NCBI RefSeq assembly: GCF_019222765.1
Contig: NZ_CP078145.1
Location: 7,254,001 to 7,318,000 of the forward strand
Length of the DNA stretch: 64,000 nucleotides
Direction: 5' to 3'
Source: Nocardia iowensis
GTDB taxonomy: Bacteria; Actinomycetota; Actinomycetes; Mycobacteriales; Mycobacteriaceae
A model generated the notes under the pieces. That model had not been told where the DNA came from and did no database searches. It was given only the letters and a program-made list of their open reading frames with translations. The number at the start of each line of letters is the position of its first letter. Position 1 is the first letter of the stretch. Of the stretch, positions 1-64,000 are shown one piece after another. The position numbers and the translations under genes were made by a program.

Positions 1-3000
1 ACCGCTTCGGTCTTGCCGCTGGTGTTCCAGCCCAGCGTCCCCGGCTCCCACAGTCCGCCGGAGTCGTAGCCGTGCCCGTGGCCCCACATCTGCGACAAAT
101 CCATGCCGTAGCGGGATTTGTAGTAGCGCAGGGCGGCGACCATGTTGGCGAACGGGTCGCGGCGATCGTTGGGTAGTTCTGGATCGCGGTGTGCGGCGAA
201 GGTTCCCGGAATGATCTGCAACAACCCGACGCCTGCGGATTCGCCGGTGCCGTTGATGTCGACGATCTGCTGAGCGATATCCGGGTCTCCCCCGGACTCG
301 GACTCGATCTGGGAGAGCATGATGTCGACCTGCGCTGGGTCGAAGCCCACACGTTTGAGCGCCTCGATGGCCATCGCCCGCCACCGCTGCACCCCCTCAC
401 CTGGCGGCAGCGCCGCGCGGGCATCGGCTGCGGCGCGCAGGCCAGCGGTTCGGCCGGCGATCACCTCGGCGGCGGAATCGGTGACTTGCGCCAAGGCGGC
501 GCGGGGCAGTTCCCCGATACCACCGCCGAAGTCGGGAACAGTGTCGGCCAGGGCCTGGACCGGGGTGAGGAACAAATCTGCGATCTTGGCGCGTACTCCG
601 GCGGCGACGGAGGCGAATCGGTCGCCTACCCAGTCGGTGACCGACCCGAACAGTCCACCGCCATCGCGGAATCCAGGCAGCTGTCCCGCTAGAGCGGAGC
701 GGCGCAGCAGTAGCATCGCGCCGTGCCCGCCGACGGCGTCGACTTCGGCGCCGGTCCAGACGTGCTCGTCCCGAGACAACAAGGCGGGCACCGAATCCGA
801 GGTCCGCGAACCCGGCCCGGTGACGCGGCCCTTGCTCGCGGGGCCGCCGCGTGCGCGTCCGGTGATCGGAATGAGCGGGACCTCACCGTTCCATTCGGTG
901 AGCACGGGCACCACGGTGCGGATGGCGTTCCAGGCCGCACGGAAGCCGCCGTTGACGACGTGCTCGATGACCCAGTTGATCGGCGCAGCCGTGCGCTCGC
1001 GCAATCCATCCCAGGCGTCGCCGATCCCGGACACGATGCTCGACACCCGCCCGCGTAGCCCGTCGAGGGAGTCGCCGAACCCGGTCAGGCTCAACGCCGC
1101 TCCACCCAGAGCGCTAGGCAGATGCTCGTTGAGCCATTCGCGGATCTTGTCGAAACGCTCTGGCACCTTCTCGAGCTGCTCGATCAGAGTGAACAGCGCA
1201 CCCTGAAAGATGTTGATACCGCTGAGGTCTCGGATCGCGTCGAGGAACTCATACACCTTCTCGGCCGCTTGCCCGATCCATACCGCGAGGCTGGCGAGGT
1301 TGGTGACGGTGGTGCGGACGTCTTCCCAGAAGTCGCGCATCGCCTGGCGGCCCTCGGGTGAGTTCAACCAAGCGGAGAATCGGTCGAGGTTGCGCACCAG
1401 CGACTCGATCATCGACTCACCCGAAGGCTCAGCCGTCATGATCAACCCGGCCAGGGCTTTGCCGATGGATTTGGCGAGCTCCCAGATGCGGTCGAGCGCG
1501 TCGAGGGAATCGGTGAGGAAGTCCCGGAATTTCTGTTGCCCGGCCGGGCTTTCGGCCCAGGCTCGGAAGCTGGCCATGGTATCGGCGAAGGTGCGGCTGG
1601 TATCGGGCAGGAACTCTGAACCGACTCCCGCCAAGCTCAGCAGGCCCTGGAGGAGGTCGTTGACGCCGTCGATCAGCGGCCCGATCGCTGCTTGGGCGTT
1701 GGTGAAGATCTTCTCGAGCTTGTCTCCGGTCGCCGGTGTCGCCAGGTCATCGAGAACGCGGCGGACACCGGCGTTGATCGCGGCGGCGATCCCGGCTAAT
1801 CCCTCACGCACACGCTCCAATTGGGCATCGGCCAGGCGCACGACCGAGTCGCCCAGGCCGTTGAACAACGGCTGCTGCACCGCCATCCGGAATCGGGTCC
1901 ATTCCGAGCCGAGTCCGCGGATCTGGGTAACGAAATCCTGTGCCGCTGGGGCCAATTTGGCCACGGCCCTCTCGAACACCTCGACTGCAGGCGACATTTG
2001 GGCGCTCGCCTCGGCCACGGCGGTGCGGGCATCGGCGAGCTGGGTTTCGGCGTCGGCGAGGTGTTCGCGGGCGGCTACGACTTCATCGGCATCGCCGATG
2101 CCTTTGCGCTGGGCATCAGCCGCTTGTTCATCGATGTCGGCGCGGCGTGCTCGCACCTCGAGCAGTTGCTGCTCGGCTTCGGCGACGCGCTGGTTTGCGC
2201 GCACGTATTCCAGCGGGTCGGTGGATTGCAGCTGCGCCAGGTCACGGCGGGCCTCGGCGATCGAGAGCAGAGCGTCGCTCTCGTTCAACGCCGCGCCGCG
2301 CGCTTGGAGCTCGAGGTCGCGCAAGCGTTTCGCCGCGTCGGCGTAGGCGCGGTTGAGGTCGGTGCGGGCCCACGTGACCGCGCGGGTGGCCTGCTGCTCT
2401 CCCCGCTGGGCGGAAGCGATAGCGCGGGAATGGGTTTCGGCGTCCTTGCCCGTGGTCTCCGACATCTGCTTGGCCGCCGCGAAGGCGTCCTTGACCCCGG
2501 ACACCCCGACCGCGATCGTCGCGATACCCGCCGCGGCTGCGGCGGCGGCCGCGGGCAGCAACCCCAAGGTGCCAGCGGCCTGTGCGGCGACCGCGACCAG
2601 CGGGAACAGCGACGCCAGAACTAGGCCCATCAGTGCCGCTTTCAACACTCCGGCCGCGACCGAGGCCAGGCTCAGCACTGATCCGAGCCGCGCCATCGAC
2701 ATCCCTGCCGGGCCACCGGCCCGAGTCAGTTGCGCCAGCAACTGCAACAGCAACAGCAGCTGGGAGTTGTCGATCTCGATCCGAATCCGGATCACCCGGC
2801 CCCGAAATGGCGCCAGTGCCGCGTTGAACCGGGCAGCGAACCCGTCCAGGTCCGGGACCGGCCGCACGCGCACCGAGAAGTTCCGCAACCTGGCCAACCT
2901 GGTGCGCAGCTCAGTAGCGAACTCACCCAGGTTCGGCACGATCCGCACCGAGAGGTTCTCCCGGATCCGTAACAGCTGACCACGCAACCGGTCGACGAAG

Positions 3001-3062
3001 TCGCGGGCCAGCTCCGGTACAACGGTCATGCGGGCCGAACCGGCGGAATAGGGCTGCGCCAC
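1..3062 (-). CDS. tape measure protein, partial (C-terminus outside window)
   Basis: This is the phage tail tape measure protein, which sets tail length and is ejected during infection. The minus frame stays open from 3062 to the window edge (1020 codons). It starts with a basic segment, then an Ala/Leu-rich hydrophobic stretch at about residues 125-180, a long coiled-coil-prone region (about 190-350), and near the end a lytic transglycosylase-like domain (about residues 900-1000) with ESESGG and GVGLLQIIPGTF motifs, expected to cut peptidoglycan during DNA entry. The last visible residues (YDSGGLWEPGTLG) resemble the usual C-terminal tail of actinophage tape measures, so little is missing. 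I chose GTG 3062, 15 bases after the chaperone stop, because it keeps the usual AGSARMTVVP start; ATG 3029 is the alternative. Confidence 0.9.
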   Translation of the reverse strand, partial: MAQPYSAGSARMTVVPELARDFVDRLRGQLLRIRENLSVRIVPNLGEFATELRTRLARLRNFSVRVRPVPDLDGFAARFNAALAPFRGRVIRIRIEIDNSQLLLLLQLLAQLTRAGGPAGMSMARLGSVLSLASVAAGVLKAALMGLVLASLFPLVAVAAQAAGTLGLLPAAAAAAAAGIATIAVGVSGVKDAFAAAKQMSETTGKDAETHSRAIASAQRGEQQATRAVTWARTDLNRAYADAAKRLRDLELQARGAALNESDALLSIAEARRDLAQLQSTDPLEYVRANQRVAEAEQQLLEVRARRADIDEQAADAQRKGIGDADEVVAAREHLADAETQLADARTAVAEASAQMSPAVEVFERAVAKLAPAAQDFVTQIRGLGSEWTRFRMAVQQPLFNGLGDSVVRLADAQLERVREGLAGIAAAINAGVRRVLDDLATPATGDKLEKIFTNAQAAIGPLIDGVNDLLQGLLSLAGVGSEFLPDTSRTFADTMASFRAWAESPAGQQKFRDFLTDSLDALDRIWELAKSIGKALAGLIMTAEPSGESMIESLVRNLDRFSAWLNSPEGRQAMRDFWEDVRTTVTNLASLAVWIGQAAEKVYEFLDAIRDLSGINIFQGALFTLIEQLEKVPERFDKIREWLNEHLPSALGGAALSLTGFGDSLDGLRGRVSSIVSGIGDAWDGLRERTAAPINWVIEHVVNGGFRAAWNAIRTVVPVLTEWNGEVPLIPITGRARGGPASKGRVTGPGSRTSDSVPALLSRDEHVWTGAEVDAVGGHGAMLLLRRSALAGQLPGFRDGGGLFGSVTDWVGDRFASVAAGVRAKIADLFLTPVQALADTVPDFGGGIGELPRAALAQVTDSAAEVIAGRTAGLRAAADARAALPPGEGVQRWRAMAIEALKRVGFDPAQVDIMLSQIESESGGDPDIAQQIVDINGTGESAGVGLLQIIPGTFAAHRDPELPNDRRDPFANMVAALRYYKSRYGMDLSQMWGHGHGYDSGGLWEPGTLGWNTSGKTEA

Positions 3063-3077
3063 CAGCTCACCGCCGTT

Positions 3078-3521
3078 CTACAGTTGGACCCCCAGCCGGG
3101 ACAGAACCCCCAGAACCTGGTCACGATCCGCGCGGGCACGCGCGTGCGCTTCGGCGGTCATCGGGCGCGGCTCGGGCGGCAACGGCGCGGCGGGCGAGTC
3201 GGCGAACACCGAGGCGACGACGCGGATGAGTTCCTTGGTGACGTCGATATGCCGCAACGCCAACAGTGCCGGGAGGTCGTAATGCAGCGGCGAAAGCGGC
3301 TGCGGCTCAGCGTCTTCGGGCTCTGGTTCGGCGGCGCGACGCTCGCCCAGTTCGGGGTCCATCAGTAGCGCGGCCTGGTAGTGCGACCATATTGGTTGCC
3401 GTCGTAGCAGCCGGATCAGCTGAGTCCAGGGGCGTTTGCCACGCATGTAGTCGAGCAGGTCCCAGCCGCGGGTGAACAGGTCGGCCTCGATGTGCTCACC
3501 GAAGTCCTCGATGAGCAGCAC
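3078..3521 (-). CDS. tail assembly chaperone, downstream (T) ORF made by -1 frameshift
   Basis: Second half of the lambda G/GT-like tail chaperone pair. It has no convincing start of its own: the frame is open upstream through the 3' end of the 3530-3934 ORF, and a -1 slip at 3533-3539 leads into it (CTG ACG GGC CTC GTG CTG...). The expected fusion is residues 1-134 of the upstream ORF plus 151 residues of this frame, with the visible part rich in Arg, Glu and Pro. Its position between tail tube and tape measure is the conserved place for this pair in long-tailed phages. The GTG at 3521 could be used separately, but that is less likely. Confidence 0.8.
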   Translation of the reverse strand: MLLIEDFGEHIEADLFTRGWDLLDYMRGKRPWTQLIRLLRRQPIWSHYQAALLMDPELGERRAAEPEPEDAEPQPLSPLHYDLPALLALRHIDVTKELIRVVASVFADSPAAPLPPEPRPMTAEAHARARADRDQVLGVLSRLGVQL

Positions 3522-3529
3522 GAGGCCCG

Positions 3530-3934
3530 TCAGCCCCCCGGCAGCTCACCTGGCTGCTCTGGGTCGGGTAGTGAGCTGAAGTGGCGGTTGATGGCGTCGA
3601 ACAACGGCCACAAGACCTCGACGGGCTCGCTACGGACGACCGCCCATACGTCGTCGAATCCGTCGCCGCACATGGCCTCGAACAATTCCCGGATTCGGCC
3701 GGCGGGCATGTCCTGGCCGTCGAGCAGCGCCGCGAGGGTCAGCACCTGCCACACTGTGTCGGGTTCATGGATCGGGGTCGGCGGGCTGGTGCCGTCGAAC
3801 ATGTAGGGGCGCTTGCGTTTCTGGTTCCTGGTCGCGCGGGCTTCGTCGCGCATCTGGAGCCACGTCGATTTCTGTGGCGCGGTGGAGTCGGGATGGCGGC
3901 GGCGTGGTTTGCGGCGCTTGGAGGAGTTCGGCAC
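3530..3934 (-). CDS. tail assembly chaperone (G-like)
   Basis: A 134-residue acidic/basic protein directly downstream of the tail tube gene (stop and start adjacent at 3934/3935) and directly upstream of the tape measure. In siphophages this slot holds the chaperone that coats the tape measure during tail assembly. A basic N-terminus (KRRKPRRRH) is followed by a helical region with the segment DTVWQVLTLAALLDG. It ends in PGG-stop over a run of six G residues, which is the frameshift site. No enzymatic motif is expected or seen. Function is inferred from synteny and the frameshift rather than from strong sequence identity. Confidence 0.8.
   Translation of the reverse strand: MPNSSKRRKPRRRHPDSTAPQKSTWLQMRDEARATRNQKRKRPYMFDGTSPPTPIHEPDTVWQVLTLAALLDGQDMPAGRIRELFEAMCGDGFDDVWAVVRSEPVEVLWPLFDAINRHFSSLPDPEQPGELPGG
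3533..3539 (-). other. -1 programmed ribosomal frameshift site GGGGGGC
   Basis: On the minus strand the codons CCG GGG GGC TGA end the upstream chaperone ORF. The heptamer G GGG GGC fits the XXXYYYZ slippery pattern. After a one-base back-slip the next codon is CTG, in frame with the 3078-3521 ORF. The heptamer overlaps the last two sense codons, as in other phage tail chaperone pairs. Confidence 0.75.
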
Positions 3935-4660
3935 CTATGCCACCTTCTTCGGTGTGCTCGCAGTGTCTTCCTTGTCGGCTGCAGGTGGGGTCGCCGCTGG
4001 TGTGGCGACGGTGAAGCCCATGGGGATGACCAGGTTCCCGACCCCGGGGCCACATAGGACGTTGCGCATGGAGTAGCCGAGCTTGTCATCGGCGGTGGCT
4101 TTGACGGTGATCGGCCACGCCGCGATGTTCTCCGAGTTCCACTGCTGCTGACCGACCTCGGTCACCGACGCGCGCGGCATGATCCGCAGCACCCACTTCT
4201 CGCGTGCACCGACACCGTCGACGAACAAGAAGATCACCCGATAGTGGATGGTGTCCGGGGCGACCGGCTCGTTCCACGACAGCTCCTTGGTTACCGCGTC
4301 CGCCTGCACATCCGCCAGGCTGCGGCCCGAAACAAGCTCCAGCACAGTACGTTTGAACTCTTGAGCGGTGAACCCGACGCTCATGTCGCGCTTGACGATG
4401 TCGGAACGAGTCGGTTCGAGCCAACCCCAGCTCTCGGTCTCCGAGAGCTGCTGCTCGGGACGGAACTGCGGGCCACCGGCCTTGTCGATCAACCCCAGCG
4501 ACGAATACCCCTCCAGCGACTGGAATTTCGCGTCTGCGCCCGCGGTGAACTTGATCGGCACATCGGCGGTCATCGGTGCGACCAAGACCGCGCCCTTGAG
4601 TGGTTTGAGCAGCAGATCCTTGTTCGCGCTGGCTATCTGCTCGAATGTTGCTACCGCCAT
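3935..4660 (-). CDS. major tail tube protein
   Basis: A 241-residue protein that should form the tube of the siphovirus tail. It sits directly upstream of the chaperone pair and is the most abundant tail protein in this class. The sequence has the actinophage tail-tube layout: an N-terminal strand-rich core (GAVLVAPMTADVPIKF), a central VKRDMSVGFTAQEFKRTVLE segment, a WPITVKA strand, and a low-complexity Ala/Thr/Lys tail after residue 220. GAGG lies a few bases before ATG 4660. Upstream on the same strand is a plus-strand moron, so the late transcript must read through about 1.1 kb before reaching this gene, or start near 4.9 kb. Confidence 0.8.
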   Translation of the reverse strand: MAVATFEQIASANKDLLLKPLKGAVLVAPMTADVPIKFTAGADAKFQSLEGYSSLGLIDKAGGPQFRPEQQLSETESWGWLEPTRSDIVKRDMSVGFTAQEFKRTVLELVSGRSLADVQADAVTKELSWNEPVAPDTIHYRVIFLFVDGVGAREKWVLRIMPRASVTEVGQQQWNSENIAAWPITVKATADDKLGYSMRNVLCGPGVGNLVIPMGFTVATPAATPPAADKEDTASTPKKVA

Positions 4661-4974
4661 GAAAATTCCTCTCTGAAGATCGGCCGTGCTCTTTCATCAC
4701 CCGGCGAGTCGGGAAGCTGCGCCATCGATGTTGCCGGGTCAGATGCACCGGGCATCGCCACCTCCTGTAACGCCCTTGCGGTTTTCGCGCCGCAAAGAAA
4801 TAGGCGCGTGGACATATGGGCCGCTACCGGGAGATCAGGGCCTCGATGCGTCAATCGGCGGACCATGACGTGGTCACGAATCAAGCAATATCAGCGCAAT
4901 CGTGCAGTAGAGCATGGTAGACAAATGCAATGGGTGGCAACGGAGCTCCGCCGAGGCATGGACCTACACGGCTT
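4661..4974. promoter_or_regulatory. gap between tail tube gene and plus-strand moron; weak promoter candidate
   Basis: No gene recognised. A small inverted repeat TTGCGG...CCGCAA lies at 4776-4795. TTGCGG could also serve as a -35 box with AATAGG 17 bases downstream as a weak -10 for the plus-strand gene that starts at 4975. GC content is lower here than in the flanking tail genes. Confidence 0.3.
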
Positions 4975-5787
4975 ATGAAGGCCGTGGCTCTGCCAGCTAC
5001 GCTTGCCATAGGCGTCATCCTTGGCTGGGCCGCCAACGACGTCTATTCCCATTACCTTTCGCGCGAGTTCTGGGATATCGCCGCGCAACCTATCGCCACA
5101 GGACTGACTGGAATTGCAGCTGTCGCAGCAGCCAGCATCGTATACATCAATGGCAAGGAAGGCCGCGACGACGAAAACGCGCGTCACCGCGAGCGGGCCG
5201 ACCACGACAGAGACGTCGCCCTGCGCGATCGGTTCAACACAATCGCGAGTCAGATCGCGGATAGCTCTCCCGCGATCCGGCTCGCAGGGGTATATGCGTT
5301 GATTGCGCTGGCCGACGACTGGGACGCGGTCGGTCGGGGCAGCGAACGCGAAGTCTGCGTCGACTTGCTTCGTGCATACCTGCGGGTTCCGATGCCTGAG
5401 ACGCCGTCGACGAACGAGCGGGAAGTTCCCATCTCGGAAGAGGTCGGAGAGATCGCGATCCGCACTCTAATAGTCGAGACGATCGCTTACCGTCAACACG
5501 GTGCTTGGGGAAATGATGACACGAGCCTCGATAGGGCATCGATTCCGTTTCTCGATCTGCAAGACATAGAGTTGGATTGGGCAAGCCTTCGATACGCGGA
5601 TCTTCGACGCACGAATCTGTCGAATGGACGACTTCAGGGCACTGATCTTCGATTCGCGAACCTTGAGGGAATCGTGCTAGATGGTACTGAGTACTCGTCA
5701 GATACCCAGTGGCCGGACGGGTTTCAGCCCCCGCCAACTGCGATTCTTGTGGAGGAGGCTTCTCAGATAGAGCGAAACGATAGTTGA
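4975..5787 (+). CDS. membrane-anchored pentapeptide-repeat protein (moron)
   Basis: A 270-residue protein with two predicted membrane helices near the N-terminus (about residues 3-19 and 37-58, VALPATLAIGVILGWAA and ATGLTGIAAVAAASIVYI), a charged linker, a helical middle (about 80-185), and a short pentapeptide-repeat block (about 192-238; DLQDIELDWASLRYADLRRT type), ending in the D-T-x-W-P motif common after such repeats. It lies on the plus strand inside the minus-strand tail operon and its last 25 bases overlap the tail terminator gene. That placement is typical of morons expressed in the lysogen. A role in superinfection exclusion or another envelope function is only inferred. ATG 4930 is an alternative start; 4975 puts the first helix at the N-terminus. 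Confidence 0.75.
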   Translation: MKAVALPATLAIGVILGWAANDVYSHYLSREFWDIAAQPIATGLTGIAAVAAASIVYINGKEGRDDENARHRERADHDRDVALRDRFNTIASQIADSSPAIRLAGVYALIALADDWDAVGRGSEREVCVDLLRAYLRVPMPETPSTNEREVPISEEVGEIAIRTLIVETIAYRQHGAWGNDDTSLDRASIPFLDLQDIELDWASLRYADLRRTNLSNGRLQGTDLRFANLEGIVLDGTEYSSDTQWPDGFQPPPTAILVEEASQIERNDS

Positions 5788-6131
5788 TATACCGCTGTCT
5801 GTTTCCGGTCTGCGGGGTCCGGTGCGGGGGCGTCTTGGCCGCCAGTGATCTCGCGAACAGTGTCGATAAGGACACCGTCGACAAGAGTGCAGCCGGAATC
5901 GGTAATGCGTTGACGGCAAGATTCTTTGATTTGCTCGGCCTGCTCGTCGGTGTGGGCGTAGGTGTCAACACGGACGATTGGCCGGTCGGTGATGGTGTCC
6001 TCGGCGCCGCCGATGCGACGGACCACGTTGTAGGGCAGCGGCTGGCCCTGGCGTTTGGCTTTGACCGTGGTTGCGATCGGGGAGAGCAACGCTATGAGGA
6101 CTTCGTGGACGTTCGGGTACACGGGCATCAC
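5763..6131 (-). CDS. tail terminator-like protein
   Basis: A 122-residue protein beginning MMPVYPNVHEVLIALL, a start typical of phage minor tail/tail terminator proteins that cap the tube and join it to the head completion proteins. A RPIVRVDTYAHT strand is followed by a helix rich in charged residues, the usual alpha/beta layout. Its start overlaps the stop of the 6128-6424 gene by four bases (ATGA), and it ends inside the convergent moron. Assignment rests on position (stopper, connector, this gene, tail tube) and length; no single decisive motif. Confidence 0.65.
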   Translation of the reverse strand: MMPVYPNVHEVLIALLSPIATTVKAKRQGQPLPYNVVRRIGGAEDTITDRPIVRVDTYAHTDEQAEQIKESCRQRITDSGCTLVDGVLIDTVREITGGQDAPAPDPADRKQTAVYQLSFRSI

Positions 6132-6424
6132 GTGCCCTCGATGATGTGCACGAGATCGGCCATGACGTGCTCGGCCGCGTCGTTGTGGGTGCCTTGTTCG
6201 CGATAGCGGGCGTATCGGCTGTAGGCGTAGACGACGCCGAACTGGTGGCCGTGGCCGGGATCTACGTATCCGATCACTGAGCTGGCGTTGTGGCCGGTGC
6301 GGCGGTGGGACCGGGTGCGCCAGTAGTCTGCGCCGAGTTCGACGATCTGTTGCAGCATCTGATGGGTGTCCTCGCCGATGTCAACGGCAAGGTCGAGTTC
6401 GTTGTCAGTTGCGTCGTAGTCCAC
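6128..6424 (-). CDS. head-tail connector / tail completion protein
   Basis: A 98-residue protein with GTG start preceded by AGGAGG four bases upstream. The segment RRTGHNASSVIGYVDPGHGHQFGVVYAY followed by SRYARYREQGTH is the pattern of small HK97 gp10-like or DUF5403-like proteins that follow the head-tail stopper in actinophages. It is translationally coupled to the tail terminator (ATGA overlap). The previous late gene on this strand ends 0.7 kb upstream because a plus-strand moron is inserted between them. Confidence 0.65.
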   Translation of the reverse strand: MDYDATDNELDLAVDIGEDTHQMLQQIVELGADYWRTRSHRRTGHNASSVIGYVDPGHGHQFGVVYAYSRYARYREQGTHNDAAEHVMADLVHIIEGT

Positions 6425-6480
6425 GAATCCTCCTGTGCCGGGTTCGTCAACCGGGCAGACGAGGGTCCTGCTCGGTGTCG

Positions 6481-7092
6481 ATGTGGTTCGAAGGGCCAGT
6501 CAAGGCGGCTATCCATGCTTGGCGTCGGCGTCTCGGCGTACCGTCGAGCCGACACATCGGCGATCGGAGGACCGTGGCGAACAGCGGGATCAACAGGCAG
6601 GGTATCGCCAAGTTGATGCGAGATCTGCAACGTGAATTTGACCGGCAGGGCCCGATACGCGTACCGGTACATACCTCGATGCCCGAGCTGCCCCCGCTCG
6701 GGTCCGGGACGACGGTCAACAACTACAACGGCCCGGTGTTCAACGGGGACGTTTCCGGCGCGCAGATTGCCTGGGGCAACGACACCGTCACCCAGAACCA
6801 GCAGCATGAGAGCACGGTCACCGCAGGATTCGAGGATCTGGCGAGGTTCGTCACCGATCTGCTGCGCCAGCTTCCCGAGGTAGGACTCAGCGATGAGGAC
6901 CGCGAGGACGCCGAATCGGCCGCGCAGGACGTTCTGACCGAGATCACCCAACCTGAACCGGAGCCGGGAAGGCTGCGCCGCGCCGTGACCATGCTCCGGG
7001 GTGTACTCGCGCCCGTCGCCAATGGCGTCGTGGCTGGTGCCGCGGAGGGAGCTCAGGAGTGGGCACAGACGGCGATCTCTGGACTTAGCTAG
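6481..7092 (+). CDS. moron of unknown function with amyloid-like Asn/Gly motif
   Basis: A 203-residue protein on the plus strand between minus-strand connector genes. A basic N-terminus (WRRRLGVPSSR) and a helix (RQGIAKLMRDLQREFDRQG) lead to a motif at about residues 77-108, VNNYNGPVFNGD then VSGAQIAWGN and TVTQNQ, followed by two acidic helices and a small-residue C-terminus. The Asn/Gln/Gly-rich strand pattern resembles bacterial amyloid-signalling motifs, but I cannot confirm that. I take ATG 6481; upstream in-frame starts lie in the connector's 5' end. Like the pentapeptide gene it should be transcribed against the late operon, so lysogen expression is likely. It ends 24 bases from the convergent stopper gene. 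Confidence 0.65.
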   Translation: MWFEGPVKAAIHAWRRRLGVPSSRHIGDRRTVANSGINRQGIAKLMRDLQREFDRQGPIRVPVHTSMPELPPLGSGTTVNNYNGPVFNGDVSGAQIAWGNDTVTQNQQHESTVTAGFEDLARFVTDLLRQLPEVGLSDEDREDAESAAQDVLTEITQPEPEPGRLRRAVTMLRGVLAPVANGVVAGAAEGAQEWAQTAISGLS

Positions 7093-7116
7093 CTCCACAA
7101 CAGGACTCGCATGAAT

Positions 7117-7473
7117 TCAGAATCCACGCGCTATGCGGAACCGTGTGCCTGGCGACCAGCTGGTGATGGGGTTGCGCGGGGTAACTATGGCCCCGACTAT
7201 CCGGAACGGATCTCCGGCGATCTTCGCTCGGTCAGTAGCCCGCACATCACTTCCGAGCGGAGCGGTGACTTGTCCTGCGACAGTGATGGTTTCGCCGTCG
7301 ATGTATTCCTCGCTGGTGGTCCAGGAGATAGCGCACGGGCCGATGGTGTGGCTGAGGCGGGCGTAGCGGTCGAGTAGTTGGCCGTCGGCGTCGCGGAGGT
7401 CGCCGTAGGCGTCGGGTTCGCCTTCGCGGTAGATCTCGAGCATCACTCCGTGCGGATAGTCGGGTGTGTTCAT
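7117..7473 (-). CDS. head-tail stopper-like protein
   Basis: A 118-residue beta-rich protein (MNTPDYPHGVMLEIYREGE..., GETITVAGQVTAPLGSD). In this position, between the connector adaptor and the tail completion gene, phages encode the SPP1 gp16-like stopper that closes the head and binds the tail. The start is fixed by the TGATG overlap with the upstream adaptor gene (7473). The sequence is mostly strands and turns with no Cys, consistent with the small beta-barrel fold expected. Identity of the family is inferred from synteny. Confidence 0.65.
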   Translation of the reverse strand: MNTPDYPHGVMLEIYREGEPDAYGDLRDADGQLLDRYARLSHTIGPCAISWTTSEEYIDGETITVAGQVTAPLGSDVRATDRAKIAGDPFRIVGAIVTPRNPITSWSPGTRFRIARGF

Positions 7474-7874
7474 CAGCAGATGAGTGGTCGACCGCTGGCC
7501 AGGCCCGCGTTGCGCAGGACGAGAACCGCTTCGTGGCACAGGTATTCGGATGCCCGGCGCAGCGCAGCCGGGTCCGGCCGGATGTAGGAGACTGATCCTC
7601 CGTCAGCGCTTTGGCTGGCGATCTCGGCTTTCAGCCCGGCGGTGGCGGGGTTGACTCCGGCTTCGGTCCAGGCGATGACCTGGAGGCAGGTTGCTTCGCG
7701 GAGTGCGTCGCGCAGGTCGTCGTCGGCGGGTAGTCCGGGCGGGGTGATGTCGTAGAGGTCGTTGCTGGTGATGTCGCGGACCCTGCTAGAGGCGGCCTCG
7801 ATCAACGCGACGGCGTTGGACGGGATCGGATCCAGCCGGTTGGTGAGGTCGGCGGGCTTTGCGTAGACGAGCAT
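7473..7874 (-). CDS. head-tail connector adaptor protein
   Basis: A 133-residue mainly helical protein (MLVYAKPADLTNRLDPIPSNAVALIEAASSRVRDIT...). Small helical proteins of this size immediately downstream of the coat gene are the HK97 gp6/SPP1 gp15-like adaptors that dock onto the portal. The start is set by the TGATG overlap with the coat protein stop, and the next gene overlaps in the same way, so coat, adaptor and stopper are translationally coupled. Confidence 0.7.
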   Translation of the reverse strand: MLVYAKPADLTNRLDPIPSNAVALIEAASSRVRDITSNDLYDITPPGLPADDDLRDALREATCLQVIAWTEAGVNPATAGLKAEIASQSADGGSVSYIRPDPAALRRASEYLCHEAVLVLRNAGLASGRPLIC

Positions 7875-8914
7875 CACGCGGCCGCAGCTCCTGTCTTGGT
7901 CGCGTCCTTGGCTGCGGTGCGCTTGCTGGCCGTGGTCCCGGTTTCCGCGGGCGCACCCGTTCCGGCGTCTGGTGCTGATGCGGGAGCAGCGGTGGCATCG
8001 GGGCCTTTGAGCAGGACGGCGCGGTTGGGGTCGAGGCACTTGATGCCGTAGAGGGTGTCGACGGAGATCACGGTGGTCTTGTGGCGGATGTCGTAGTCCA
8101 TGGCCACTCGCATCGACAGGCCCTTGTACTGGACGGTGAAGACCTCGGCGCCAGGCGGCAGTTCCATAGGAGCTGAGGCGAACGCGAACGCGGTGGAGTG
8201 GAAGGCGACTCCGACTTCTGTGCTCGGCTGGCCCGGTACCGGAGTCGGGGGCGGCTGGCCGACGTTCTGGCTCCAGAAGGTATCGAACCCGACGAGCTGC
8301 TGCCCGATCGAACCCTGCCGCAGTGCTGCGGTGGAGTCGCTCTTGTCCGCGTGCAGCAGCAGCGGTTTACCGAGCCAACGGGCCTTGGTGGTCGGTCCGA
8401 CCACCGCGCGTCGTCCCGGCGCGGGGACACTGTTGATGTCGAGCTGGCGACCGGCCTCGATGAGGTTCTCCGGGTTCTCCCACAGACGGCCGGCGCCGCC
8501 CTCCATAACGTCTGCTCCGCAGTGCTGGGTGACCTGGGCGCGCAACGAGAGCAGGTCACGGTCGACCTTCTGGGAGATGGCCTCCATGGCGGGGCGCAGG
8601 ATCTGCTCGTCGAAGTTCTCGATGTCGAGGGTGAGTTCTTCGGAGGTGACTTCGACCGAGACGTCGGCGATGGTGTCGAGCACGACGGGGATCTTGGATT
8701 CGGCGGTGTCTTGGATGACGATGCCACGGGCACGGTCGAATTCGTTAGCCACAAATCGCGGGGGTCGTTTGACGTTGACAGTGTTGCCGACCTTCTGCGG
8801 GCCGAAGTCGCTGGAGATGTCGCGGTAGACCAGCGGGAGCATGACCGTGAGCTCGTAGAGGTTAGCCAAGCTACGGCGTGCGAGAACGTCTGGAGTGAGG
8901 AAGATGTTGGGCAC
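7874..8914 (-). CDS. major capsid protein, P22 coat-like
   Basis: A 346-residue coat protein. The N-terminal block (FLTPDVLARRSLANLYELTVMLPLVYRD, then VGNTVNVKRPPRF) and the central EVTSEELTLDIENFDEQILRPA are typical of P22 gp5-like coat proteins found in many actinobacterial siphophages. It has an extra Ala/Thr/Lys-rich C-terminal tail after about residue 305. TAGGAG lies six bases before GTG 8914. It follows the scaffold gene with a 9-base gap, the usual order. The coat assembles the procapsid around the scaffold. Confidence 0.85.
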   Translation of the reverse strand: MPNIFLTPDVLARRSLANLYELTVMLPLVYRDISSDFGPQKVGNTVNVKRPPRFVANEFDRARGIVIQDTAESKIPVVLDTIADVSVEVTSEELTLDIENFDEQILRPAMEAISQKVDRDLLSLRAQVTQHCGADVMEGGAGRLWENPENLIEAGRQLDINSVPAPGRRAVVGPTTKARWLGKPLLLHADKSDSTAALRQGSIGQQLVGFDTFWSQNVGQPPPTPVPGQPSTEVGVAFHSTAFAFASAPMELPPGAEVFTVQYKGLSMRVAMDYDIRHKTTVISVDTLYGIKCLDPNRAVLLKGPDATAAPASAPDAGTGAPAETGTTASKRTAAKDATKTGAAAA

Positions 8915-8923
8915 GATGATCTC

Positions 8924-9583
8924 CTAGGTGCGCGAGTCGGCGATCGAGTCACGGACTTTGCGGCGGATGGCCTCGATGTCGTCCTCGACGGCAGGTGCGG
9001 GTGGGGTGGAGTTGCCTGCGCTGAACTCCCCGCCAGAGCGCTCGACCGGTGGGGTGTTGGCGAGTTTCGGGTTGGTGGCGATGGCGTCGGCGACCAAGGC
9101 GTCGACGCGGGTGGTGAAATCGGTTGCGTCCGGGTCGAGTTCGTCGAGGGCACCGAGCCCGCGCAGGTACGGCACGAGCAGCTTGTTATCGCCACGGTGG
9201 GTGTCGGCGGCAGCGGCGATGGCGTCTTTGATCCGGTAGTCGCGCAGCCTGCGATCCGAGGTGCTGGCACGGTCGGTGAGTTCGGCGATGACCTGCTCGG
9301 GGTCGGTGTTCTCGTCCGCGACCAGGCCAAGAGCGCGTCCGATCTCCTGCACCATGGTGTCGCGTGCTTGCTGGGCCGCTTGGTCGAGGGCGGTCGAGGC
9401 ATCGGTGCGTGCGCTTTCCAGGTCACGTCGCAGCTCGGCGATCACCGCCCCCAGCTGGATCGGGTCCTGTCCCTCGGCTTCCTCCGGTGCCGGTGGCGTC
9501 GGGGTGGGTATGGCGGCCGGAGGCTTATCCGGTTCGATAGGCGGTTCCGCGGGCTCGGCGGGTGGGGTCGGGTCGTCGGACAT
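8924..9583 (-). CDS. scaffolding protein
   Basis: A 219-residue highly charged protein with a Pro/Glu-rich N-terminus (DDPTPPAEPAEPPIEPDKPP), a long coiled-coil-prone middle (QLGAVIAELRRDLESARTDA...) and a C-terminus ending SIADSRT. This composition and the position between portal and coat are characteristic of phage scaffolds, which template the procapsid and are then removed. AGGAAGG precedes ATG 9583. No protease gene is seen nearby, so scaffold exit without cleavage is likely, as with P22. Confidence 0.8.
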   Translation of the reverse strand: MSDDPTPPAEPAEPPIEPDKPPAAIPTPTPPAPEEAEGQDPIQLGAVIAELRRDLESARTDASTALDQAAQQARDTMVQEIGRALGLVADENTDPEQVIAELTDRASTSDRRLRDYRIKDAIAAAADTHRGDNKLLVPYLRGLGALDELDPDATDFTTRVDALVADAIATNPKLANTPPVERSGGEFSAGNSTPPAPAVEDDIEAIRRKVRDSIADSRT

Positions 9584-9665
9584 GGGTTCCTTCCTCAGGG
9601 AATGATGGCGCGGGTTCCGAAATGGCGATGTGCCCACCGGATTTCGGGCTGGCAGCTCTTCGCGA

Positions 9666-11240
9666 TCAGTGCGCGAATCGGTCGTGGATTGCAGCGCTGC
9701 CGGACAGATGAGGTTGGACTGCCTGACTGCGGGTCCGTTGCTCGACTTCGCTGCGGATGCGGTCGACTTCGTCGTTGATGTCGTCGCCGGACCAGTTCGG
9801 GTTGCGTTCTCGCACAGCCTGTTCCAGCGATATCAGGTCCGCGGCTTTGAGTGCGGCGAGCCGTTGGGCGGTCTCGAACGGCGGAAGTTGGGCGCGAACG
9901 GGCCAGCGCACTTCGGGGTTGGCTTTGAGTTCGATACGGCTGCCGAAGTGGACGCGGTCGAGTTCGGTGAGGGTGCGTGCGAAGGGCGCGAGTTCGGCTT
10001 TCCAGTAGTTGATCTTCTGGTCGCGGGTGGTTTCAGAGAGTTTGTCGCGGGAGTTGACTTCGGTGGCGGTTACCAGCCCGGCGGTGCGGGGGTCACCGAA
10101 GGTGGAGGCCGACAGGCCCGCGCCGCGCAGGATGAGTTCGGTGATCTCGGTGGCTGTTTCGCTGTGTTCTTGCCAGCGGATGGCGAATTGCTGCGGAACG
10201 ATCGGTGGCGCACCGTCTTTGAGGCTGCCCAGGCTCGCTCCGGGCAGCGGGGTGAAGATCGCCTGTTCGGAATCGAACGTCGCGCCTGTGCCTGGGCCTC
10301 GCGTGTGGGTGAGCTGCTTGTCCACGAATAGTCGGCTGCGTCCGTGGTCGATATCGCGCATCCACGCCGACCAGGTCTCATCGAGGGCGTCCAGGAGTGG
10401 TTCTTGGCCGTCGAGATCCGAACGCCCCAGCTGGGCCAGGCCGGGTGTGTGGCGCCATCCCCGGTTGGGTCGCACGTTGGGCACATACCGGGCGGTGAGA
10501 GTGTCGACGCCGGTGGCGATGGCGGCGCTCGAATTGACCAGCGGTGCGGCCCAGGCGGTGTCGGGATGTTCGATGAGCTGGCGGCGCTGTCCGAGCTGGT
10601 CGTGTCCGCCTCGGTAGAGGCCGTGGTGGATCCGGCCGGGGGCGTGGTGTTCGAGGTGTCGCCAGACTTCGCCGCTGGTGGTGTCTTCGGCGACGACTTG
10701 CCAGAACGTCACACCGGCCAACCGGCCATAACGCCAGCGTGGAATGGCGCAGTCCGCGGCCATGGTGGCGAAGTTGACGTGGTCGCTGATCGAGCGATCC
10801 CACCAGGCCCGCAGATACACCCCGCCCAACGCGGAGGCCAGCTCGCCGGCCTCGAGCAAGATGGCGGCGGTATCGGCTCCACCGAGCAGCAACTCGAGGC
10901 GGGCTTGGGCGGGTTTGCGGTCTCCGCGTGCGTCGTCTTCACCGATGACGAACCGTGGGGGCTGGGAGAACAGCAGCGCCGAGGAACCCCGTGCCAGGTC
11001 CGCGGCGAGGGGGATGTGGAGGCGTTTGGTGGCTTGGGGATTCGGTCGGCCCCAGAAGAAGCGAGCGATGCGGCCGACGAGCCCGCCGGAGAACTGCGCG
11101 GGCCGGTAGGCCGGGTAGCGCTGGTAGATGTCGGCGAGGCGGTCGGTGTCCCCGGCGTACCAGGCATCCCACACCTTCATGGCCTTCTGGGAGCCGTCGA
11201 ACGGTGGTGGCGGCCAGGGGGTGTTGTCTTCAGGCAGCAT
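9666..11240 (-). CDS. portal protein
   Basis: A 524-residue portal protein (dodecameric ring through which DNA enters and leaves the head). It begins MLPEDNTPWPPPPFDG and has the hallmark stem/wing regions of Gram-positive phage portals (SPP1 gp6/DUF1073-like), including the segment LARGSSALLFSQPPRFVIGED and WWDRS. It lies directly between TerL and the scaffold. The start is ambiguous: ATG 11252 overlaps TerL by 23 bases, while ATG 11240 has GAGG six bases upstream; I prefer the latter. The segment KLSETTRDQKINYWKAELAPF is typical of the portal clip/stem helices. Confidence 0.85.
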   Translation of the reverse strand: MLPEDNTPWPPPPFDGSQKAMKVWDAWYAGDTDRLADIYQRYPAYRPAQFSGGLVGRIARFFWGRPNPQATKRLHIPLAADLARGSSALLFSQPPRFVIGEDDARGDRKPAQARLELLLGGADTAAILLEAGELASALGGVYLRAWWDRSISDHVNFATMAADCAIPRWRYGRLAGVTFWQVVAEDTTSGEVWRHLEHHAPGRIHHGLYRGGHDQLGQRRQLIEHPDTAWAAPLVNSSAAIATGVDTLTARYVPNVRPNRGWRHTPGLAQLGRSDLDGQEPLLDALDETWSAWMRDIDHGRSRLFVDKQLTHTRGPGTGATFDSEQAIFTPLPGASLGSLKDGAPPIVPQQFAIRWQEHSETATEITELILRGAGLSASTFGDPRTAGLVTATEVNSRDKLSETTRDQKINYWKAELAPFARTLTELDRVHFGSRIELKANPEVRWPVRAQLPPFETAQRLAALKAADLISLEQAVRERNPNWSGDDINDEVDRIRSEVEQRTRSQAVQPHLSGSAAIHDRFAH

Positions 11241-12537
11241 CGGGTACCTCATCGAATCCGATCAGCGGACGCCAGAGGCGTTCGGTGGTGATGACCGCAT
11301 ACCGCAGGGCGTCGATGCCGTGGTCGTTGACTTTGATGGGTGCGTCCTGGCCTTCCTCGGTGGCGGTGGTCGACCAGGAGTAGCCGGGGATCTCGAGCAG
11401 CAGTGCTGGGCAGCGGGTGGAGATGCGAAGTAGGTTGCGGGCGAACAGCATCGCCAGTACGCGTAGTCCGTAGAGGACGTCGTTGTCGGCGGCCGCGGTG
11501 TCGATGCCGTCGGAGCGCAGCTGCACTCGCAGCGACGCTGCAGAAGGGTCGGCGATGATGTGCTCAGCGCGCATCCGGACTTGGCGGAGATCCGGTAGGT
11601 GGGGCTGGTCGAGCCAGGCGCACAGGTCGGTGGATAATTCGGCGTCGGTCTTGCGTTGGCTCATCGTGGAGGGCTCGTAGCGGTATTCGTCTACCGCGTA
11701 GAGCACACCGTCCACGCCGAGGCCCAGCAGCACGGCGTGAGTGGGGTTGGTGGTGCCGTAATCGATGCCGACCGCGATCAACTTCCGCATCAACGGCAAT
11801 GCGGCCCATTCGACGACGAGGTGCTCGGCCCACGAGTCGAACACGCTGCCGTCCGCGGCAACCCAGTGTCCGAGGATGAAGCGGCGGTACCACAACCCGG
11901 AGTACTCGCGCTTGTACTGGAGCTTGCGCTTCTCCGAGAGGGCGGGATTGTCGTCGAGCTCGAAATGCCATGTCCGCCAGTCCGGTAGCAGCAGCTCACT
12001 GTCGGCGTCGGTCTTGCCGATGCGGTCGAGGAATTCGCGTTTGAGCCAGTGCACGGGGTTGTCGGGGTTGGTGGAACCGAACAGGCGGGCGTCATCCAGG
12101 CTCATCCGGCCCAGCAGCTGGCGGAAGAAGTCGGGGCGGATGACGGTGATCTCATCGACGTAGGCCCCGGCGACGGTCAACCCGCGTAGCGACATTTCGG
12201 CTTTGGCGTCGGACGCGCCGAGCATGTAGACACGCCGACCAAGGATTGTCGCGGTCGGCGCACCCATCGTGTAGGACACTCGTCCGGCCAGACGCCCGAA
12301 CAACGCTGGATCGCGCATGGGTTCGATGACGTTGCGGGCCAGGGATTCTCGGGTGCGACCGACCATGACGAACTGGCCACCGGCCGGTGGGTCGGACAGG
12401 AAGATCAGCCAGCACAGGATAGAGGCGATGGTCTTGCCGGAGCGGATCGCGCCTTCCCAGATATTGCAGCGGGCAACCGCTTGCACGATCGACACCGCTT
12501 GTTTGCGGGAGATCGGCAATTCATCCAGAAAGCTCAC
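11230..12537 (-). CDS. terminase large subunit
   Basis: A 435-residue TerL, the packaging motor. The ATPase domain has Walker A GAIRSGKT (residues 29-36) and Walker B AGAYVDE (123-129), followed by coupling motif GSTNPDN (about 154-160). The RNase H-like nuclease has conserved acidic residues in VGIDYGTTN (D259), IIADPSAAS (D330) and VNDHGIDAL (D405/D409). The layout fits the PBSX-like TerL group. It overlaps the upstream gene by four bases and the downstream portal by 11, so the packaging genes are co-translated. Confidence 0.92.
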   Translation of the reverse strand: MSFLDELPISRKQAVSIVQAVARCNIWEGAIRSGKTIASILCWLIFLSDPPAGGQFVMVGRTRESLARNVIEPMRDPALFGRLAGRVSYTMGAPTATILGRRVYMLGASDAKAEMSLRGLTVAGAYVDEITVIRPDFFRQLLGRMSLDDARLFGSTNPDNPVHWLKREFLDRIGKTDADSELLLPDWRTWHFELDDNPALSEKRKLQYKREYSGLWYRRFILGHWVAADGSVFDSWAEHLVVEWAALPLMRKLIAVGIDYGTTNPTHAVLLGLGVDGVLYAVDEYRYEPSTMSQRKTDAELSTDLCAWLDQPHLPDLRQVRMRAEHIIADPSAASLRVQLRSDGIDTAAADNDVLYGLRVLAMLFARNLLRISTRCPALLLEIPGYSWSTTATEEGQDAPIKVNDHGIDALRYAVITTERLWRPLIGFDEVPDAA

Positions 12538-13157
12538 AGTGGCCGCTCCAGCTCGTCGTCCGCACCCAGCGCGCCGACCAGGTCCTCGGCATTTGGTTCG
12601 CTAGGGGCCTGGGTGTCGGCGTCGACGGCGGCTTTGAGTTTGCCGAACAGATCCGAGAGCATCGACCGGTCGCTTGCGACGGTGTCGTTGCTTTGGCTGG
12701 TCAGCAACTCCGACAAGCTGCGCAACGCCAGCGACAGCGCGGTGTAGCCGTCGCGGACATCACGCAACGGCGGCAACGGGACGGTGACCGGGACCAGGGA
12801 GTCCAGGCCGCGTTCGTAGGTGGTGACCGGACTCCACAGCCGTTGATGCAAAGCGGGGATCTGGGCTTCGATCATCTCGGCGAGATCGAGGCGGCGGCGT
12901 TTGAGCTGTTCGAGCCGCGCGGCAGTCGCTTCCGCGGTTTGGGATTCATCGAAGCGCAGCTCGAGTTTGCGGGCCCAGTAGGTGATCGTGGCGCGGGTGA
13001 CGCCGAGGTGCTCGGCGATCTCGTTGCGGCCCTTGCCTTGCGCGTGTAGCTCGATGATGCGTTGCTGATCGTCGGCGGTGATCTTGCCGGGCCGCGATCC
13101 GCCATCACGTGCAGCCGCCTGCGAGCGGGGCGGGGCGGTCTTCTTCGGTCGAGCCAT
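12534..13157 (-). CDS. HTH DNA-packaging protein, small terminase-like
   Basis: A 207-residue protein with an N-terminal helix-turn-helix (about residues 30-65: IIELHAQGKGRNEIAEHLGV then TRATITYWARKLEL) and a long helical C-terminal region. Such HTH proteins directly before TerL normally recognise the packaging site. However, the preceding gene (13157-13501) is a P27-type small terminase, so this phage seems to encode two candidates. The stop overlaps the TerL start and the start overlaps the P27-like stop. Which one is the true TerS cannot be decided from sequence alone. Confidence 0.7.
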   Translation of the reverse strand: MARPKKTAPPRSQAAARDGGSRPGKITADDQQRIIELHAQGKGRNEIAEHLGVTRATITYWARKLELRFDESQTAEATAARLEQLKRRRLDLAEMIEAQIPALHQRLWSPVTTYERGLDSLVPVTVPLPPLRDVRDGYTALSLALRSLSELLTSQSNDTVASDRSMLSDLFGKLKAAVDADTQAPSEPNAEDLVGALGADDELERPL

Positions 13158-13501
13158 CAGAGCCGGAACCGGGCCGCCCAGGCCGCGATCTTGCGGTCAG
13201 CGCGATCACGGACCGCACTCATCGGATTGGGCACCGGTGCACCAGAGGCGGCGTCAATGACCAGCAGGCCGGTCTCGCCGAGGATGACAGTGGCCTCCTG
13301 GAACTCGGCCAATGCCTCGACATAGCAGGCGAATTCGCCGACATTGGCGGGATTGAGCTCGGTGTGGGGCGCGAGTTGTTCCCACAGCAGCCGGGCCTGC
13401 TCGGTCAGCCACGAAGGTGGATCGGTTTTCCACGCCGACACCGACACCGGCTGAGCCGTCCGGCGCAAAGGGACCACCGGGTAGTCCTGGGCGGCGGTCA
13501 T
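13157..13501 (-). CDS. P27-family small terminase-like protein
   Basis: A 114-residue protein with the P27 TerS pattern: PPSWLTEQARLLWEQLAPHT, a helix ending FACYVEALAEFQEA, then GLLVIDAASGAPVPNP and a basic end. It begins at ATG 13501 behind GAGGAGG and overlaps the next gene by one base. P27-family small terminases bind pac/cos DNA and load TerL. It is the second gene of the late operon, after a 39-codon ORF. Confidence 0.7.
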   Translation of the reverse strand: MTAAQDYPVVPLRRTAQPVSVSAWKTDPPSWLTEQARLLWEQLAPHTELNPANVGEFACYVEALAEFQEATVILGETGLLVIDAASGAPVPNPMSAVRDRADRKIAAWAARFRL

Positions 13502-13572
13502 GGGCTTCTACGCCTCCTCGATGAGATGTGGCGCCGGTGGCCCCGACATAGAGGGGGCCACCGGGCGGTGGG

Positions 13573-13692
13573 TCAGGGGGAGCCGGATGTCGAGGCCGCA
13601 CCGCGTGATCCGGCGATACGGCTGCGGGCACGCGCTCCGGCCGCCCGGATGACGGTGCCCAGGCGGCGGCCTGCTGCTGCGAAACGATTCAT
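13573..13692 (-). CDS. small arginine-rich protein, first gene of the late operon
   Basis: A 39-residue reading frame (MNRFAAAGRRLGTVIRAAG..., ending STSGSP). It has a textbook AGGAGG seven bases before its ATG, stronger than that of most genes around it, and follows directly after a strong terminator hairpin, so it is probably the first cistron of the packaging/structural transcript. Seven Arg and many Ala suggest a nucleic acid-binding or leader function. No family recognised. It overlaps other frames that lack ribosome binding sites. Confidence 0.55.
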   Translation of the reverse strand: MNRFAAAGRRLGTVIRAAGARARSRIAGSRGAASTSGSP

Positions 13693-13735
13693 TCTCTTTC
13701 CTCCTTTCCTCGCACATCGATGACGGACATAAGAA

Positions 13736-13762
13736 AGCCCCGGCAGAGGCTCTGCCGGGGCT
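13736..13762 (-). terminator. perfect hairpin, terminator of the PAPS-reductase operon
   Basis: A 13-bp perfect inverted repeat with arms AGCCCCGGCAGAG (13736-13748) and its complement (13750-13762), followed on the minus strand by TTTCTT. It lies between the stop at 13779 and the late operon's first RBS. It may act on both strands. Confidence 0.7.
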
Positions 13763-13778
13763 CACGGTCTAGGTCAGA

Positions 13779-14165
13779 CTATTGGTTGTCGAGTTCGATA
13801 CCGAGGATGCGGGCGACCTTCTCACCGTCGAGATATTTATCGCCGAGCTCGATCAGTTCGGCCTTGCGGAGGAATTCATCCTTCTGTTCGCGGGAGCGGA
13901 AGCAGATCGCGATCCAGAATTCGGAGTCGTTCATCGCCGCGAACTTCTCGGCCCATTGCTTGCTCGCGCCGGACAAGCCTTTGCCGAGAGCGTTGAGCTC
14001 GGCTTTTACATCGGCTTCGAGATCGCCGGTTGACGAGTCACGGACCTCGGCGAGCGGGTCGGGGTGGGGTTGGCGGCGCAATGCTTCGGCGATATCTTCG
14101 CGGGAGGCTTTGACTTTGGATTTTCCGGTTTTGAGGATGGCGAGGACTTCGTCAGGGAGCGGCAT
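13779..14165 (-). CDS. phage protein of unknown function paired with PAPS-reductase-like gene
   Basis: A 128-residue protein (MPLPDEVLAILKTGKSKVKASREDIAEALRRQ...) with a charged helical N-terminus and a C-terminal region containing EFWIAICFRSREQKDEFLRK, which reads like a compact alpha/beta domain. It overlaps the preceding PAPS-reductase-like gene by 14 bases, so the two are translationally coupled and probably act together. A perfect hairpin terminator follows its stop. I do not recognise a named domain. Confidence 0.6.
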   Translation of the reverse strand: MPLPDEVLAILKTGKSKVKASREDIAEALRRQPHPDPLAEVRDSSTGDLEADVKAELNALGKGLSGASKQWAEKFAAMNDSEFWIAICFRSREQKDEFLRKAELIELGDKYLDGEKVARILGIELDNQ

Positions 14166-14868
14166 GCATGACCTCCGCGCGGAAGATTTCGAGATCGGCG
14201 AGTGGGAACCATTTCAGTATCGTTTGGTAGTCGTCGGGGTAGTGGGTGCGCAGCGGACCGAGATAGTCGTAGCGGATGCCGTCGATGGAACGTTTGAACA
14301 TCCGGTAGTCCGGGCTGGGTTCGAGCCCAGAGTTTTTGATTCGTGCCCAGACCTCGCGGGTTTCCCAGTCCCACAGCGGGGACTGGCGTCGGGTGCGGTG
14401 TTTGACCGCTCCCCACCGTTTGATCGCCAGCATGCGGGTGGCCGAGTCGGCGGCCCGGACACCGTCGAGGATCCAGGTATCGGGGGCGGCGAACGCCTCC
14501 CGCATGAGCTCGTCCCATTCCTCCCGAGTGGGCACCCACAGCTCGGCAGCCTCGATGATCGCGCACCGCTCCGGAGGCTGAAATACCAAGTTGGACAGCA
14601 TCCGCCAGAACGAGTCGGCTGGCAGGTCGATGATGCGGGTGCCGAAATACTGCTCGTAGCGGTCGAGGTCGGCGCGGATGAACTTCAGACCGGGAACGAT
14701 GGACTTGTGGATGGGGATCACCTCGATCCCGCGCGCGGCCAGCTCAAGCCACACCGCGAGCGAATCCTTGCCGCGGGAGAAGTTGAGGATCACCGGTTTC
14801 CCGGCCTCGGCCAGCCCGTCCAGCAGCTGGGTGGAGGTGGGATATCCGGGCAGGCTGATCACCGGCAT
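14152..14868 (-). CDS. PAPS reductase/ATP pyrophosphatase-family protein
   Basis: A 238-residue protein of the adenine nucleotide alpha-hydrolase superfamily. The PP-loop is FSRGKDS at about residues 30-36 and a downstream WILDGVRAADSATR segment is also conserved in the family. It lacks the Cys of true PAPS reductases of sulfate assimilation, apart from the C in PPERCAIIE. Relatives in phages are annotated as phosphoadenosine phosphosulfate reductase, and the superfamily also includes DndC of DNA phosphorothioation. A role in DNA or tRNA modification is possible, but no dnd genes are seen here. It is the first gene of the leftward transcript that starts near 14.9 kb. Confidence 0.7.
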   Translation of the reverse strand: MPVISLPGYPTSTQLLDGLAEAGKPVILNFSRGKDSLAVWLELAARGIEVIPIHKSIVPGLKFIRADLDRYEQYFGTRIIDLPADSFWRMLSNLVFQPPERCAIIEAAELWVPTREEWDELMREAFAAPDTWILDGVRAADSATRMLAIKRWGAVKHRTRRQSPLWDWETREVWARIKNSGLEPSPDYRMFKRSIDGIRYDYLGPLRTHYPDDYQTILKWFPLADLEIFRAEVMHAAP

Positions 14869-14901
14869 CTCCCGGCTCCGGGTTGGTCCGGTCTCCGGCC
14901 G

Positions 14902-15248
14902 GCATTTGGGCAGAGTGGTACTGAATTCAAGGGCAATTCCTCACTGTGCAACCTTCACTGTGCAGCCCCTACAGGTAGGGCTCAGGGGGCAGGTTAGAGG
15001 GCACCCAAACAGTCCCAGCACAGCCCCCACAGGAAGCTCTGAGGGCCCTTCTCAGGGCTCAGAAACCCCTGGGGTAATGGTGGGCCACCTGAGTTACCCA
15101 GGGCTTCACAGGCCATTGTGGAGCCATTTTCAGGTAATTTGAATTCAGGGCTTGCATAACTGCAATGAGTGTGGATTACTTGGGGCTGGAAGTGCTTTCA
15201 CAGGCTCCCAATCACCACTGGGTACCTGCCTTGGACCAATGGCAGGGT
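14902..15248. other. CpG-free intergenic segment
   Basis: No CG dinucleotide occurs between 14902 and 15248 although the segment is over half G+C and its surroundings are full of CpG. It is rich in CAGG, CTCAG and GGGCT words and carries two GAATTC sites; two more follow at 15302 and 15485. It sits between the divergent PAPS-reductase gene and the plus-strand block, where promoters or an origin would be expected. No convincing ORF on either strand. Confidence 0.7.
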
Positions 15249-15445
15249 CGCCCCAACAATCAGCCTATTGGTACGGCTCACTCATATCGTTTTCTGGGTG
15301 AATTCGGCATTCCGGTGACAGCGGAGCTATGCCACATTACGGGGGAAGTCGCACGCAGTTTTACCCGCTCGCGTGGCCTCCGCATGCCGTTTGATAACTC
15401 CACAGTGAAACTCATGCAAGGCAGGATATTTCTGTCTTTCCGTTT

Positions 15446-15470
15446 CTGCGGCCCATTCCTACGGCCGCAG
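15446..15470 (+). promoter_or_regulatory. leader hairpin upstream of paralogue 1
   Basis: Arms CTGCGGCC (15446-15453) and GGCCGCAG (15463-15470) form an 8-bp stem with a 9-base loop, 20 bases before the ATG at 15491. GGGAG precedes that ATG. The stem core CTGCGGC/GCCGCAG recurs before both paralogues, at 17460 and 18003. Confidence 0.6.
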
Positions 15471-15490
15471 TTGTTCAACTGGGAGAATTC

Positions 15491-16333
15491 ATGTCCACTC
15501 GCAAGAGCACCCGCACGCGCACCACCGGCCAGCGCAAGGCCGCGCCGACGAAAGCTCAGCCCACCAAGGCCGAGCCGAGGAAGCCCGACCCTGCACCGGA
15601 ACCGGCCAAGAACGAGCAGAAGCCGTTTTGCGGCACGTGCGGGGCCCGGACCGCGCCGGAGGAGAACGACCCGTTTTTGGGATCGGCTCTGCTCTACGAC
15701 GATCCGGGATACGCGAACCTGATGGGGGCGATGTTCCTGTGTGGCTGGCAGTCACAGACCTTGCAGAAGGTCGTCGCTGGCCGACCTGCTGTCATCGTCG
15801 TCGGGACTCCCGTCGACACCGAGGGCAACGCGCTGAAGAATCGCAAGATCGTCACCGCGACATGGCATCACTTTGTCGGTGATGGATGGGTGCAGTTTGC
15901 TTCGCTGTGTGGCTACAGCCGCCCGGACGGTACCGGCTTCCAGACCCGCACCGCTGAGCAGTTGACCGAGTACGTCGGTCGCAACACTGCTCAATGGGTG
16001 CTCGCCCCCATCGAGGAAGAGCAACGACCCAAACCCAAGGCAGCGGGAACCCGCAGTGCTGGCAAGACCCGCGCGAAAGCGCAGGCCAAGCCGACACCGA
16101 CGGAGGGCACCGAGGACAAGCCGGACATGGCCGCCCCGGAACCCACCATCGACCCGGAAGCCAAAGGGCTGCCAGCGGGTTCGACACCCCCGCAGGACGA
16201 TCCGATCCCCGGTACAGATCAGGAACCGGAGCCCGAAGTGGAGGGTACCGATCCCGGCGACAGCGACCTCCCGGCGGAGGAGGCTGCCGCAGGCGTGGAG
16301 GAAGAAGTGATCGACGAAGGTGAGGCCGCCTGA
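15491..16333 (+). CDS. phage protein of unknown function, paralogue 1 (Zn-ribbon, acidic tail)
   Basis: A 280-residue three-part protein: a Lys/Arg/Pro-rich N-terminus (residues 1-45), a central domain with CGTC motif (about 47-50) and the core LMGAMFLCGWQSQ...VVGTPVDTEGN...TATWHHF...TAEQLTEYV (about 75-170), and a long acidic Pro/Glu C-terminus. The core is shared with the proteins at 17521 and 18053 (GW or SW, then G-x-P-V/I, W, a hydrophobic ASW or AQWV end), so this is a three-member family within one phage. GGGAG lies five bases upstream of ATG 15491. Function unknown; the charged arms suggest nucleic acid binding. Confidence 0.65.
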   Translation: MSTRKSTRTRTTGQRKAAPTKAQPTKAEPRKPDPAPEPAKNEQKPFCGTCGARTAPEENDPFLGSALLYDDPGYANLMGAMFLCGWQSQTLQKVVAGRPAVIVVGTPVDTEGNALKNRKIVTATWHHFVGDGWVQFASLCGYSRPDGTGFQTRTAEQLTEYVGRNTAQWVLAPIEEEQRPKPKAAGTRSAGKTRAKAQAKPTPTEGTEDKPDMAAPEPTIDPEAKGLPAGSTPPQDDPIPGTDQEPEPEVEGTDPGDSDLPAEEAAAGVEEEVIDEGEAA

Positions 16334-16355
16334 AAATCCGGCCATGCCGGTCGAC

Positions 16356-16396
16356 GGCCCGGTTCGAGACAGTCCTTACCTGCCTCGAACCGGGCC
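16356..16396 (+). promoter_or_regulatory. 13-bp hairpin between plus-strand genes
   Basis: Arms GGCCCGGTTCGAG (16356-16368) and its exact complement (16384-16396) with a 15-base loop. It begins 22 bases after the stop of the upstream gene and ends 34 bases before ATG 16431. No U-tract follows, so it could be a weak terminator, an RNA stability element or a leader hairpin. Confidence 0.6.
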
Positions 16397-16430
16397 TCAC
16401 TCATCCAATCAGCTCCGGGAGAGGAACACC

Positions 16431-17168
16431 ATGGAATCCGACCAGGATTCGACATCCACCGAGAAGGTCATGCGGCGGGTTCGAGGGCTTTTCGCCAAGG
16501 CGGACGGTACCGACAATCAGGCCGAGGCCGACACGTTCCGGGCGAAAGCCTATGAGCTGCTGGCCAAGCACAACCTCGACGAGATGCGGGTACGTGCCTC
16601 CGGCCAGCACAACGTGGCCTCAGCGCGTGACAATCAGATCATCGTCGTGCGTTTCGATATTCCGCTTCGGTACCGCAACGAGCGCATCATGCTGCTCGCG
16701 TCGGTAGCCGGTGCCCTGCGCAACCGCGGCGTCGACTGCGGTAATGGGGTTCAGCGGATCATCGGGGTGCGCCGCAACGTCGAACGGGCCAGGTTTCTGT
16801 ACAGCTTGCTGACGCCGCAGATGCTTTCTGCGACAAGCAAGTACGTGCCAGATGACCCGTTCGATCACGCCGCAGTCGTGCGTGAACGCCAGTCGTTCAT
16901 GAACGGTTTCGCGGACATGGTTTACCTGCGGCTCTCCGAAGCCGAATCCAACGCTGTCCACGAGGCGGGTGAGGCTGCGGCCGTGGCGATCCAAGAAGAC
17001 CTGGACCGCACCAACACCGCGTTCGTCAAGAAGTGGCCGAAGACGACCAAAACGTCTCTCGCGCACACTCATAGCGGCGCGGGTTTCAAGGCCGGAGTCC
17101 GCAGCGGCAATGCCGCCGATGTCGGGCACACCCGCGTCGGCGGAGGCCGCAAGGCCATCGGCTCATAA
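16431..17168 (+). CDS. DUF2786-domain phage protein
   Basis: A 245-residue protein whose N-terminus matches DUF2786: EKVMRRVRGLFAKAD, then NQAEADTFRAKAYELLAKHN at about residues 10-50. The remainder is a metalloprotease-like or unknown alpha/beta region (RYRNERIMLLASVAGALRNRG..., NVERARFLYSLLTPQM) ending in a Gly/basic tail. DUF2786 proteins are frequent in actinophages and conjugative elements; function not known. Start ATG 16431 has GGGAGAGG upstream, the same GGGAG type used by its neighbours. Confidence 0.75.
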   Translation: MESDQDSTSTEKVMRRVRGLFAKADGTDNQAEADTFRAKAYELLAKHNLDEMRVRASGQHNVASARDNQIIVVRFDIPLRYRNERIMLLASVAGALRNRGVDCGNGVQRIIGVRRNVERARFLYSLLTPQMLSATSKYVPDDPFDHAAVVRERQSFMNGFADMVYLRLSEAESNAVHEAGEAAAVAIQEDLDRTNTAFVKKWPKTTKTSLAHTHSGAGFKAGVRSGNAADVGHTRVGGGRKAIGS

Positions 17169-17175
17169 CCACCCC

Positions 17176-17211
17176 AGCTCCGGCGACCACCCCCGGGTGG
17201 TGGCCGGAGCT
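17176..17211 (+). promoter_or_regulatory. hairpin upstream of the 67-residue gene
   Basis: Arms AGCTCCGGC (17176-17184) and GCCGGAGCT (17203-17211) enclose an inner CCACCC/GGGTGG stem. It lies 29 bases before GTG 17240 and directly after the DUF2786 gene stop, so it may also end that transcript. Confidence 0.6.
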
Positions 17212-17239
17212 ATTCCCATCAAACAACAGGAGTGCGGTA

Positions 17240-17443
17240 GTGAACCCCGGCTTTGTCTTGGTTGGCCTGCGCGAACTGATCGCGCTGTGCAAAAGCGAAG
17301 ACGAACTGGACGAGATATACGTCGCGGACAAGTCCGCCGACATACGGTCCGAGTTCGTCGATGCCTTCACCGAATTGGACAAGTGGCTCGGCGCTGGCGG
17401 GCAGCCCCCGAGTGCGTGGCGAGCTACTGAGATGTCCGGATAA
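17240..17443 (+). CDS. small phage protein of unknown function
   Basis: A 67-residue acidic helical protein (MNPGFVLVGLRELIALCKSEDELDEIYVADKSADIR...). GTG start with AGGAG seven bases upstream, which supports expression. Preceded by its own hairpin like its neighbours. No family recognised. Low content of basic residues argues against DNA binding; such small acidic phage proteins are often protein-protein inhibitors, but that is only a guess. Confidence 0.6.
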   Translation: MNPGFVLVGLRELIALCKSEDELDEIYVADKSADIRSEFVDAFTELDKWLGAGGQPPSAWRATEMSG

Positions 17444-17459
17444 CAGTCGGACGGATCAG

Positions 17460-17480
17460 CCTGCGGCCCAACGCCGCAGG
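17460..17480 (+). promoter_or_regulatory. leader hairpin upstream of paralogue 2
   Basis: Arms CCTGCGGC (17460-17467) and GCCGCAGG (17473-17480), loop CCAAC, 40 bases before ATG 17521. Same stem core as the hairpins at 15446 and 18003. Confidence 0.65.
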
Positions 17481-17520
17481 CATCCCCGAAAGAATGGAAC
17501 ACGCAATGAGGGAGGAACCT

Positions 17521-17904
17521 ATGCCCGATTGTGACAGCGGACCCGCGAACTACTGCTCCGGATGGGTTATCCGAGAGCTGTACGTGGACAAGACGTTGCG
17601 ATACACCGAACTGGTGACCGTGATGTCGATCGCGGGGTGGGAGTTCACCGTCTGTCAACTCGTCGTGGACGGCAACCCGCGGGTCAATCTGCGTGGCGTC
17701 CCGGTGACCGAATACGGGCGGGCCCGCTTGGGTCAGCGGGAGATCAGCGCGGTGTGGGAATACCGCTCCGGCGCTTGGGCGGTCGGCGACTACGGGACCG
17801 GCTCCCAGGCGATCGGCGGCGGGCTGTTCTTACCCGCCACCACCGACGAGCTCGTCGACATGGTAGCCAACGCCCCGGCGAGCTGGGCGCACACAGACCA
17901 CTGA
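17521..17904 (+). CDS. phage protein of unknown function, paralogue 2
   Basis: A 127-residue protein of the same family as 15491 and 18053: LRYTELVTVMSIAGWEF, VVDGNPRVNLRGVPVTEYG, REISAVWEYRSGAWAVG and TTDELVDMVANAPASW line up with the other two cores. It has little beyond the core domain and only two Cys at the N-terminus (DCDSGPANYCSGW). ATG 17521 is preceded by GGGAGG; the in-frame ATG at 17494 lacks an RBS. A strong hairpin with the CTAGCAC loop follows 20 bases after the stop. Confidence 0.65.
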   Translation: MPDCDSGPANYCSGWVIRELYVDKTLRYTELVTVMSIAGWEFTVCQLVVDGNPRVNLRGVPVTEYGRARLGQREISAVWEYRSGAWAVGDYGTGSQAIGGGLFLPATTDELVDMVANAPASWAHTDH

Positions 17905-17924
17905 CCCTCTTCGACCGAACCGAT

Positions 17925-17963
17925 ACGGAGCGCCGACCTCGCTAGCACGGGTCGGCGCTCCGT
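17925..17963 (+). promoter_or_regulatory. 14-bp hairpin with CTAGCAC loop (copy 1)
   Basis: Arms ACGGAGCGCCGACC (17925-17938) and exact complement (17950-17963), loop TCGCTAGCACG. Near-identical to the hairpin at 18507-18545 apart from compensated base changes at the stem base. It may terminate the upstream gene and/or act as the leader element of the next. Confidence 0.75.
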
Positions 17964-18002
17964 TCTGTACGACACGGACGGTCATCCGCGTCACGCGAAA
18001 AT

Positions 18003-18025
18003 GCCTGCGGCAGTTCGCCGCAGGC
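18003..18025 (+). promoter_or_regulatory. leader hairpin upstream of paralogue 3
   Basis: Arms GCCTGCGGC (18003-18011) and GCCGCAGGC (18017-18025), loop AGTTC, 27 bases before ATG 18053. Same stem core as before the other two paralogues, with a different loop. Confidence 0.65.
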
Positions 18026-18052
18026 GCTTGTAGAGAAGAAATGGAGTATGAA

Positions 18053-18487
18053 ATGAGTGAACAACGCACCGGGTGCCGGGAAAGCATCGAGCTGAGCTGC
18101 GCCCGTTGTGGGCAGGTCGTGTCCTGCGATGGCCACGACCACACCTCGATCATCACCGAGTTGATCGCTAACAACACCTTCGGCTTCGGTGATCTGGTCT
18201 CGGCACTGATGCTGTCGAGCTGGGAGCTCAAGATCGAACCACGCGTCATCGACGGAAATCCCCATGTCTTCTTAACAGGCACTCCGATCGATCAACACGG
18301 GCACCGACGCTTCAACAAACACGAGGTGATCGGGATCTGGAGACGCCGACCCACGGGATGGACAAACCGCAAGAGCGCCACCGGCTACCGGCCGACCGGC
18401 AGCGGGCAGTTCGAAGCAGCTCCCACCAGCCAACTCGCCCAGTATGTGATCGACAACCCAGCGAGCTGGGTACGCGTAGCACGCTGA
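18053..18487 (+). CDS. phage protein of unknown function, paralogue 3 (Zn-ribbon)
   Basis: A 144-residue protein. An N-terminal CARC/C-x-H-x-H cluster (ELSCARCGQVVSCDGHDH, about residues 14-31) looks like a zinc ribbon. The core LVSALMLSSWELKIEPRVID, GNPHVFLTGTPIDQHGH, VIGIWRR and SQLAQYVIDNPASW aligns with 17521 and 15491. GGAG lies six bases before ATG 18053; ATG 18041 is a possible alternative start. It is flanked by nearly identical CTAGCAC-loop hairpins, suggesting that gene and hairpin were duplicated as one cassette. Confidence 0.65.
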   Translation: MSEQRTGCRESIELSCARCGQVVSCDGHDHTSIITELIANNTFGFGDLVSALMLSSWELKIEPRVIDGNPHVFLTGTPIDQHGHRRFNKHEVIGIWRRRPTGWTNRKSATGYRPTGSGQFEAAPTSQLAQYVIDNPASWVRVAR

Positions 18488-18506
18488 ACTGCGTGATCGT
18501 GTGACA

Positions 18507-18545
18507 CGAGAGCGCCGACCTCGCTAGCACGGGTCGGCGCTCTCG
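18507..18545 (+). promoter_or_regulatory. 14-bp hairpin with CTAGCAC loop (copy 2)
   Basis: Arms CGAGAGCGCCGACC (18507-18520) and exact complement (18532-18545), loop TCGCTAGCACG identical to copy 1. It lies between converging genes (stops at 18487 and 18552) and so could be a bidirectional terminator. Confidence 0.75.
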
Positions 18546-18551
18546 CTGTCT

Positions 18552-19310
18552 CTACATCTTGCTGGGAAATCCGCTCGCACCAATGAGCAGCGTGAATCCC
18601 CACGAGGTCAACCACTCAGTGCGCCCCGCTGGCACTGCGGCCGCTTCGGCCCGCAGCGCCGTGACCATGGTCTGCTCGAACCCCGATCGCGGATGTAACA
18701 ACAGCAGCTCACGTACCCAGGCGGGGTCGAATTCCGACAGCCGGATACCGAACGTATCCAGCAGTGTCCCAGCGGCGACGAATCCCGCGGGGTCTGACAA
18801 ATCGGCGCTCACTCCGAAGCTCAGGTGTCCAGCGATGCCCGCCGCGAGATCTTGCGTCCGCTCGACAGTCTCACCGGCCTCCAAGGCGATCTCAATAGCG
18901 CGTCGAGCGCTGGTGACAGCGAAACAGCATCCTGCACTGGGGTGTTCGAGCGTGATGCCGTGCAGCAGACATGACACGTAGGCCAATTCGTCGTCGTAGT
19001 CCGCGCCGTCCACCGACGCGAGTACGCGGGCAAACCAGTAGCTGCGATAGGCGTGTTCGAGCATCGGCGCTGAGAGCACCGCCCGTGCCTCGTGTTCGGC
19101 CCGTCGGGCGAGCGCGGTGTCAGGTAGTCGGGCGTCGGCGAGTTCGAGTTGGGCTGGCCCGTGGTGGCCAGTGCGTGCCCGGACCACGTCGATGACTAGA
19201 TCCGGCAGCTTGCCGAGCATCACCCACATCAGCCGAACGCGTTGCGCGGTAGTCAGTTTCCCGCAGGTGTTCTGCGCCCACGCCCAGTCGAGCCCCGCTG
19301 GAGCAGCCAT
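18552..19310 (-). CDS. HD-domain protein (cyanamide hydratase-like, degenerate)
   Basis: A 252-residue helical protein. The middle reads HAYRSYWFARVLASVDG, ELAYVSCLLHGITLEH and CFAVTSARRAIEIALEAGE, the layout of HD-domain proteins related to cyanamide hydratase, but the metal-binding HD is HG here, so catalysis is doubtful. It is the only minus-strand gene within the plus-strand block. ATG 19310 has AGGAGG five bases upstream; ATG 19370 is an alternative. Substrate unknown. Confidence 0.7.
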   Translation of the reverse strand: MAAPAGLDWAWAQNTCGKLTTAQRVRLMWVMLGKLPDLVIDVVRARTGHHGPAQLELADARLPDTALARRAEHEARAVLSAPMLEHAYRSYWFARVLASVDGADYDDELAYVSCLLHGITLEHPSAGCCFAVTSARRAIEIALEAGETVERTQDLAAGIAGHLSFGVSADLSDPAGFVAAGTLLDTFGIRLSEFDPAWVRELLLLHPRSGFEQTMVTALRAEAAAVPAGRTEWLTSWGFTLLIGASGFPSKM

Positions 19311-19427
19311 CCACGCCTCCTGAAGGTAGTGAGGGTTGCCCCCGCGCACGACGTCGGGCGACGGATTCATCGGAGTCTCGAGCTCCAGCCAGCCCGTGCC
19401 ATCCGTGTTCGGGTGGCGTTTTCGATT

Positions 19428-19502
19428 CCTGCTGCACCGCAGCAGGTTCCACACACCTACGGGTGTGTGGGCCGGGTCCCGGCCAGCTAGCACCTGGCCG
19501 GG
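19428..19502 (+). promoter_or_regulatory. three consecutive hairpins, last with CTAGCAC loop (copy 3)
   Basis: Three perfect stems in 75 bases: CCTGCTGC/GCAGCAGG (19428-19446), CCACACACC/GGTGTGTGG closed by a TACG (UNCG-type) tetraloop (19449-19470), and CCCGGCCAG/CTGGCCGGG (19478-19502) whose whole loop is CTAGCAC. They precede the plus-strand gene at 19545 and would form a structured leader RNA. Confidence 0.75.
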
Positions 19503-19525
19503 CCTCGGTTTCTGGTTCACCAACC

Positions 19526-19536
19526 ATCTACGGGAG
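19526..19536 (+). promoter_or_regulatory. ATCTACGGGAG start-associated motif
   Basis: ATCTACGGGAG eight bases before ATG 19545, directly after the CTAGCAC hairpin. The same 11-mer occurs on the minus strand at 38851-38861, 43820-43830 and 43877-43887. GGGAG would serve as the ribosome binding site; the conserved ATCTAC part is not explained by that. Confidence 0.7.
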
Positions 19537-19544
19537 ACACAACA

Positions 19545-19979
19545 ATGAGTGACCCCTGCATCGTGGGCAGGCTCGGCGGCGAGAAAGCCACCGGCGTCTA
19601 CATCCACATCGATGGCGCCCCGCAAGCGATGCTTCCCCGCCTCGGGCAACTGCTAGCCCGTGACGGAACCGAAAAGGTCCTGACCACGCTCGCGCGCCGA
19701 CACTACGGATGGGCCTACCTGTGGCCCGAGTTCGATGAAGGCGACGCCGAAACCAACCTCGATCTGCCGCTCTACAAGGGCAAGGTGATTCCCGGATACG
19801 GGTTCTGCTACACCATCGGGCCGCTTGTGCACGGGTTGACACTCAACAATGCCCGCGTCCATCCGCTGATCGGATGGGCGTATTTCATCGATGCTGCGGG
19901 CGGGGATATCCACTGGTGGGACACCCGGCCCGGAGCGCCCGCTACCGGACATGTCGCCACTGTGTGGGGGCGGGCATGA
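19545..19979 (+). CDS. phage protein of unknown function
   Basis: A 144-residue protein (MSDPCIVGRLGGEKATGVYIHIDGAP...). It has a hydrophobic/aromatic C-terminal half (GWAYLWPEFDEGD, GYGFCYTIGPLVHG, GWAYFIDAAGGDIHWWD). No family recognised; the number of Trp/Tyr/Gly residues suggests a small beta-rich domain. It has the most elaborate leader in the window (three hairpins plus ATCTACGGGAG) and overlaps the next gene by four bases (ATGA), so the two are coupled. Confidence 0.6.
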   Translation: MSDPCIVGRLGGEKATGVYIHIDGAPQAMLPRLGQLLARDGTEKVLTTLARRHYGWAYLWPEFDEGDAETNLDLPLYKGKVIPGYGFCYTIGPLVHGLTLNNARVHPLIGWAYFIDAAGGDIHWWDTRPGAPATGHVATVWGRA

Positions 19980-20656
19980 TCGGACAGCGGTTGCCGGGCG
20001 GGGTGTGGAGGCGCGATCGGATCACCGGCGGCTGGCGGTACTGGGTGACCGAATATCGCGGCTACAGCGAGCCAGGTGCGTTTCGCATCAACATCACCGC
20101 CGCGATCAGGTCTATGACCTGGTATCCGCCATCGGGGGTCGGGATGCCAATGTCACCGCGCCTCGGCCTGCAAGAGATCTGCCGTCAGCGCGAATTGAAG
20201 ATGGTCGCGGGCCTGGGAGTCAGTTCGACACCGCTGGAATACCCCGAGGACCCGCACATCCCCGCCTATCTCGATCAGAGTCACGACCCGATTTGGGCAA
20301 CCTACTCCCTGATAGCGATCAAGCAGTTGATCCACAGGGGCTGGCTGACCTCCTACTTCCTCGATAGAGGCGTCGAGATCGGTGGTGTCGCACTAGATTT
20401 CGTGCGGGAAGCCAGGCCCGAAAGGCTGAGCGTGATGTGTGCGCTCAACCGGCACGAGGAATGCACCGGCTTGGCCTGGACGCGGCGGTGGCTGCTGGTC
20501 CCCCAGCGGACACCATGCGTGTGCGTCTGCGGATGTCGATCACCACGGCGTGGCGGCGGAGAGCGACCCGGGGACGCGGCCGAGGAAGTCGAGGATCTGA
20601 AGCCAAATGACGAGGTGGGGGCCATAACTCATGAGGAACCTCCGAATGAGGAGTAG
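19976..20656 (+). CDS. phage protein of unknown function, Cys-rich C-terminus
   Basis: A 226-residue protein. The start is set by the ATGA overlap with the preceding gene. The N-terminal half is basic and aromatic (VWRRDRITGGWRYWVTEYRGY), the middle contains LDQSHDPIWATYSLIAIKQL, and near the C-terminus is a Cys/His cluster (MCALNRHEECTG, then TPCVCVCGC) that looks like a small metal-binding site, followed by an acidic tail. No family recognised. A strong terminator follows its stop, marking the end of the plus-strand block. Confidence 0.6.
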   Translation: MIGQRLPGGVWRRDRITGGWRYWVTEYRGYSEPGAFRINITAAIRSMTWYPPSGVGMPMSPRLGLQEICRQRELKMVAGLGVSSTPLEYPEDPHIPAYLDQSHDPIWATYSLIAIKQLIHRGWLTSYFLDRGVEIGGVALDFVREARPERLSVMCALNRHEECTGLAWTRRWLLVPQRTPCVCVCGCRSPRRGGGERPGDAAEEVEDLKPNDEVGAITHEEPPNEE

Positions 20657-20671
20657 CTGAATGTAGGAACG

Positions 20672-20723
20672 ACAGAACCCCCGAGATCTATCAGGGGGCG
20701 ATAGAGGTCCTCGGGGGTTCTGT
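20672..20723 (+). terminator. rho-independent terminator after the plus-strand block
   Basis: A 14-bp perfect stem with arms ACAGAACCCCCGAG (20672-20685) and its complement (20710-20723), an inner TCTATC/GATAGA pairing and 16 bases after the last stop codon. Followed by TGTGAAAA rather than a U-run. Confidence 0.75.
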
Positions 20724-21329
20724 TGTGAAAACGCCAGTGGTGGAAGGGGGTTGGCACACTACTGGCGCGAAATTGACGCTAGCTGTCCACAATCACTCTG
20801 CGCAATAGCCCCGAATCTGGTTGTCCACCAGATGGATTAGCTGCGGGCGTGTTGTGCCCGTACACCTACGATTCGTGCATTGAGCGGCTGGCTTGACGGT
20901 CACTGCCCGGGGCAGGGAGGACGGACTGGTGATTGTCGTGACGGACGCTTTGACTGGGCGGATCTGTCCGAGGGGCAGCGGCGACCTGCCGCGCGGCTGG
21001 CTAACACTTCCAGCCTTGGCCACTCCTGGCAGCCAGGATCCGCGCCGCGGTAGCCGCCTACGACAAGGCGTTGACCACACCCGAAGGACGGGACCGATCC
21101 GACTAACCGACTACCGGCCAGCACAGCCTCCAGTGTTGGCCGGTAGTCGACGCGGTGACTCTGTTCGTCCATCCTGACCGCAGTTGTTCAGTAATACGCA
21201 CAGCACTCGCGTTCCGCGGCGAGGCGATGCTCACGAATGATGACAGCGGAGCGTCGTGCCGTCCTCTGTTTGGCCAGCGTTGGGGCGGAGCGGAGAATCC
21301 TCCCCGCCACCAACGGTCCTGTTTAAACC
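20724..21329. other. non-coding stretch with a 17-bp hairpin at 21108-21149
   Basis: No gene I can support. It contains a long stem with arms CGACTACCGGCCA (21108-21120) and complement (21137-21149) that continues inward for four more pairs including one G-U. It may terminate leftward or rightward transcripts. A TTG-initiated frame at 20893 lacks an RBS. Confidence 0.5.
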
Positions 21330-21707
21330 TTAGGACGGGGTGCCACTCGGAGCCTTCTTGACCAGCTCCATGTAGATTCTGAAATCGGACTCCTGGAGCA
21401 CCTGACAAGCAGAAGAATCGATATCGCCGGATTTTATATCCTGCTCGCAAAGTGGCTTATACAATTCTGCTTGCTCCTTTTTGAATTTCTCTTCTTCTTC
21501 TGCAGCTTGCCGTTGTTTATCGGCAGATTCTTGTTGCTTCTTTTTTGCCTCACCCATGCAGGTTTTGAATTCGTCATAACTTTCCTTTTGGGAACATTCG
21601 ATGACGTCCCCGGTGGCGGCGCCGGCCGGGCCAGCGGTGATAAGGCCAGCCGAGACCGCTATCGCGAATGCCGCGAGTGCTCCGCGCGTGTAATTTCGGA
21701 CTTTCAT
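21330..21707 (-). CDS. small secreted coiled-coil protein
   Basis: A 125-residue protein with a clear signal peptide (MKVRNYTRGALAAFAIAVSA, cleavage likely after AGAA at about residue 31). The mature part is very rich in Lys, Glu and Gln (CMGEAKKKQQESADKQRQAA, EEEEKFKKEQAEL), predicted to be a coiled coil, with three Cys that could form disulfides outside the cell. AAGGAG lies four bases before ATG 21707. Composition is lower in GC than the phage genes. Function unknown; one of five predicted exported proteins in this region. Confidence 0.65.
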   Translation of the reverse strand: MKVRNYTRGALAAFAIAVSAGLITAGPAGAATGDVIECSQKESYDEFKTCMGEAKKKQQESADKQRQAAEEEEKFKKEQAELYKPLCEQDIKSGDIDSSACQVLQESDFRIYMELVKKAPSGTPS

Positions 21708-22535
21708 CCTGCTCCTTGCCGTCGAGGGATTCGGACACCGGCTGCACCGCAGCCTCGACAAGCATTCGTTCCAGCTGGCAGGAAGGATGGATACCGATCT
21801 TGCTACCCACTCGCCAGGCCAACGCGCTGCGGCGTCCCACCGTGATTCACTAACGACCGACGCCACAGTTCGCGGACAACGCCAACACGGTCAACACCAC
21901 GGCGCGATGGTCCGTCCTCGGTTGCGCACTCGAAGGCCGCGCGCTACTCCGCTTCGTCGGCGGGAACCAAGGGTGCGAAGTCAGTCCAGAACGGGTAGAT
22001 GCCAGGTCTCGGTTCGCCGACGGCCTCGACACGTGCATGGGGCCGGTCTGGGTCGGCATCGATTTCCAGCACAGTGGGGTCGCGTGGGCAGCCTGTTCGC
22101 GGAGTCGTTCGAGGCTCACTAGTTTGGCGGCGGGCCGCGTTCAGGTTGACTTGCAGGCCTTCGACCTCACCGGTCCAGCCATTGGCTTTAGCCTCGGCGA
22201 TGCGGTCGCGCAGATTCGCCACGATCTCGGCGAGGCGGTCGCGGCCCCACTGGCCCACGCGTCGTAGCAGGCGTCGGATGCGTTCTGCATCAGCGCCGCA
22301 ACCGGCCTACCGAGATATTCGACACCGCAGCCGCTACGGATGGGCCAGCACCACAGGCCCGCTCCGGGCCGTCTCCGACCGGTAAGGCCGCGCGCCTATT
22401 GCTCAGACTTCGCGTTCGGGTCACCTATCGGCTCCTCGAAGCCAGCATTTGGCCAGCGAGGCTCGTCGTCGCTAAAGACTCGGCGCACTCGGGAAGAGCT
22501 CGATGTATGGGGAAATGTCAGCGGTCCGAACGTGG
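21708..22535. other. gap with possible degraded recombinase fragment
   Basis: No intact gene. On the minus strand, frame 21944-22300 encodes RIRRLLRRVGQWGRDRLAEI, followed by LRDRIAEAKANGWTGEVEGL, which resembles the C-terminal helical end of actinobacterial tyrosine recombinase/transposase-like proteins, but no catalytic region accompanies it. Interpreted as a remnant of an older mobile element. Confidence 0.3.
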
Positions 22536-23201
22536 CTACACGGTGGGCTTGACGCCTTGGCGCTGTTGTTCTTTGCGCAGCAATTCTTGCATCCCGTCCA
22601 TTTTTTTCTTGTACAGCTCCTTGATCTTTTCCTCGCTGACCGTCCCCTCGTCGAGCATGTCTGGTTTGAACCCCGTCGCATACCACTCTTTAAGCTGCTT
22701 TATGCCAGTGTTCCATTCGCGTCGGAAGTCGGCGTTCTCACAGTAGTGATATCGGACCGTGCGCAACTTGTCGGCATATGTTTCGAGCGCGAGTGGTGCG
22801 AACCCTTTCGTTGGGTCGAAGATTACCTCCATCTCCGCCTTTCGTGGGTTTGTCGAAAAGTTGAGCGGAGAGAGGTCGAACCACTTGTCATACCACTCGA
22901 TGATTCCCTTGTCGCTGAACTGCTTCCGCGCGGCCTCTGTATCCCTCGGGTCAACGGGTGTGGATCCGTCGGTCTTGCAGAAAGTGTCGGCGATCTTCTT
23001 CCAGGTTTCGAAGTCTTCGTTGAACTGATCGTCTTCTGCTGCGGCGTCGGTCTGTGCTGCTGCTTTGTCCTGGTTCTCCGGTGGCCCCGGTGGCTCCGCG
23101 TGCGCGATGCCGGCCAGTAGCGTCAGCGCGGCACCGATATTCACCACGACAACCGCTACTTTGTACCTTTTCCCAATGCGCGGAATGGTTCTCTCCTTCA
23201 A
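22536..23201 (-). CDS. secreted protein of unknown function
   Basis: About 221 residues. A hydrophobic N-terminal segment (KVAVVVVNIGAALTLLAGIAHA, shown here in part) ends in AHA, a likely signal peptidase site. The mature protein is highly charged with aromatic patches (GIIEWYDKWFDLSPLNF, YADKLRTVRYHYCENADFRR) and a helical C-terminus. The start is unclear: I used TTG 23201, but AAGGAG would place the start at a non-standard ATT seven codons later. It is transcribed divergently from the sigma factor gene at 23528, so it is a candidate member of that regulon. Confidence 0.55.
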   Translation of the reverse strand: MKERTIPRIGKRYKVAVVVVNIGAALTLLAGIAHAEPPGPPENQDKAAAQTDAAAEDDQFNEDFETWKKIADTFCKTDGSTPVDPRDTEAARKQFSDKGIIEWYDKWFDLSPLNFSTNPRKAEMEVIFDPTKGFAPLALETYADKLRTVRYHYCENADFRREWNTGIKQLKEWYATGFKPDMLDEGTVSEEKIKELYKKKMDGMQELLRKEQQRQGVKPTV

Positions 23202-23527
23202 CGTGAGTCGATATGCGGGTCGGACCGAGCGTGTGAGGTTGCTCTGCAACGCCGCGCGGCAGCTCTGGCGGTTGCCGCAACGTCGAACCTGATTCGTTGC
23301 TGCCACGGCGTTGGATGGGTACCGGCCGATCCGCAATGGAGTCTCAACGAGGATTTGTCTGCATCCGCTGGATAGGGTGCCGCGTCTTGGACGCCGGTCG
23401 CTGCCAGGCGCAGTATCCGATAGGGAGTCGATGGGCCGGGTGTCGTCGGGGGTGAGCAGCCGCTTCCTTGCATGCGGTCGTAGCGGGCCGCTACTGTCGG
23501 CGGCCACATGACTGAGGACATCGGGCG

Positions 23528-24166
23528 GTGAGGATGGGGCCGCCGACCACACACCGAGACTTCTTCAACCGAGAGGGTTTTGCGCCGAGCACCGATGGTG
23601 AGGTTACTGCTCGCTGCACCGAAAGCGCCGAACTCGCCACGCTATTGGAGCAGTGCGGCCAGTCGAACCCGCAGGCCTTCGCCGAGTTCTATGACCGGAC
23701 GTGCGCGCGTGTGTTCGGACTGGTGCTGCGTGTGGTGTGTGACCGCGGATACGCCGAGGACATCACCCAAGAGGTGTACCTGCAAGTGTGGCGGACCGCG
23801 GCGGGTTTCGACCCGGGGAAAGGGTCGGCGTTGACGTGGTTGATGATGCTGGCGCACCGGCGTGCGGTCGACCGGGTCCGCACCGAACGCGCGTGTCTTC
23901 AACGCGAATTCGACTACGGCATCAGGGTCCTCGGACGTGAATTCGATGAAGTCGCCGAGCAGGTCGAGCACCAGCTCGAACAACAGGCCGTGCTCGCCGG
24001 TCTGGCCAGCTTGACCCTGGTGCAGCGCCAAGCCATCACCCTGGCCTACTACGACGGGCGCACCTATGCCGAGGTAGCGCACTACCTCGGCATAGGGTTA
24101 CCGACCGTCAAGTCCCGCATCCGGCAAGGACTGATCCGATTGAAAACACGACTCGCGGACGCGTGA
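23528..24166 (+). CDS. ECF sigma factor (SigK-like)
   Basis: A 212-residue sigma-70 family protein. Region 2 is AFAEFYDRTCARVFGLVLRV to DRGYAEDITQEVYLQVWRTA, FDPGKGSALTWLMMLAHRRAVDRVR (about residues 50-120); region 4 is TLVQRQAITLAYYDGRTYAE then VAHYLGIGLPTVKSRIRQGL (about 155-205). Regions 1.1 and 3 are absent, as in ECF factors, and it resembles mycobacterial SigK. No anti-sigma gene of the RskA type follows, which is unusual. GTG 23528 is used, with GAGGA upstream; ATG 23534 is an alternative. It probably directs transcription of nearby secreted-protein genes, but no promoter motif was proven. Confidence 0.8.
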   Translation: MRMGPPTTHRDFFNREGFAPSTDGEVTARCTESAELATLLEQCGQSNPQAFAEFYDRTCARVFGLVLRVVCDRGYAEDITQEVYLQVWRTAAGFDPGKGSALTWLMMLAHRRAVDRVRTERACLQREFDYGIRVLGREFDEVAEQVEHQLEQQAVLAGLASLTLVQRQAITLAYYDGRTYAEVAHYLGIGLPTVKSRIRQGLIRLKTRLADA

Positions 24167-24301
24167 GCGGCTCTGCTGGCGCGCCGATGAAGCAGGCCGA
24201 TCCATCCGCGATGCAGGGCAATCCAACCACGTCCCGATTCCGAATCCCCTTGTGGTACATCATTTCGCTGAGCAACCCAGGGTGTACTAGGTCGGATACG
24301 A

Positions 24302-24349
24302 GCGTCGCCGAAGCACGGGGACACCCGCTCCTGCGTGCTTCGGCGACGC
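24302..24349. terminator. 16-bp perfect hairpin after the sigma factor gene
   Basis: Arms GCGTCGCCGAAGCACG (24302-24317) and exact complement (24334-24349). Located 135 bases after the sigma factor stop. The remaining stretch to 24696 is low-complexity and Pro/Ala-coding in some frames, but no gene is supported there. Confidence 0.65.
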
Positions 24350-24696
24350 GCCCGGCTACCGACTCCCCCCGCCGCCACCTTCGCCACCGGCGCCAACTTC
24401 GCCGACCCCTCCTTCGCCTACACCTACGCCCCCCAGACCGCCGCTGCTGCCGCCTACGGCGGGCTCGGTGGCGCGGAGGCAAGGTTCGCGGACGCCAGCC
24501 GAGCGGTTCGGGCTACGCCTGCTGGGCTAAGACCGGTTAGTTCAGGACTGGTCACCGGTACAGCCCCCTGAGCTGTGATCACACCGCCCCCTGAAGGTTG
24601 TCTCGATCCTTCTCGGTCGCCGTGCCGAATACCTCTTAGTCGGGTGCCTAGCGCGCGGGACGCCAGGGACACAATCCAGTATCGAAGGAGAGTTTT

Positions 24697-25815
24697 GTGG
24701 CGAGGAATCCAGCAGGTCGTTTGCTGATGGTAGGTTGCATCGCGGCGTTGGGGGCCACGCTGGTTACAGCGGGGTCCCATCCAGCATCTGCGATCCCCAC
24801 CGATTCATCGTCATCGCCTTGTCCCACTGATGCCCCTGCCGATGGCGGCACACCGCTGACCGAAGCTGGAATCAGCGATTTGATCAACAAGGCGAACGAA
24901 GGTGGGGACAACGTCGAAACGTCCCTGCAAACTCCGGAAGCCGGGTGCACGATCCACCTCACCGCAGCGTGGCCGATCCTTACCGGAAAGCTGAGCTTGA
25001 CCGCCACATCCGGTCCACTGACCATTGACGCCAGCGAGTCCCCCGGTTCAGGATCCGGAGCTAAAGGCATTTTCGTTTTGGAAAAAGGTGGCGATCTCCA
25101 TCTTTCCAATTTCATCTTGACCAAGAGCGTAGAATCGGCAATATTCAGTTTAGAGGGTTCAGTGACCGTAAGCAACTCCATAATCAAAGAAAACGGTGAA
25201 CACGGCATCCAGGTCAGTCGCACGAAACTCACCGTTGACGATACCGCGATAATCAATAATCAGAAAAAGGGCGTCAGGGGAAACGATCGCGACGTCATTA
25301 CACTGAAAGGCAGCACTGTATCAGGGAATGCTGGCGGGATACAAATGGGAGATGGTGTGGGCGCTCTTACTGTCACGGACAGTGAAATCAGCAACAACAC
25401 GAATCCAAAGGGAGACGGTGGCGGAGTGATGCTCAAAGCCAGCGATATGAAGATGACGAACTCGACGATAAGTAAGAACACCGCAGGTTCACCGACCGCG
25501 GAGGCGGCCTACGGCGGAGGGATCAGTGCGTTCCAAGCCGATATTGCGATGGAGAACAGCACGGTAAGTGATAACGTCGTTCGCAGTATCAAGAGGAGCA
25601 AGGGTGGCGGCATCAGTATGGGCAGTGGGAAGTTGACATTGACCGACAGCAAGGTCACCGGCAACGACGCGAACGCGAGCCAAGGGATCGAAAGTACCTT
25701 CGGTGGCGGCATCGACAACCGTGAGGCAGCCCTCACCATCCAAGGCGACAGTGAGATCACCGACAATTCGCCCAACAACTGCGAGAAAGAAGTACCTGGG
25801 TGCAGCAATAAGTAA
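24697..25815 (+). CDS. secreted right-handed beta-helix protein
   Basis: A 372-residue exported protein. A signal peptide (MARNPAGRLLMVGCIAALGA..., cut near ASA at about residue 32) is followed by repeats of the polymorphic right-handed parallel beta-helix type: SNSIIKENGEHGIQV, GSTVSGNAGGIQMG, DSEISNNTNPKGDGGGVML, NSTISKNTAG, NSTVSDNVV, DSKVTGNDA. Each repeat places N/G-rich turns between short strands. Such folds are common in carbohydrate-active or adhesive proteins. AAGGAG lies six bases before GTG 24697. The gene is more AT-rich than its surroundings. No catalytic residues can be assigned. Confidence 0.75.
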   Translation: MARNPAGRLLMVGCIAALGATLVTAGSHPASAIPTDSSSSPCPTDAPADGGTPLTEAGISDLINKANEGGDNVETSLQTPEAGCTIHLTAAWPILTGKLSLTATSGPLTIDASESPGSGSGAKGIFVLEKGGDLHLSNFILTKSVESAIFSLEGSVTVSNSIIKENGEHGIQVSRTKLTVDDTAIINNQKKGVRGNDRDVITLKGSTVSGNAGGIQMGDGVGALTVTDSEISNNTNPKGDGGGVMLKASDMKMTNSTISKNTAGSPTAEAAYGGGISAFQADIAMENSTVSDNVVRSIKRSKGGGISMGSGKLTLTDSKVTGNDANASQGIESTFGGGIDNREAALTIQGDSEITDNSPNNCEKEVPGCSNK

Positions 25816-26935
25816 GTCAGTTGTTGGTCGACAGTTTTCTGATCGCCGACTGCGAGCCGTTCATGGTCTATTTCCTAATCATCGACGGTCTGGTCGATCA
25901 CACGATCGACAGCACATCCACGGTGAGTGGTCGCGAATACACGCTGGGAATCTGCTGTGCCCGGCCAGCCCCCTGCGCTGGGTACGACAGTCTGGACCCA
26001 CCGGGCCGCTGCTGCGCGAGTACTACACCGGCCGCCGGTCGCTCCGTCGATCGGGAGCAGGCCCGCGAGGCCGACCGCCGACCCACATCCGGTCATGCAC
26101 CCGCGTTGTGTTCCAGGGGGTTCAAGGACATGTATGCGTGAACAAGGTCGCGGCCGGTGACTCGACAGCGTACAGCCGGATGAAGGCGGTGGGCACCCTG
26201 CTGCGCGGTCATGTGCACTGCTATCAGATGGCGATCGGCCCTCTCACCGAGCAAACCAACAGCAAACAGCCAACCCCGTGGGGTCCGAGCAAGATGCCCG
26301 GCGGGTCGTCCGGCGGGTCCGCCGCCGCAGTGGCCGCGCGCTTCACCACGGCCTCGTTCGGCCCGAGACCGCCGGGCTGAGGACGACACCGTCCAGTCGT
26401 CCGGCCACAAGTCGGTTCGGTTATACCGATGCAACGACACATACTCGGCAATACCGGACGTTCTGCGGTGCAGTCGATCTCGCCCGAACAGAACGCCCTC
26501 GCAGCGGCAGATGCGGACGTTCGCCAGGACACAGAATCGGCGCTGCCGAGAAGGTGACCTACCCGGCACCTCCTCGGCAGCTCGTATCCGAACCGGCACA
26601 CCGTGATCGGACGTCACCGCGTAACACGACACAATTCGGTGCCGACCGCCCTATGGATGGGCCAGCCGGCATCCACGACAAGCCGGAAGCGGTCAGATGC
26701 AAATGTTCGGTCCGCCGTTCGAACGCGGCGCGACATCCAGCCCTCCGAGTTGGCTTCTATCCGCCGTGCGGGGCAGTGACCAAACCAACCGCCGACCTGC
26801 CACGGTGGCTGTTCGGATCTGTCCGGTGTGACCGATCCGTGGCGGCTGTGGTGACGAATATGTCGGTGGGCCGGTTGTGTTGCTGGTGTGATCGGCCGGA
26901 GTCCTCGTCCTTGGTCCTTGTCGTGGGAGGTCGGT
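25816..26935. other. 1.1-kb gap with gene remnants
   Basis: No intact gene with RBS and family support. Contains an amidase fragment (see 26235-26380) and otherwise only overlapping short frames without ribosome binding sites. Reads like decayed chromosomal DNA. Confidence 0.5.
26235..26380 (+). pseudogene. amidase-signature fragment
   Basis: The plus frame ending at 26380 encodes TPWGPSKMPGGSSGGSAAAV, followed by AAR. GGSSGGSAAAV is the core of the amidase signature that holds the catalytic cis-Ser and nucleophile Ser, and the preceding PW-x(5)-PGG spacing also fits. Nothing upstream or downstream forms the rest of an amidase, so this is a truncated remnant. Confidence 0.5.
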
Positions 26936-27490
26936 ATGGAAGGTCGTTTGCGAGTGGTGGGGTCGCTGGTGGCTGTGGTGATGGTGTGTGCTGGGGCTGG
27001 GGCGGCGGCTCCCGCGTATGCCCAGCCCAAGTCGCCGTGGAGCGGCAAATGTACTGGTGAGAACGCCGAGGTGGCGGCGGAGAAGCCGTTTATCATTCAA
27101 GCCTGCCAACGCGCCTTCAGCGCCGCCGCTCGCGCTGGCGCCGCCGCCGAAGCCGCCCCCGACGCCGCCGCCGAAGCCGCCGACGGCGCCGCCGATGCCG
27201 CCACCCGCGCTGACGCCGCCTACGCCGATGCCGCCGCCGACGCCGACACCATCGCCACCTACGACGCCGCCCGCGCCGTTCGCTTGGCCGTCCTGATCGA
27301 CGCGGACGTCGACGAGGGCGTCCACGACGCCGCTGCCGCTGCTGAGGCCGCTGCTGAGGCCGCTGGGAAGAAGCCTACGGATAGGGCGCTGGCCAATAAG
27401 GCGGCCGAGGCTGAGGAGAAGGCTGTGAAAACGTCGAAGAAGGCTTTCGGGGGTCCGGAGCCGGTGACGATTCCGAAAATTACCTCGTAG
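26936..27490 (+). CDS. secreted Ala/Asp-repeat protein
   Basis: A 184-residue protein with a signal peptide (MEGRLRVVGSLVAVVMVCAG, cleavage near AYA at about residue 29) and a mature region dominated by Ala-Ala-Asp/Glu repeats (AAEAADGAADAATRADAAYA), likely a long extended helix. A small Cys-containing head (SGKCTGENAE, IIQACQRAF) precedes the repeats. GGGAGG lies before ATG 26936. The GCC-GAC-GCC repeat makes the DNA locally repetitive and prone to length change. Function unknown. Confidence 0.6.
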   Translation: MEGRLRVVGSLVAVVMVCAGAGAAAPAYAQPKSPWSGKCTGENAEVAAEKPFIIQACQRAFSAAARAGAAAEAAPDAAAEAADGAADAATRADAAYADAAADADTIATYDAARAVRLAVLIDADVDEGVHDAAAAAEAAAEAAGKKPTDRALANKAAEAEEKAVKTSKKAFGGPEPVTIPKITS

Positions 27491-27767
27491 GAGTGTTGGT
27501 GGGCCGTCTCGGGGTGCGGGTTGTTTTGTCGGCGACACACCCGTATCTCGGGCCCCGGGCGGGGGCGTCGATCCGGTCAGCCTGGGCGCGACAGCGCGCT
27601 GTGCTGTCAGCCGCTGACCATGGGGCGGGCCGCCGACCGATATGGACGACCGCGTTTGAGGCGAGGTGCACCGACGGATGACCGCCGAACAGCAGGCCCT
27701 CGTTGGACGGTGGTCGACGCGGTAAACACCGCGCGGCCGAGGTGTTGACCAGCACCAGGGACACGAA

Positions 27768-27795
27768 CGCCCCGACCCTATGACAGGCCGGGGCG
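27768..27795 (-). terminator. terminator of the two-gene minus operon
   Basis: Arms CGCCCCG (27768-27774) and CGGGGCG (27789-27795), 21 bases after the stop of the 27817 gene on the minus strand. Short stem, no long U-run. The stretch 27491-27767 to its left holds no supported gene. Confidence 0.5.
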
Positions 27796-27816
27796 CACTT
27801 GGCATTTCAGTTCGGT

Positions 27817-28008
27817 TCAATGGTCGCCATAGCGTCGCGGACCGGACGCCGCGGCGGCTAGTTCGGTTGCCGCCTTTTGCAGCGACACCGCCGCCGGATG
27901 CTCGGCACCGAGCAGAGCGGCTGCTTCCTCGTAGATCGGTTGGATCTTGTCCCGCAGTTCTCTGGACTTGCTCACGTCGATAGGGTCCGGCACCAGAGTT
28001 CCTTTCAT
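27817..28008 (-). CDS. small helical protein coupled to secreted protein gene
   Basis: A 63-residue helical protein (MKGTLVPDPIDVSKSRELRD... EEAAALLGAEHPAAVSLQKAA). Its ATG overlaps the TGA of the secreted protein gene (ATGA at 28008-28005), so the two should be made together. The four-helix-prone, Ala-rich sequence suggests a partner or chaperone role. No family recognised. Confidence 0.5.
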   Translation of the reverse strand: MKGTLVPDPIDVSKSRELRDKIQPIYEEAAALLGAEHPAAVSLQKAATELAAAASGPRRYGDH

Positions 28009-28478
28009 CGGCTCGGGCATTGGCTGGTCGATACTTCGCGCGTCCCAGAGCGGTCGCTGAACACGAACGGGTTTCCGCCCAGCTTGCCCGCCACGCTCAT
28101 AGTGACACGCCAGGTTCCCGCGTAACAGGCTGCGCTCACCTCATACGACCGGAAGTTCGGCGGCCCCGGCGGGATCGCCGGATCGGTGATGTAGGCGGCG
28201 TTCACCCACTTACCGCCCTGCTGGTATTCCAGCGCGAGGGTCAGGATGTGCTCGTCGGGCGGTACATCGCACTGCGCGACGCCGTTACCCGTGATCTTCG
28301 GCGGGTACACCGAGGGCCGACTGTAGGTGAACTCGAACCCGCAAGACTTGGCGGAGACGAACGTTGCTGGTGGACTTGCGTATGCCGGAGCGATCGCTCC
28401 GGCGGAACCACCAGCGAAGGCGATGGCCGTCGCGATGATGGCAGTGGTCGAACGTGTGCAGGTGAGTGTGTTTCGCAT
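28005..28478 (-). CDS. small secreted Cys-containing protein
   Basis: A 157-residue protein with a signal peptide (MRNTLTCTRSTTAIIATAIA..., cut near AYA at about residue 34). The mature part is beta-rich with four Cys (SAKSCGFEF, AQCDVPP, AACYAGTW, STSQCPSR), suggesting two disulfides in a small immunoglobulin-like fold of the type seen in many actinobacterial secreted proteins. GGGGGGA precedes ATG 28478. Fifth of the exported proteins in this segment. Target unknown. Confidence 0.6.
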   Translation of the reverse strand: MRNTLTCTRSTTAIIATAIAFAGGSAGAIAPAYASPPATFVSAKSCGFEFTYSRPSVYPPKITGNGVAQCDVPPDEHILTLALEYQQGGKWVNAAYITDPAIPPGPPNFRSYEVSAACYAGTWRVTMSVAGKLGGNPFVFSDRSGTREVSTSQCPSR

Positions 28479-28672
28479 GATTCCCCCCAAAGGAATCTCG
28501 GCGTGTTCAGACACGTTGGTGTCCGTCTGCTCGGATAACGCCAGGTGGCTGCGCTGCTCCCTGGCGCGACTTGAATGTGTTCCCGCCGGTCGGGGAAGGC
28601 CGTCCGAGATACGTTGGTATGGCGGCTAATTGGCAGGCGGTGCCCGCGCGCCGTTGCCTGTGCGCGTCCGTG

Positions 28673-29245
28673 TCATGGGCGCGGGAGGTTGGAGCGGTAC
28701 ATAAACCCCACCAGGATCGCCCCCAGCGCGGAAACTGCGGTGACGATAGCCGCGGCCAGAACGCTGCCGTCATTGTGGCCGGTGGCGGTCATAATCAGCG
28801 TGCCTGCGGGGACCAGTGTCAGCACGCACGCCAGTACGAACGATGCTCGCCACAATCGGACGTGCCAGGAGGGAGTCTGCGGGCGGGGGAGTTGTGTGTG
28901 CTCGGGGGTGTCGCTCACGCTGATCGGGTCGACCTCGATCGTTGGGGGCGTGTCTTCCTCGCCCGGTCTGCAAACCCAGCCGTCCTCGTCCACCACGCAG
29001 AGCGACCCATCTGACAAGTGGGTTTTCGGGCGACCGTCCAGCGGCGCGATGCGGAGCTTGGTCAGGGTGTCGTCGTTGAATTCGGCCAGGAGGCGGCGCA
29101 CTGACGGCGCGATCTCGTTCGGACGGCGGGAGACGATTTCACCCAGCCCGCCCTCTACGACGAGGATCGCGTCAAGGTGCTGCACGACTGACTCCTGTTT
29201 CGCGCGTAGCTCGCGATCCGCCCTGCTTCGCCCGATGCGTGTCAT
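28673..29245 (-). CDS. membrane protein of unknown function
   Basis: A 190-residue protein: a charged cytoplasmic N-terminal domain (about 1-125) that includes LRIAPLDGRPKTHLSDGSLC and VVDEDGWVCRPGEED, then two membrane helices near the C-terminus (ASFVLACVLTLVPAGTLIM and VLAAAIVTAVSALGAILVGF). It is the third gene of a three-gene operon with 29250 and 29733; the gap to the preceding stop is four bases. No family recognised. Confidence 0.6.
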   Translation of the reverse strand: MTRIGRSRADRELRAKQESVVQHLDAILVVEGGLGEIVSRRPNEIAPSVRRLLAEFNDDTLTKLRIAPLDGRPKTHLSDGSLCVVDEDGWVCRPGEEDTPPTIEVDPISVSDTPEHTQLPRPQTPSWHVRLWRASFVLACVLTLVPAGTLIMTATGHNDGSVLAAAIVTAVSALGAILVGFMYRSNLPRP

Positions 29246-29249
29246 GTGT

Positions 29250-29726
29250 TCACCGCCTCAGCGGCGATATGCAGGCACGAACCGCGTCTAAGACCTCGGT
29301 GCCTGATGGCCGGTATCCGTCGCTGGGCTCGTTCACCCACTCTCGGTAGCCCAGCAGCGAATCGAACGGTGAAGGCAACGCGACATCGGCCCCGATGGGA
29401 ACGACAGAGACGTTGTGGCGGAACAACTCTGCGAACAGCGCAACGGCGTCGGGGATGTTCGGACACACGAGAAAGGTCCATCTTTTCGAGCGTGGGTGCG
29501 AAACGATCGGCCCAACCCGGCCATTGGGTTGCGCCAGCATGTGCGCCTTGACCAGTGCACCGAGGTGCGCGGGCATCGTGATCGCGCCGACGCTTCCCAC
29601 CGTGAACTCGATCCGTGCGAACTCGGGCCGCACACGGGCAGGCAACCCGCACGTGACTTGATAGAACCTGCGCTGCGACTCCAAGGCAGCGGCGCGCTTG
29701 TGAGGGAGGAGTTCGGTGTTCTCCAT
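29250..29726 (-). CDS. conserved actinobacterial protein of unknown function
   Basis: A 158-residue protein with the pattern LPHKRAAALESQRRFYQVTC, VGSVGAITMPAHLGALVKAH, GPIVSHPRSKRWTFLV and ADVALPSPFDSLLGYREWV. I have seen similar sequences in Nocardia/Rhodococcus genomes with unreliable names, so I leave it unnamed. The WTFLV...P and ALPSP motifs suggest a single alpha/beta domain. Middle gene of a minus-strand operon; it starts six bases after the 29733 stop. Confidence 0.55.
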   Translation of the reverse strand: MENTELLPHKRAAALESQRRFYQVTCGLPARVRPEFARIEFTVGSVGAITMPAHLGALVKAHMLAQPNGRVGPIVSHPRSKRWTFLVCPNIPDAVALFAELFRHNVSVVPIGADVALPSPFDSLLGYREWVNEPSDGYRPSGTEVLDAVRACISPLRR

Positions 29727-29732
29727 GCCGGA

Positions 29733-30092
29733 TCACTCGGTCCCGGCCGTTGGTTGTCGCGGGCCGGAATCCGGTTCGACCATGCGAGCTTTCAGCTCAG
29801 CAAGGCCATCCACGCGCGGCAGTTCCGCGATCTTCTCCCGGACTTCGCTGGTGATCCAGCCGCCGTTTTCCATCTCCACGAGTAGTCCGGCGAACTCTTC
29901 GAGTGTGGGCGTGTTCGCCTCGTAGAACAGGATCTTGCCGGTTACCCCGTCTGCCAGCCTGGGCGGCGGTGGCCCGTCGGCCGAGAACTGGGCGACCTGC
30001 TCCGGGGTACCGAATTGCTCAAGGTGAAACAGCTGTCCGAAATAGATCTGCTGTGGCGTCGCGTCGTCGCCCTCGTCGTCGTTCAAACCCAT
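29733..30092 (-). CDS. acidic protein of unknown function
   Basis: A 119-residue acidic protein (MGLNDDEGDDATPQQIYFGQ...) with FEANTPT-like segment LFYEANTPTLEEFAGLLVEM and a helical C-terminus. AGGAGG lies eight bases before ATG 30092. First gene of the operon reaching to 28673, transcribed divergently from the XRE-TPR regulator at 30328, which may control it. No family recognised. Confidence 0.55.
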   Translation of the reverse strand: MGLNDDEGDDATPQQIYFGQLFHLEQFGTPEQVAQFSADGPPPPRLADGVTGKILFYEANTPTLEEFAGLLVEMENGGWITSEVREKIAELPRVDGLAELKARMVEPDSGPRQPTAGTE

Positions 30093-30327
30093 CGCCTGCG
30101 CCTCCTGGTCGCTCGATTGGCTTGCACCCGACGCCGGTGCCTTCGCTATCAATGGGCGGCTCAATGCTGCTGATGAACTGATCGCCCGGCGTCGGATGCC
30201 TAGATCAAGGACACGCCGAGTGGTTGCTCCGGCGTAAGGCGTGCACGCCGGGCGGGTGTGTGCAGAGGGGGTGTGCACGGTAGTGAAGTCATGGCGTAGC
30301 AGGTATTTCGCGTGCCACACTGCTGAG

Positions 30328-31689
30328 ATGGGACGGCAGCCCAAGCAGCCCAACACGCAGCTCGCCGAGCTGCTCGCCGAGACGGGCCTACCGAATAAGG
30401 CTCTTGCCCGCCGAGTGGTCGAGCGCGGACGCGCTGTAGGTGTCGAGTTGCGCTATGACCACACCTCGGTAGGGCGGTGGCTGGCGGGCGAACAACCTAA
30501 CCCACCCGGTCCTGAGCTGGTGGCGGAGTGCCTTACCGAAGTCGCGGGTCGCCGGGTTACATCTGCCGAGTGCGGAATGACCGGTGGGGGCGAGGCCGCC
30601 GATCTCGGGTTGGAGTTCTCGTTGAGTCTGGCTGAGGCGACCGCCTCGGCAACAGCGTTGTGGAGGAGCGATGTGGAGCGCAGGCGGTTCCTAGTCGGCG
30701 CGTCGTACGCGGTTGCGGTCTACCCCGCCGCGTCGATGCGGTGGCTGACCCTGCCCGGCCCCGAGCACCCGGTCTCCGCTGGTTTCCGGCGTATCGGGCA
30801 AAGCGATGTCGACGCCGTGCGGACGATGACGACCGCCTTTCGAGACCTCGACAACCGTGTCGGCGGAGGCAAGGTTCGGTCGACGGTCGTGCACTATCTA
30901 CACAGTTCTGTCGCCCCGCTACTTCGCGGTAGCTACAACGAGCGCGTCGGGCGGCAACTGTTCGCCACCACTGCCGAACTCACGAAGCTGGCGGGCTGGG
31001 CCGCCTACGATCTCGAGGAGCACGGCCTCGCGCAGCGCTACCTGATACAGGCGTTGAGGATGTCACGCGCCGCAGGCGACGCCGGTCTCGGAGCGGAAAT
31101 CCTCGCAGCCATGAGCCACCAGGCGACCTACGTCGGCCGCCCAGGTGACGCCGTCGACCTCGCCCGCGCCGCCCAGATCGCAGCCCGAAACGCTGGCTTG
31201 CCCGCCCTCGAATCCGAGTGCCTGATGGTCGAGGCGCACGGCCACGCCGCACGGCAGGACGAATCAGCTTGCGCAACATCGCTGAACGCAGCCCAACGCG
31301 CGTACAGCCGCAGCGACTCCGGTCGACCGGAATGGCTCGACTACTTCGACGAAGCCTATCTGTCGGCCAAGACCGCTCACTGCTTCCGGGATCTGGGAGA
31401 CCTTCCTCGGGCAGCTCGCTACGCCGAGCAATCCCTCGACATGTCCGACGGTTACCTGCGTGGTCGAGCCTTCAACCTGTGCCTGCTCGCGTCCGCTGTC
31501 GCGGATGCCGATCCGCACGAGGCGGTGCGCATCGGCGGTGAGGCACTCGAACTGGCGGCCGGTCTCGAGTCGCGACGCAGCTACTCGTACCTTCGCGAGG
31601 TCCGTTTCCGGCTCGCGCCGTACGACCAACTCGCCGACGTCGGAGAATTCCGGCGGCGCGTGCTCGCAGCGACTAAAGGGACAGACTGA
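30328..31689 (+). CDS. XRE-type regulator with TPR-like domain
   Basis: A 453-residue protein of a type common in Streptomyces and Nocardia. The N-terminus is a helix-turn-helix (about 10-75: AELLAETGLPNKALARRVVE..., YDHTSVGRWLAGEQP), followed by a linker and a long helical region (about 150-445) with tetratricopeptide-like repeats (AYDLEEHGLAQRYLIQALRM, AAQIAARNAGLPAL, AARYAEQSLDMSDGYL). Such proteins probably sense a small molecule or peptide through the TPR part. It converges with the NUDIX gene, sharing 17 bases at the ends, a pairing often seen in actinobacterial chromosomes, so this pair is host-like rather than phage-like. Confidence 0.75.
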   Translation: MGRQPKQPNTQLAELLAETGLPNKALARRVVERGRAVGVELRYDHTSVGRWLAGEQPNPPGPELVAECLTEVAGRRVTSAECGMTGGGEAADLGLEFSLSLAEATASATALWRSDVERRRFLVGASYAVAVYPAASMRWLTLPGPEHPVSAGFRRIGQSDVDAVRTMTTAFRDLDNRVGGGKVRSTVVHYLHSSVAPLLRGSYNERVGRQLFATTAELTKLAGWAAYDLEEHGLAQRYLIQALRMSRAAGDAGLGAEILAAMSHQATYVGRPGDAVDLARAAQIAARNAGLPALESECLMVEAHGHAARQDESACATSLNAAQRAYSRSDSGRPEWLDYFDEAYLSAKTAHCFRDLGDLPRAARYAEQSLDMSDGYLRGRAFNLCLLASAVADADPHEAVRIGGEALELAAGLESRRSYSYLREVRFRLAPYDQLADVGEFRRRVLAATKGTD

Positions 31690-32209
31690 GAGCTCGATAC
31701 AGTGCGACGACCGTTGCTGCGCCGACTATCTCACCACGGTCTATCATCGCGACCGCCTCGGGCAACGCGAACCAGCCGAGCTGTTCAGCCTCGTTAATGT
31801 CGGGCGGGGTATCGGTCAGATCGGCACCGCGGGCCAGATAAATTTCTTGCGGCTGGTCGAGCGTTCCGATCGCTGGCTGATACGTGACGAGGTGTTCGAT
31901 TGTGCGCGGACGCCAGCCGGTCTCTTCCTCGACCTCACGGGCGGCAGCGAGCGAAATGTCCTCGGCGCCATCGACATAGCCTCCGGGTAGTTCCCACACC
32001 CATCGGTCGATGATGAACCGATGCCGGTACATCAGCAGCGCCTCACGGCTCTCGTTGAGCACGAGGGTCATAGCACATCGTGGCATTCGGGCGACGTACT
32101 GTGTGAATCTCACGCCGTCGGGCAGTTCGACATCAACGGTGGACAGTCGGATGTGTCGGTTCTCATCAACCAGGCGTTCGCCATGAATAGTCCACTGGGT
32201 TCGGCTCAC
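31673..32209 (-). CDS. NUDIX hydrolase
   Basis: A 178-residue enzyme that should hydrolyse a nucleoside diphosphate linked to another moiety. The Nudix box G-x5-E-x7-REVEEETGW is complete at GGYVDGAEDISLAAAREVEE (about residues 78-101). N- and C-terminal strands (WTIHGERLVDENRHI, EQLGWFALPEAVAM) fit the ADP-ribose pyrophosphatase-like group. GTG 32209 gives the normal length; the frame is open further upstream but without RBS. It overlaps the end of the XRE-TPR gene. Confidence 0.8.
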   Translation of the reverse strand: MSRTQWTIHGERLVDENRHIRLSTVDVELPDGVRFTQYVARMPRCAMTLVLNESREALLMYRHRFIIDRWVWELPGGYVDGAEDISLAAAREVEEETGWRPRTIEHLVTYQPAIGTLDQPQEIYLARGADLTDTPPDINEAEQLGWFALPEAVAMIDRGEIVGAATVVALYRALSLSL

Positions 32210-32631
32210 AAGTCGAAGGTAGCAATGTCCACCAGCAGCGGTAGCGAGCAGCAGCGCCACGCCGTAACTTTCGCCGAGGCGCGTGCCGACCCACGGGGCG
32301 GCGGGCGCGCACGGTGGGGTCGCAGGGTACGCGCGGCTACGGCGAACTGACGGGCTCACCATCATCGAGGCCAGCAGCGCCTCCTCCGACACGGAGTCGG
32401 CCTTCGACCATGTCCCACGACTGGGTGCGCGGCGTGGACGAACTGGTCATCATTCACCGCAGCCTGGCTTCGGCGTGGTTTGTGCCAAAGCGGACAACCT
32501 GAGGACACGCCCATCGCATCGAGGAACCTGCCCCAATAGCTCGGTGTTCTCTAGGGGATCCGGACCTGTGGCGTGGTGTTGTGCCGCAGACACTCCTCCC
32601 TATAGCGGTCGCGTCGTAGCCCACCGTTTGA
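32210..32631. other. 422-base gap, nothing recognised
   Basis: No supported gene. Frames are short and mutually overlapping, and no strong hairpin or promoter motif stands out. Probably intergenic DNA between the NUDIX and glycosyltransferase genes. Confidence 0.5.
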
Positions 32632-33510
32632 CTAGCGATTACGCGCCAGCGCGGGGCGCAGCACTGACAGCGCACCGCGCACGACTAGACCGGCCGCAAC
32701 CAGCGGCGTGAACAAGATCCACGGTGTCCTGCGGTTGTAGTCGATATAGAACCGCAGGGCACTGCGATGGTGGTTACGAAGCTTCCGGAACGGCGCGTGC
32801 CGAGTACTGCCGCCCTCCCGATGCCGAATCTCGACCGCGGGGTCGAGCACCACTCGGTACCCGGCACGGTGCATGTCCAGAGCGATCTTCGTTTCCTCGA
32901 AGTACATAAAGTACCGCTCGTCGTATCCACCCACAGCATCAAAAGCCGTGCGGCGGAACAACATGCAACATCCAGAGATCCAGTCCACATCGCTCACCGA
33001 GGTCACCGGATTGCCAAAGTAGGCACGCGTCGCCGGGTTGGACGGCCACACCGAGCCGAGGACGGCGTGTGCGATGCCGATGCCGATCGACGGGAATCGA
33101 CGCCCCGTCGGGTAGGGAGAGCCATCCAGTCGAGACACCCTAGGCCCGATCAACCCGATCCGGTCCTCGGATCGCGCCGTCTCCACCAGAGCGGCAATTG
33201 CACCCGGATCCAGCCGCGTGTCCGGATTCGCGATCAACAGCCACTCTGTATCCAGCTCGGCCGCACCCTGATTGATCGCCCGGGTGAGCCCCACATTCTC
33301 CCGGTTGCGCACCACCCGCGCACCGAACTTTTCGAGAATCTCCACACTCTCATCGGTGGATGCATTGTCGACGCCGACCACCTCGAGTGCTAACGGCTCG
33401 ACCGCCGCGGGCAACGACTCCAGAAACGGCGGCAGATCCTCGGCACTTCCGTAAGTAACCAGGACCAGGCCGACGGACTTCTCATCGCGGCGAGACATGC
33501 CGGGGAACAT
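32632..33510 (-). CDS. family 2 glycosyltransferase (rhamnosyltransferase-like)
   Basis: About 292 residues with a GT-A fold: VGLVLVTYGSAEDLPPFLES at the N-terminus, VVGVDNASTDESVEIL, LLIANPDTRLDPGAIAALVE (the DxD-like D-x-R), DVDWISGCCMLFRRTAFDAV and the acceptor-site region YFMYFEETKIALDMHRAGYR. This order is that of WbbL-like dTDP-rhamnosyl transferases, which build the linker of mycolyl-arabinogalactan or surface polysaccharides. The catalytic base region has EETK where E-D/E-x-D is usual, so activity may be altered. ATG 33555 and 33498 are alternative starts. In a prophage it could modify the phage receptor. Confidence 0.75.
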   Translation of the reverse strand: MFPGMSRRDEKSVGLVLVTYGSAEDLPPFLESLPAAVEPLALEVVGVDNASTDESVEILEKFGARVVRNRENVGLTRAINQGAAELDTEWLLIANPDTRLDPGAIAALVETARSEDRIGLIGPRVSRLDGSPYPTGRRFPSIGIGIAHAVLGSVWPSNPATRAYFGNPVTSVSDVDWISGCCMLFRRTAFDAVGGYDERYFMYFEETKIALDMHRAGYRVVLDPAVEIRHREGGSTRHAPFRKLRNHHRSALRFYIDYNRRTPWILFTPLVAAGLVVRGALSVLRPALARNR

Positions 33511-33713
33511 ATCATCGCCGCCACATCGCCGCGTCCGGATACCGTCAGACTTCATTAGTAGATCAGTATCGGCCGTCGACGCCTAGATCATCGACAGTCT
33601 GAGGGTTCGGCGCGTAGCCGGTAATTGCGCAGGCGAGGGCGGAGGCGGTCTACGGCGGCCGCGACTCAACGCTGTCCGCGAACGACGGGTCTGAGCGCAA
33701 GACTTTGCCGTTC

Positions 33714-33896
33714 TTAAGCCCACATGCCTCGATGCGCCGGGTCGTTGAGGTAGAAAATGGCACCGCAACGGCGGCATGTGAGGCGTGCCGGGCTAGGACC
33801 GTTCGTGCTCGCCTTGCCCCCGCACTGGCAGTACCAGGTAGTCCGGCCTGAGGCGTGCGGCAGGGATTGAGGCTCAGGTTTGGGGTCGTCGTTCAT
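33714..33896 (-). CDS. small zinc-ribbon protein
   Basis: A 60-residue protein with paired cysteines WYCQCGGKA and LTCRRCGAIFYL, a rubredoxin-like zinc ribbon. It follows the 33937 gene by 40 bases on the same strand. Such zinc ribbons are frequent in early regions of actinophages. A much longer frame extends upstream through the neighbouring gene, but this start and length fit a stand-alone ribbon. Confidence 0.55.
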   Translation of the reverse strand: MNDDPKPEPQSLPHASGRTTWYCQCGGKASTNGPSPARLTCRRCGAIFYLNDPAHRGMWA

Positions 33897-33936
33897 GAGC
33901 AGCAATGCTTCCACCAGGATCGCGGTGACGGGCCGG

Positions 33937-34575
33937 TTATTCCAGGACCCCGTGCGGAAGTTGGCATCCAAGCGCGGCAGCCAGGAGCCGGTAGTGGGTG
34001 GGTGCCCAGCTGGTGCGGCAGGCTTGGCAGATGCAGCCGTCGGCGGTGATCTGGAGGGCGGCTTGGCGAACAAGCTCTCCGGCGGCGTCGGGGCGGTGGA
34101 CGGTGCGGACCTCGCAGGCCGGGCAGGCTGCGACCAGCTCCCACCGGTGCACAGGTTCGAGCAGTCCCTTTCCGGCTTCGGCCCACCGCCACAGCTGGGC
34201 GATCCACTCGCCCACGAGTCCGTGATACTCCGGCGCCCAGGCGGCCGCGGCGAGGAGGTTGAGGCGGCGCACGGTCTCGGTTTGTCCGTTGTCGTGGCCG
34301 GCATCGGGGCGCCAAACGGCGACGGTGGTGTCGATGTCCGTGAGCCAGTCGAGTCCTTCGACCCAAGCGGGGGGAAGGCTGCGTGGCCGCAGTGTTCCGC
34401 CGCCGCCTTGGCGGGCGGCAAGCTCGGCGCGAATTTCGTCGTAGACCGATTCGCTATAGCCGCTGCGGGTTTCCCCGTCGGTGTCGGTGTGGCTACGCAG
34501 CCGATGGCCGATGAGGGCGTGGACCGCGTCATCGAGCTCGTTGGATACGGCCGTTCGTGGAGCGGTGGTGGTCAT
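33937..34575 (-). CDS. phage early protein with Cys-x2-Cys motifs
   Basis: A 212-residue protein with a Trp-rich middle (VEGLDWLTDIDTTVAVWRPD, WIAQLWRWAEAG) and a C-terminal metal-binding region (AACPACEVRTVHRPD and CICQACRTSWAP). Similar proteins occur in phages of Gordonia, Rhodococcus and Nocardia; the function is unknown. AGGA precedes ATG 34575. An inverted repeat upstream (34614-34643) could be its operator. Confidence 0.6.
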   Translation of the reverse strand: MTTTAPRTAVSNELDDAVHALIGHRLRSHTDTDGETRSGYSESVYDEIRAELAARQGGGGTLRPRSLPPAWVEGLDWLTDIDTTVAVWRPDAGHDNGQTETVRRLNLLAAAAWAPEYHGLVGEWIAQLWRWAEAGKGLLEPVHRWELVAACPACEVRTVHRPDAAGELVRQAALQITADGCICQACRTSWAPTHYRLLAAALGCQLPHGVLE

Positions 34576-34613
34576 GGTCGTGAATCCTGTTGTGTCGCAG
34601 CGGCGGTCACCAT

Positions 34614-34643
34614 GTCTCTACTGTATCGCGCTTCGGTAGAGAC
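34614..34643 (-). promoter_or_regulatory. inverted repeat upstream of 34575 gene, possible operator
   Basis: Arms GTCTCTAC (34614-34621) and GTAGAGAC (34636-34643), 14 bases apart, 39 bases upstream of ATG 34575. Arm length and spacing fit a dimeric repressor site or a leader hairpin. Confidence 0.45.
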
Positions 34644-34764
34644 AGAGCGTTCGTTTCGGAGGGCAGCGAATGCAGGGCGGGGGCGTACCGCGAAGCGATC
34701 GTCATTGATCCTTCGCGGTGGACCCGGCCGACCGAAGAGCAGTCCCCAACAGCGATTGGCTTGC

Positions 34765-35145
34765 TCAGCTTGCTTTTTCGAGTTCGGCTTCCATGGCGGC
34801 AAGTCGATGGTATTGCTGGGCGCAGGCGTCATCGACCCACTGGGCGAGGAGGCTGACCGCTTGTTCTTCGTTGCAGTGATAGATGAGCATCTGCGCATCG
34901 GCCGGACTGAGTCCCAGCAGCTCGCGGGCGAGGACTGGGACCGAACGCAGCTTGCCTCGCCAGGAGACGAATCCGCAGACGGGGACCCACGCCGCGCCCA
35001 CGAGGGTGACAGTCCATCCAGCAACGCTGTGGGCCACGCCTTCTGGGCGCGCATCGGCCCAGACGGTGTGGTCGTGCAGGTGAGGTTTGGTGCGCAAGGT
35101 GTGCAGGACCAGTGCTGCGAGGGGCAAATTCAGCAGGGCAGGCAC
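34765..35145 (-). CDS. phage early protein of unknown function
   Basis: A 126-residue protein (MPALLNLPLAALVLHTLRTK..., HDHTVWADARPEGVAHSVAG, LLGLSPADAQMLIYHCNEEQ) ending in a coiled-coil-like tail. GTG 35145 has GGAGG five bases upstream. A 12-codon frame at 35130-35168 (MSSARRCRCLPC), also with GGAGG, overlaps the start and could be a coupled leader. The segment ALGLS-x-A-QA-x-x-L resembles a motif seen in several phage genes of this region (also at 38082). Confidence 0.55.
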   Translation of the reverse strand: MPALLNLPLAALVLHTLRTKPHLHDHTVWADARPEGVAHSVAGWTVTLVGAAWVPVCGFVSWRGKLRSVPVLARELLGLSPADAQMLIYHCNEEQAVSLLAQWVDDACAQQYHRLAAMEAELEKAS

Positions 35146-35344
35146 CGGCACCTCCGGGCTGACGACATCGTGAACCTCCAACTGGCCGAGTCGGGTCGGC
35201 CGTGGTCAGTTGACCCGTCGGCGCCCCCCGAGTCGGCACCGCGAGCACTATTCGGAACTTCCAAACGAATGCCGCGGGGGGTGAGGCCAGATGCGCGAAT
35301 GGCGGGGCCTTACCCCAAACATTGAAGTATAAACGTGGAATCCA

Positions 35345-36319
35345 TTACAGAGGAACGTTTTCCGGGGAATCCGCGTGCGTGGCGTGGGACACTTTCACCA
35401 GCGCAGCAGCCACTTCGGACTCCCGAGTGAGCAGGACTCGCTTGGCATCCACATTGACCACCGTCCACTCCCCCTTGGTGTCGCGAACCCGCAGGGAACC
35501 TGTAGCGGGGCCGAAACGCAGAGCGCGCGCGATCTGACGGGCAAGGACCACGTCGTCGGGATGCAGGGCCGGATCCCGCTCGGGGTTGCCGGTGAGTTCC
35601 CAGGCGACACCGGGCATTTCACGGGTGAGCCACCGGTAGGCCGTGAGAGTCTTCAGGTCGACCAGTGCGTGGTAGACGCCGGGCTCGGCGTTCAGTTCGG
35701 CATCGATCAACGCTTGGGCGAAGGTATGCGGAGGCAACGGTGCGTGCTCGTCATCACCCTCGGTGATGTCGTGGGTGATGCCGTGAATGAACCGGCGACC
35801 CTCGACCAGGGCACCGCGCGCACACCAGTTGATGTCGCGACGCACTCCGTCATCGCGAGTGATTTGCCAAGTGGTCGTATGGAAGACGGTGGATTCGTCG
35901 GCGACAAGGGCCTTGGCCAGCGCTTCGGCTTGATCGTCGGCGGAAGAGACATGCCGAAGCGAGGACACCCGCGAGATCTCCGGCATCCGACGCTCCAGGG
36001 GAACAGCGTAGATGTCGTGCATCTCAGAGGTCGCCAACGCGGTCATCTTGTCCAGATCCCAATCCCAGGCACCGGAGCGGGTCCGCAGCGGCACATCCTG
36101 CTCCAGGTGGCCTATCCACAGGCGTACGCCGTGGACCATCTTGAGCACGTTCAAAATCGGCTCGGCGATGACATGCTCGTCGCGGGTACGCGAGAACTCC
36201 TCCCACCGTTGACCGGTCTCACGAACATGCGCCACCGCACGCCGAGCGGTACGCAGCGCTTGCAGACGCAAGACTTTGTCGAAGGGCTTGAGGTCGACCG
36301 GCTTGCGACCGATCGCCAT
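35345..36319 (-). CDS. PAS/GAF-like sensor domain phage protein
   Basis: A 324-residue protein. The middle (about 90-200) reads like a PAS domain: GAWDWDLDKMTALATSEMHD IYAVPLE..., HVSSADDQAEALAKAL, TWQITRDDGVRRDINWCARG, FIHGITHDIT, i.e. the W-x-W-D, S-x-x-M/IYG, DD and G-x-x-DIT landmarks (residues shown in parts). The C-terminal half is a second alpha/beta region. Similar proteins (DUF5593-like) are encoded by actinophages. It might sense a ligand in lysogeny control, but there is no output domain. ATG 36319 has GAGGAA upstream; two further starts lie upstream in frame. Confidence 0.65.
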   Translation of the reverse strand: MAIGRKPVDLKPFDKVLRLQALRTARRAVAHVRETGQRWEEFSRTRDEHVIAEPILNVLKMVHGVRLWIGHLEQDVPLRTRSGAWDWDLDKMTALATSEMHDIYAVPLERRMPEISRVSSLRHVSSADDQAEALAKALVADESTVFHTTTWQITRDDGVRRDINWCARGALVEGRRFIHGITHDITEGDDEHAPLPPHTFAQALIDAELNAEPGVYHALVDLKTLTAYRWLTREMPGVAWELTGNPERDPALHPDDVVLARQIARALRFGPATGSLRVRDTKGEWTVVNVDAKRVLLTRESEVAAALVKVSHATHADSPENVPL

Positions 36320-36653
36320 CACGGTCGGTTCCTCACGGATGCACTCGATTAATAGCCACTCCCCATGCATACAGCTCACGCTAACGCAGAAGGGTGAACT
36401 TGTGTATCGACGGCTTCATCCCCGAAGCGCAACCCACGCAGTGGGATTCGACGCGGAACCGTTGAGCTATTCAGCAGCATCCGGTCGCCCGGTACCTGGC
36501 GACCAGATGGATCAACTGCCGCTCGATTCCGATCCTGAGCTGATAAACAGGCCGTCCCCAGTGCAGTGGTGAACCTTCCTTGTCCGGCCAACCGTGCACC
36601 GGCAAGGCCACCAGACGCACCGGAGCCGGAGCCACAATCGCCTGGCTATCGCC
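36320..36653. other. 334-base gap, nothing recognised
   Basis: No supported gene. A partial inverted repeat with CCTTG and CCGG pairing lies near 36570-36605, possibly ending the 36654 operon on the minus strand. Confidence 0.4.
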
Positions 36654-37451
36654 TCATTCGACTATCGCCACGACCATCTGCCCGGTGACCTGCTGGACGA
36701 ACAGGTCTGGATCGACGCGTCCGTCTGCGTGGAAGCGGGCTCGGAGGCTGGGGTCGACTTCGACGATGACACCGTTGTGGTCAATCGCCGCCTGGTAGTG
36801 GCTGATGTCCTCGCCCGCGAGGACGCCGTGCCAGTGCCCGTCGACGTAGAAACGTTCGGTGACGCGGGGTTGAGGGGTTCCGGGCGGGTGGTAGCGGAAG
36901 ATGGCGGTCTCGAACTCCGGCCCGTCGTCGTCGAAGCTGCGCTTGGCGTGGGACACGAACACGTAGTTCGCCTCTCGCCACGGCCGTGAGAGCCGGTAAG
37001 CCCAGACCTGGGCGCGGTAGTCCGCACTCGCGGGAAACGGGATGCGGTAGGCGCAGCCGTCGGGTGGCACGGGGCCAGGCGGCGGATCGGCCTGGGCTGC
37101 GTCGATGTCGGCCACATCGATGATCTCGATCCGGATGGGAATAAGTCCTCGCAAGCCCCGAAGGCGCTGGTGTAGCGGCTGCAAGGGGCCATAGAACTGG
37201 GAACCGGGACAGAACACGGGACTGTCGTCACTGGCATAGTCGTAGGCGTCTAGGGCTGCCTCGCAGTCTTCGCACCCGCAGTACCGCAGCCGGAGGACCA
37301 GCAGTTGCATACGGATCGGCAGTGCGTGCCATTCGCTGGGACAGTGGGGACAGCCTTCGGCGGTGCCGCTGTCCGGTCTTTGGGCTAGTTGTTCGTCAAC
37401 CAGGGCGTCGATATCATCGACAACTTTGCGGTCGGGGGTTCGATGGTTCAT
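36654..37451 (-). CDS. phage protein of unknown function, Cys-rich N-terminal half
   Basis: A 265-residue protein. The N-terminal half holds a metal-binding region (EGCPHCPSEWHALPIRM and RYCGCEDCEAALDAY), the C-terminal half a beta-rich region (FYVDGHWHGVLAGEDISHYQ). ATG 37451 overlaps the stop of the previous gene by four bases. It is the last cistron of the five-gene run starting at 38845. No family recognised. Confidence 0.6.
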   Translation of the reverse strand: MNHRTPDRKVVDDIDALVDEQLAQRPDSGTAEGCPHCPSEWHALPIRMQLLVLRLRYCGCEDCEAALDAYDYASDDSPVFCPGSQFYGPLQPLHQRLRGLRGLIPIRIEIIDVADIDAAQADPPPGPVPPDGCAYRIPFPASADYRAQVWAYRLSRPWREANYVFVSHAKRSFDDDGPEFETAIFRYHPPGTPQPRVTERFYVDGHWHGVLAGEDISHYQAAIDHNGVIVEVDPSLRARFHADGRVDPDLFVQQVTGQMVVAIVE

Positions 37452-37699
37452 TCCCGGATCTCCAGCTCGCTGAGCAACCGGTCGACGACAGCGCCTGCCA
37501 CGCCCCAATTTTCGAGCCAGTCGATCATTGCTTCGATGGCGTCGTCTTGGTTGCGGCGTATGGCCGATTTGCGGCAGCGTCGCCCGTCAGCGTCGCGGTA
37601 ATCGACTCGGACTCTCCACAAATCGGGCCTGCCGTTGCGGGCTGGCAGCCGGGTCACGGTGATGCGGTTCGGAACCATCGGCGAGGACTGGTGATTCAT
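37448..37699 (-). CDS. small phage protein, AP2-like or unknown
   Basis: An 83-residue protein with NGRPDLWRVRVDYRDADGRR CRKSA (in parts), a short beta-sheet pattern seen in integrase arm-binding/AP2-like DNA-binding modules, followed by a helical end (EAMIDWLENWGVAGAVVDRL). It overlaps the genes on both sides by four bases. Assignment as DNA-binding is weak. Confidence 0.5.
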   Translation of the reverse strand: MNHQSSPMVPNRITVTRLPARNGRPDLWRVRVDYRDADGRRCRKSAIRRNQDDAIEAMIDWLENWGVAGAVVDRLLSELEIRE

Positions 37700-38085
37700 C
37701 GCGGGCTCCCGGTGACACCCTTGATGCGCAGGTCGGCGAAGGTGAGGGCCCACTGCCAGGGGTGACCCTTGCCTTCTTCGGATTGAACGATGTTGAGCCA
37801 CAACAGCTCTTGGCCCCATACACCGAAGCGCACGAAGTGCATGACGGTGCTCGCGGCGCTCAACGCCCCTGCGTCGTGTTCGGCGAGCGCGTCGGGATCG
37901 GCACCTAGTTCGAGCAGTGCGCGACCGATCAGGCGTGAACCACGCCATCGGCCGTCAGTGGCACGCACGACGTAGCGGTTGCCGTGCGGGTGGTTGGTGG
38001 CGGTGGGTGTGATGGCGTCGGGATTGGCGGTGACCAGTTCCCGGACCTTGCCGACCAGTGCGGTCGCGGTGATGGCGGTGTTCAC
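37696..38085 (-). CDS. phage protein of unknown function
   Basis: A 129-residue protein (MNTAITATALVGKVRELVTA..., VMHFVRFGVWGQELLWLNIV). GTG start within a GTGA overlap with the preceding stop, and an ATGA overlap with the next gene. Its N-terminal half has a strand pattern with Arg and Asn (HGNRYVVRATDGRWRGSRLI). No family recognised, but its arrangement in a tightly coupled early operon supports it as real. Confidence 0.6.
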   Translation of the reverse strand: MNTAITATALVGKVRELVTANPDAITPTATNHPHGNRYVVRATDGRWRGSRLIGRALLELGADPDALAEHDAGALSAASTVMHFVRFGVWGQELLWLNIVQSEEGKGHPWQWALTFADLRIKGVTGSPR

Positions 38086-38552
38086 AGTCGCCCCTTGTCG
38101 ATGGCCTCGATGATCTCGGTGAGGTCGTCGAGGGTGTTGGTTCCCAAGAAAAGCTGACCTGCCTGAAGTTCGGTGAGCCCGAGACGTCGTTTGGCGTACT
38201 CGCGTGCAGGCAGCTGCTCACCGGTGGTCAGATCCCGCGCGGTGGTCAGATCGGCCGCTAACTGCACCGGAGGCTGAGTCGTGTCATCGGTGAGACCGGC
38301 GGTGCGCAAGGTCATCGAGTCATAGGCCCATGCCACATCGGGGTCGAGTTGAACGACCCATCCGGCGACACACAGTGCGGTCCGGCAGACCGGTGTGCCG
38401 GTGTCGGCGTAGATGACGGCGTCGATGTCGACGGCTCGGTAGACGTCCTGGTTCCATTCGAGGCCAGGGTGGCGGGCCTGGTCGGGCAGGGCCACGATGG
38501 TGTCGATGACGCGGCGCGCGAAACCTAGATCTGGGACCGCGCGACGGATCAT
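38082..38552 (-). CDS. phage protein of a family common in actinophage early regions
   Basis: A 156-residue protein with the landmarks CRTALCVAGWVVQLDPD and RRLGLTELQAGQLFLGTNT. The C-x-T-x-x-C-x-x-GW and LGL-x-x-x-QA-x-x-LF pattern recurs in many actinophage proteins of unknown function. Coupled by four-base overlaps to its neighbours. Confidence 0.6.
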   Translation of the reverse strand: MIRRAVPDLGFARRVIDTIVALPDQARHPGLEWNQDVYRAVDIDAVIYADTGTPVCRTALCVAGWVVQLDPDVAWAYDSMTLRTAGLTDDTTQPPVQLAADLTTARDLTTGEQLPAREYAKRRLGLTELQAGQLFLGTNTLDDLTEIIEAIDKGRL

Positions 38553-38845
38553 GACCGAACCTCTTCTCCGGCAGCAGCTTCGACGCCTACGAGCCGTCCG
38601 GCCGCCAGGAGCTCAATAGGCTGGCCTGATAGCCAGGTGGCGTGGCAGCACGGGCAATAGCCCGTGGGGGTGGATGCGCCGCCGACGATGGTCAGGCCCG
38701 GTTCCAGGGTCATCGGCGCGCAGACCGGGCAGTAGTGCTCGACAGGTTGTCCTGCGAGACGCGCCCTGTTCGGTCGCGCTGGCGTATGCCGGGTTTCAGC
38801 ACTGTCGTGCTTGTCCGGGCAGTGCAATTCCATGACGATTTTCAT
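38549..38845 (-). CDS. small double zinc-ribbon protein
   Basis: A 98-residue protein with two Cys pairs, HYCPVCAPM and GYCPCCHATW, plus an N-terminal LHCPDKHDS, arranged as a zinc ribbon. It is the first gene of the overlapping run that ends at 36654. Its start lies six bases after a copy of ATCTACGGGAG and behind a CTAGCAC-loop hairpin, so expression of the whole run is likely controlled by that element. Confidence 0.6.
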   Translation of the reverse strand: MKIVMELHCPDKHDSAETRHTPARPNRARLAGQPVEHYCPVCAPMTLEPGLTIVGGASTPTGYCPCCHATWLSGQPIELLAAGRLVGVEAAAGEEVRS

Positions 38846-38850
38846 CGCTT

Positions 38851-38913
38851 CTCCCGTAGATGCGGTATTCAATTCCCAGGGGATAAGTGGTGCTAGCCAC
38901 ATGAAATCCCCTG
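38851..38913 (-). promoter_or_regulatory. CTAGCAC-loop hairpin (copy 4) plus ATCTACGGGAG motif
   Basis: On the minus strand: outer arms CAGGGGAT/ATCCCCTG (38877-38884, 38906-38913), inner GTGG/CCAC stem with loop CTAGCA, then ATCTACGGGAG at 38861-38851, followed after five bases by ATG 38845. The flanking bases 38914-38989 are AT-rich and hold no gene. Confidence 0.75.
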
Positions 38914-38989
38914 CACTCCATACTATTTCATCGAAAATTCAGACTCAATACCTCAATTCGATTGATTTACAACAATTTTCACCGATCGA

Positions 38990-40336
38990 TCACGCGAATA
39001 TGCCCCGGCTTCGGCATACCCGGAAATAGGCGTCGGCCGGGGTCCAGGGCAGCCCGAAGGTGGAGTGGTAGAGCTCGTGCGGGAACAGTCGTTCGTCGCG
39101 TGCGTAACGCCATTGGCGCAGGTTCACCACGTTCGGATGTTCGTCATCCTCGTGCCCGCGGGCCGGGACGATGCCGTAGCCGAACTCGGGCCAGCGCAGC
39201 AGCAGTGAGGACCCGATCGGGCGCACCGAGCGGGAACGCCCGTCTGCCGCGTGCGGGATGTGGCCTTCCAGCAGCAGCGCGAACCGGTATTTCACCCGCA
39301 GCCGGTCCAGGATTCGCACCAGTTCTCGTGCACCGTCGGCGGCTTCGGTGTCCAGGGCGTTGAGCCGGTACAGCGGGCCTGCGACGACGAGCGCGGGCCG
39401 GTGCGCGGCGATCGCGGCTTCGATGCGGCGCAGCTCGCGCGGATCTTCCAGCCGCACACCGTCCGGGCGCGCCTCGATGCGCAGTTCGTCGTTCCAGTCC
39501 GGGCGCGGGTGATTCTGTTGGGCGCAGACCACGTCGACGCGATCGACGAGATCGCGGTAACGGCGGCGCAGCTGACCGGGCAGGTTCTCCGCGTCGATGA
39601 CCAGCACCCGATGAGAGCTCGTGCGTGGCGCTCCGGCGCCGATGATCGGAGCGGCGAGGAACGGGTGCAAGCCCGCGGTGACAGCGCACGCGATCTGAGC
39701 CAGCAGCGTCGACTTCCCGAGACCTTCGATACCGGTGAGGATCATCCGGTCGCCGTACTCGAACAACTGCGGGATCAGCCAGTCGTAGGAGTCGCTTCCG
39801 GCCAGCAGTTCGGCGACCGAGGGCGGCAGCGCCACCTCGCCGGGTGAGACAGGGTCGGTGAAATCCATGTCAAGAGCCTCGCGCGCGCGGGCGACGACCT
39901 GACCAGTTAACGCCAAGTCGCCGTTGCGGGCCAAGACGTGCAGTTTCTGGATCAGGCGGGTGGCTTCACCGACTGCGGTGCGCGCGTGCCACAGCGTGAT
40001 GATGCGGTCAGCGAAGTACGGCACCGATCCAGGCACGCCTTTGCCGAGGAGTTCGAGGGTGATTATGCGCAGGCGGCCGGTGTCGGCTCCGAGTTCGCCT
40101 CGGCTGGAGGCCTTTTCCAAGACGACGACGGGGTCGGCGGGTTGTCCGGCACGCACCAGCTCGACCAGCGTGCTGTGCAGCAGCTGATGGGCAGGCCGGT
40201 AGAACGCCTCGGTCGGGACGTCTGCGACCATCGCCGCGACCTCGGCGTTGTCCTCGGTGTAGAGCGCCGCGCCGAGGATCTGTTGTTCGGCTTCGATGTC
40301 GCACATCTCCGGCTGCTCCCACTCCGGGCCGTTCAC
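38990..40336 (-). CDS. DnaB-like replicative helicase/AAA ATPase
   Basis: A 448-residue protein. The N-terminal part (about 10-130) is the DnaB N-terminal helical domain (EAEQQILGAALYTEDNAEVA..., FYRPAHQLLHSTLVELVRAG). The C-terminal part is a RecA-like ATPase with Walker A GIEGLGKST (202-210), Walker B RVLVIDAE (243-250) and RPALVVAGPLYRL further on. It resembles the RepA/DnaB-like ATPases of actinophages. GTG 40336 overlaps the preceding stop (GTGA); ATG 40306 is an alternative. It probably unwinds the phage origin together with the upstream protein. Confidence 0.8.
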   Translation of the reverse strand: MNGPEWEQPEMCDIEAEQQILGAALYTEDNAEVAAMVADVPTEAFYRPAHQLLHSTLVELVRAGQPADPVVVLEKASSRGELGADTGRLRIITLELLGKGVPGSVPYFADRIITLWHARTAVGEATRLIQKLHVLARNGDLALTGQVVARAREALDMDFTDPVSPGEVALPPSVAELLAGSDSYDWLIPQLFEYGDRMILTGIEGLGKSTLLAQIACAVTAGLHPFLAAPIIGAGAPRTSSHRVLVIDAENLPGQLRRRYRDLVDRVDVVCAQQNHPRPDWNDELRIEARPDGVRLEDPRELRRIEAAIAAHRPALVVAGPLYRLNALDTEAADGARELVRILDRLRVKYRFALLLEGHIPHAADGRSRSVRPIGSSLLLRWPEFGYGIVPARGHEDDEHPNVVNLRQWRYARDERLFPHELYHSTFGLPWTPADAYFRVCRSRGIFA

Positions 40337-41850
40337 GCTGGGACCTTCGCCAGGCGCTCACGCAATTTGGACGCCGCCCACATCCCGGTCTCGCGCATGG
40401 CGCGCAGCTCGGTGCGCAGCCGGTCTTGGTGGATTCCCTCACCGAGCAGGGTTTCCAGTTCTGCGCGCAGGGCTTCGCGGGCCGGGCCTGGCGGGGTGCC
40501 ACCCTGGCGGCCGATGGCGTCGATGTGGTCGCGGGCGAGCCGGTAGGCCATCGCCCGGACCTCGCCAGGGCTCACCGGGTCCGGTATGGGCAGCGGGGTG
40601 TGCGCGGCCGCCATGCGGCGGGCGTAGCCGTGGGGGCCGTGCGGGTCGAAAAGCCTGTCGATGTCGGGGTTTTCGGCCACGTTGGTGGTGGCAAGGTATT
40701 CGGCTCTGGCGTCGATCACCGCCTCGGCGCGGTCGAGTTCGGCTTGGGCTTGGGCGTGGCGGATCGCGCCGGCATCCGGGTCGGCCAGCACTGCGATGGC
40801 ATCGGGGGCCAGGCGGGCCAGGACGCGGCGGCGCATCGCCGAGGTTGCCGGGATTTCGGGTGCGGCGGCGTTGAGCCGATCAGCGACGTCGTCGCCGCCG
40901 TGGCGTGGACGCGGCGCGGGTCGTGGTGGTGGGAGCGGTTTTTCCTCCCACGCGTCACTGTCGTAAGGGAGGGGACTTACTGGAGTAGAGGTATTTATGA
41001 CTTGTGAATTGTGAGACGCGCCCGCGTTGGTAGAAGGAGCTCGGGCAGGCACGCTAGTGGTTTCGCTAGCCGCTTCTCGCCGGTTCGCGGCTTTGGCGAG
41101 CCCACCTTTTCTACCGGCTGACCTGGCCTGTTCGGTCCTTGTGGTCGGTTCGAGGTAGTGGTTTTGGTGGCGTTGATAGTCGTGCATGGTGAAGAAACCG
41201 TGACCGCATGGCGCGTTCGCTGTGCATGCACCGTGCCGACACGGTGTCGCCGTGGTGCATGCGTGGTGCTTCCATGATCCGGCCGTGGTGAGTGCCTCAC
41301 GGATGCGTGGTGGCGCGATCTTGCGCGCTTGGCTGGCGGCGATGACACCGTTGGTGCGGTTGCGGGCGCAATAGATCCACAGCTCGATCAGCTTCAGCTT
41401 CGTGACCGGCGTCAGCGGACCGGTCTTGCGGTTCTCCAGGAAGTCGACGCTGAGCTTGAGGTAGCCGCGTGTGTCCTTGCGCCTGGCCGAAGCCGGGCCG
41501 TGGAAGGTCTGGTGGCGCTCGTAGTCGTGCATCGTGAAGAAGTCGCGCCCGCACGGCGTCGACGGTGTGCACGCACCGTGCTGGCACGGCGTCGCCACGG
41601 TGCAGTCGTGGTGATGCCAGCAGCGCGCGAGAGTGAAGATCTCGCGGATGCGGCCCGGCACCAGCCGTCGTGCCTGGGTAGCGGTAACCGTGCCGCCGGT
41701 GCGGTTGCGGGCACAGTAGATCCACAGCTCGATCAGCTTGAGTTTGGTCACCGGCGACATCGGGCCGGTCTTGGGGTTCTCGAGGAAGTCCAGGGCGAGT
41801 TTGATGTATCCGCGGGTGTCTCTGGTGGCCTCGCGGGCTTCTACGGGCAT
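40333..41850 (-). CDS. replication initiation-like protein with tandem duplicated domain
   Basis: A 505-residue protein. Residues 11-119 and 126-234 are two copies of one domain (both DTRGY-I/L-KL, DFLEN, PVTKLKLIELWIYCARNRT, HGACT, FFTMHDY-E/Q-RHQ), identical at about two thirds of positions by eye. Each copy has a winged-helix-like part and a Cys/His-rich part (HHDCTVATPCQHGACT). The C-terminal half is Pro-rich then helical. Its place before the DnaB-like gene suggests origin recognition or helicase loading. GGAG lies seven bases before ATG 41850. Confidence 0.7.
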   Translation of the reverse strand: MPVEAREATRDTRGYIKLALDFLENPKTGPMSPVTKLKLIELWIYCARNRTGGTVTATQARRLVPGRIREIFTLARCWHHHDCTVATPCQHGACTPSTPCGRDFFTMHDYERHQTFHGPASARRKDTRGYLKLSVDFLENRKTGPLTPVTKLKLIELWIYCARNRTNGVIAASQARKIAPPRIREALTTAGSWKHHACTTATPCRHGACTANAPCGHGFFTMHDYQRHQNHYLEPTTRTEQARSAGRKGGLAKAANRREAASETTSVPARAPSTNAGASHNSQVINTSTPVSPLPYDSDAWEEKPLPPPRPAPRPRHGGDDVADRLNAAAPEIPATSAMRRRVLARLAPDAIAVLADPDAGAIRHAQAQAELDRAEAVIDARAEYLATTNVAENPDIDRLFDPHGPHGYARRMAAAHTPLPIPDPVSPGEVRAMAYRLARDHIDAIGRQGGTPPGPAREALRAELETLLGEGIHQDRLRTELRAMRETGMWAASKLRERLAKVPA

Positions 41851-41948
41851 GCGGGTACTCCGAAGTCGTTGCGCGCCAGCATGGCTCGATGCCGCGAGTG
41901 CGCGACATCGAGCTGCTAGGTGCGGCGTGGGGTCGACATGGCGGTTGG

Positions 41949-42146
41949 TCAGGTCAGTGGTTCGACCTCACGGGACTCGTGTTGGCCGTCATCCCAGCGG
42001 CGCTCGGTCACTGCCGCGCGCCCGCCACCGCTTTCCACGATGTAGCGGCACTCCCACAGCACGCGGGTGAGATGACGGAGCTCGTCGTTGATTTCGTCGA
42101 TGACCAGCCAGTCTTGGCCATCGCCGAACGGGTCGGCCGTGCTCAC
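41949..42146 (-). CDS. small phage protein of unknown function
   Basis: A 65-residue protein (MSTADPFGDGQDWLVIDEIN..., VLWECRYIVESGGGRAAVTE). GTG start in a GTGA overlap with the preceding HTH gene. No family recognised; highly charged. The 98-base gap after it contains no recognisable element other than the RBS of the next gene. Confidence 0.5.
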   Translation of the reverse strand: MSTADPFGDGQDWLVIDEINDELRHLTRVLWECRYIVESGGGRAAVTERRWDDGQHESREVEPLT

Positions 42147-42544
42147 GACTCGACACCGACCGGTGTGTAAACCGGCGCACGTCTGGGTCGCTGCGCCCGT
42201 GACTGTGACGAGCGGATGCGGCCGCGTTTGAGCGCGATCTGTACCAGCATCGACGCGATTCCGTCGTCGAGGGTGTGCAGCTGTTCGAGGGTGAACGGTT
42301 CACCGGCGTCGATGAGCCCGTCGAGTCGATCGGCGATCCGTTGCTCGGCCTGGGACAAGATCAGGCAGTCGTAGCGCAGGATGCGGGTACGCAGCGTGGC
42401 CACGGTCAGGCCGAGGCGCTGCGCGATTGCATCGTGGGTCATGTTCGCCTCGCGCAGGAACCGGTACTCGGCCACGAACACCCGCTTGGCGTCCTCCTTC
42501 GACCTCGTGACCGAGTCGAGGGAAGGACGCCCGCGGCTGCTCAC
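42143..42544 (-). CDS. HTH DNA-binding protein
   Basis: A 133-residue protein with a central helix-turn-helix (about 34-60: ANMTHDAIAQRLGLTVATLR) and a basic C-terminus. GTG start overlapping the preceding stop (GTGA). WhiB-independent small HTH proteins of this sort are common in actinophage early operons. Possibly a regulator of early genes or a replication accessory. Confidence 0.65.
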   Translation of the reverse strand: MSSRGRPSLDSVTRSKEDAKRVFVAEYRFLREANMTHDAIAQRLGLTVATLRTRILRYDCLILSQAEQRIADRLDGLIDAGEPFTLEQLHTLDDGIASMLVQIALKRGRIRSSQSRAQRPRRAPVYTPVGVES

Positions 42545-42777
42545 GCCGACCTCGGTTCAGCCAGCCCGGCCAGGTAGGCCCAGTAGTCGCATTCGACCCA
42601 CCGCAGCGGCCCGGAATCCCCGTTGAGTCGAAACCCTTTGTCGGCCAGCAGGTGTGGTTTCGATTGGGATCGCCATTGCAACACCAACTGCTCGGTGACA
42701 CGCAGCCGTTCGGCGATCTCGGTGCGGTTGATCAGTCCGTGCGTGCAGCCTGGTGCTTCGCATTTCCTTATTGCCAT
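42541..42777 (-). CDS. excisionase/MerR-like HTH protein
   Basis: A 78-residue protein with HGLINRTEIAERLRVTEQLV and LQWRSQSKPHLLAD, a winged HTH of the MerR/excisionase class. Its length fits a recombination directionality factor, but its position away from int leaves this open. It lies six bases after the stop of the AAA gene. Confidence 0.6.
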   Translation of the reverse strand: MAIRKCEAPGCTHGLINRTEIAERLRVTEQLVLQWRSQSKPHLLADKGFRLNGDSGPLRWVECDYWAYLAGLAEPRSA

Positions 42778-42783
42778 CTGTTC

Positions 42784-43740
42784 TCACCCCCTTCCCTCTG
42801 CCTGCTTGTCGGCCGCTTCGGCGGCGGCGCGTTGTGCGGCCTGCTGCCTTTCCACGGCCTCCATGGCCTCTTTGATGGCCACGATCAGTTCGCGCAGCGT
42901 GGTAGGTGTTCCCTCGTGGTCGACGGTGGGTGCGCCGAGCATCCGGTAGGAGTCGATCTCGAGGTAGATCTCGCGCAACTGCGTCATCTGTTCGACATCG
43001 AGAATCCGCTGCCGGAACTCCGCGACCGTCGGTGCCGCGTGTCCGGCGTCGAGCCAGTCTGCGATCTGGGTAGCGAGTTCGGCTCCGGGTTGGGCGATGA
43101 CCTCACCTGCCAGAAATGGCAGTCGAGTCTTGGAGATGTGCAGGTTGTTGCGCAGATCGAGGTCGCCGACGATGTCGAACTCGTACTCGAGTCCGTCACG
43201 TTGCACCGGTTTGGTGCCGACCTTGCGTGGGACCGCTCGGCCTTTGGTGTCTTCTTCGACGAGGTATTCGGTCTTGGTCCGCAAGGTGACGATCAGATGC
43301 CCTGGGTAGGTGAGCATCGCTTCTATCATCTTGCGTTCGTCGCCGGAGACTTCCTTCCAGCCCGAGAAGCTGTTGGACCCTGATTTGCGGCGGTCGGCCT
43401 GTTCGATCATCCCGTCCGGGCCGAACCAATAGTGCGACCACGAGTCGATGATGAACGGGTTGAACCCGCGCCCTGCAGCGGCCCCGAGGATCTCGACCAA
43501 CCCCAGCGGTGAGAAGCGGTCGGGGTGAAGGGTTTCCCAGTGCCAGCCGTTGAGTCCCTCGTACATGCTGGCGCGGCCGTGTTCGGTGTCGACCATCCCG
43601 ATCACCGACTTCTCGCGCTGGGCCCACGCCCAGCCCATCGCCAATGCGGTGTAGGTCTTGCCGGAACCAGAAGGGCCAGCAAGCGCCAGCCGTGCCGGAG
43701 ACTTGCGTCGCACGGCGGGTTTGAACTCGATCGCCATCAT
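42784..43740 (-). CDS. AAA/RecA-like ATPase (Sak4-like)
   Basis: A 318-residue ATPase with Walker A GPSGSGKT (22-29), MVDTEHGRAS after the second strand, and Walker B FNPFIIDSWSH (about 94-103). This AAA_24/Sak4-like family is found in phages with recombination or replication genes. The C-terminal quarter is helical and charged (RQQAAQRAAAEAADKQAEG). The start overlaps the stop of a 25-codon leader ORF (ATGA), and a CTAGCAC hairpin with two ATCTACGGGAG copies lies upstream, so translation is likely controlled. Confidence 0.75.
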   Translation of the reverse strand: MMAIEFKPAVRRKSPARLALAGPSGSGKTYTALAMGWAWAQREKSVIGMVDTEHGRASMYEGLNGWHWETLHPDRFSPLGLVEILGAAAGRGFNPFIIDSWSHYWFGPDGMIEQADRRKSGSNSFSGWKEVSGDERKMIEAMLTYPGHLIVTLRTKTEYLVEEDTKGRAVPRKVGTKPVQRDGLEYEFDIVGDLDLRNNLHISKTRLPFLAGEVIAQPGAELATQIADWLDAGHAAPTVAEFRQRILDVEQMTQLREIYLEIDSYRMLGAPTVDHEGTPTTLRELIVAIKEAMEAVERQQAAQRAAAEAADKQAEGRG

Positions 43741-43814
43741 GACCGCCTGTTCAACGGCAACGCGATGTGCCCGCCTGACGGCTTGGCGGCCGACGGGTTA
43801 AACTGGATTCGCAT
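43737..43814 (-). CDS. 25-residue leader ORF coupled to the AAA ATPase
   Basis: MRIQFNPSAAKPSGGHIALP then LNRRS and TGA, which overlaps the ATG of the ATPase gene. ATCTACGGGAG lies five bases before this ATG. Either a leader peptide controlling the ATPase or a small functional protein. The integrase has the same arrangement. Confidence 0.5.
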   Translation of the reverse strand: MRIQFNPSAAKPSGGHIALPLNRRS

Positions 43815-43819
43815 AACTA

Positions 43820-43887
43820 CTCCCGTAGATGTGCACCGACCCGGTGGAGTGCTAGCCCACCGGGTCAACTATTTCTCTCCCGTAGAT
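43820..43887 (-). promoter_or_regulatory. CTAGCAC-loop hairpin (copy 5) flanked by two ATCTACGGGAG motifs
   Basis: On the minus strand: ATCTACGGGAG (43887-43877), hairpin with 10-bp arms GACCCGGTGG (43866-43857) and complement (43847-43838) whose 9-base loop contains CTAGCAC, then ATCTACGGGAG again (43830-43820) five bases before ATG 43814. The first copy is not next to a start codon, so the motif is more than a ribosome binding site. Confidence 0.75.
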
Positions 43888-43901
43888 CTGTTGAGCGTCG
43901 C

Positions 43902-44138
43902 TCAGTCCGTACCTCCGTCCTTCTCGTCGGGGAACAGCTCGTGAATCGGGATATCCAGCGCCGCAGCGATTTTCGCTGCCAGCTCCGGGCTACAGGACCT
44001 TCGGGCTCCTGAACGCAGCAGTCCGATGATGCTCTTGCCGCACCCTGCTCGCTTGGCCAGTTGCCGCACCGACAAGCCTTCGGCGGTCATGGCATCTCGC
44101 AAGGCGGTCCGGGTGCTCAACTGCGTGCCGTTCGCCAT
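43902..44138 (-). CDS. XRE-family HTH regulator (Cro-like)
   Basis: A 78-residue protein that is almost entirely an XRE helix-turn-helix: ALRDAMTAEGLSVRQLAKRA, then GCGKSIIGLLRSGARRSCSP and a C-terminal helix AAKIAAALDIPIHELFPDE. GGGAGG precedes ATG 44138. It is the first gene of the leftward early operon and is divergent from the repressor at 44337, the usual arrangement of a lysis-lysogeny switch; so it is a Cro-like or early regulator. Confidence 0.75.
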   Translation of the reverse strand: MANGTQLSTRTALRDAMTAEGLSVRQLAKRAGCGKSIIGLLRSGARRSCSPELAAKIAAALDIPIHELFPDEKDGGTD

Positions 44139-44336
44139 CAAAGTTCCCTCCCTCTGTGCTGCCTCCCCCTGCTACAGACAGTAACAACAGAAGACATACG
44201 TGTCTACTGAACTTGAACACGGTATAGATAGTCGTAGCAGCTAGAAGTGCTATTGACCGACCTCTGTCTGCACTGAATCAACGAAATCGCTATCGTATGG
44301 ACAGTGAGTGTGGACATATGCCTTACCCTTGTGGAC
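44139..44336. promoter_or_regulatory. switch region between divergent regulators
   Basis: An AT-richer 198-base gap. It holds AGACA-TACG-TGTCT (palindrome near 44192-44205), TTGACC (near 44251, a possible -35 for the repressor) and two GTGGACAT repeats just before and at the repressor start (near 44312 and 44331). Likely contains both early promoters and their operators. Confidence 0.5.
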
Positions 44337-44735
44337 ATGGCACGAACCCGCCCGGTACCCGAACCGTGGGCCTCGGCAATGTCCGCGGTCGGTATCAACA
44401 GCCGCAACCAGCTCGCCGACCGAGCGGGCGTGCACGGCACCACCATCGCTCGCCTGATCGACAACCCCGAGCATCCGGCGTCGCTGGAGACCGTCCGCGC
44501 CGTTGCCGCCACGCTCAAGCTCGACATCCGCGACGTGGCGCACTGGTCGGGTATCGCGCTCGAACTCGACGAGCCCTACAACCCGCCGCCGGAGGCCGCG
44601 ATCCTTGACCGCGATCAGCGCAAACTCGTATCGGACCTCATCCGTGCGCTGGCTGCCAACAATCGACATCCCCGGCCCCCGTTGAAGATTCAGACGACCG
44701 GCGTGGTCGTTCTGTCCGGTGAAGCGTCGAAATAG
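44337..44735 (+). CDS. immunity repressor-like HTH protein
   Basis: A 132-residue protein with an HTH near the N-terminus (about 18-60: INSRNQLADRAGVHGTTIAR, LETVRAVAATLKLDIRDVAH) and a short C-terminal region. It is the only regulator transcribed towards the integrase and lies opposite the Cro-like gene, as phage repressors do. GTG/ATG context GTGGAC-ATG 44337 has no clear RBS, so a leaderless transcript starting at or near the ATG is possible. Most likely it keeps the early operon off in the lysogen. Confidence 0.65.
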   Translation: MARTRPVPEPWASAMSAVGINSRNQLADRAGVHGTTIARLIDNPEHPASLETVRAVAATLKLDIRDVAHWSGIALELDEPYNPPPEAAILDRDQRKLVSDLIRALAANNRHPRPPLKIQTTGVVVLSGEASK

Positions 44736-44792
44736 AAGCTGTAGAACATATTTCGATACTCACTCCGAGCGGCGGCACGTAAATCTATTCTG

Positions 44793-44852
44793 CCCCCGTA
44801 GAATTGGAGTTGTTCAACACCGGCTAGCACCGGTCATTGCACAACACGGGAG
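44793..44852 (+). promoter_or_regulatory. CTAGCAC-loop hairpin (copy 6) upstream of integrase leader
   Basis: ACCGG-CTAGCA-CCGGT hairpin (44819-44834), then CACGGGAG (44845-44852) five bases before ATG 44858. A reversed CCCCCGTAGAA lies at 44793-44803. Same order as the other copies, hairpin then GGGAG motif then start, although the ATCTAC part is imperfect here. Confidence 0.65.
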
Positions 44853-44857
44853 TAACA

Positions 44858-44896
44858 ATGAAATACGCGCATGCCTTGATCGCTGGGGTGTGCTGA
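44858..44896 (+). CDS. 12-residue leader peptide coupled to integrase
   Basis: MKYAHALIAGVC followed by TGA that overlaps the integrase ATG (TGATG at 44894-44898). CACGGGAG lies before its ATG, whereas the integrase start itself has no RBS, so integrase translation probably depends on ribosomes finishing this leader. Confidence 0.55.
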   Translation: MKYAHALIAGVC

Positions 44897-46176
44897 TGGC
44901 GCGTCCACCGCTACCCATCGGCACCTGGGGCAAGATCACCCGCAAACAGATCAAACCCAACTACTGGTACGCATATTGCAAGGTCCGTGACCACGACGGA
45001 GTAACCCGCCGCGCCTACCGCTGGACACCCGAAGGAACCGCGGACCGTACCGGAGCCGTCGCCGAACGCCGTCTGCTCGAACACCTTCGAGACCGCGCCC
45101 ATTCGGGCAGCGACGAAATCAACCGCGAGACGACCGTCGAAGCCCTGTGGATCGCCTATCGGAAATACCTGGTCGAGGTCAAGAAGCGCACTGACAACAC
45201 CTTGGCCCGTTACGATCGTGTCGCCGTCGCAATCCTCAACGCGCTGCGCCTCGTTCGCCTCCGAGAGTGCAGCACCCAAAGGTTCGAGCGCTTCATCACC
45301 GAATACAAGCAGCGCGGTGGAACTGACGCAAAAGGCGTGCGCATCGTTCTCACCGGAATGTGCGCACTGGCGACACGGTACGACGTATGGACCCACAATC
45401 CGATGCGCGAGACCGAGCCAATCAAAAGCAAGAAGGGGAAGGGCGCGATCGCCCTTGAGCCCGAACAGGTTCGGCAACTGCTCCTCGACCTCCGCACAAG
45501 CCAAGTGCCGTGCCCACCCCTACCGAAGATGAAGAACGGCGTGCTCGTCCCGCCTGACCCGAAGTATCGAGTGCCGACCGTGGCCGAGTTCTGCAAACGG
45601 GGCGATCTCGCAGACCCGTTCACCATGTTCTCCACCACGGGTGGGCGAATCTCGGAACTGCTGGCGTTCCTGCTCGAAGATTACGACCAGGAGACGGGCA
45701 TCATCGATGTCACTGGCCACGTGGTCAGGGTCCGGGGCGTCGGTCTGATCCGGGTGTCCAATGAGGACGACCCCGACAACCCCAAGAACCTGCGTCGCTC
45801 GATCCAGCTCGCACCGTACGGTATGGCGATGCTGGATCTGCGGATTCCGACGCTGCGGCCGATGAAGGACGGAACGACACCGCTGTTTCAGTCGGCCGCG
45901 GGGACGTTGCGTGACCCGACGAACTTCAACGACCAGATGCGCAGGGTCCGGGCAGCGCTCGGTCTACCGGACCGTATGAGCGGCCATTCCTTCCGCAAAT
46001 TCGTCGTCGACGTCGGCCTCGATGCGAAGCTGTCGGCAGCGCTGGTGGCCGATCTGGTGGGTCACGTCAACCCGACTCAGACCCTCAACACCTACGCCTC
46101 GCGGCGTCGCCGTCCCAACGGAGCGATGGCCGCTGCGATCCAGAACGCGCTGTTCCCCGACCAAAAGGTCGAGTAA
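44896..46176 (+). CDS. int: tyrosine integrase
   Basis: A 426-residue phage integrase. The N-terminus (about 10-45, IKPNYWYAYCKVRDHDGVTRRAYRW in parts) is an arm-binding domain, residues 80-170 a SAM-like core-binding domain, and 185-410 the catalytic domain with R251 (TTGGRISELLAF), H364-x-x-R367 (GHSFRKF), H390 (LVGHVNP) and Tyr400 (NTYAS). It ends 68 bases before the tRNA gene it uses as attachment site, with a strong terminator between. ATG 44896 is coupled to the 12-codon leader; upstream in-frame starts lack RBS. Confidence 0.92.
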   Translation: MARPPLPIGTWGKITRKQIKPNYWYAYCKVRDHDGVTRRAYRWTPEGTADRTGAVAERRLLEHLRDRAHSGSDEINRETTVEALWIAYRKYLVEVKKRTDNTLARYDRVAVAILNALRLVRLRECSTQRFERFITEYKQRGGTDAKGVRIVLTGMCALATRYDVWTHNPMRETEPIKSKKGKGAIALEPEQVRQLLLDLRTSQVPCPPLPKMKNGVLVPPDPKYRVPTVAEFCKRGDLADPFTMFSTTGGRISELLAFLLEDYDQETGIIDVTGHVVRVRGVGLIRVSNEDDPDNPKNLRRSIQLAPYGMAMLDLRIPTLRPMKDGTTPLFQSAAGTLRDPTNFNDQMRRVRAALGLPDRMSGHSFRKFVVDVGLDAKLSAALVADLVGHVNPTQTLNTYASRRRRPNGAMAAAIQNALFPDQKVE

Positions 46177-46199
46177 GGATCGAGAAGACCGAAAAATGA

Positions 46200-46236
46200 C
46201 CCAGGCCAGAGAGATTCAAAATCTCTCTGGCCTGGG
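46200..46236. terminator. 16-bp terminator after integrase
   Basis: Arms CCCAGGCCAGAGAGAT (46200-46215) and exact complement (46221-46236), loop TCAAA, 24 bases after the int stop and 8 bases from the tRNA 3' end. It can terminate both the integrase and the tRNA transcripts. Confidence 0.85.
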
Positions 46237-46243
46237 CCGTTTG

Positions 46244-46317
46244 TAGCGGGGACAGGATTTGAACCTGCGACCTCTGGGTTATGAGCCCAGCGAGCTACCG
46301 AGCTGCTCCACCCCGCG
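46244..46317 (-). tRNA. initiator tRNA-fMet(CAT), prophage attachment site
   Basis: A 74-base cloverleaf on the minus strand: acceptor CGCGGGG/CCCCGCT with unpaired C1-U72, anticodon CAT at 46283-46281 in a stem with three G-C pairs (GGG/CCC), the two hallmarks of initiator tRNA. The T arm is GCAGG-TTCAAAT-CCTGT with a closing G-U pair, and no CCA is encoded. The prophage lies on the 3' side, so the 3' half of the gene is probably supplied by phage attP DNA, with this being the integrase-proximal junction. Confidence 0.92.
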
Positions 46318-46329
46318 TCGGTAAACACA

Positions 46330-46359
46330 ACATTACACACGGGTTCACGGAGACAGCAA
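46330..46359 (-). promoter_or_regulatory. promoter of the initiator tRNA gene
   Basis: On the minus strand, TTGCTG (46359-46354) and TAATGT (46335-46330) are 18 bases apart and the -10 ends 12 bases before the tRNA. Fits a sigma-70-type tRNA promoter. Confidence 0.5.
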
Positions 46360-46539
46360 ATCGTCTGGTCAGCGGGGGTATTTGCCGGGCCAAGGGCGAG
46401 TGGCGAGACATACCCGAGCGGCGACGAAGCGGACCGGAGAGTCGGGGATCACACGCCTTACGGCTCCGCCGCGCGAACTCGCGACACCCCGGCGAACAAT
46501 GCGGATGGGGCTATCACCGGCGGCGGCAACTCGTTAAAC

Positions 46540-47427
<888 letters not shown>

Positions 47428-47447
47428 GCACCGGTACCGCATAACGA

Positions 47448-47485
47448 AAGCGGCGCTGCCGTCCCTGGGGACGGCAGCGCCGCTT
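47448..47485. terminator. bidirectional terminator between rpf and UPF0182 gene
   Basis: A near-perfect stem of about 17 bp, arms AAGCGGCGCTGCCGTCC and complement, between converging stops at 47427 and 47502. Confidence 0.85.
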
Positions 47486-47501
47486 CGTGTTCGGTCCTAT
47501 C

Positions 47502-50498
47502 TCAGCGACCGGCGTCCTGGTACGCCTTCGCCGCGGCATCCAGCTCATCCAGCGCCTTGCCGAAGTCCTGGAAGTTCCCGGTGCGCATGGCATTGCGCAC
47601 GGCCTCGATCTTCCTGTTCAACTCGGCGGCGGCGGCGTCCTTCGCGGGCGACGAGCCGGGTGGCGGGGTGGCCCCGCCCGGCGGCGGCGCCGGGGTGCCA
47701 CCGGTATTGGGCGGCGGCGTAGTGCTCTCGGCCGGTGGCGGTGGCGTGCCGGGTTTCGGCCTGGTCGCCGGGTCGCCACCGAACGGTGTCGCCAGCGAAC
47801 CTGCTCCCGGCAGCACCTGGTTCAGCGCCTCCGCCAAGGTGGACGCATAGCCGACCTTCACACTGCCCGCCTCATCGCGATAACTCACGAGGACGCGCAG
47901 CAACTGCGGGAAGGTCGAGGTGTTCGGCCCGGTATTGCGTTCGTTGTAGAACGGCTCCACATACAAGATGCCGCCGTCGGCGATCGGCAGCGTCAGCAGA
48001 TTGCCGTATTTGATCTTGTTCGAGTTGGACAGCAAGGTCCGCTCACGCGAGACCTCGGGTGCGGTCGTCATCGTGTTCTGCGTCTGCTGCGGACCCTGCG
48101 TCTGCGTATCGGTCGGCAATCGTCGAATCGTGAACTTGCCGTAGCCGTCCGGATCCGAGCGCACCGAGATATACGCGGACAGGAACTGCCGGTTGTAGCC
48201 GACCATGGCGCTGGTCAGGTTGAACACCGGCTTGTTCGTCTGCTGATCGCCGAGCAGCACGTAGTACGGCGGCTGGTTGAGCGTGCCGCCCTCGATCGTC
48301 GGATCGCTCGGCACCGACCAGAACGCGTTGTTGGTGAAGAACTCTCGCGGGTCGTCCACGTGATACTTGGTCAGCATCTCGCGCTGCACCTTGAAGAAGT
48401 CCTCCGGATACCGGAAGTGCGCCCGCAGTTCCGGCGAGATCTCGCTCTCCGGCTTCACCGCGCCGGGGAACACACCGCGCCACGCCTTGAGCACCGGATC
48501 GGTCGAGTCCGTCTCGTACAGGGTCACCGTGCCGTCGTAGGCGTCGACGGTGGCCTTCACCGAGTTGCGGATGTAGCTGACCTCCTTGCGCGGAATCAGC
48601 CTGCCGGTCTTCTTGTCGATGCTGTCCTCGAGCGCACCGTCCAGCGAGGTGGTCTGTGCGTAGGGGTAGTTGTCGAGGGTGGTGTAAGCGTCGACGATCC
48701 ACTGGATCCGGCCGCCGACGACCGCCGGGTAGGCGTTGCCGTCGGTGGTCAGCCATGGCGCCACCTTCTGCACCCGCTCGCGCGGCGCGCGGTTGAAGAT
48801 GATCTTGGAGTCGTCGCCGATGGCCGAGGAGAAGAGAATATTGCGCTCGGCGTACTTGGCGGCGAAGGCAAGCCGGTTGAACCAGTTGCCGATCGGCACC
48901 CCACCCTTGCCGTCATAAGTGAATTGCGCGGTGTCGGAATCGTATTCGCGGGCGCGCTGGCCGTCGGTCCCGCCGACGATCGCGTAGTCCGGACTGGCCT
49001 GCGAAATCACCTCGCCGTAGTAGATGCGCGGCTGGTCGACCTTGATCCGCTGCTTGTCCGTCGGCGTGAACAGGTCGCTGACCATGAAGATCGGGTAGCC
49101 GCTGTCGCTGCTGCCGCCGGTCGCGTTCGGGTCCTCGGACTGTGGCTTGTTCACCCGGTTCGCCGGCGCGGCGACGAAGCCGTTGCCATGGGTGTAGACG
49201 GTGTGCTGGTTGATCCAGTCCTTCTGGTTACCGCTCAACGCCGCCGGGGACAGCTCGCGCGCGGCGACGATGTAGTCCTGCACATCGCCGTCGAGGTTGT
49301 AGCGGTCGATGTCCAGCGACTCCGGGAAGCCGTAGAAGTTCTTCAGCTGCCGCAGCTGGGTGAAGGTGGGCGACAAGATGTTCGGATCGAGCAGCCGGGC
49401 ATTACCGATCGTCGCGGCATCGACCGGCACCTCCCCTGGCGTCTTCTTGCTCTCGCCCTTGTAGTCGATGTAATCGATCTTGTCGTCGGTAATGCCGAAC
49501 GCCTGCCTGGTCGCGGCGATATTGCGTTCGATGTATTCGCTTTCCTTGTCCGCGGCGTTCGGGCGCACCGAGAACTGCTCGACCACCAGCGGCCAGACCG
49601 CGCCGACCAAGATCGAGGACAGCACCAGCAGCGCGGCCGCCATGGCGGGCAGCCGCAGATCGCGAAGCACGATGCCGGCGAAGAAGGCGAGCGCGCAGAT
49701 CACCGCGATGGACAACAGGATCAGCTTGGCGGGCAGCACCGCGTTGATATCGGTGAAGGAACCACCGGTGAAGGTGGGCTCCTTACGACTGCTCATCAGC
49801 AGCTCATAGCGATCGAACCAGTACGCGATCGCCTTGAGCAGCACGAAAAGGCCCGCGATCACGGCCAATTGGATGCGCGCGGCACGGGTCAGCGTGCCCT
49901 CGCGACCGCTCAGCCGCAGGCCGCCGAAGACGTAGTGCGTCACCAGGCTGGCAAAGAACGCGATGACCACGGCGACGAACAACCAGTTCAGCACCATCCG
50001 ATACAGCGGCAGCTCGAAGGCGTAGAAGCTGACGTCGAGATGGAACTGCGGGTCCGTCTGGTTGAACGTGCTGCTGTTCAGGAACAGCTGCACGGTGACC
50101 CAATTCGATTGCGCCACCAGGCCGGACAGCAGCCCGAGCAACACCGGGATGCCGACGCCGAACAGCCGCAGCCGGCTCATCACGGTGGTGCGGTAGCGCG
50201 CGATCGGATCGTTCGGCCCGGCCACCGGCACGAACACCGGCCGGGATCGATACGCCAGCAGCAATGCCAGCCAGACGATCAGGCCGACGAACAGCGCGAC
50301 GCCGACGAACAGCAGGATCCGAGTCCACAGCACGGTGAGATACACACTGCGGAAACCGACCTCGCCGAACCACAACCAATTGGTATAGGTGTCCGTCAGT
50401 CGTGGACCTAGCAACAGCAACGCCGCAAGGGCGATGGCCGCCAGCAGCAGCGCGCGGCTGCGTCGGGAAAGCGAAGGTAAGCCGGTGGGGGGCCGCAT
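47502..50498 (-). CDS. UPF0182 family membrane protein
   Basis: A 998-residue membrane protein, ortholog of mycobacterial Rv3193c by synteny. The first 330 residues contain about seven membrane helices (ALLLAAIALAALLLL, TRILLFVGVALFVGLIVWLA...), followed by a large extracytoplasmic region and a Pro-rich C-terminus with PGTPPPPAESTTPPPNTGGT before a final helical tail. The UPF0182 family is conserved in Actinobacteria with unknown function. ATG 50498 (MRPPTGLPS) is used; GTG 50504 is an alternative. Divergent from the PPA1309-like gene. Confidence 0.88.
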   Translation of the reverse strand: MRPPTGLPSLSRRSRALLLAAIALAALLLLGPRLTDTYTNWLWFGEVGFRSVYLTVLWTRILLFVGVALFVGLIVWLALLLAYRSRPVFVPVAGPNDPIARYRTTVMSRLRLFGVGIPVLLGLLSGLVAQSNWVTVQLFLNSSTFNQTDPQFHLDVSFYAFELPLYRMVLNWLFVAVVIAFFASLVTHYVFGGLRLSGREGTLTRAARIQLAVIAGLFVLLKAIAYWFDRYELLMSSRKEPTFTGGSFTDINAVLPAKLILLSIAVICALAFFAGIVLRDLRLPAMAAALLVLSSILVGAVWPLVVEQFSVRPNAADKESEYIERNIAATRQAFGITDDKIDYIDYKGESKKTPGEVPVDAATIGNARLLDPNILSPTFTQLRQLKNFYGFPESLDIDRYNLDGDVQDYIVAARELSPAALSGNQKDWINQHTVYTHGNGFVAAPANRVNKPQSEDPNATGGSSDSGYPIFMVSDLFTPTDKQRIKVDQPRIYYGEVISQASPDYAIVGGTDGQRAREYDSDTAQFTYDGKGGVPIGNWFNRLAFAAKYAERNILFSSAIGDDSKIIFNRAPRERVQKVAPWLTTDGNAYPAVVGGRIQWIVDAYTTLDNYPYAQTTSLDGALEDSIDKKTGRLIPRKEVSYIRNSVKATVDAYDGTVTLYETDSTDPVLKAWRGVFPGAVKPESEISPELRAHFRYPEDFFKVQREMLTKYHVDDPREFFTNNAFWSVPSDPTIEGGTLNQPPYYVLLGDQQTNKPVFNLTSAMVGYNRQFLSAYISVRSDPDGYGKFTIRRLPTDTQTQGPQQTQNTMTTAPEVSRERTLLSNSNKIKYGNLLTLPIADGGILYVEPFYNERNTGPNTSTFPQLLRVLVSYRDEAGSVKVGYASTLAEALNQVLPGAGSLATPFGGDPATRPKPGTPPPPAESTTPPPNTGGTPAPPPGGATPPPGSSPAKDAAAAELNRKIEAVRNAMRTGNFQDFGKALDELDAAAKAYQDAGR

Positions 50499-50739
50499 GC
50501 CCACGATGCCACTCTCCAAGGTCCGGCGGCGCTCGCGCCGATACAGCAGGCCGAAACGCCGCAGTCCGATGTTGCGGGGTGGTCCTTTCGGACCGTCTCG
50601 GCCTACTCTACGGAATCGGACACAGATCACACGTAGTGCATCTGTCGCGGCGCTCGCAAAACTCGCGCGTGGTGGTCGATCGAGCGTGAACCTGCGGGTT
50701 TGTGGATTGCCTTTTCAGTCGGTTTGGTTGGATGTTCCC

Positions 50740-51339
50740 GTGACTCCCGCAGATCTGCACGCCGAACTGCTCCTCGCCCGCTCTGTCCGGGAGGTGGCCG
50801 AATTCGTCGACGCCGAAGGCTGGGGCAGACCGCCGCAGATGTTCGCCCTGGTGCCTACCGCTGAGCTGGTCGCGGCGCAGCCGGAGCTGCTCGACGAGGT
50901 CGATGAGGCGGCCGAGCTCACTCCCGTTGCCCAGGAATCGTTTCCGGACGACGTGACGGGCGGGTCGATGGCTCTGGACGAGTTCCTCGCGACCACCAGC
51001 TGGCCGCCCGCCGTGCAGGGCTGCGTGCTGGTTCAGGAAATCGTGGTGCTGCCGCCGGATGCCGAATCGACGCTGGACGAGGCGCTGGTGCCGCTACTCG
51101 CCGACCACGAGGCGGCCGACGCCGCCGCGCGCGCCGCGGCCGAAGCGCATCCGGACCGCAGGGAGGCCCGGCTGTTCGCCGCGGTGCTGCGCGAGGGCGC
51201 GTCGCTGTGCCTGTTGCAGGTGCGTCCGGAGGACGACGCCGACGAATTCGCCGACATGGACCTGCGCACCTACCCCAACCTCGCGCCCAACCTCATCGAC
51301 GCGCTGCACGCCACGATGGAGAACGAGCCGTTCGACTGA
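50740..51339 (+). CDS. PPA1309-family protein
   Basis: A 199-residue cytoplasmic protein of a family conserved in Actinobacteria next to UPF0182 genes. Landmarks: GWGRPPQMFALVPTAELVAA, PAVQGCVLVQEIVVLPPDAE and DMDLRTYPNLAPNLIDALHA. Function unknown. GTG 50740 is chosen because it starts just before TPADLHAELLLARSV; no strong RBS is seen. It converges with the PDZ protease gene, stops four bases apart. Confidence 0.75.
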   Translation: MTPADLHAELLLARSVREVAEFVDAEGWGRPPQMFALVPTAELVAAQPELLDEVDEAAELTPVAQESFPDDVTGGSMALDEFLATTSWPPAVQGCVLVQEIVVLPPDAESTLDEALVPLLADHEAADAAARAAAEAHPDRREARLFAAVLREGASLCLLQVRPEDDADEFADMDLRTYPNLAPNLIDALHATMENEPFD

Positions 51340-51343
51340 CCGC

Positions 51344-52369
51344 TCAGCTACAGCCGACGGTGGTCTTGCCCGCGTTCAGGTCGTTGAGGGATTGCACTGC
51401 GCCGGTCAGGGTTTCGACCTTGACCAGGCGTAGGCCGTCGGGTGTTCGCTGCTTTGCCTCGTTGCAGTTCGCGGCGGGGACCAGGAAGGTCTCGGCGCCC
51501 GCGTCGCGGGCGGCCATCATCTTGTACGGGATGCCGCCGATCGGGCCGACCTTGCCGTCCTGATCGATGGTGCCGGTGCCCGCGACGAACTTGCCGCCGT
51601 CCAGCTCGCCGGGGGTGAGCTTGTCGATCAGCGCGAGACTGAACATCAGTCCGGCCGACGGGCCACCGATGTCGGCGAGGTTGAAGTCCACCTGCACCGG
51701 CGGGCGGGCGCCCTCCCCCGGTGTCACGCCGAGGTAGCCCTTGTCCTTGTCGTCCGGGCGGGCGCCGAGGGTCACCTGGACGGTCTGCTCGGCGTTCTCG
51801 CGGCGCAGCTGCACGGTCAGTTGCGCGCCCGGCGGCTGTGACGACACCGCGTCCACCACGTCCTTCGGCTCGTTCATCGGCGCGCCGTTGATGCTGACGA
51901 TCTCGTCGCCCGCTCGCAGCACGTCCTTGGCCGGGCCGTCGTCGGCCACCTTGCGCAGCAGCACCACCGTCGGCAGGTTCAGGAAGTGCAGGGCCGCCAC
52001 CTCGGCATTGCCCTCGGAATCCTTGAAGTCCTGCTGGTTGGACTTGTCGATCTCGTCGCGCGACACCCCGGGTGGGTAGACCTCCGCGCGCGGCACCAGC
52101 CCGTGCTTGCCGCTCGCCCAGAAGCCGAACGCCTCGAAGATGCTCAGCCCGTCGCGCACCGACACCGTGGTCATGTTGAGGTGCCCGGTGGTCGGGTCCA
52201 CCTCGGTGCCGCGGACGTCGACCACCTCTTTGCCGTCCACCTTGCCGAGCGTGTTGAAGGTGGGGCCGGGGCCGAGTGCGACGAACGGCACAGTGAGCAC
52301 AGTGCCGAGCGCGCCGAGCACGAGCACCGGGATCAGAGCGGCCACCAGGGTGAGGATCCGACGATTCAC
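51344..52369 (-). CDS. PDZ/Lon-like S16 serine protease
   Basis: A 341-residue membrane-anchored protease, ortholog of Rv3194c by synteny. It has an N-terminal membrane helix (LVAALIPVLVLGALGTVL), a PDZ domain (about 135-205, including AGDEIVSINGAPMNEPKDVV) and a Lon-type catalytic domain (about 215-341) with Ser238 (GGPSAGLMF) and Lys283 (GIPYKMMAA) as the dyad. It resembles YlbL-like proteins. GTG 52369 gives the normal N-terminus; no RBS is visible, which suggests a leaderless transcript. Confidence 0.88.
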   Translation of the reverse strand: MNRRILTLVAALIPVLVLGALGTVLTVPFVALGPGPTFNTLGKVDGKEVVDVRGTEVDPTTGHLNMTTVSVRDGLSIFEAFGFWASGKHGLVPRAEVYPPGVSRDEIDKSNQQDFKDSEGNAEVAALHFLNLPTVVLLRKVADDGPAKDVLRAGDEIVSINGAPMNEPKDVVDAVSSQPPGAQLTVQLRRENAEQTVQVTLGARPDDKDKGYLGVTPGEGARPPVQVDFNLADIGGPSAGLMFSLALIDKLTPGELDGGKFVAGTGTIDQDGKVGPIGGIPYKMMAARDAGAETFLVPAANCNEAKQRTPDGLRLVKVETLTGAVQSLNDLNAGKTTVGCS

Positions 52370-52495
52370 CTGGACCACAGTAGTGATCGCCGCCGTCGAA
52401 GGACGGTAGAGGCGGACATTCGGCGTTGCCGCGCGTCCCCGGTTTCGCGCCGCGCGAACGTCAACTGCCTGCACTACACGCGTAACGTTAGGCAT

Positions 52496-53923
52496 ATGAG
52501 TGACGTCCCCTTCGGATTTTCGAACCGCGACGACGACGACCGCAACCGCGGTGACGAACCGGGCGGTCCCGAGTCGAACAACCCGTTCGGAGTGGGTGGA
52601 CCCGGTGGCGGTTTCGATCCGTCGCAGCTCGGCCAGATGCTGACCTCGCTCGGCCAGATGCTCAGCGGCATGGGTCAGCCCGGCTCGGCGCAGTCCGGCC
52701 CGGTGAATTACGACGTCGCCAAGCGACTGGCTCGCCAGCAGCTCGGCTCGAACGTGACCCCGGTATCGGCGAGCACCGCTAACGCCATCGCCGACGCCGC
52801 GCACCTGGCCGAACTGTGGCTCGACGGCGCGACCACGCTGCCCGCAGGCGCGAGCAAGACTGTTGCCTGGACCGCCAACGACTGGATCGAGGAGACGCTG
52901 TCCACCTGGCAGCGACTGTGCGACCCGGTGGCCCAGCAGATTTCCGGCATGTGGACCGCCTCGCTGCCGGAAGAGGCCAAGGAATTCGCGGCGCCGATGG
53001 TCGGCATGCTCGGTCAGATGGGTGGCCTCGCCTTCGGCTCGCAGCTCGGCCAGGCCCTCGGCCAGCTCGCCAAGGAGGTGCTGACCTCGACCGACATCGG
53101 TCTGCCGCTCGGCCCGACCGGTACCGCCGCCCTGCTGCCCTCGGCCATCGCGGACTTCAGCGCGGGCCTGGAGCAGCCGGAGAGCGAGATCATGGTGTTC
53201 CTCGCCGCACGCGAAGCGGCGCATCAGCGGCTTTTCGGCCATGTGCCGTGGCTGCGGCAGCAGGTGCTCGCCGCCGTCGAGGACTACGCGCGTGGCATCC
53301 GGATGGACTTCTCCGCATTGGAGGAGGCCGCCCAGGGCATCGACCCGATGGCGTTGACCGATCCCGCCAAGCTCGAGGAAATCCTGTCGCAGGGCGCCTT
53401 CGAACCGCAGACCACACCGGAGCAGAAGCAGGCACTGGAGCGGCTGGAGACCTTGCTCGCCTTGATCGAGGGCTGGGTCGAGGTCGTGGTCACCGATGCC
53501 GTCGGCGATCGACTGCCCGGCGCGGGCGCGCTGGCCGAGACCCTGCGCAGGCGGCGGGCCACCGGTGGTCCGGCCGAGCAGACGTTCGCGACGCTGGTCG
53601 GGCTGGAACTGCGGCCACGCAAGCTGCGCGAGGCCGCGGCCCTGTGGCGCAGGCTGACCAGCGACGCGGGAATGGAGAAGCGAGACGGTGTCTGGGCGCA
53701 CCCCGACCTGCTGCCCGACTCCAATGATCTGGACTCCCCCGCTGGATTCATCGATTCGGTGATCGGCGGCGGCACCACCGCCTTCGACGATCCGCTTGCC
53801 CAGTTGGCGGAGACCGAGGCCAAGGAAAAGGCCGAACGGCAGAAGTCCGACGACGACGAACGGCGCGCGGACGGCGGCGAGTCCGGCCCTGACCTGGGTA
53901 AGGACAGCGGCCCGTCCGCTTGA
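52496..53923 (+). CDS. DUF2342 zinc-dependent metalloprotease-like protein
   Basis: A 475-residue protein, ortholog of Rv3195 by synteny. A Gly/Asn/Pro-rich N-terminus (about 1-70) precedes the DUF2342 domain (about 75-440) with FAAPMVGMLGQMGGLAFGSQ and the metal-site region FLAAREAAHQRLFGHVPWLR, where a normal HExxH is reduced to REAAH. Substrates are unknown. A TAACGT -10-like box ends about nine bases before ATG 52496, so the mRNA may be leaderless. Confidence 0.85.
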   Translation: MSDVPFGFSNRDDDDRNRGDEPGGPESNNPFGVGGPGGGFDPSQLGQMLTSLGQMLSGMGQPGSAQSGPVNYDVAKRLARQQLGSNVTPVSASTANAIADAAHLAELWLDGATTLPAGASKTVAWTANDWIEETLSTWQRLCDPVAQQISGMWTASLPEEAKEFAAPMVGMLGQMGGLAFGSQLGQALGQLAKEVLTSTDIGLPLGPTGTAALLPSAIADFSAGLEQPESEIMVFLAAREAAHQRLFGHVPWLRQQVLAAVEDYARGIRMDFSALEEAAQGIDPMALTDPAKLEEILSQGAFEPQTTPEQKQALERLETLLALIEGWVEVVVTDAVGDRLPGAGALAETLRRRRATGGPAEQTFATLVGLELRPRKLREAAALWRRLTSDAGMEKRDGVWAHPDLLPDSNDLDSPAGFIDSVIGGGTTAFDDPLAQLAETEAKEKAERQKSDDDERRADGGESGPDLGKDSGPSA

Positions 53924-54009
53924 GTGCCCTGTTGGTAGCCACGAATCCCTGTGGATAACTTCGGGTTTCGTGGCTAGGCGGGTCTGTCGGGATCCGCATA
54001 CTGCTCGGC

Positions 54010-54915
54010 ATGACATCACTGTGTCGTGGTCCGCTGCTGCCCCCGCAGATCGCCGTGCTGGTGCGCCCGTCCGGCGTCGTGCAACTCGGCTGGCATCCGG
54101 AGACCGCGCTGGTACTGGATGCCGCCGGGCTCGACGCCGATACGGTGCTGGCCTTCCTACGCCTGCTGGACGGCATGCAGACGCGGCCGCAAATCGTCTG
54201 GCGCGCCGGTGAATGCGGTATCGAGCCCGACCACGCGCTGGCCCTGCTCGACGTGCTGGACGAGGCCGGGCTGCTCGAGCATCCCGAAGACCGCGGCGGT
54301 CGGATCAGATCGGTGCGCGTGCACGGGCTCGGGCCGGTGTCGGACGCGGTCGCCGCGGGCCTGCGCAAACTCGGTGTGCGACCGAGCCGTTCGCGCGACT
54401 ACCGGCCACACACGGCCCCGGCGTCCACCTGGCGGGTCGACCTGGTGGTGTTGACCGACACCCTGGTGGCCGACCCGCGTCTCGTGGAGGATCTGGTGCG
54501 GCACCGGATCGCCCACCTTCCGGTGCGGATCCGGGACGGCCGAGGGGTGGTCGGCCCGCTCGTGCTGCCCGGTGCGACCAGTTGCCTGCGCTGCGCCGAC
54601 CTCCTGCGCGCCGACAACGACGCGGACTGGCCGCATCTTGCCGCGCAGTTGCTGGGCCGGGTCGGGCACGCGTCCCCGGCCCGGATCGCGGCCACCGCGG
54701 CCCTCGCGGTCAGCGAAGTCGAGGCCGTGCTGGCCATGACGACCAGACGCGCACCGGCCACCCTGGACGCCACACTCGAACTGGATCTGGACTCGCACCT
54801 GCTCGACCGACGGCGCTGGCCGCGCCATGCCGACTGCTCGTGTCGCCGAATTCCCGCTGGCCTCAGCGGGTGTCGAGAACACGCGAGCCGACCGGGCGAC
54901 GCGGCATCGGAGTGA
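54010..54915 (+). CDS. ThiF/cyclodehydratase-like protein
   Basis: A 301-residue protein resembling the N-terminal and linker part of bacteriocin/TOMM cyclodehydratases and ThiF-like proteins. It has LLPPQIAVLVRPSGVVQLGW at the start, a hydrophobic middle with VHGLGPVSDAVAAGLRKLGV, and Cys motifs CLRCADLLRADND and CSCRRI that may bind zinc. No complete ATP-binding E1 motif is seen, so activity is uncertain. Its place between DUF2342 and the ABC1 kinase matches Rv3196. Confidence 0.75.
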   Translation: MTSLCRGPLLPPQIAVLVRPSGVVQLGWHPETALVLDAAGLDADTVLAFLRLLDGMQTRPQIVWRAGECGIEPDHALALLDVLDEAGLLEHPEDRGGRIRSVRVHGLGPVSDAVAAGLRKLGVRPSRSRDYRPHTAPASTWRVDLVVLTDTLVADPRLVEDLVRHRIAHLPVRIRDGRGVVGPLVLPGATSCLRCADLLRADNDADWPHLAAQLLGRVGHASPARIAATAALAVSEVEAVLAMTTRRAPATLDATLELDLDSHLLDRRRWPRHADCSCRRIPAGLSGCREHASRPGDAASE

Positions 54916-54992
54916 TCGGGGTCACTGCCGTCGACGGTATCGAATCAAGATTGCCATGGCTAAGTAGCGGGTCCTTCCGCCATGATGGGTAC

Positions 54993-56336
54993 GTGTCTGA
55001 GATCGTGCGCCGTCGCTCGTCCCGCAACGCCAAGTTGGCCAAGATTCCGCTCGGCATCGCCGGGCGGGCCGCTGTGGGGTTCGGTAAGAAGCTGGCCGGG
55101 GGCGACAAGTCCGAAATCAACGCGAACCTGAACCAGAAGGCCGCCGAGCAGCTGTTCACCGTGCTCGGTGAGCTCAAGGGCGGTGCGATGAAGTTCGGGC
55201 AGGCACTCAGTGTGATGGAGGCCGCCGTCCCCGAGGAGTTCGGCGAGCACTACCGCGAGGCGCTGACCAAGCTGCAGGCCGCCGCGCCGCCGATGCCTGC
55301 GGAGACCGTGCACCGGGTGTTGGACCAGCAGCTCGGCACCCAGTGGCGGCAGCGGTTCACGGAGTTCGACGACGTCCCCGCCGCATCGGCCAGCATCGGT
55401 CAGGTGCACAAGGCGATCTGGTCGGACGGCCGCGTCGTCGCGGTGAAGGTGCAGTACCCCGGTGCCGACGAGGCGCTGCGCGCGGACCTCAAGACGCTGA
55501 ACCGGATGACCGGGCTGCTCGCGTCGGTCATCCCCGGCGCCGACGTGAAGCCGATCCTCGCCGAGATCACCGAACGCACCGAGGAAGAGCTCGACTACCG
55601 CAACGAGGCGACGAACCAGCGCGCCTTCGCCAAGGGTTTCGACGGGCACCCGGAGATCGTGGTGCCCAAGGTGGTGGCCAGCTCGCCGAAGGTGATCGTC
55701 ACCGAATGGCTCGACGGCACCGCGGTCTCTTCGATCATCCAGGCGGGCGCCGCCGACCCCGAGGGCACCCGCGCCCTGCGCAACCGCGTCGCGGGCCTGA
55801 TGGGCCGCTTTCACTTCTCCTCCCCGGAAACCGTCGGCCTGCTGCACGCCGACCCGCATCCCGGCAATTTCATGATGCTCGCCGACGGCAAGCTCGCGGT
55901 GATCGACTTCGGCGCCTGCGCGCCGATGCCGAACGGGTTTCCCCCCGTGCTCGGCCGCATGCTCGCGCTCGCGGTGGAGGAGCGCTTCGAGGAACTCACC
56001 GAGCTCATGTACGACAACGGCTGGGTCATCCCCGGCCGCACCGTCACCCACAAAGAGATCGCCGACTACCTGCGCCCCTTCACCGACCCGATCCGGTCCG
56101 ACTCGTTCCACTTCACCCGCAAGTGGATGCAGCGGGTCGCGGGCAAAGCCTCCGACATCACCAGCCAGGAGATGAAAACCGCACGCGCCCTGCAACTTCC
56201 GGCCGAATACGTGATGATCTTCCGAGTACTCGGCGGCTCGGTGGGCATCCTCGCCCAACTCGACGCCGAACTTCCCTTCATGGAACTGGTCCGCACCTGG
56301 ATGCCCGGGTTCCGCGAGGAGCGCACCGTCAGCTGA
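54993..56336 (+). CDS. ABC1/UbiB-family kinase-like protein
   Basis: A 447-residue protein, ortholog of Rv3197. It has the UbiB/ADCK landmarks: KxGQ motif GGAMKFGQALS (about 64-73), ASASIGQVHKA, VVAVKVQYPG (invariant Lys), ERTEEELDYRNEATN, HADPHPGNFM (catalytic loop) and VIDFGA (metal-binding Asp). These atypical kinases act in lipid or isoprenoid metabolism; in M. tuberculosis the Rv3197 region is linked to macrolide tolerance through WhiB7. GTG 54993 is the likely start. Confidence 0.88.
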   Translation: MSEIVRRRSSRNAKLAKIPLGIAGRAAVGFGKKLAGGDKSEINANLNQKAAEQLFTVLGELKGGAMKFGQALSVMEAAVPEEFGEHYREALTKLQAAAPPMPAETVHRVLDQQLGTQWRQRFTEFDDVPAASASIGQVHKAIWSDGRVVAVKVQYPGADEALRADLKTLNRMTGLLASVIPGADVKPILAEITERTEEELDYRNEATNQRAFAKGFDGHPEIVVPKVVASSPKVIVTEWLDGTAVSSIIQAGAADPEGTRALRNRVAGLMGRFHFSSPETVGLLHADPHPGNFMMLADGKLAVIDFGACAPMPNGFPPVLGRMLALAVEERFEELTELMYDNGWVIPGRTVTHKEIADYLRPFTDPIRSDSFHFTRKWMQRVAGKASDITSQEMKTARALQLPAEYVMIFRVLGGSVGILAQLDAELPFMELVRTWMPGFREERTVS

Positions 56337-56619
56337 CGCGCCGGGCGCTCGCGCCCCGCGGTGATTCTCGGCCCGGTGACGCTGATTGCCGCCGACGGCG
56401 GCATCGGTGGGCTCGCCGACTTCACTATTCCGCCGCTCTGCTCCCAGGATGTCGGTCCCGTGGTCGCCGCATTGTGGGCGGCTTCTTGCGCGGCGATCCG
56501 TTCCCCTACCGTGGCTTTTCTCCACTATGTGGGAAGGGTTCCGATCACCGTGATGTAAATACGGGGATTTCACACCATTCGGCTGAAAGTGTGCGGAGCA
56601 GACAAGGAAGGCCGAGCAA

Positions 56620-57225
56620 GTGCGGAACGACAGCGACGACCGGGCGCGCTGGCCCGGGCTCGGCGCCGTTGTGCACGATCGCAGGCGTGCGGCACGGCTG
56701 ACGCTGGCCACGCTGGCCGCGAAAACCGAACTGTCGCAATCATTCCTGAGCCAATTGGAAAACGGGCGAACCAATACGAGTCTGCGCTCGCTGCAACGCA
56801 TCGCCGACGCGCTCGACACCACGGCGACCGAATTACTCGCGGCGGCCGACAGCACGCCCGGTGCGGTGGTCGTCCGTGCGGACGAAGGCCGTCTCGATCA
56901 AGCAGACCCGAACACCGACGGCTCGGTGCGCTCGCTGGTCCACGGCAGCAGGGACCTGCGCGCACTCGAGTTCATCGGAGGAACCGAACGCGGCGAGCGC
57001 GAATTCACCCACCCCAATGACGAATTGATCTACGTGGTCACCGGGACGATCACGGTCGTCGCCAACGGCGAGGAAGTGACCTTGTCCACCGGAGACTCCT
57101 ATTACTGCCCGTCGGGCGTGCGCCACCGCTGGTGGGCGCACGCCGACGACACCACAACACTCGTGCTCGCCGTCGCCGACGGGCGGACCGTCCGCCGGGC
57201 ACCCCACCGGCCACGGCGCACCTGA
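56620..57225 (+). CDS. XRE-cupin transcriptional regulator
   Basis: A 201-residue regulator: an N-terminal XRE helix-turn-helix (about 14-70: AARLTLATLAAKTELSQSFL, SQLENGRTNTSLRSLQRIAD) and a C-terminal cupin barrel (about 115-190: GEREFTHPNDELIYVVTGTI, GDSYYCPSGVRHRWW) that probably binds a small metabolite. AAGGAAGG precedes GTG 56620. The gene is not part of the conserved core, so it was inserted between the ABC1 kinase and whiB7. The 283 bases before it hold nothing else recognisable. Confidence 0.85.
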   Translation: MRNDSDDRARWPGLGAVVHDRRRAARLTLATLAAKTELSQSFLSQLENGRTNTSLRSLQRIADALDTTATELLAAADSTPGAVVVRADEGRLDQADPNTDGSVRSLVHGSRDLRALEFIGGTERGEREFTHPNDELIYVVTGTITVVANGEEVTLSTGDSYYCPSGVRHRWWAHADDTTTLVLAVADGRTVRRAPHRPRRT

Positions 57226-57235
57226 TACAACGCAA

Positions 57236-57270
57236 ACGAGCCGCCCACCGGGCAACGGTGAGCGGTTCGT
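57236..57270. terminator. terminator between XRE-cupin gene and whiB7
   Basis: Arms ACGAGCCGCCCACCG (57236-57250) and CGGTGAGCGGTTCGT (57256-57270) pair over 15 bp with two G-U pairs, followed by CTGCTTTCTCGTT. It lies between convergent genes. Confidence 0.7.
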
Positions 57271-57355
57271 CTGCTTTCTCGTTCGTTGGCTCGGCCCGTG
57301 TCAGGACCAACCGAATCGAGCACATCGACCGGAGGGAGGGAAGTCACTCCCGGTT

Positions 57356-57679
57356 TCATGCCGGGACCGCGACCTTGCGCGGGCGACCGCGCGGGCGCTT
57401 GCGAGCGATGACGACCCCCTGTTCGAAGATCTCACCACCCCAGACACCCCACGGCTCACGCCGATCCATGGCCGCGCTCAAGCAGCCCTTACGGATGGGG
57501 CAGCTGGCGCACAGCGCCTTGGCCTGCTCCAACTGGTTAGGGCTCTCGGCGAACCAGAGATCGGGGTCTCCGGCACGGCAAGGCAGAACCTTGTTGACCT
57601 CCCTGGGCCGGGTAGTCGGCGCCACGGTTCGGCATGTCACGTCAGTAGTGGCCGTCGGCCATTCCTGGGCGGTGAACAC
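57356..57679 (-). CDS. whiB7: WhiB7 transcriptional regulator
   Basis: A 107-residue WhiB protein. Four cluster-binding Cys C34, C57, C60, C66 (spacing C-x22-C-x2-C-x5-C), the GVWGGE turn (78-83) and a C-terminal AT-hook RGRPRK (97-102), the combination that defines WhiB7. With SigA it activates intrinsic antibiotic-resistance genes. AAGGAG lies six bases before GTG 57679. A WhiB7-type promoter, a leader ORF and an attenuator upstream show that expression is controlled by translation stress. Confidence 0.93.
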   Translation of the reverse strand: MFTAQEWPTATTDVTCRTVAPTTRPREVNKVLPCRAGDPDLWFAESPNQLEQAKALCASCPIRKGCLSAAMDRREPWGVWGGEIFEQGVVIARKRPRGRPRKVAVPA

Positions 57680-57753
57680 GTCGTTCTCCTTCAGCTCGTT
57701 GCAGCGGTTCGTTACGTTGTCCGCGAAACCGGTGCCGGCTGGCTGAAGGGCCG

Positions 57754-57795
57754 AAAAAGATTGGCCACGGTTTCGCTTCGTGCGATCCGTGGCCA
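57754..57795 (-). terminator. attenuator terminator in the whiB7 leader
   Basis: Arms TGGCCACGG and CCGTGGCCA (9 bp, 57795-57787 and 57770-57762) followed on the minus strand by ATCTTTTTC. It lies between the leader ORF (stop 57819) and whiB7. In mycobacteria the whiB7 leader contains such a ribosome-controlled terminator. Confidence 0.85.
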
Positions 57796-57818
57796 GGAGG
57801 TCTGGGAGGGAGATTCCC

Positions 57819-58154
57819 CTACCTAGGTATTCGACATCTCTGTCGAGTCCTGATCACGATCGCTTGGTTTGCGGGGCGGAGGCGTGCTGCCTGCAGATCC
57901 GCCGGCTCATAACCGGCTTCTGCTGCGATGACGACAACGTCGTCTGCCGTGTTGACGGCAGACGGGTGCCAGCTACCCGCGTTGGGCTTGTCCTGCATGA
58001 CGGTGCACAGGGCATGCATGGGCGCGAGTTGCGCTTGCGTGCCGAACGCACCGATTTCGGACAGACCGATCCCCTGCAAGGCGAGGATCCCCCGGGAGGC
58101 CGACATGGGTGAGTTCACCGCAACGTCGATGGCGTTGAAGTACGTGGTGTTCAT
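57819..58154 (-). CDS. whiB7 leader ORF (uORF)
   Basis: A 111-codon ORF (MNTTYFNAIDVAVNSPMSAS... DDVVVIAAEAGYEPADLQAA) that lies completely within the whiB7 leader: it begins about 70 bases after the likely transcription start and stops 23 bases before the attenuator stem. AAGGAGGGAGG precedes its ATG. By position it is the upstream ORF whose stalled translation would prevent terminator formation. It is longer than the short uORF I expect in mycobacteria, and whether the peptide itself has a role is unknown. Confidence 0.7.
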   Translation of the reverse strand: MNTTYFNAIDVAVNSPMSASRGILALQGIGLSEIGAFGTQAQLAPMHALCTVMQDKPNAGSWHPSAVNTADDVVVIAAEAGYEPADLQAARLRPANQAIVIRTRQRCRIPR

Positions 58155-58230
58155 CGGTCTGCCTCCCTCCTTACTCGTTATCTGTCTGACGACTGTGCGC
58201 GCCGGGATGACCTCCCGGTGCGTGAATCCA

Positions 58231-58267
58231 ACCATAGGCAAGTTCGCCGAACCGTACAACCTATTTT
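58231..58267 (-). promoter_or_regulatory. whiB7-type autoregulated promoter
   Basis: On the minus strand: AAAAT just upstream of TTGTAC (-35, 58259-58254), 17 bases, then TATGGT (-10, 58236-58231). An AT-rich element directly upstream of the -35 is the recognition site for the WhiB7 AT-hook, so this is probably the promoter by which WhiB7 activates its own gene. It lies right after the uvrD2 stop. Confidence 0.7.
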
Positions 58268-60436
58268 CTACCTGCGGTTTTGGGGTCTTGCGCGCAGCCG
58301 CGAAGCGATGATCGCAAGCACCTCGGCGCCGTACTGGTCGAGCTTCTTCGCGCCGATCCCCGCGATCGCGGCCAGCGCGGCGTCGTCACCTGGGAGTTGT
58401 TCGGCGATGGCGGTGAGCGTGGTGTCGGTGAACACCACGAACTCGCGCACCTGTAGTGCCTGTGCCTTCTCCGCGCGCCACTCCTGCAGAGCCACCAGCA
58501 GTTCGGCGTCGAGCTCCGCCGGGCAGCGACGACAGCGGCCAAGCATAGTCGCATAGGTGCCGATCAGTGGTTTGGCACACACTCGGCAGGTGGGACGGAC
58601 ACCCTTGGCCTCCGTGACCGGTGCCGCGATCCTGGAGGCGGGCGAGTCGTCCGGTACCAGGCCATTGAGGAACCGGGAGCGTCGTCGCGTGCGCCGCTTG
58701 CCCTCGCCGCGCGCCAGCGCCCAGGACAGCTGCAGATGTTCGCGCGCCCTGGTCACGCCGACGTAGAGCAGCCGCCGCTCCTCCTCCAGCTTCGCCTCGT
58801 CACCGACCGAGCCGTCGTCGGCGAGCACGTGCGCGATCGGCAGCGTGCCGTCAGTCAGCCCGACCAGGAAGACCGCGTCCCACTCCAGGCCCTTGGCGGC
58901 ATGCAGCGAGGCAAGCGTGACGCCCTGCACGGTCGGTGGGTGCCGCGCCTCGGTGCGCGCGGCCAGCTCGCGCAGCAGACCGGGCAGGTCGAGTTCCTCG
59001 TCGTGCGCGACCAATTCCTCGGTGAGGTTGACCAGCGCGACCAGCGAGGCCCATTTCTCCCGCGCCTGGGCGCCGACGGGTTCGGCCGTGGTCAGGCCGA
59101 CCGGCGCCAGCACCGCCCGGACCAACGTGACCAGCGCGGGGCCGCTACGCGCCGCGCCGGGCAGGTCCTCGCGCGAGGCGGCCTGACGCAACGCCGACAC
59201 GGCCTGCCGGACCTCGGGGCGCGAGAAGAACCCCTCGCCACCACGCACCTGATAGGCGATGCCACGCTCGGTCAGCGCCTGCTCGTAGCTCTCGGACTGC
59301 GCGTTGATCCGGTACAGCACGGCGATCTCGGCGGCGGGCGTGCCCGCATCGATCAGCCGCTTGATCGACTTGGCGACCGCGGCGGCCTCGGCCGGGCCGT
59401 CGTCGTATTCGGCGAAGACCGGCTCCGGGCCGTCCGGCCGCTGGCCGATGAGCTGCAGCCGGGTGCCGGCGATGCGACCGCGCGCGACGCCGATCACCCG
59501 GTTGGCCAGCGAGACGACCTGCGGGGTCGAGCGATAGTCGCGTTCCAGCCGGACCACGGTGGCGTCGGGGAAGCGGCGGGAGAAGTCGAGCAGGTAGCCG
59601 GGGGTCGCCCCGGTGAACGAGTAGATCGTCTGGTTGGCGTCGCCGACCACGGTCAGGTCGTCGCGGTCGCCGAGCCAGGCATCGAGCACCCGCTGCTGCA
59701 ACGGGGTGACGTCCTGGTACTCGTCGACCACGAAGCTGCGATAGCGACCGCGGAATTCGTCGGCGACCGCCGGATAGTCCTCCAGTGCCGCCGCGGTGTG
59801 CAGCAGCAGATCGTCGAAGTCCAGCAGCAGGCCGTCCGGGGTGGCCTTGAGTTTCTCGTAGCCCGCGTAGACCTCGGCCACCCGCAGCGCGTCGTACGGC
59901 GTCTCGCGGCGCTGCTTGGCCACCGCCGCCGGATAGTCCTCGGGCGCGATGAGCGATGCCTTCGCCCATTCGATCTCGCTCAGCAGGTCGCGGACGCTGT
60001 CGGTGGCCGAGGAGAGCCCGGCCCGGTTCGCCGCCTGCGCGACGATCGGGAACTTGCCGTCGATCAGCCGCCACGGCACGTCGCCGACGATCTGCGGCCA
60101 GAAGTACTTGAGCTGGCGCAGCGCGGCAGCGTGGAAGGTGCGCGCCTGCACCTGGTTCGCGTCGCCGCCGAGGCCGAGCGCGCGCAACCGGTTGCGCAGC
60201 TCCCCTGCCGCCCGCGCGGTGAAGGTCACCGCGAGCACCTGGTCGGCCTTCACGTGGCCAGCGGACACCAGATGCGCGATGCGATGAGTGATGGTCCTGG
60301 TCTTGCCGGTACCCGCCCCCGCGAGTACACACACCGGACCCCGCGGCGCGCGCACCGCGGCGGCCTGTTCGGGGTCGAGCGCATCCAGCTCGAGGCCGGC
60401 TGGTTGGTGTGTACTGGTTGACGACACGGCACCCAT
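58268..60436 (-). CDS. uvrD2: ATP-dependent DNA helicase UvrD2
   Basis: A 722-residue superfamily 1A helicase, ortholog of Rv3198c. Walker [11 protein letters not shown] near the N-terminus (about 35-45), motif [12 protein letters not shown], motif [19 protein letters not shown], motif [15 protein letters not shown], and a C-terminal zinc motif CRVCAKPL...CRRC followed by an HRDC domain (about 640-720), the feature that separates UvrD2 from UvrD1. It acts in DNA repair and is essential in mycobacteria. ATG 60436 or 60439 is the start. Confidence 0.92.
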
Positions 60437-60487
60437 CATGACAGTGACCGCCGACAACTCACGCCGCCCGCGCAATACTGTCGCCTC

Positions 60488-61759
60488 GTGGCCCCCGACA
60501 CGCCGTCAGCTGACGCCCGCCCGACCGACCGGCACGCAACGTGGATGGAGTTGTTCTTCGACCTCGTCGCGGTCGCCGGGATCGGCCAGCTCACCCATCT
60601 GCTGCACCGTGGCCCCTCGCTCGCCGATTTCGGCCTGTATCTGCTGCTCTACCTGGCCTTCTGGACGGCATGGGCGTGCATGATGCTGTACGGGAACATC
60701 GCTCGCGACCAGACCCGGATCCCGCTGATGCTCGCGACGATGCTCGGCCTCGGACTGATGGCGGGTGCGGTCGCGGGCATCCCGGACCGGCACGCGACCA
60801 CGTTCGCCGCGGTCTATGTGCTCGTGCGCGCCGTCGCGGCACAGGTCTGGGGCCGCGGCACGCTGGTGGTCGACTGGCCGATCGCGCAACTGTCCATCGG
60901 GGTGCTGCCGTGGATCGTCTCGCTGTGGGTGCCCGAACCGTGGAAGTACTGGCTGTGGGCGCTCGGCCTGGCACTGGATCTGTGGCTGATGTTCGGGATG
61001 ACCGGCGAACGGATGATGGCGGGCGCCCAGGACGCGATCGATCGCAGGTTCCGCACCTCACGCCGCTTCAAGGACATCGAGCCGCCGAAAATCCGTGCGG
61101 TGCACGCCGATTCGCCGCACCTCGGCGAACGTCTCGGCCTGTACGTGATCATCGTGCTCGGCGAGGGCGTCATCGCGGTGATCGGCGCGGTCGGTGGCGT
61201 GCCGTGGAACGCGCGGGTGCTCGCCTTGGGTTTCGGCGCCTTCGTCGTCCTCGCGGTCCTGTGGGCACTGACCCTGATGTACGGCTTCATACCGCGCCTG
61301 ATGGCGGGCGAGGATCCGGAAGGTTCGATACCGAGGCAGTACGTGATGGCGATGCACTGCTGGATCACCGGCGCGATCGCCACCATCGCGGCCGGTCTCG
61401 GGCTGGCCGTCGAACACGCGAAGGGGCATGTGTCCACCGGCATCGGCTGGTCGCTGTGCGGCGGTGCGGCGGCGTATTTCGTGATCACCGGGCTCGGCGG
61501 GATGCGCAGTGGTGCGGGGTGGCGCTGGATCCTGACCTGGCCGCTGCCCTGTGCGGTGCTCGCGGTGCTGCTCGGCGCGTTCGGTCCACACATCGGTGCG
61601 CTCGGGTTGGTGTATGGAGTCGTGGCCATTTTCCTCGTTGCGCTGCTGTTCCAGACCTACGCCTCGGGCAAGTGGCGCACCGGATCGGGCCCCGACCGCC
61701 CGCGCCGGAAGCCGTGGCGGCGGCCGGACCATGGCCTTGGCATCGATGAGGTCTTATAG
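60488..61759 (+). CDS. low-temperature requirement protein A (LtrA) family membrane protein
   Basis: A 423-residue integral membrane protein. It begins [20 protein letters not shown], the LtrA family signature (W-x-ELFFDL-x-FV), followed by about ten hydrophobic helices and a conserved central [16 protein letters not shown], the LGE motif. LtrA proteins are found in many Actinobacteria with unknown transport or stress function. Divergent from uvrD2 with a 51-base gap, and its last bases overlap the MarR gene. Not part of the mycobacterial core order. Confidence 0.85.
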
Positions 61760-62212
61760 GCGGTCGCGCAAGCTGCGCAGTTCGCCAGCGAACTGCCGGG
61801 TCCGGCCATCGAGCGGGCCGAAGAACTCGCGGTCACAGGCTTCCACCGCGACCACCGCCCGATTCGCCAGTGCCGCACCGGCTTCCGTCGCCACCAGCGA
61901 CTTCGCTCGCCGATCGCTCGGATGGTCGCGGCGCTCGATCAGCCCCTTCTGTTCGAGCGCGCGCAGCACCTGGGAGGTCATCATCGGGTCGGTGGCGGCG
62001 TGTGCGGCGAGGTCGCGCTGCCGGACCGGATCGTCGGTGACCGCCAGGTAGGTGAGCGAGGCCAGCAGCACGAACTGCACGTGGGTCAGGTCGAACGGCG
62101 CGAGTGCCGCCCGCTGCGCCGCCTGCCATCGGTTGGTCACCTGCCAGAGCAGCAAGCCGGGACTCTCGTCGGCGTGCTCGAACTCGTTGCGTAGCCCGTC
62201 ATGTTCGATCAT
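61754..62212 (-). CDS. MarR-family regulator
   Basis: A 152-residue winged-helix regulator: FDLTHVQFVLLASLTYLAVT, the recognition region RQRDLAAHAATDPMMTSQVL and the wing RRDHPSDRRAKSLVATEAG. It overlaps the convergent ltrA gene by six bases, and may regulate it or the divergent mrx1. MarR proteins usually bind small ligands and repress efflux or stress genes. Confidence 0.88.
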   Translation of the reverse strand: MIEHDGLRNEFEHADESPGLLLWQVTNRWQAAQRAALAPFDLTHVQFVLLASLTYLAVTDDPVRQRDLAAHAATDPMMTSQVLRALEQKGLIERRDHPSDRRAKSLVATEAGAALANRAVVAVEACDREFFGPLDGRTRQFAGELRSLRDRL

Positions 62213-62456
62213 CGGACTCCTTCACTCACCCGCCATGGCCTTCGCGATCACGCGTGGTCGTGTGTGGTGAGTTCTATCAGGCCGCGCCGCAACATGATTC
62301 CCCAGTTCGGCACGCTGGTGAGATCCAGTTCGCCGCGCAGCTGGTCGATCGCCCACCTCCTTCTCCCCGGTCCGGTATCGCGGTGAACGCGCGGACCGGA
62401 GCGCCGCCTGTGCGGCTGGGTGGAACAGGGACGGCCCGAGCGGCGTTGAACCGTCC

Positions 62457-62714
62457 GTGACTGATGCGACTCCCGACCTGACGATGTACTCGACCACGTG
62501 GTGCGGCTACTGCCGCAGGCTGAAGAAGCAGCTGGAAGAGGCCGGTATCAGCTATCTCGAGATCGACATCGAGCAAGATCCGGCGTCGGCCGAGTTCGTC
62601 GGCAGCGTCAACGGCGGCAACCATGTGGTTCCGACGGTGAAGTTCGCGGACGGCTCGACCGCGACCAATCCCTCGCTGGCCGCCGTCAAGCAGGCCCTCG
62701 CCACCCTGTCCTGA
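62457..62714 (+). CDS. mrx1: mycoredoxin 1
   Basis: An 85-residue glutaredoxin-like protein with active site C16-G-Y-C19 (STTWCGYCRRLKKQLEEAGI), cis-Pro motif HVVPTVKFADG and a typical thioredoxin fold length. Ortholog of Rv3198A; it reduces mycothiol-mixed disulfides on proteins, and mycothiol is made by Actinobacteria. GTG 62457 is the start. Located as in mycobacteria between uvrD2 and nudC, but here separated from uvrD2 by ltrA and marR. Confidence 0.9.
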   Translation: MTDATPDLTMYSTTWCGYCRRLKKQLEEAGISYLEIDIEQDPASAEFVGSVNGGNHVVPTVKFADGSTATNPSLAAVKQALATLS

Positions 62715-62783
62715 GTACCGCATACGCGGTCTCGAGCACCGCATCCGCGCGGGCCGCACCGGCCCGTCGCGGATTTTCCCTGG

Positions 62784-63686
62784 TCAGTCGAGCGCGGCCC
62801 AGGATTCCATGATGGTGCGGGCGATGGAGATCGACCCCGGCAGCAGCAGCCGCGCGCCGGTGCCCTGCGCCGACCAATCGCCGACGGCCAATGCCTCGCG
62901 CACCTCGGCGCGGGTGAACCAGTGTGCCTCGGCGATCTCGCCGTCGGAGAAGACCAGCGGCTGCGCGGGGTCACCGACCGCGGCGAACCCGAGCATCAGC
63001 GACCGAGGGAACGGCCACGGCTGGCTGCCAAGGTAGTGGATGTCGTGGACATCGACGCCGACCTCCTCCTTCACCTCCCGCTCGACGCACCGCTCCAGCG
63101 ACTCGCCCGCCTCGACGAACCCGGCGAGCAGCGAGAACAGCGATTGCGGCCAGCTGTGCTGGCGCGCGAGCAGCACCTGGTCGGCGCCGTCGTGGATCAG
63201 GCAGATGACCGCGGGGTCGATCCGCGGGAACTCCTCGTAACCGCTCTCGGTGATCCGGGACCAGCCGCCCTTGCTCGACGTGGTCACCGTGCCGTCGGCA
63301 CCGTTGAATCCGGCCTTGTCATGCCAGTTCAGCAGGGCCACCGCGGTGGAGAGCACCCCGGCGGTGAGATCGTCGACGGTGTTGGACATGCCGCGCAGGT
63401 CGGTCAGCGACCCTTGCAGGCTCGGATCACGCACGGCCCACAAATGGATGCCGCCATCGATGCCGAGGAACACCGCCGCGGGACTCGGCTCGGCCGACAG
63501 ATCGATCGCCTTGTCCAGCACGAGCGCGCCGTTCTCGAACCGGACCTGGCCGCGGGCATTCACCCGCAGCAGCTTGGCGTCGCGCCACCCCTCCTTCAAT
63601 GCCTGCTCATCGGCGCGCGTCTCCTCGGCGCGATCGAGCACGGAACGGGAGAGCAGCGGAACACCATTGAGTTGAAAGACCGGCAC
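62784..63686 (-). CDS. nudC: NAD+ diphosphatase NudC
   Basis: A 300-residue Nudix enzyme that cleaves NADH/NAD+ and NAD caps on RNA. The Nudix box is GFVEAGESLERCVEREVKEE with VGV following (about 195-218), and the NudC-specific SQPWPFPRSLM motif lies just after it (about 227-238). The usual four-Cys zinc ribbon before the Nudix domain is missing: the region reads GFNGADGTVTTSSKGG with no Cys, as in some mycobacterial enzymes. Ortholog of Rv3199c. Confidence 0.9.
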   Translation of the reverse strand: MPVFQLNGVPLLSRSVLDRAEETRADEQALKEGWRDAKLLRVNARGQVRFENGALVLDKAIDLSAEPSPAAVFLGIDGGIHLWAVRDPSLQGSLTDLRGMSNTVDDLTAGVLSTAVALLNWHDKAGFNGADGTVTTSSKGGWSRITESGYEEFPRIDPAVICLIHDGADQVLLARQHSWPQSLFSLLAGFVEAGESLERCVEREVKEEVGVDVHDIHYLGSQPWPFPRSLMLGFAAVGDPAQPLVFSDGEIAEAHWFTRAEVREALAVGDWSAQGTGARLLLPGSISIARTIMESWAALD

Positions 63687-63730
63687 CCATCGAGACTATC
63701 GCGCCGAACGCCCGCCGCCCCGGCGCGGCC

Positions 63731-64000
63731 TTACTTGGCCGTGCGCCGGATGTAGAGCAGCTTGTCGCCCATCTCGAGCGAGTCCACTTCCGGCTCACCC
63801 ACCCGGGAAAGGACGCCCGCGCGCACCACCCCGAGCACGATGTCGCTCAGGTGCCGCGGCGAGCCGCCGATCTCCGAGGGCTCCACCTCGCGCTCGGCGA
63901 TCGCGAAACCCTCCTCGGGGGTGAGCAGGTCTTCCATCATCTCGACCACCGACGGCGTAGTCGTCGCGACGCCGAGCAACCGGCCCGCCGTCTCCGAGGA
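63731..64000 (-). CDS. potassium channel/TrkA-C protein, partial (N-terminus outside window)
   Basis: The last 89 codons of a gene that continues past 64000. The visible part (TPEEGFAIAEREVEPSEIGG, VVRAGVLSRVGEPEVDSLEM and GDKLLYIRR) is a TrkA-C-like regulatory domain end. By synteny with Rv3200c it should be an ion channel of the potassium channel family with a TrkA-N domain upstream. Confidence 0.75.
   Translation of the reverse strand, partial: SSETAGRLLGVATTTPSVVEMMEDLLTPEEGFAIAEREVEPSEIGGSPRHLSDIVLGVVRAGVLSRVGEPEVDSLEMGDKLLYIRRTAK

Follow-up and report, generated by a model that had tools for sequence, protein, structure and literature searches.

A shared-loop hairpin at five sites of Nocardia prophages: a candidate RNA element read through its loop

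A prophage of Nocardia iowensis carries hairpins in which the same loop, CTAGCAC, sits on unrelated stems, raising the question of whether this structure is an RNA element recognised through its loop. We analysed a stretch of 64,000 nucleotides of this genome, hereafter the window. All six hairpins of the original prediction were present in the prophage, and their stems were unrelated in sequence; however, the copies at 17925 and 18507 were nearly identical and located 3' of tandem paralogues, so that five independent stems, not six, were counted. The perfect pairing claimed for these stems did not hold throughout, with one unpaired T at 17925 and 18507 and a large internal loop at 38877. The sites, named A to E, are listed in Table 1.

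Table 1. Positions and characteristics of the features at sites A to E.
Feature	Position	Strand	Remark
Site A hairpin, ACCGG-CTAGCA-CCGGT, integrase leader	44819..44834	+	A hairpin in 8 of 8 genomes
CCCGTAGAAT, 5' of site A	44795..44804	+	-10-like TAGAAT, partly complementary to start motif; TAGAAT in 8 of 8 site A copies examined
Site A start (ribosome-binding) motif	44844..44852	+	Variant ACACGGGAG
Site A leader ORF, MKYAHALIAGVC	44858..44896	+	12 codons; stop overlaps integrase ATG (TGATG)
Integrase gene	44896..46176	+	Starts at ATG in TGATG; phrog_1 match, E 5.8e-28, obtained with longer ORF 44719-46176
Site B hairpin	43838..43866	-	Flanked by Cro-like gene and AAA-ATPase gene
Site B start motif	43820..43830	-	ATCTACGGGAG
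Second ATCTACGGGAG, upstream of hairpin B	43877..43887	-	Present, as copy or variant, at all seven B sites
Site B leader ORF, MRIQFNPSAAKPSGGHIALPLNRRS	43737..43814	-	25 codons; stop overlaps ATPase start
AAA-ATPase gene	42784..43740	-	phrog_1366; Pfam AAA_24
Site C hairpin	38877..38913	-	With internal loop
Putative promoter TTGAGT-17-TAGTAT	38920..38948	-	Expected RNA start near foot of hairpin C
Site C start motif	38851..38861	-	ATCTACGGGAG
Gene C	38549..38845	-	98 aa, Cys-rich, without family match
Site D hairpin	19478..19502	+	
Site D start motif	19526..19536	+	ATCTACGGGAG
Gene D	19545..19979	+	144 aa, without family match
Site E hairpin, copy 1	17925..17963	+	3' of gene 17494-17904; without start motif
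Site E hairpin, copy 2	18507..18545	+	3' of paralogous gene 18041-18487; without start motif

The word CTAGCAC was found seven times in the window versus a mean of 3.46 expected and, as at least seven copies occurred in 7 of 100 shuffles, the word count alone is unremarkable. By comparison, at least four apical pairs in the register of a six- or seven-base loop were observed at all six prophage copies versus 2 of the 125 CTAGCAC sites in control loci. At words fitting GCTAGCAC, a pattern which omits sites having an A at either end of its 25 bases, the in-register hairpin was present in 6 out of 6 cases within the prophage and in 3 out of 31 in the remainder of the host genome; a general host preference for the loop was rejected on the latter count. 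The prophage (7000-46300) contained 83 hairpins with at least eight pairs, four of which carried the shared loop, and all four were listed sites. An Rfam scan of the window at the gathering threshold matched no family to the element, the sole match being a tRNA. Intrinsic terminators have a G+C-rich stem with a T run behind it, and the elements do not fit this pattern: four terminator-like sites were called in 38500-45200, none of which was an element, and sites D and E, by reading, showed no run of five T.

Four of the hairpins were predicted to precede a start motif and then an ATG. This order was observed, with ATCTACGGGAG exact at 19526, 38851 and 43820 and ACACGGGAG at 44844-44852, each ending 5-8 bases before the ATG. 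The ATG is not the main gene start at sites A and B, however, since those at 44858 and 43814 open leader ORFs (12 and 25 codons, respectively) whose stops overlap the main-gene starts. A fourth exact ATCTACGGGAG, at 43877-43887, had been overlooked; among the seven B sites, this upstream motif reads TCTACGGGAG in four cases, and TCTACGGGAA, TCTATGGGAG and TCCACAGGAG in genomes G016, G024 and G136, respectively. With up to two mismatches, the 11-mer was not over-represented (16 observed versus 13.3 expected), and it is the four exact copies, not this tolerant count, that are notable. Moreover, all 21 TCTACGGGAG words found in 17 loci adjoined such a hairpin. Promoter-like boxes (TTGNNN-17/18-TANNNT) were detected by script at six of the seven C sites, the seventh, in an incomplete locus, being read by eye; site A exhibited TAGAAT only, and none was seen at site B. 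A stricter promoter scan of 38500-45200 called none, including the site C candidate.

Overall, 37 copies of the element were identified in the prophages carried by eight genomes. They occupy five sites that are not homologous to one another: the integrase leader, the AAA-ATPase gene, two small genes without family match, and the 3' end of another gene. The element was thus found to mark integrase and early genes and to recur in related Nocardia phages, as had been proposed. The integrases behind the A elements shared 25-30% identity with that of the window in five of seven genomes. The loop was CTAGCAC at 28 out of 28 sites in six genomes and at 0 out of 9 in two (G016 and G024), where all nine sites found carried CTTAGCC(C), CTTGCCC or CTAGCCC, loops which were not identical among themselves; the constancy of A, B and E in the first five genomes is partly a matter of selection, as these sites were reached by loop or motif search. 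For C and D alone, which were reached via their genes and not via the loop, the counts were 10 out of 10 in the six genomes versus 0 out of 4 in the two. As read in these sequences, the loop is constant within a phage, and almost constant in the changed lineage. Since G016 and G024 seem to be closely related, the loop change may represent one event per site in a single lineage. The start motif also differed between phages, ending in CAGGAG at all four G136 sites and in CGGGAG at all 26 sites of the other genomes. Each site kept its own stem arms in the interval from loop to motif, and the joint change is therefore not easily accounted for by copying of whole cassettes. Concerted change at unrelated sites, together with differing arms, argues for recognition in trans.

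The central claim of the original prediction, a constant loop with exchanged stems, was borne out by the apical stems, which covaried between sites. Across 11 sites, 92.7% of cells were paired with 17 double changes, and across the other 10 sites, 100% were paired with 9 double changes (in neither set did any of 500 shuffles reach either value); these counts took in 21 of the 37 sites and are biased towards the structure, because sites were assigned to the six- or seven-base loop class by how they pair. Other counts were weaker: pairs changed on both sides were reached by 20 and 269 of 500 shuffles in the 11-site and 10-site sets, and pair types by 73 and 4, respectively. Alignments of single sites exhibited modest covariation and broken pairs, with covariation energy terms near zero or unfavourable (+0.41, +0.67, +0.06 and -0.12), and the RNAalifold consensus for site A contained the outer pairs only, the apical hairpin being absent.

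A covariance model built from five genomes retrieved all five elements of a sixth genome held outside the model, in keeping with the recurrence foreseen for Nocardia, but none of the nine changed-loop sites. Among 148 Nocardia genomes, matches with E no higher than 0.5 occurred in 15. Six of these belonged to the phage group, of which G016 and G024 were missed, and nine were further genomes with one or two matches each (E 0.07-0.48); in five of the nine, CTAGCA lies in a hairpin that forms 4-10 in-register pairs. Recurrence in phages of Gordonia or Rhodococcus, which had also been envisaged, was not observed in the viral and genome contigs searched. Of the places combining loop and start motif, 13 out of 14 in Nocardia passed the hairpin test, whereas outside Nocardia at least four in-register pairs were formed at 1 out of 80, a chance-like site; the test depends on register, as 18 of these 80 places formed at least five pairs when any loop of 6-14 bases was allowed (best, L042, with 8 pairs). 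Based on the control loci, the rest of the host genome and these non-Nocardia places, a chance origin of the hairpins was rejected.

The loop-plus-motif pattern matched 63 stretches in genome contigs, including 11 from Nocardia that all fell at listed elements, and 30 stretches in viral contigs, two of which carried the element (L006 and L021). Both were D elements, whose 555-base surroundings recur in the Nocardia loci L068 and L072. The changed-loop pattern matched 39 stretches in viral contigs, none with a stem of at least five pairs. At the family level, 3 of 301 genomes matched, the two besides that of the window without the hairpin. Of 301 genomes sampled from the family, a single one had gene C, in a search that scored fewer candidates per genome than another one for this gene. 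When sites B and D were compared with named phages by Blast, all matches had an E near 1 or worse, and no description of a shared-loop hairpin element was found in those parts of the literature that our search could access.

The shared loop before key genes, altered at every site found in two phages, suggests that a factor in the infected cell reads the loop. Our main reading, to which we give a probability of roughly one half, is that an RNA stem-loop in phage leaders would be read through its loop by a trans-acting, most likely phage-encoded factor, controlling expression once transcription has begun. Pairing, covariation, position and the concerted change of loop and motif are direct observations on the sequences, from which we infer that the acting form is RNA, that a factor reads it and in which direction this factor works. 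The loop recognised would be CUAGCA(C) or, in one lineage, CUUAGCC(C), CUUGCCC or CUAGCCC. At sites A to D, the hairpin would lie in the mRNA leader directly 5' of an extended Shine-Dalgarno motif (ATCTACGGGAG or a lineage variant), which would serve the gene itself at C and D, and a leader ORF with its stop overlapping the gene start at A and B. Binding would then jointly set how well the transcripts of the integrase, the ATPase and the two small genes are translated, or how stable they are. The hairpin of site E would mark an mRNA 3' end, and a purely translational role would not cover this site, which has no start motif. A known RNA-binding domain was found neither in the 30 proteins scanned with PHROGs nor in the 10 scanned with Pfam. 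More tentatively, a phage-encoded RNA-binding protein of unknown fold might read the loop in at least five places of one genome, both in leaders and at 3' ends, forming an RNA regulon with an evolving code of loop word and start motif, each of which could be switched across a genome's sites in one lineage.

Processive antitermination, in which the hairpins would act in the nascent RNA as nut- or put-like sites, one of them (B) after the Cro-like gene and others at later operon heads, would agree with the location of site B directly after a Cro-like gene, with the gaps behind upstream genes that the sites occupy, with the expected placement of A and C at an RNA start and with the location of E at a 3' end. 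We nevertheless consider it unlikely: a start motif 5-9 bases from the start codon at A to D is unexpected for nut sites, E stands behind its gene and not before it, and no N-like match was present among the proteins scanned (30 with PHROGs, 10 with Pfam). It is somewhat less probable still that the hairpins are passive structures, stabilising the 5' or 3' end beside a strong ribosome-binding site with no dedicated factor, the loop being kept for folding or by a host nuclease. Such a role would suit the stability of the hairpins, the putative start of the RNA close to the base of hairpin C and the E place of G016, which, read by eye, holds another hairpin followed by TTT; yet the loop is unused in the rest of the host genome and in the other strong hairpins of the prophage, and from phage to phage the loop and the start motif are altered in a concerted way.

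Cluster A stoperators are DNA sites for a phage DNA-binding protein, the phage repressor. By analogy, the loop word and the ATCTACGGGAG word could be bound as an operator at the DNA level, for which the start motif has suitable properties, being asymmetric, oriented and altered in concert in G136, with an inverted relative overlapping TAGAAT at site A. This is very unlikely, as the stem arms covary with free sequence, which a DNA-binding site does not need, and TCTACGGG is absent from the repressor-cro gap (44142-44303). Finally, pairing of the loop with a phage or host RNA, or kissing of loops through CUAG, which is self-complementary in the common loop, is highly improbable, given that the palindrome is missing in the CUUAGCC and CUUGCCC loops (kissing was rejected on this basis) and that loop complements outside hairpins in the prophage stretches of six genomes amounted to two in G013 and one in G024, with none conserved (an antisense partner was likewise rejected).

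For the reading of an RNA loop by a trans-acting factor, the element set amounts to a natural experiment, with separate variation of the loop, the stem and the start motif. It could show whether an RNA-based regulon joining lysogeny and early lytic genes operates in dsDNA phages of Actinobacteria.

A layout similar to the SAS and ESAS of cluster K mycobacteriophages, with other sequences, had been predicted, and the comparison bears this out. Both were described in actinobacteriophages in 2011. According to the accessible part of a paper on them, SAS are short asymmetric motifs with a Shine-Dalgarno core, located a few bases before non-structural gene starts and mostly behind large gaps; the 13-bp motif GGGATAGGAGCCC, with two deviations allowed, lies typically 3-7 bp before the start codon, and an inverted repeat stands upstream of roughly half of the copies (PMC3203893). 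In the same part of that paper, which also names the cluster A stoperators, ESAS are 17-bp inverted repeats with conserved arm sequence, in which changes generally do not support pairing (PMC3203893). These repeats do not look like RNA hairpins. The Adephagia ESAS holds a SigA-like promoter, as far as the accessible text goes (PMC11373665). Here, by contrast, the motif is ATCTACGGGAG or ATCCACAGGAG and not GGGATAGGAGCCC, the GGAG core being common to both. Its spacing is similar (5-9 bases at A to D), although the 8-9 bases counted at several D sites, and at some of the A and B sites, lie beyond the typical 3-7. Unlike those of ESAS, the arms are free, paired and unrelated between sites around a constant loop, and leader ORFs are additionally present, as is a class (E) that lacks the start motif.

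In lambda, nutR lies after cro, and a nut site combines boxA with a boxB hairpin and works with an N-type protein. The element resembles boxB of lambda nut in being a small phage hairpin with a constant loop, phage-specific variants and one site behind a Cro-like gene; it differs in its loop, in adjoining start codons and in that no N-like protein was found among those scanned. ANTAR target RNAs consist of two hairpins near start sites, with hexaloops bearing A1 and G4. The actinobacterial ones share with our element a hexaloop near start sites, but the loop here begins with C and each site has a single hairpin. In the translational operators of MS2 coat and T4/RB69 gp43, a phage protein binds a hairpin near the ribosome-binding site and acts at one or few genes. 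A hairpin near the ribosome-binding site is likewise observed here, as a set of sites in one genome.

The six hairpins with the loop CTAGCAC that the original prediction described in the prophage were all present, with some corrections, and represent a genuine phage element. The word alone was not clearly over-represented in the window; it lay in a hairpin loop in 6 of 6 cases within the prophage versus 3 of 31 in the host genome outside it, and in hairpin register in 2 of 125 cases in control loci. In the Nocardia loci compared, at least four apical pairs were in register at 22 of the 23 listed sites, the remaining one (L114:13926) having a longer stem with one mismatch, and six other CTAGCAC words in those loci showed 0-3 pairs. 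The prophage, carried on a single-contig chromosome of 8.95 Mb, is temperate. Several ORFs of its central block had no match in the stretches examined from related prophages, and we offer a host-like insert or cargo as a reading of this block.

Features of the prophage and its hairpin sites (A, integrase leader; B, between the Cro-like and AAA-ATPase genes; C and D, small genes without family match; E, 3' end of another gene)
Feature	Position	Strand	Remarks
Terminase, portal genes	left part of prophage		
Repressor, Cro-like gene, AAA-ATPase, replication genes, integrase	right part of prophage		integrase adjoins tRNA-Met
Tandem paralogues	17494-17904; 18041-18487	+	E hairpin copy behind each; both match one and the same gene in relatives
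First extra hairpin, immediately 5' of D	within 19428-19471	+	CCTGCTGC-ACC-GCAGCAGG
Second extra hairpin, immediately 5' of D	within 19428-19471	+	by eye, stem varies yet is paired in four phages; loop not conserved
Central block	23528-32392		sigma-factor-like gene, transcriptional regulator, Nudix gene
Small early proteins	42541-42777; 42143-42544; 41949-42146		also occur in G142; weak HTH matches for 42143-42544
Leader ORF of B	43737-43814	-	stop overlaps start of main gene
Possible pairing at site A	44795-44852	+	CCC(A)GUAGA able to pair with start motif; weaker in window and G136
Leader ORF of A	44858-44896	+	stop overlaps start of main gene
Inverted repeat	46200-46236		stem of 17 pairs; lies between integrase and tRNA-Met, close to likely attachment site

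The exact pattern of loop plus start motif (the extended ribosome-binding motif between hairpin and ATG at A-D) was found in 5 of 150 Nocardia genomes, three of them corresponding to N. anaemiae, N. lijiangensis and N. pseudovaccinii, with 17 matches and 2-4 per genome. By a second route, which ignored the hairpin, searches with the gene C and gene D proteins returned an identical 7 of 148 genomes, adding G016, G024 and G136. All three had hairpins before genes C and D, and a scan for listed loop words and for the motif revealed more at A and B, as well as at E in two of them; sites with an unlisted loop may have escaped. Overall, 37 elements were counted in eight genomes, nine at A and seven at each of B, C, D and E, two of the E copies coming from the window. 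G142 was included, although genes C and D were absent from its stretches examined. The count lacks B for G091, where the ATPase gene reaches the contig end, three sites (C, D and E) for G142, and the E site for G016, whose place is taken by a different hairpin with TTT after it (by eye). G091 may carry two prophages, as its two A copies lie on separate contigs.

The recurrence in related phages that the original prediction called for was obtained in part. Over the 499,105 bases searched, a covariance model of 20 copies from five genomes, with G136, G016 and G024 left out, recovered all five G136 elements (19.8-26.6 bits; E 0.0056-0.2); it detected no changed-loop site among the nine of G016 and G024. 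Two weak matches in G136 fell outside the listed sites (L150:18161-18193 and L151:8446-8478; E 0.31 and 0.85). Single CTAGCA hairpins of 4-10 pairs, selected by the model (E 0.07-0.48) in five other Nocardia genomes (L205, L207, L210, L213, L214), are probably due to chance.

Covariation of the apical stems was strong across sites (21 of the 37 sites were given to the counts), while the loop and its preceding G were nearly invariant (G in 19 of 20). Within sites it was weaker, with double changes at 2 of 18 pairs in C, 1 of 8 in A, 1 of 22 in B and 5 of 15 in D; some pairs were broken in these alignments, and the covariation energy terms were near zero or unfavourable. The loop has either six bases (CUAGCA, with a closing G-C pair) or seven (CUAGCAC), and some folds of D and E had larger or smaller loops. 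The consensus fold of site A contained outer pairs alone, between CCC(A)GUAGA and UCUACGGG of the start motif, without the apical hairpin, which appeared in the single-sequence folds of all nine copies.

The hairpin leads straight into the gene at C and D, and is followed by a leader ORF at A (12-19 codons) and B (25-26 codons), with stop and main start overlapping as TGATG in 8/9 and 7/7 cases, respectively. At least two terminal Trp codons were present in six of the seven B leaders, the window's being the exception. The leader type of A was kept despite the 25-30% identity between the window integrase and the integrases of five of the other seven genomes. TAGAAT lay 17-19 bases ahead of the A loop in 8/8 loci, and TTGNNN-17/18-TANNNT was detected by script 5' of C in 6/7, the seventh locus being incomplete; a stricter scan of the window called neither candidate promoter. 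If these sequences are used, the RNA of A and C would start at the hairpin or slightly before. Conceivably, with CCC(A)GUAGA paired to the start motif, RNA reading through from the repressor gene could be silenced at A, and TAGAAT-started RNA not. At site B, located 3' of the Cro-like gene, no promoter-like sequence was seen by eye.

We rank first, with a probability of about 0.5, translational or stability control via a loop-binding factor. Antitermination ranks second and seems unlikely; a boxB-like role is possible and would fit site B.

There is good sequence evidence that the loop is recognised. CTAGCAC occurred at 0/9 sites in G016 and G024 versus 28/28 in the six other genomes; for C and D alone, which were reached via their genes, the counts were 0/4 and 10/10. 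The replacing loops were CTTAGCC(C) (A of G016, B and D of both, E of G024), CTTGCCC (C of both) and CTAGCCC (A of G024). As G016 and G024 appear to be close kin, this change is best counted as one lineage. The start motif ended in CGGGAG in 26/26 cases outside G136, where it was ATCCACAGGAG at B and C, ATCCGCAGGAG at A and ATCTACAGGAG at D, with an additional copy, TCCACAGGAG, 5' of B. Loop and motif thus vary independently, each phage-wide, that is, at all sites found in that phage. The simplest cause would be recognition in trans, by one reader per word or by a single reader with two contacts. Gene conversion of a cassette does not sit easily with the concerted change, as the 3' stem arm, which separates loop and motif, remains site-specific. 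By position alone, the three small early proteins are first candidates for the loop reader; none of the proteins scanned (30 with PHROGs, 10 with Pfam) had a known RNA-binding domain.

An Rfam search of the window returned tRNA only, and the element was not found described in a literature search. The closest description (PMC3203893, PMC11373665, PMC12699233) is that of the SAS/ESAS sites of cluster K mycobacteriophages, and the original comparison with these was borne out: the layout is common to both and the sequences differ. Pope and colleagues reported that changes in the ESAS arms generally do not support base pairing (PMC3203893), whereas the opposite holds for the Nocardia element.
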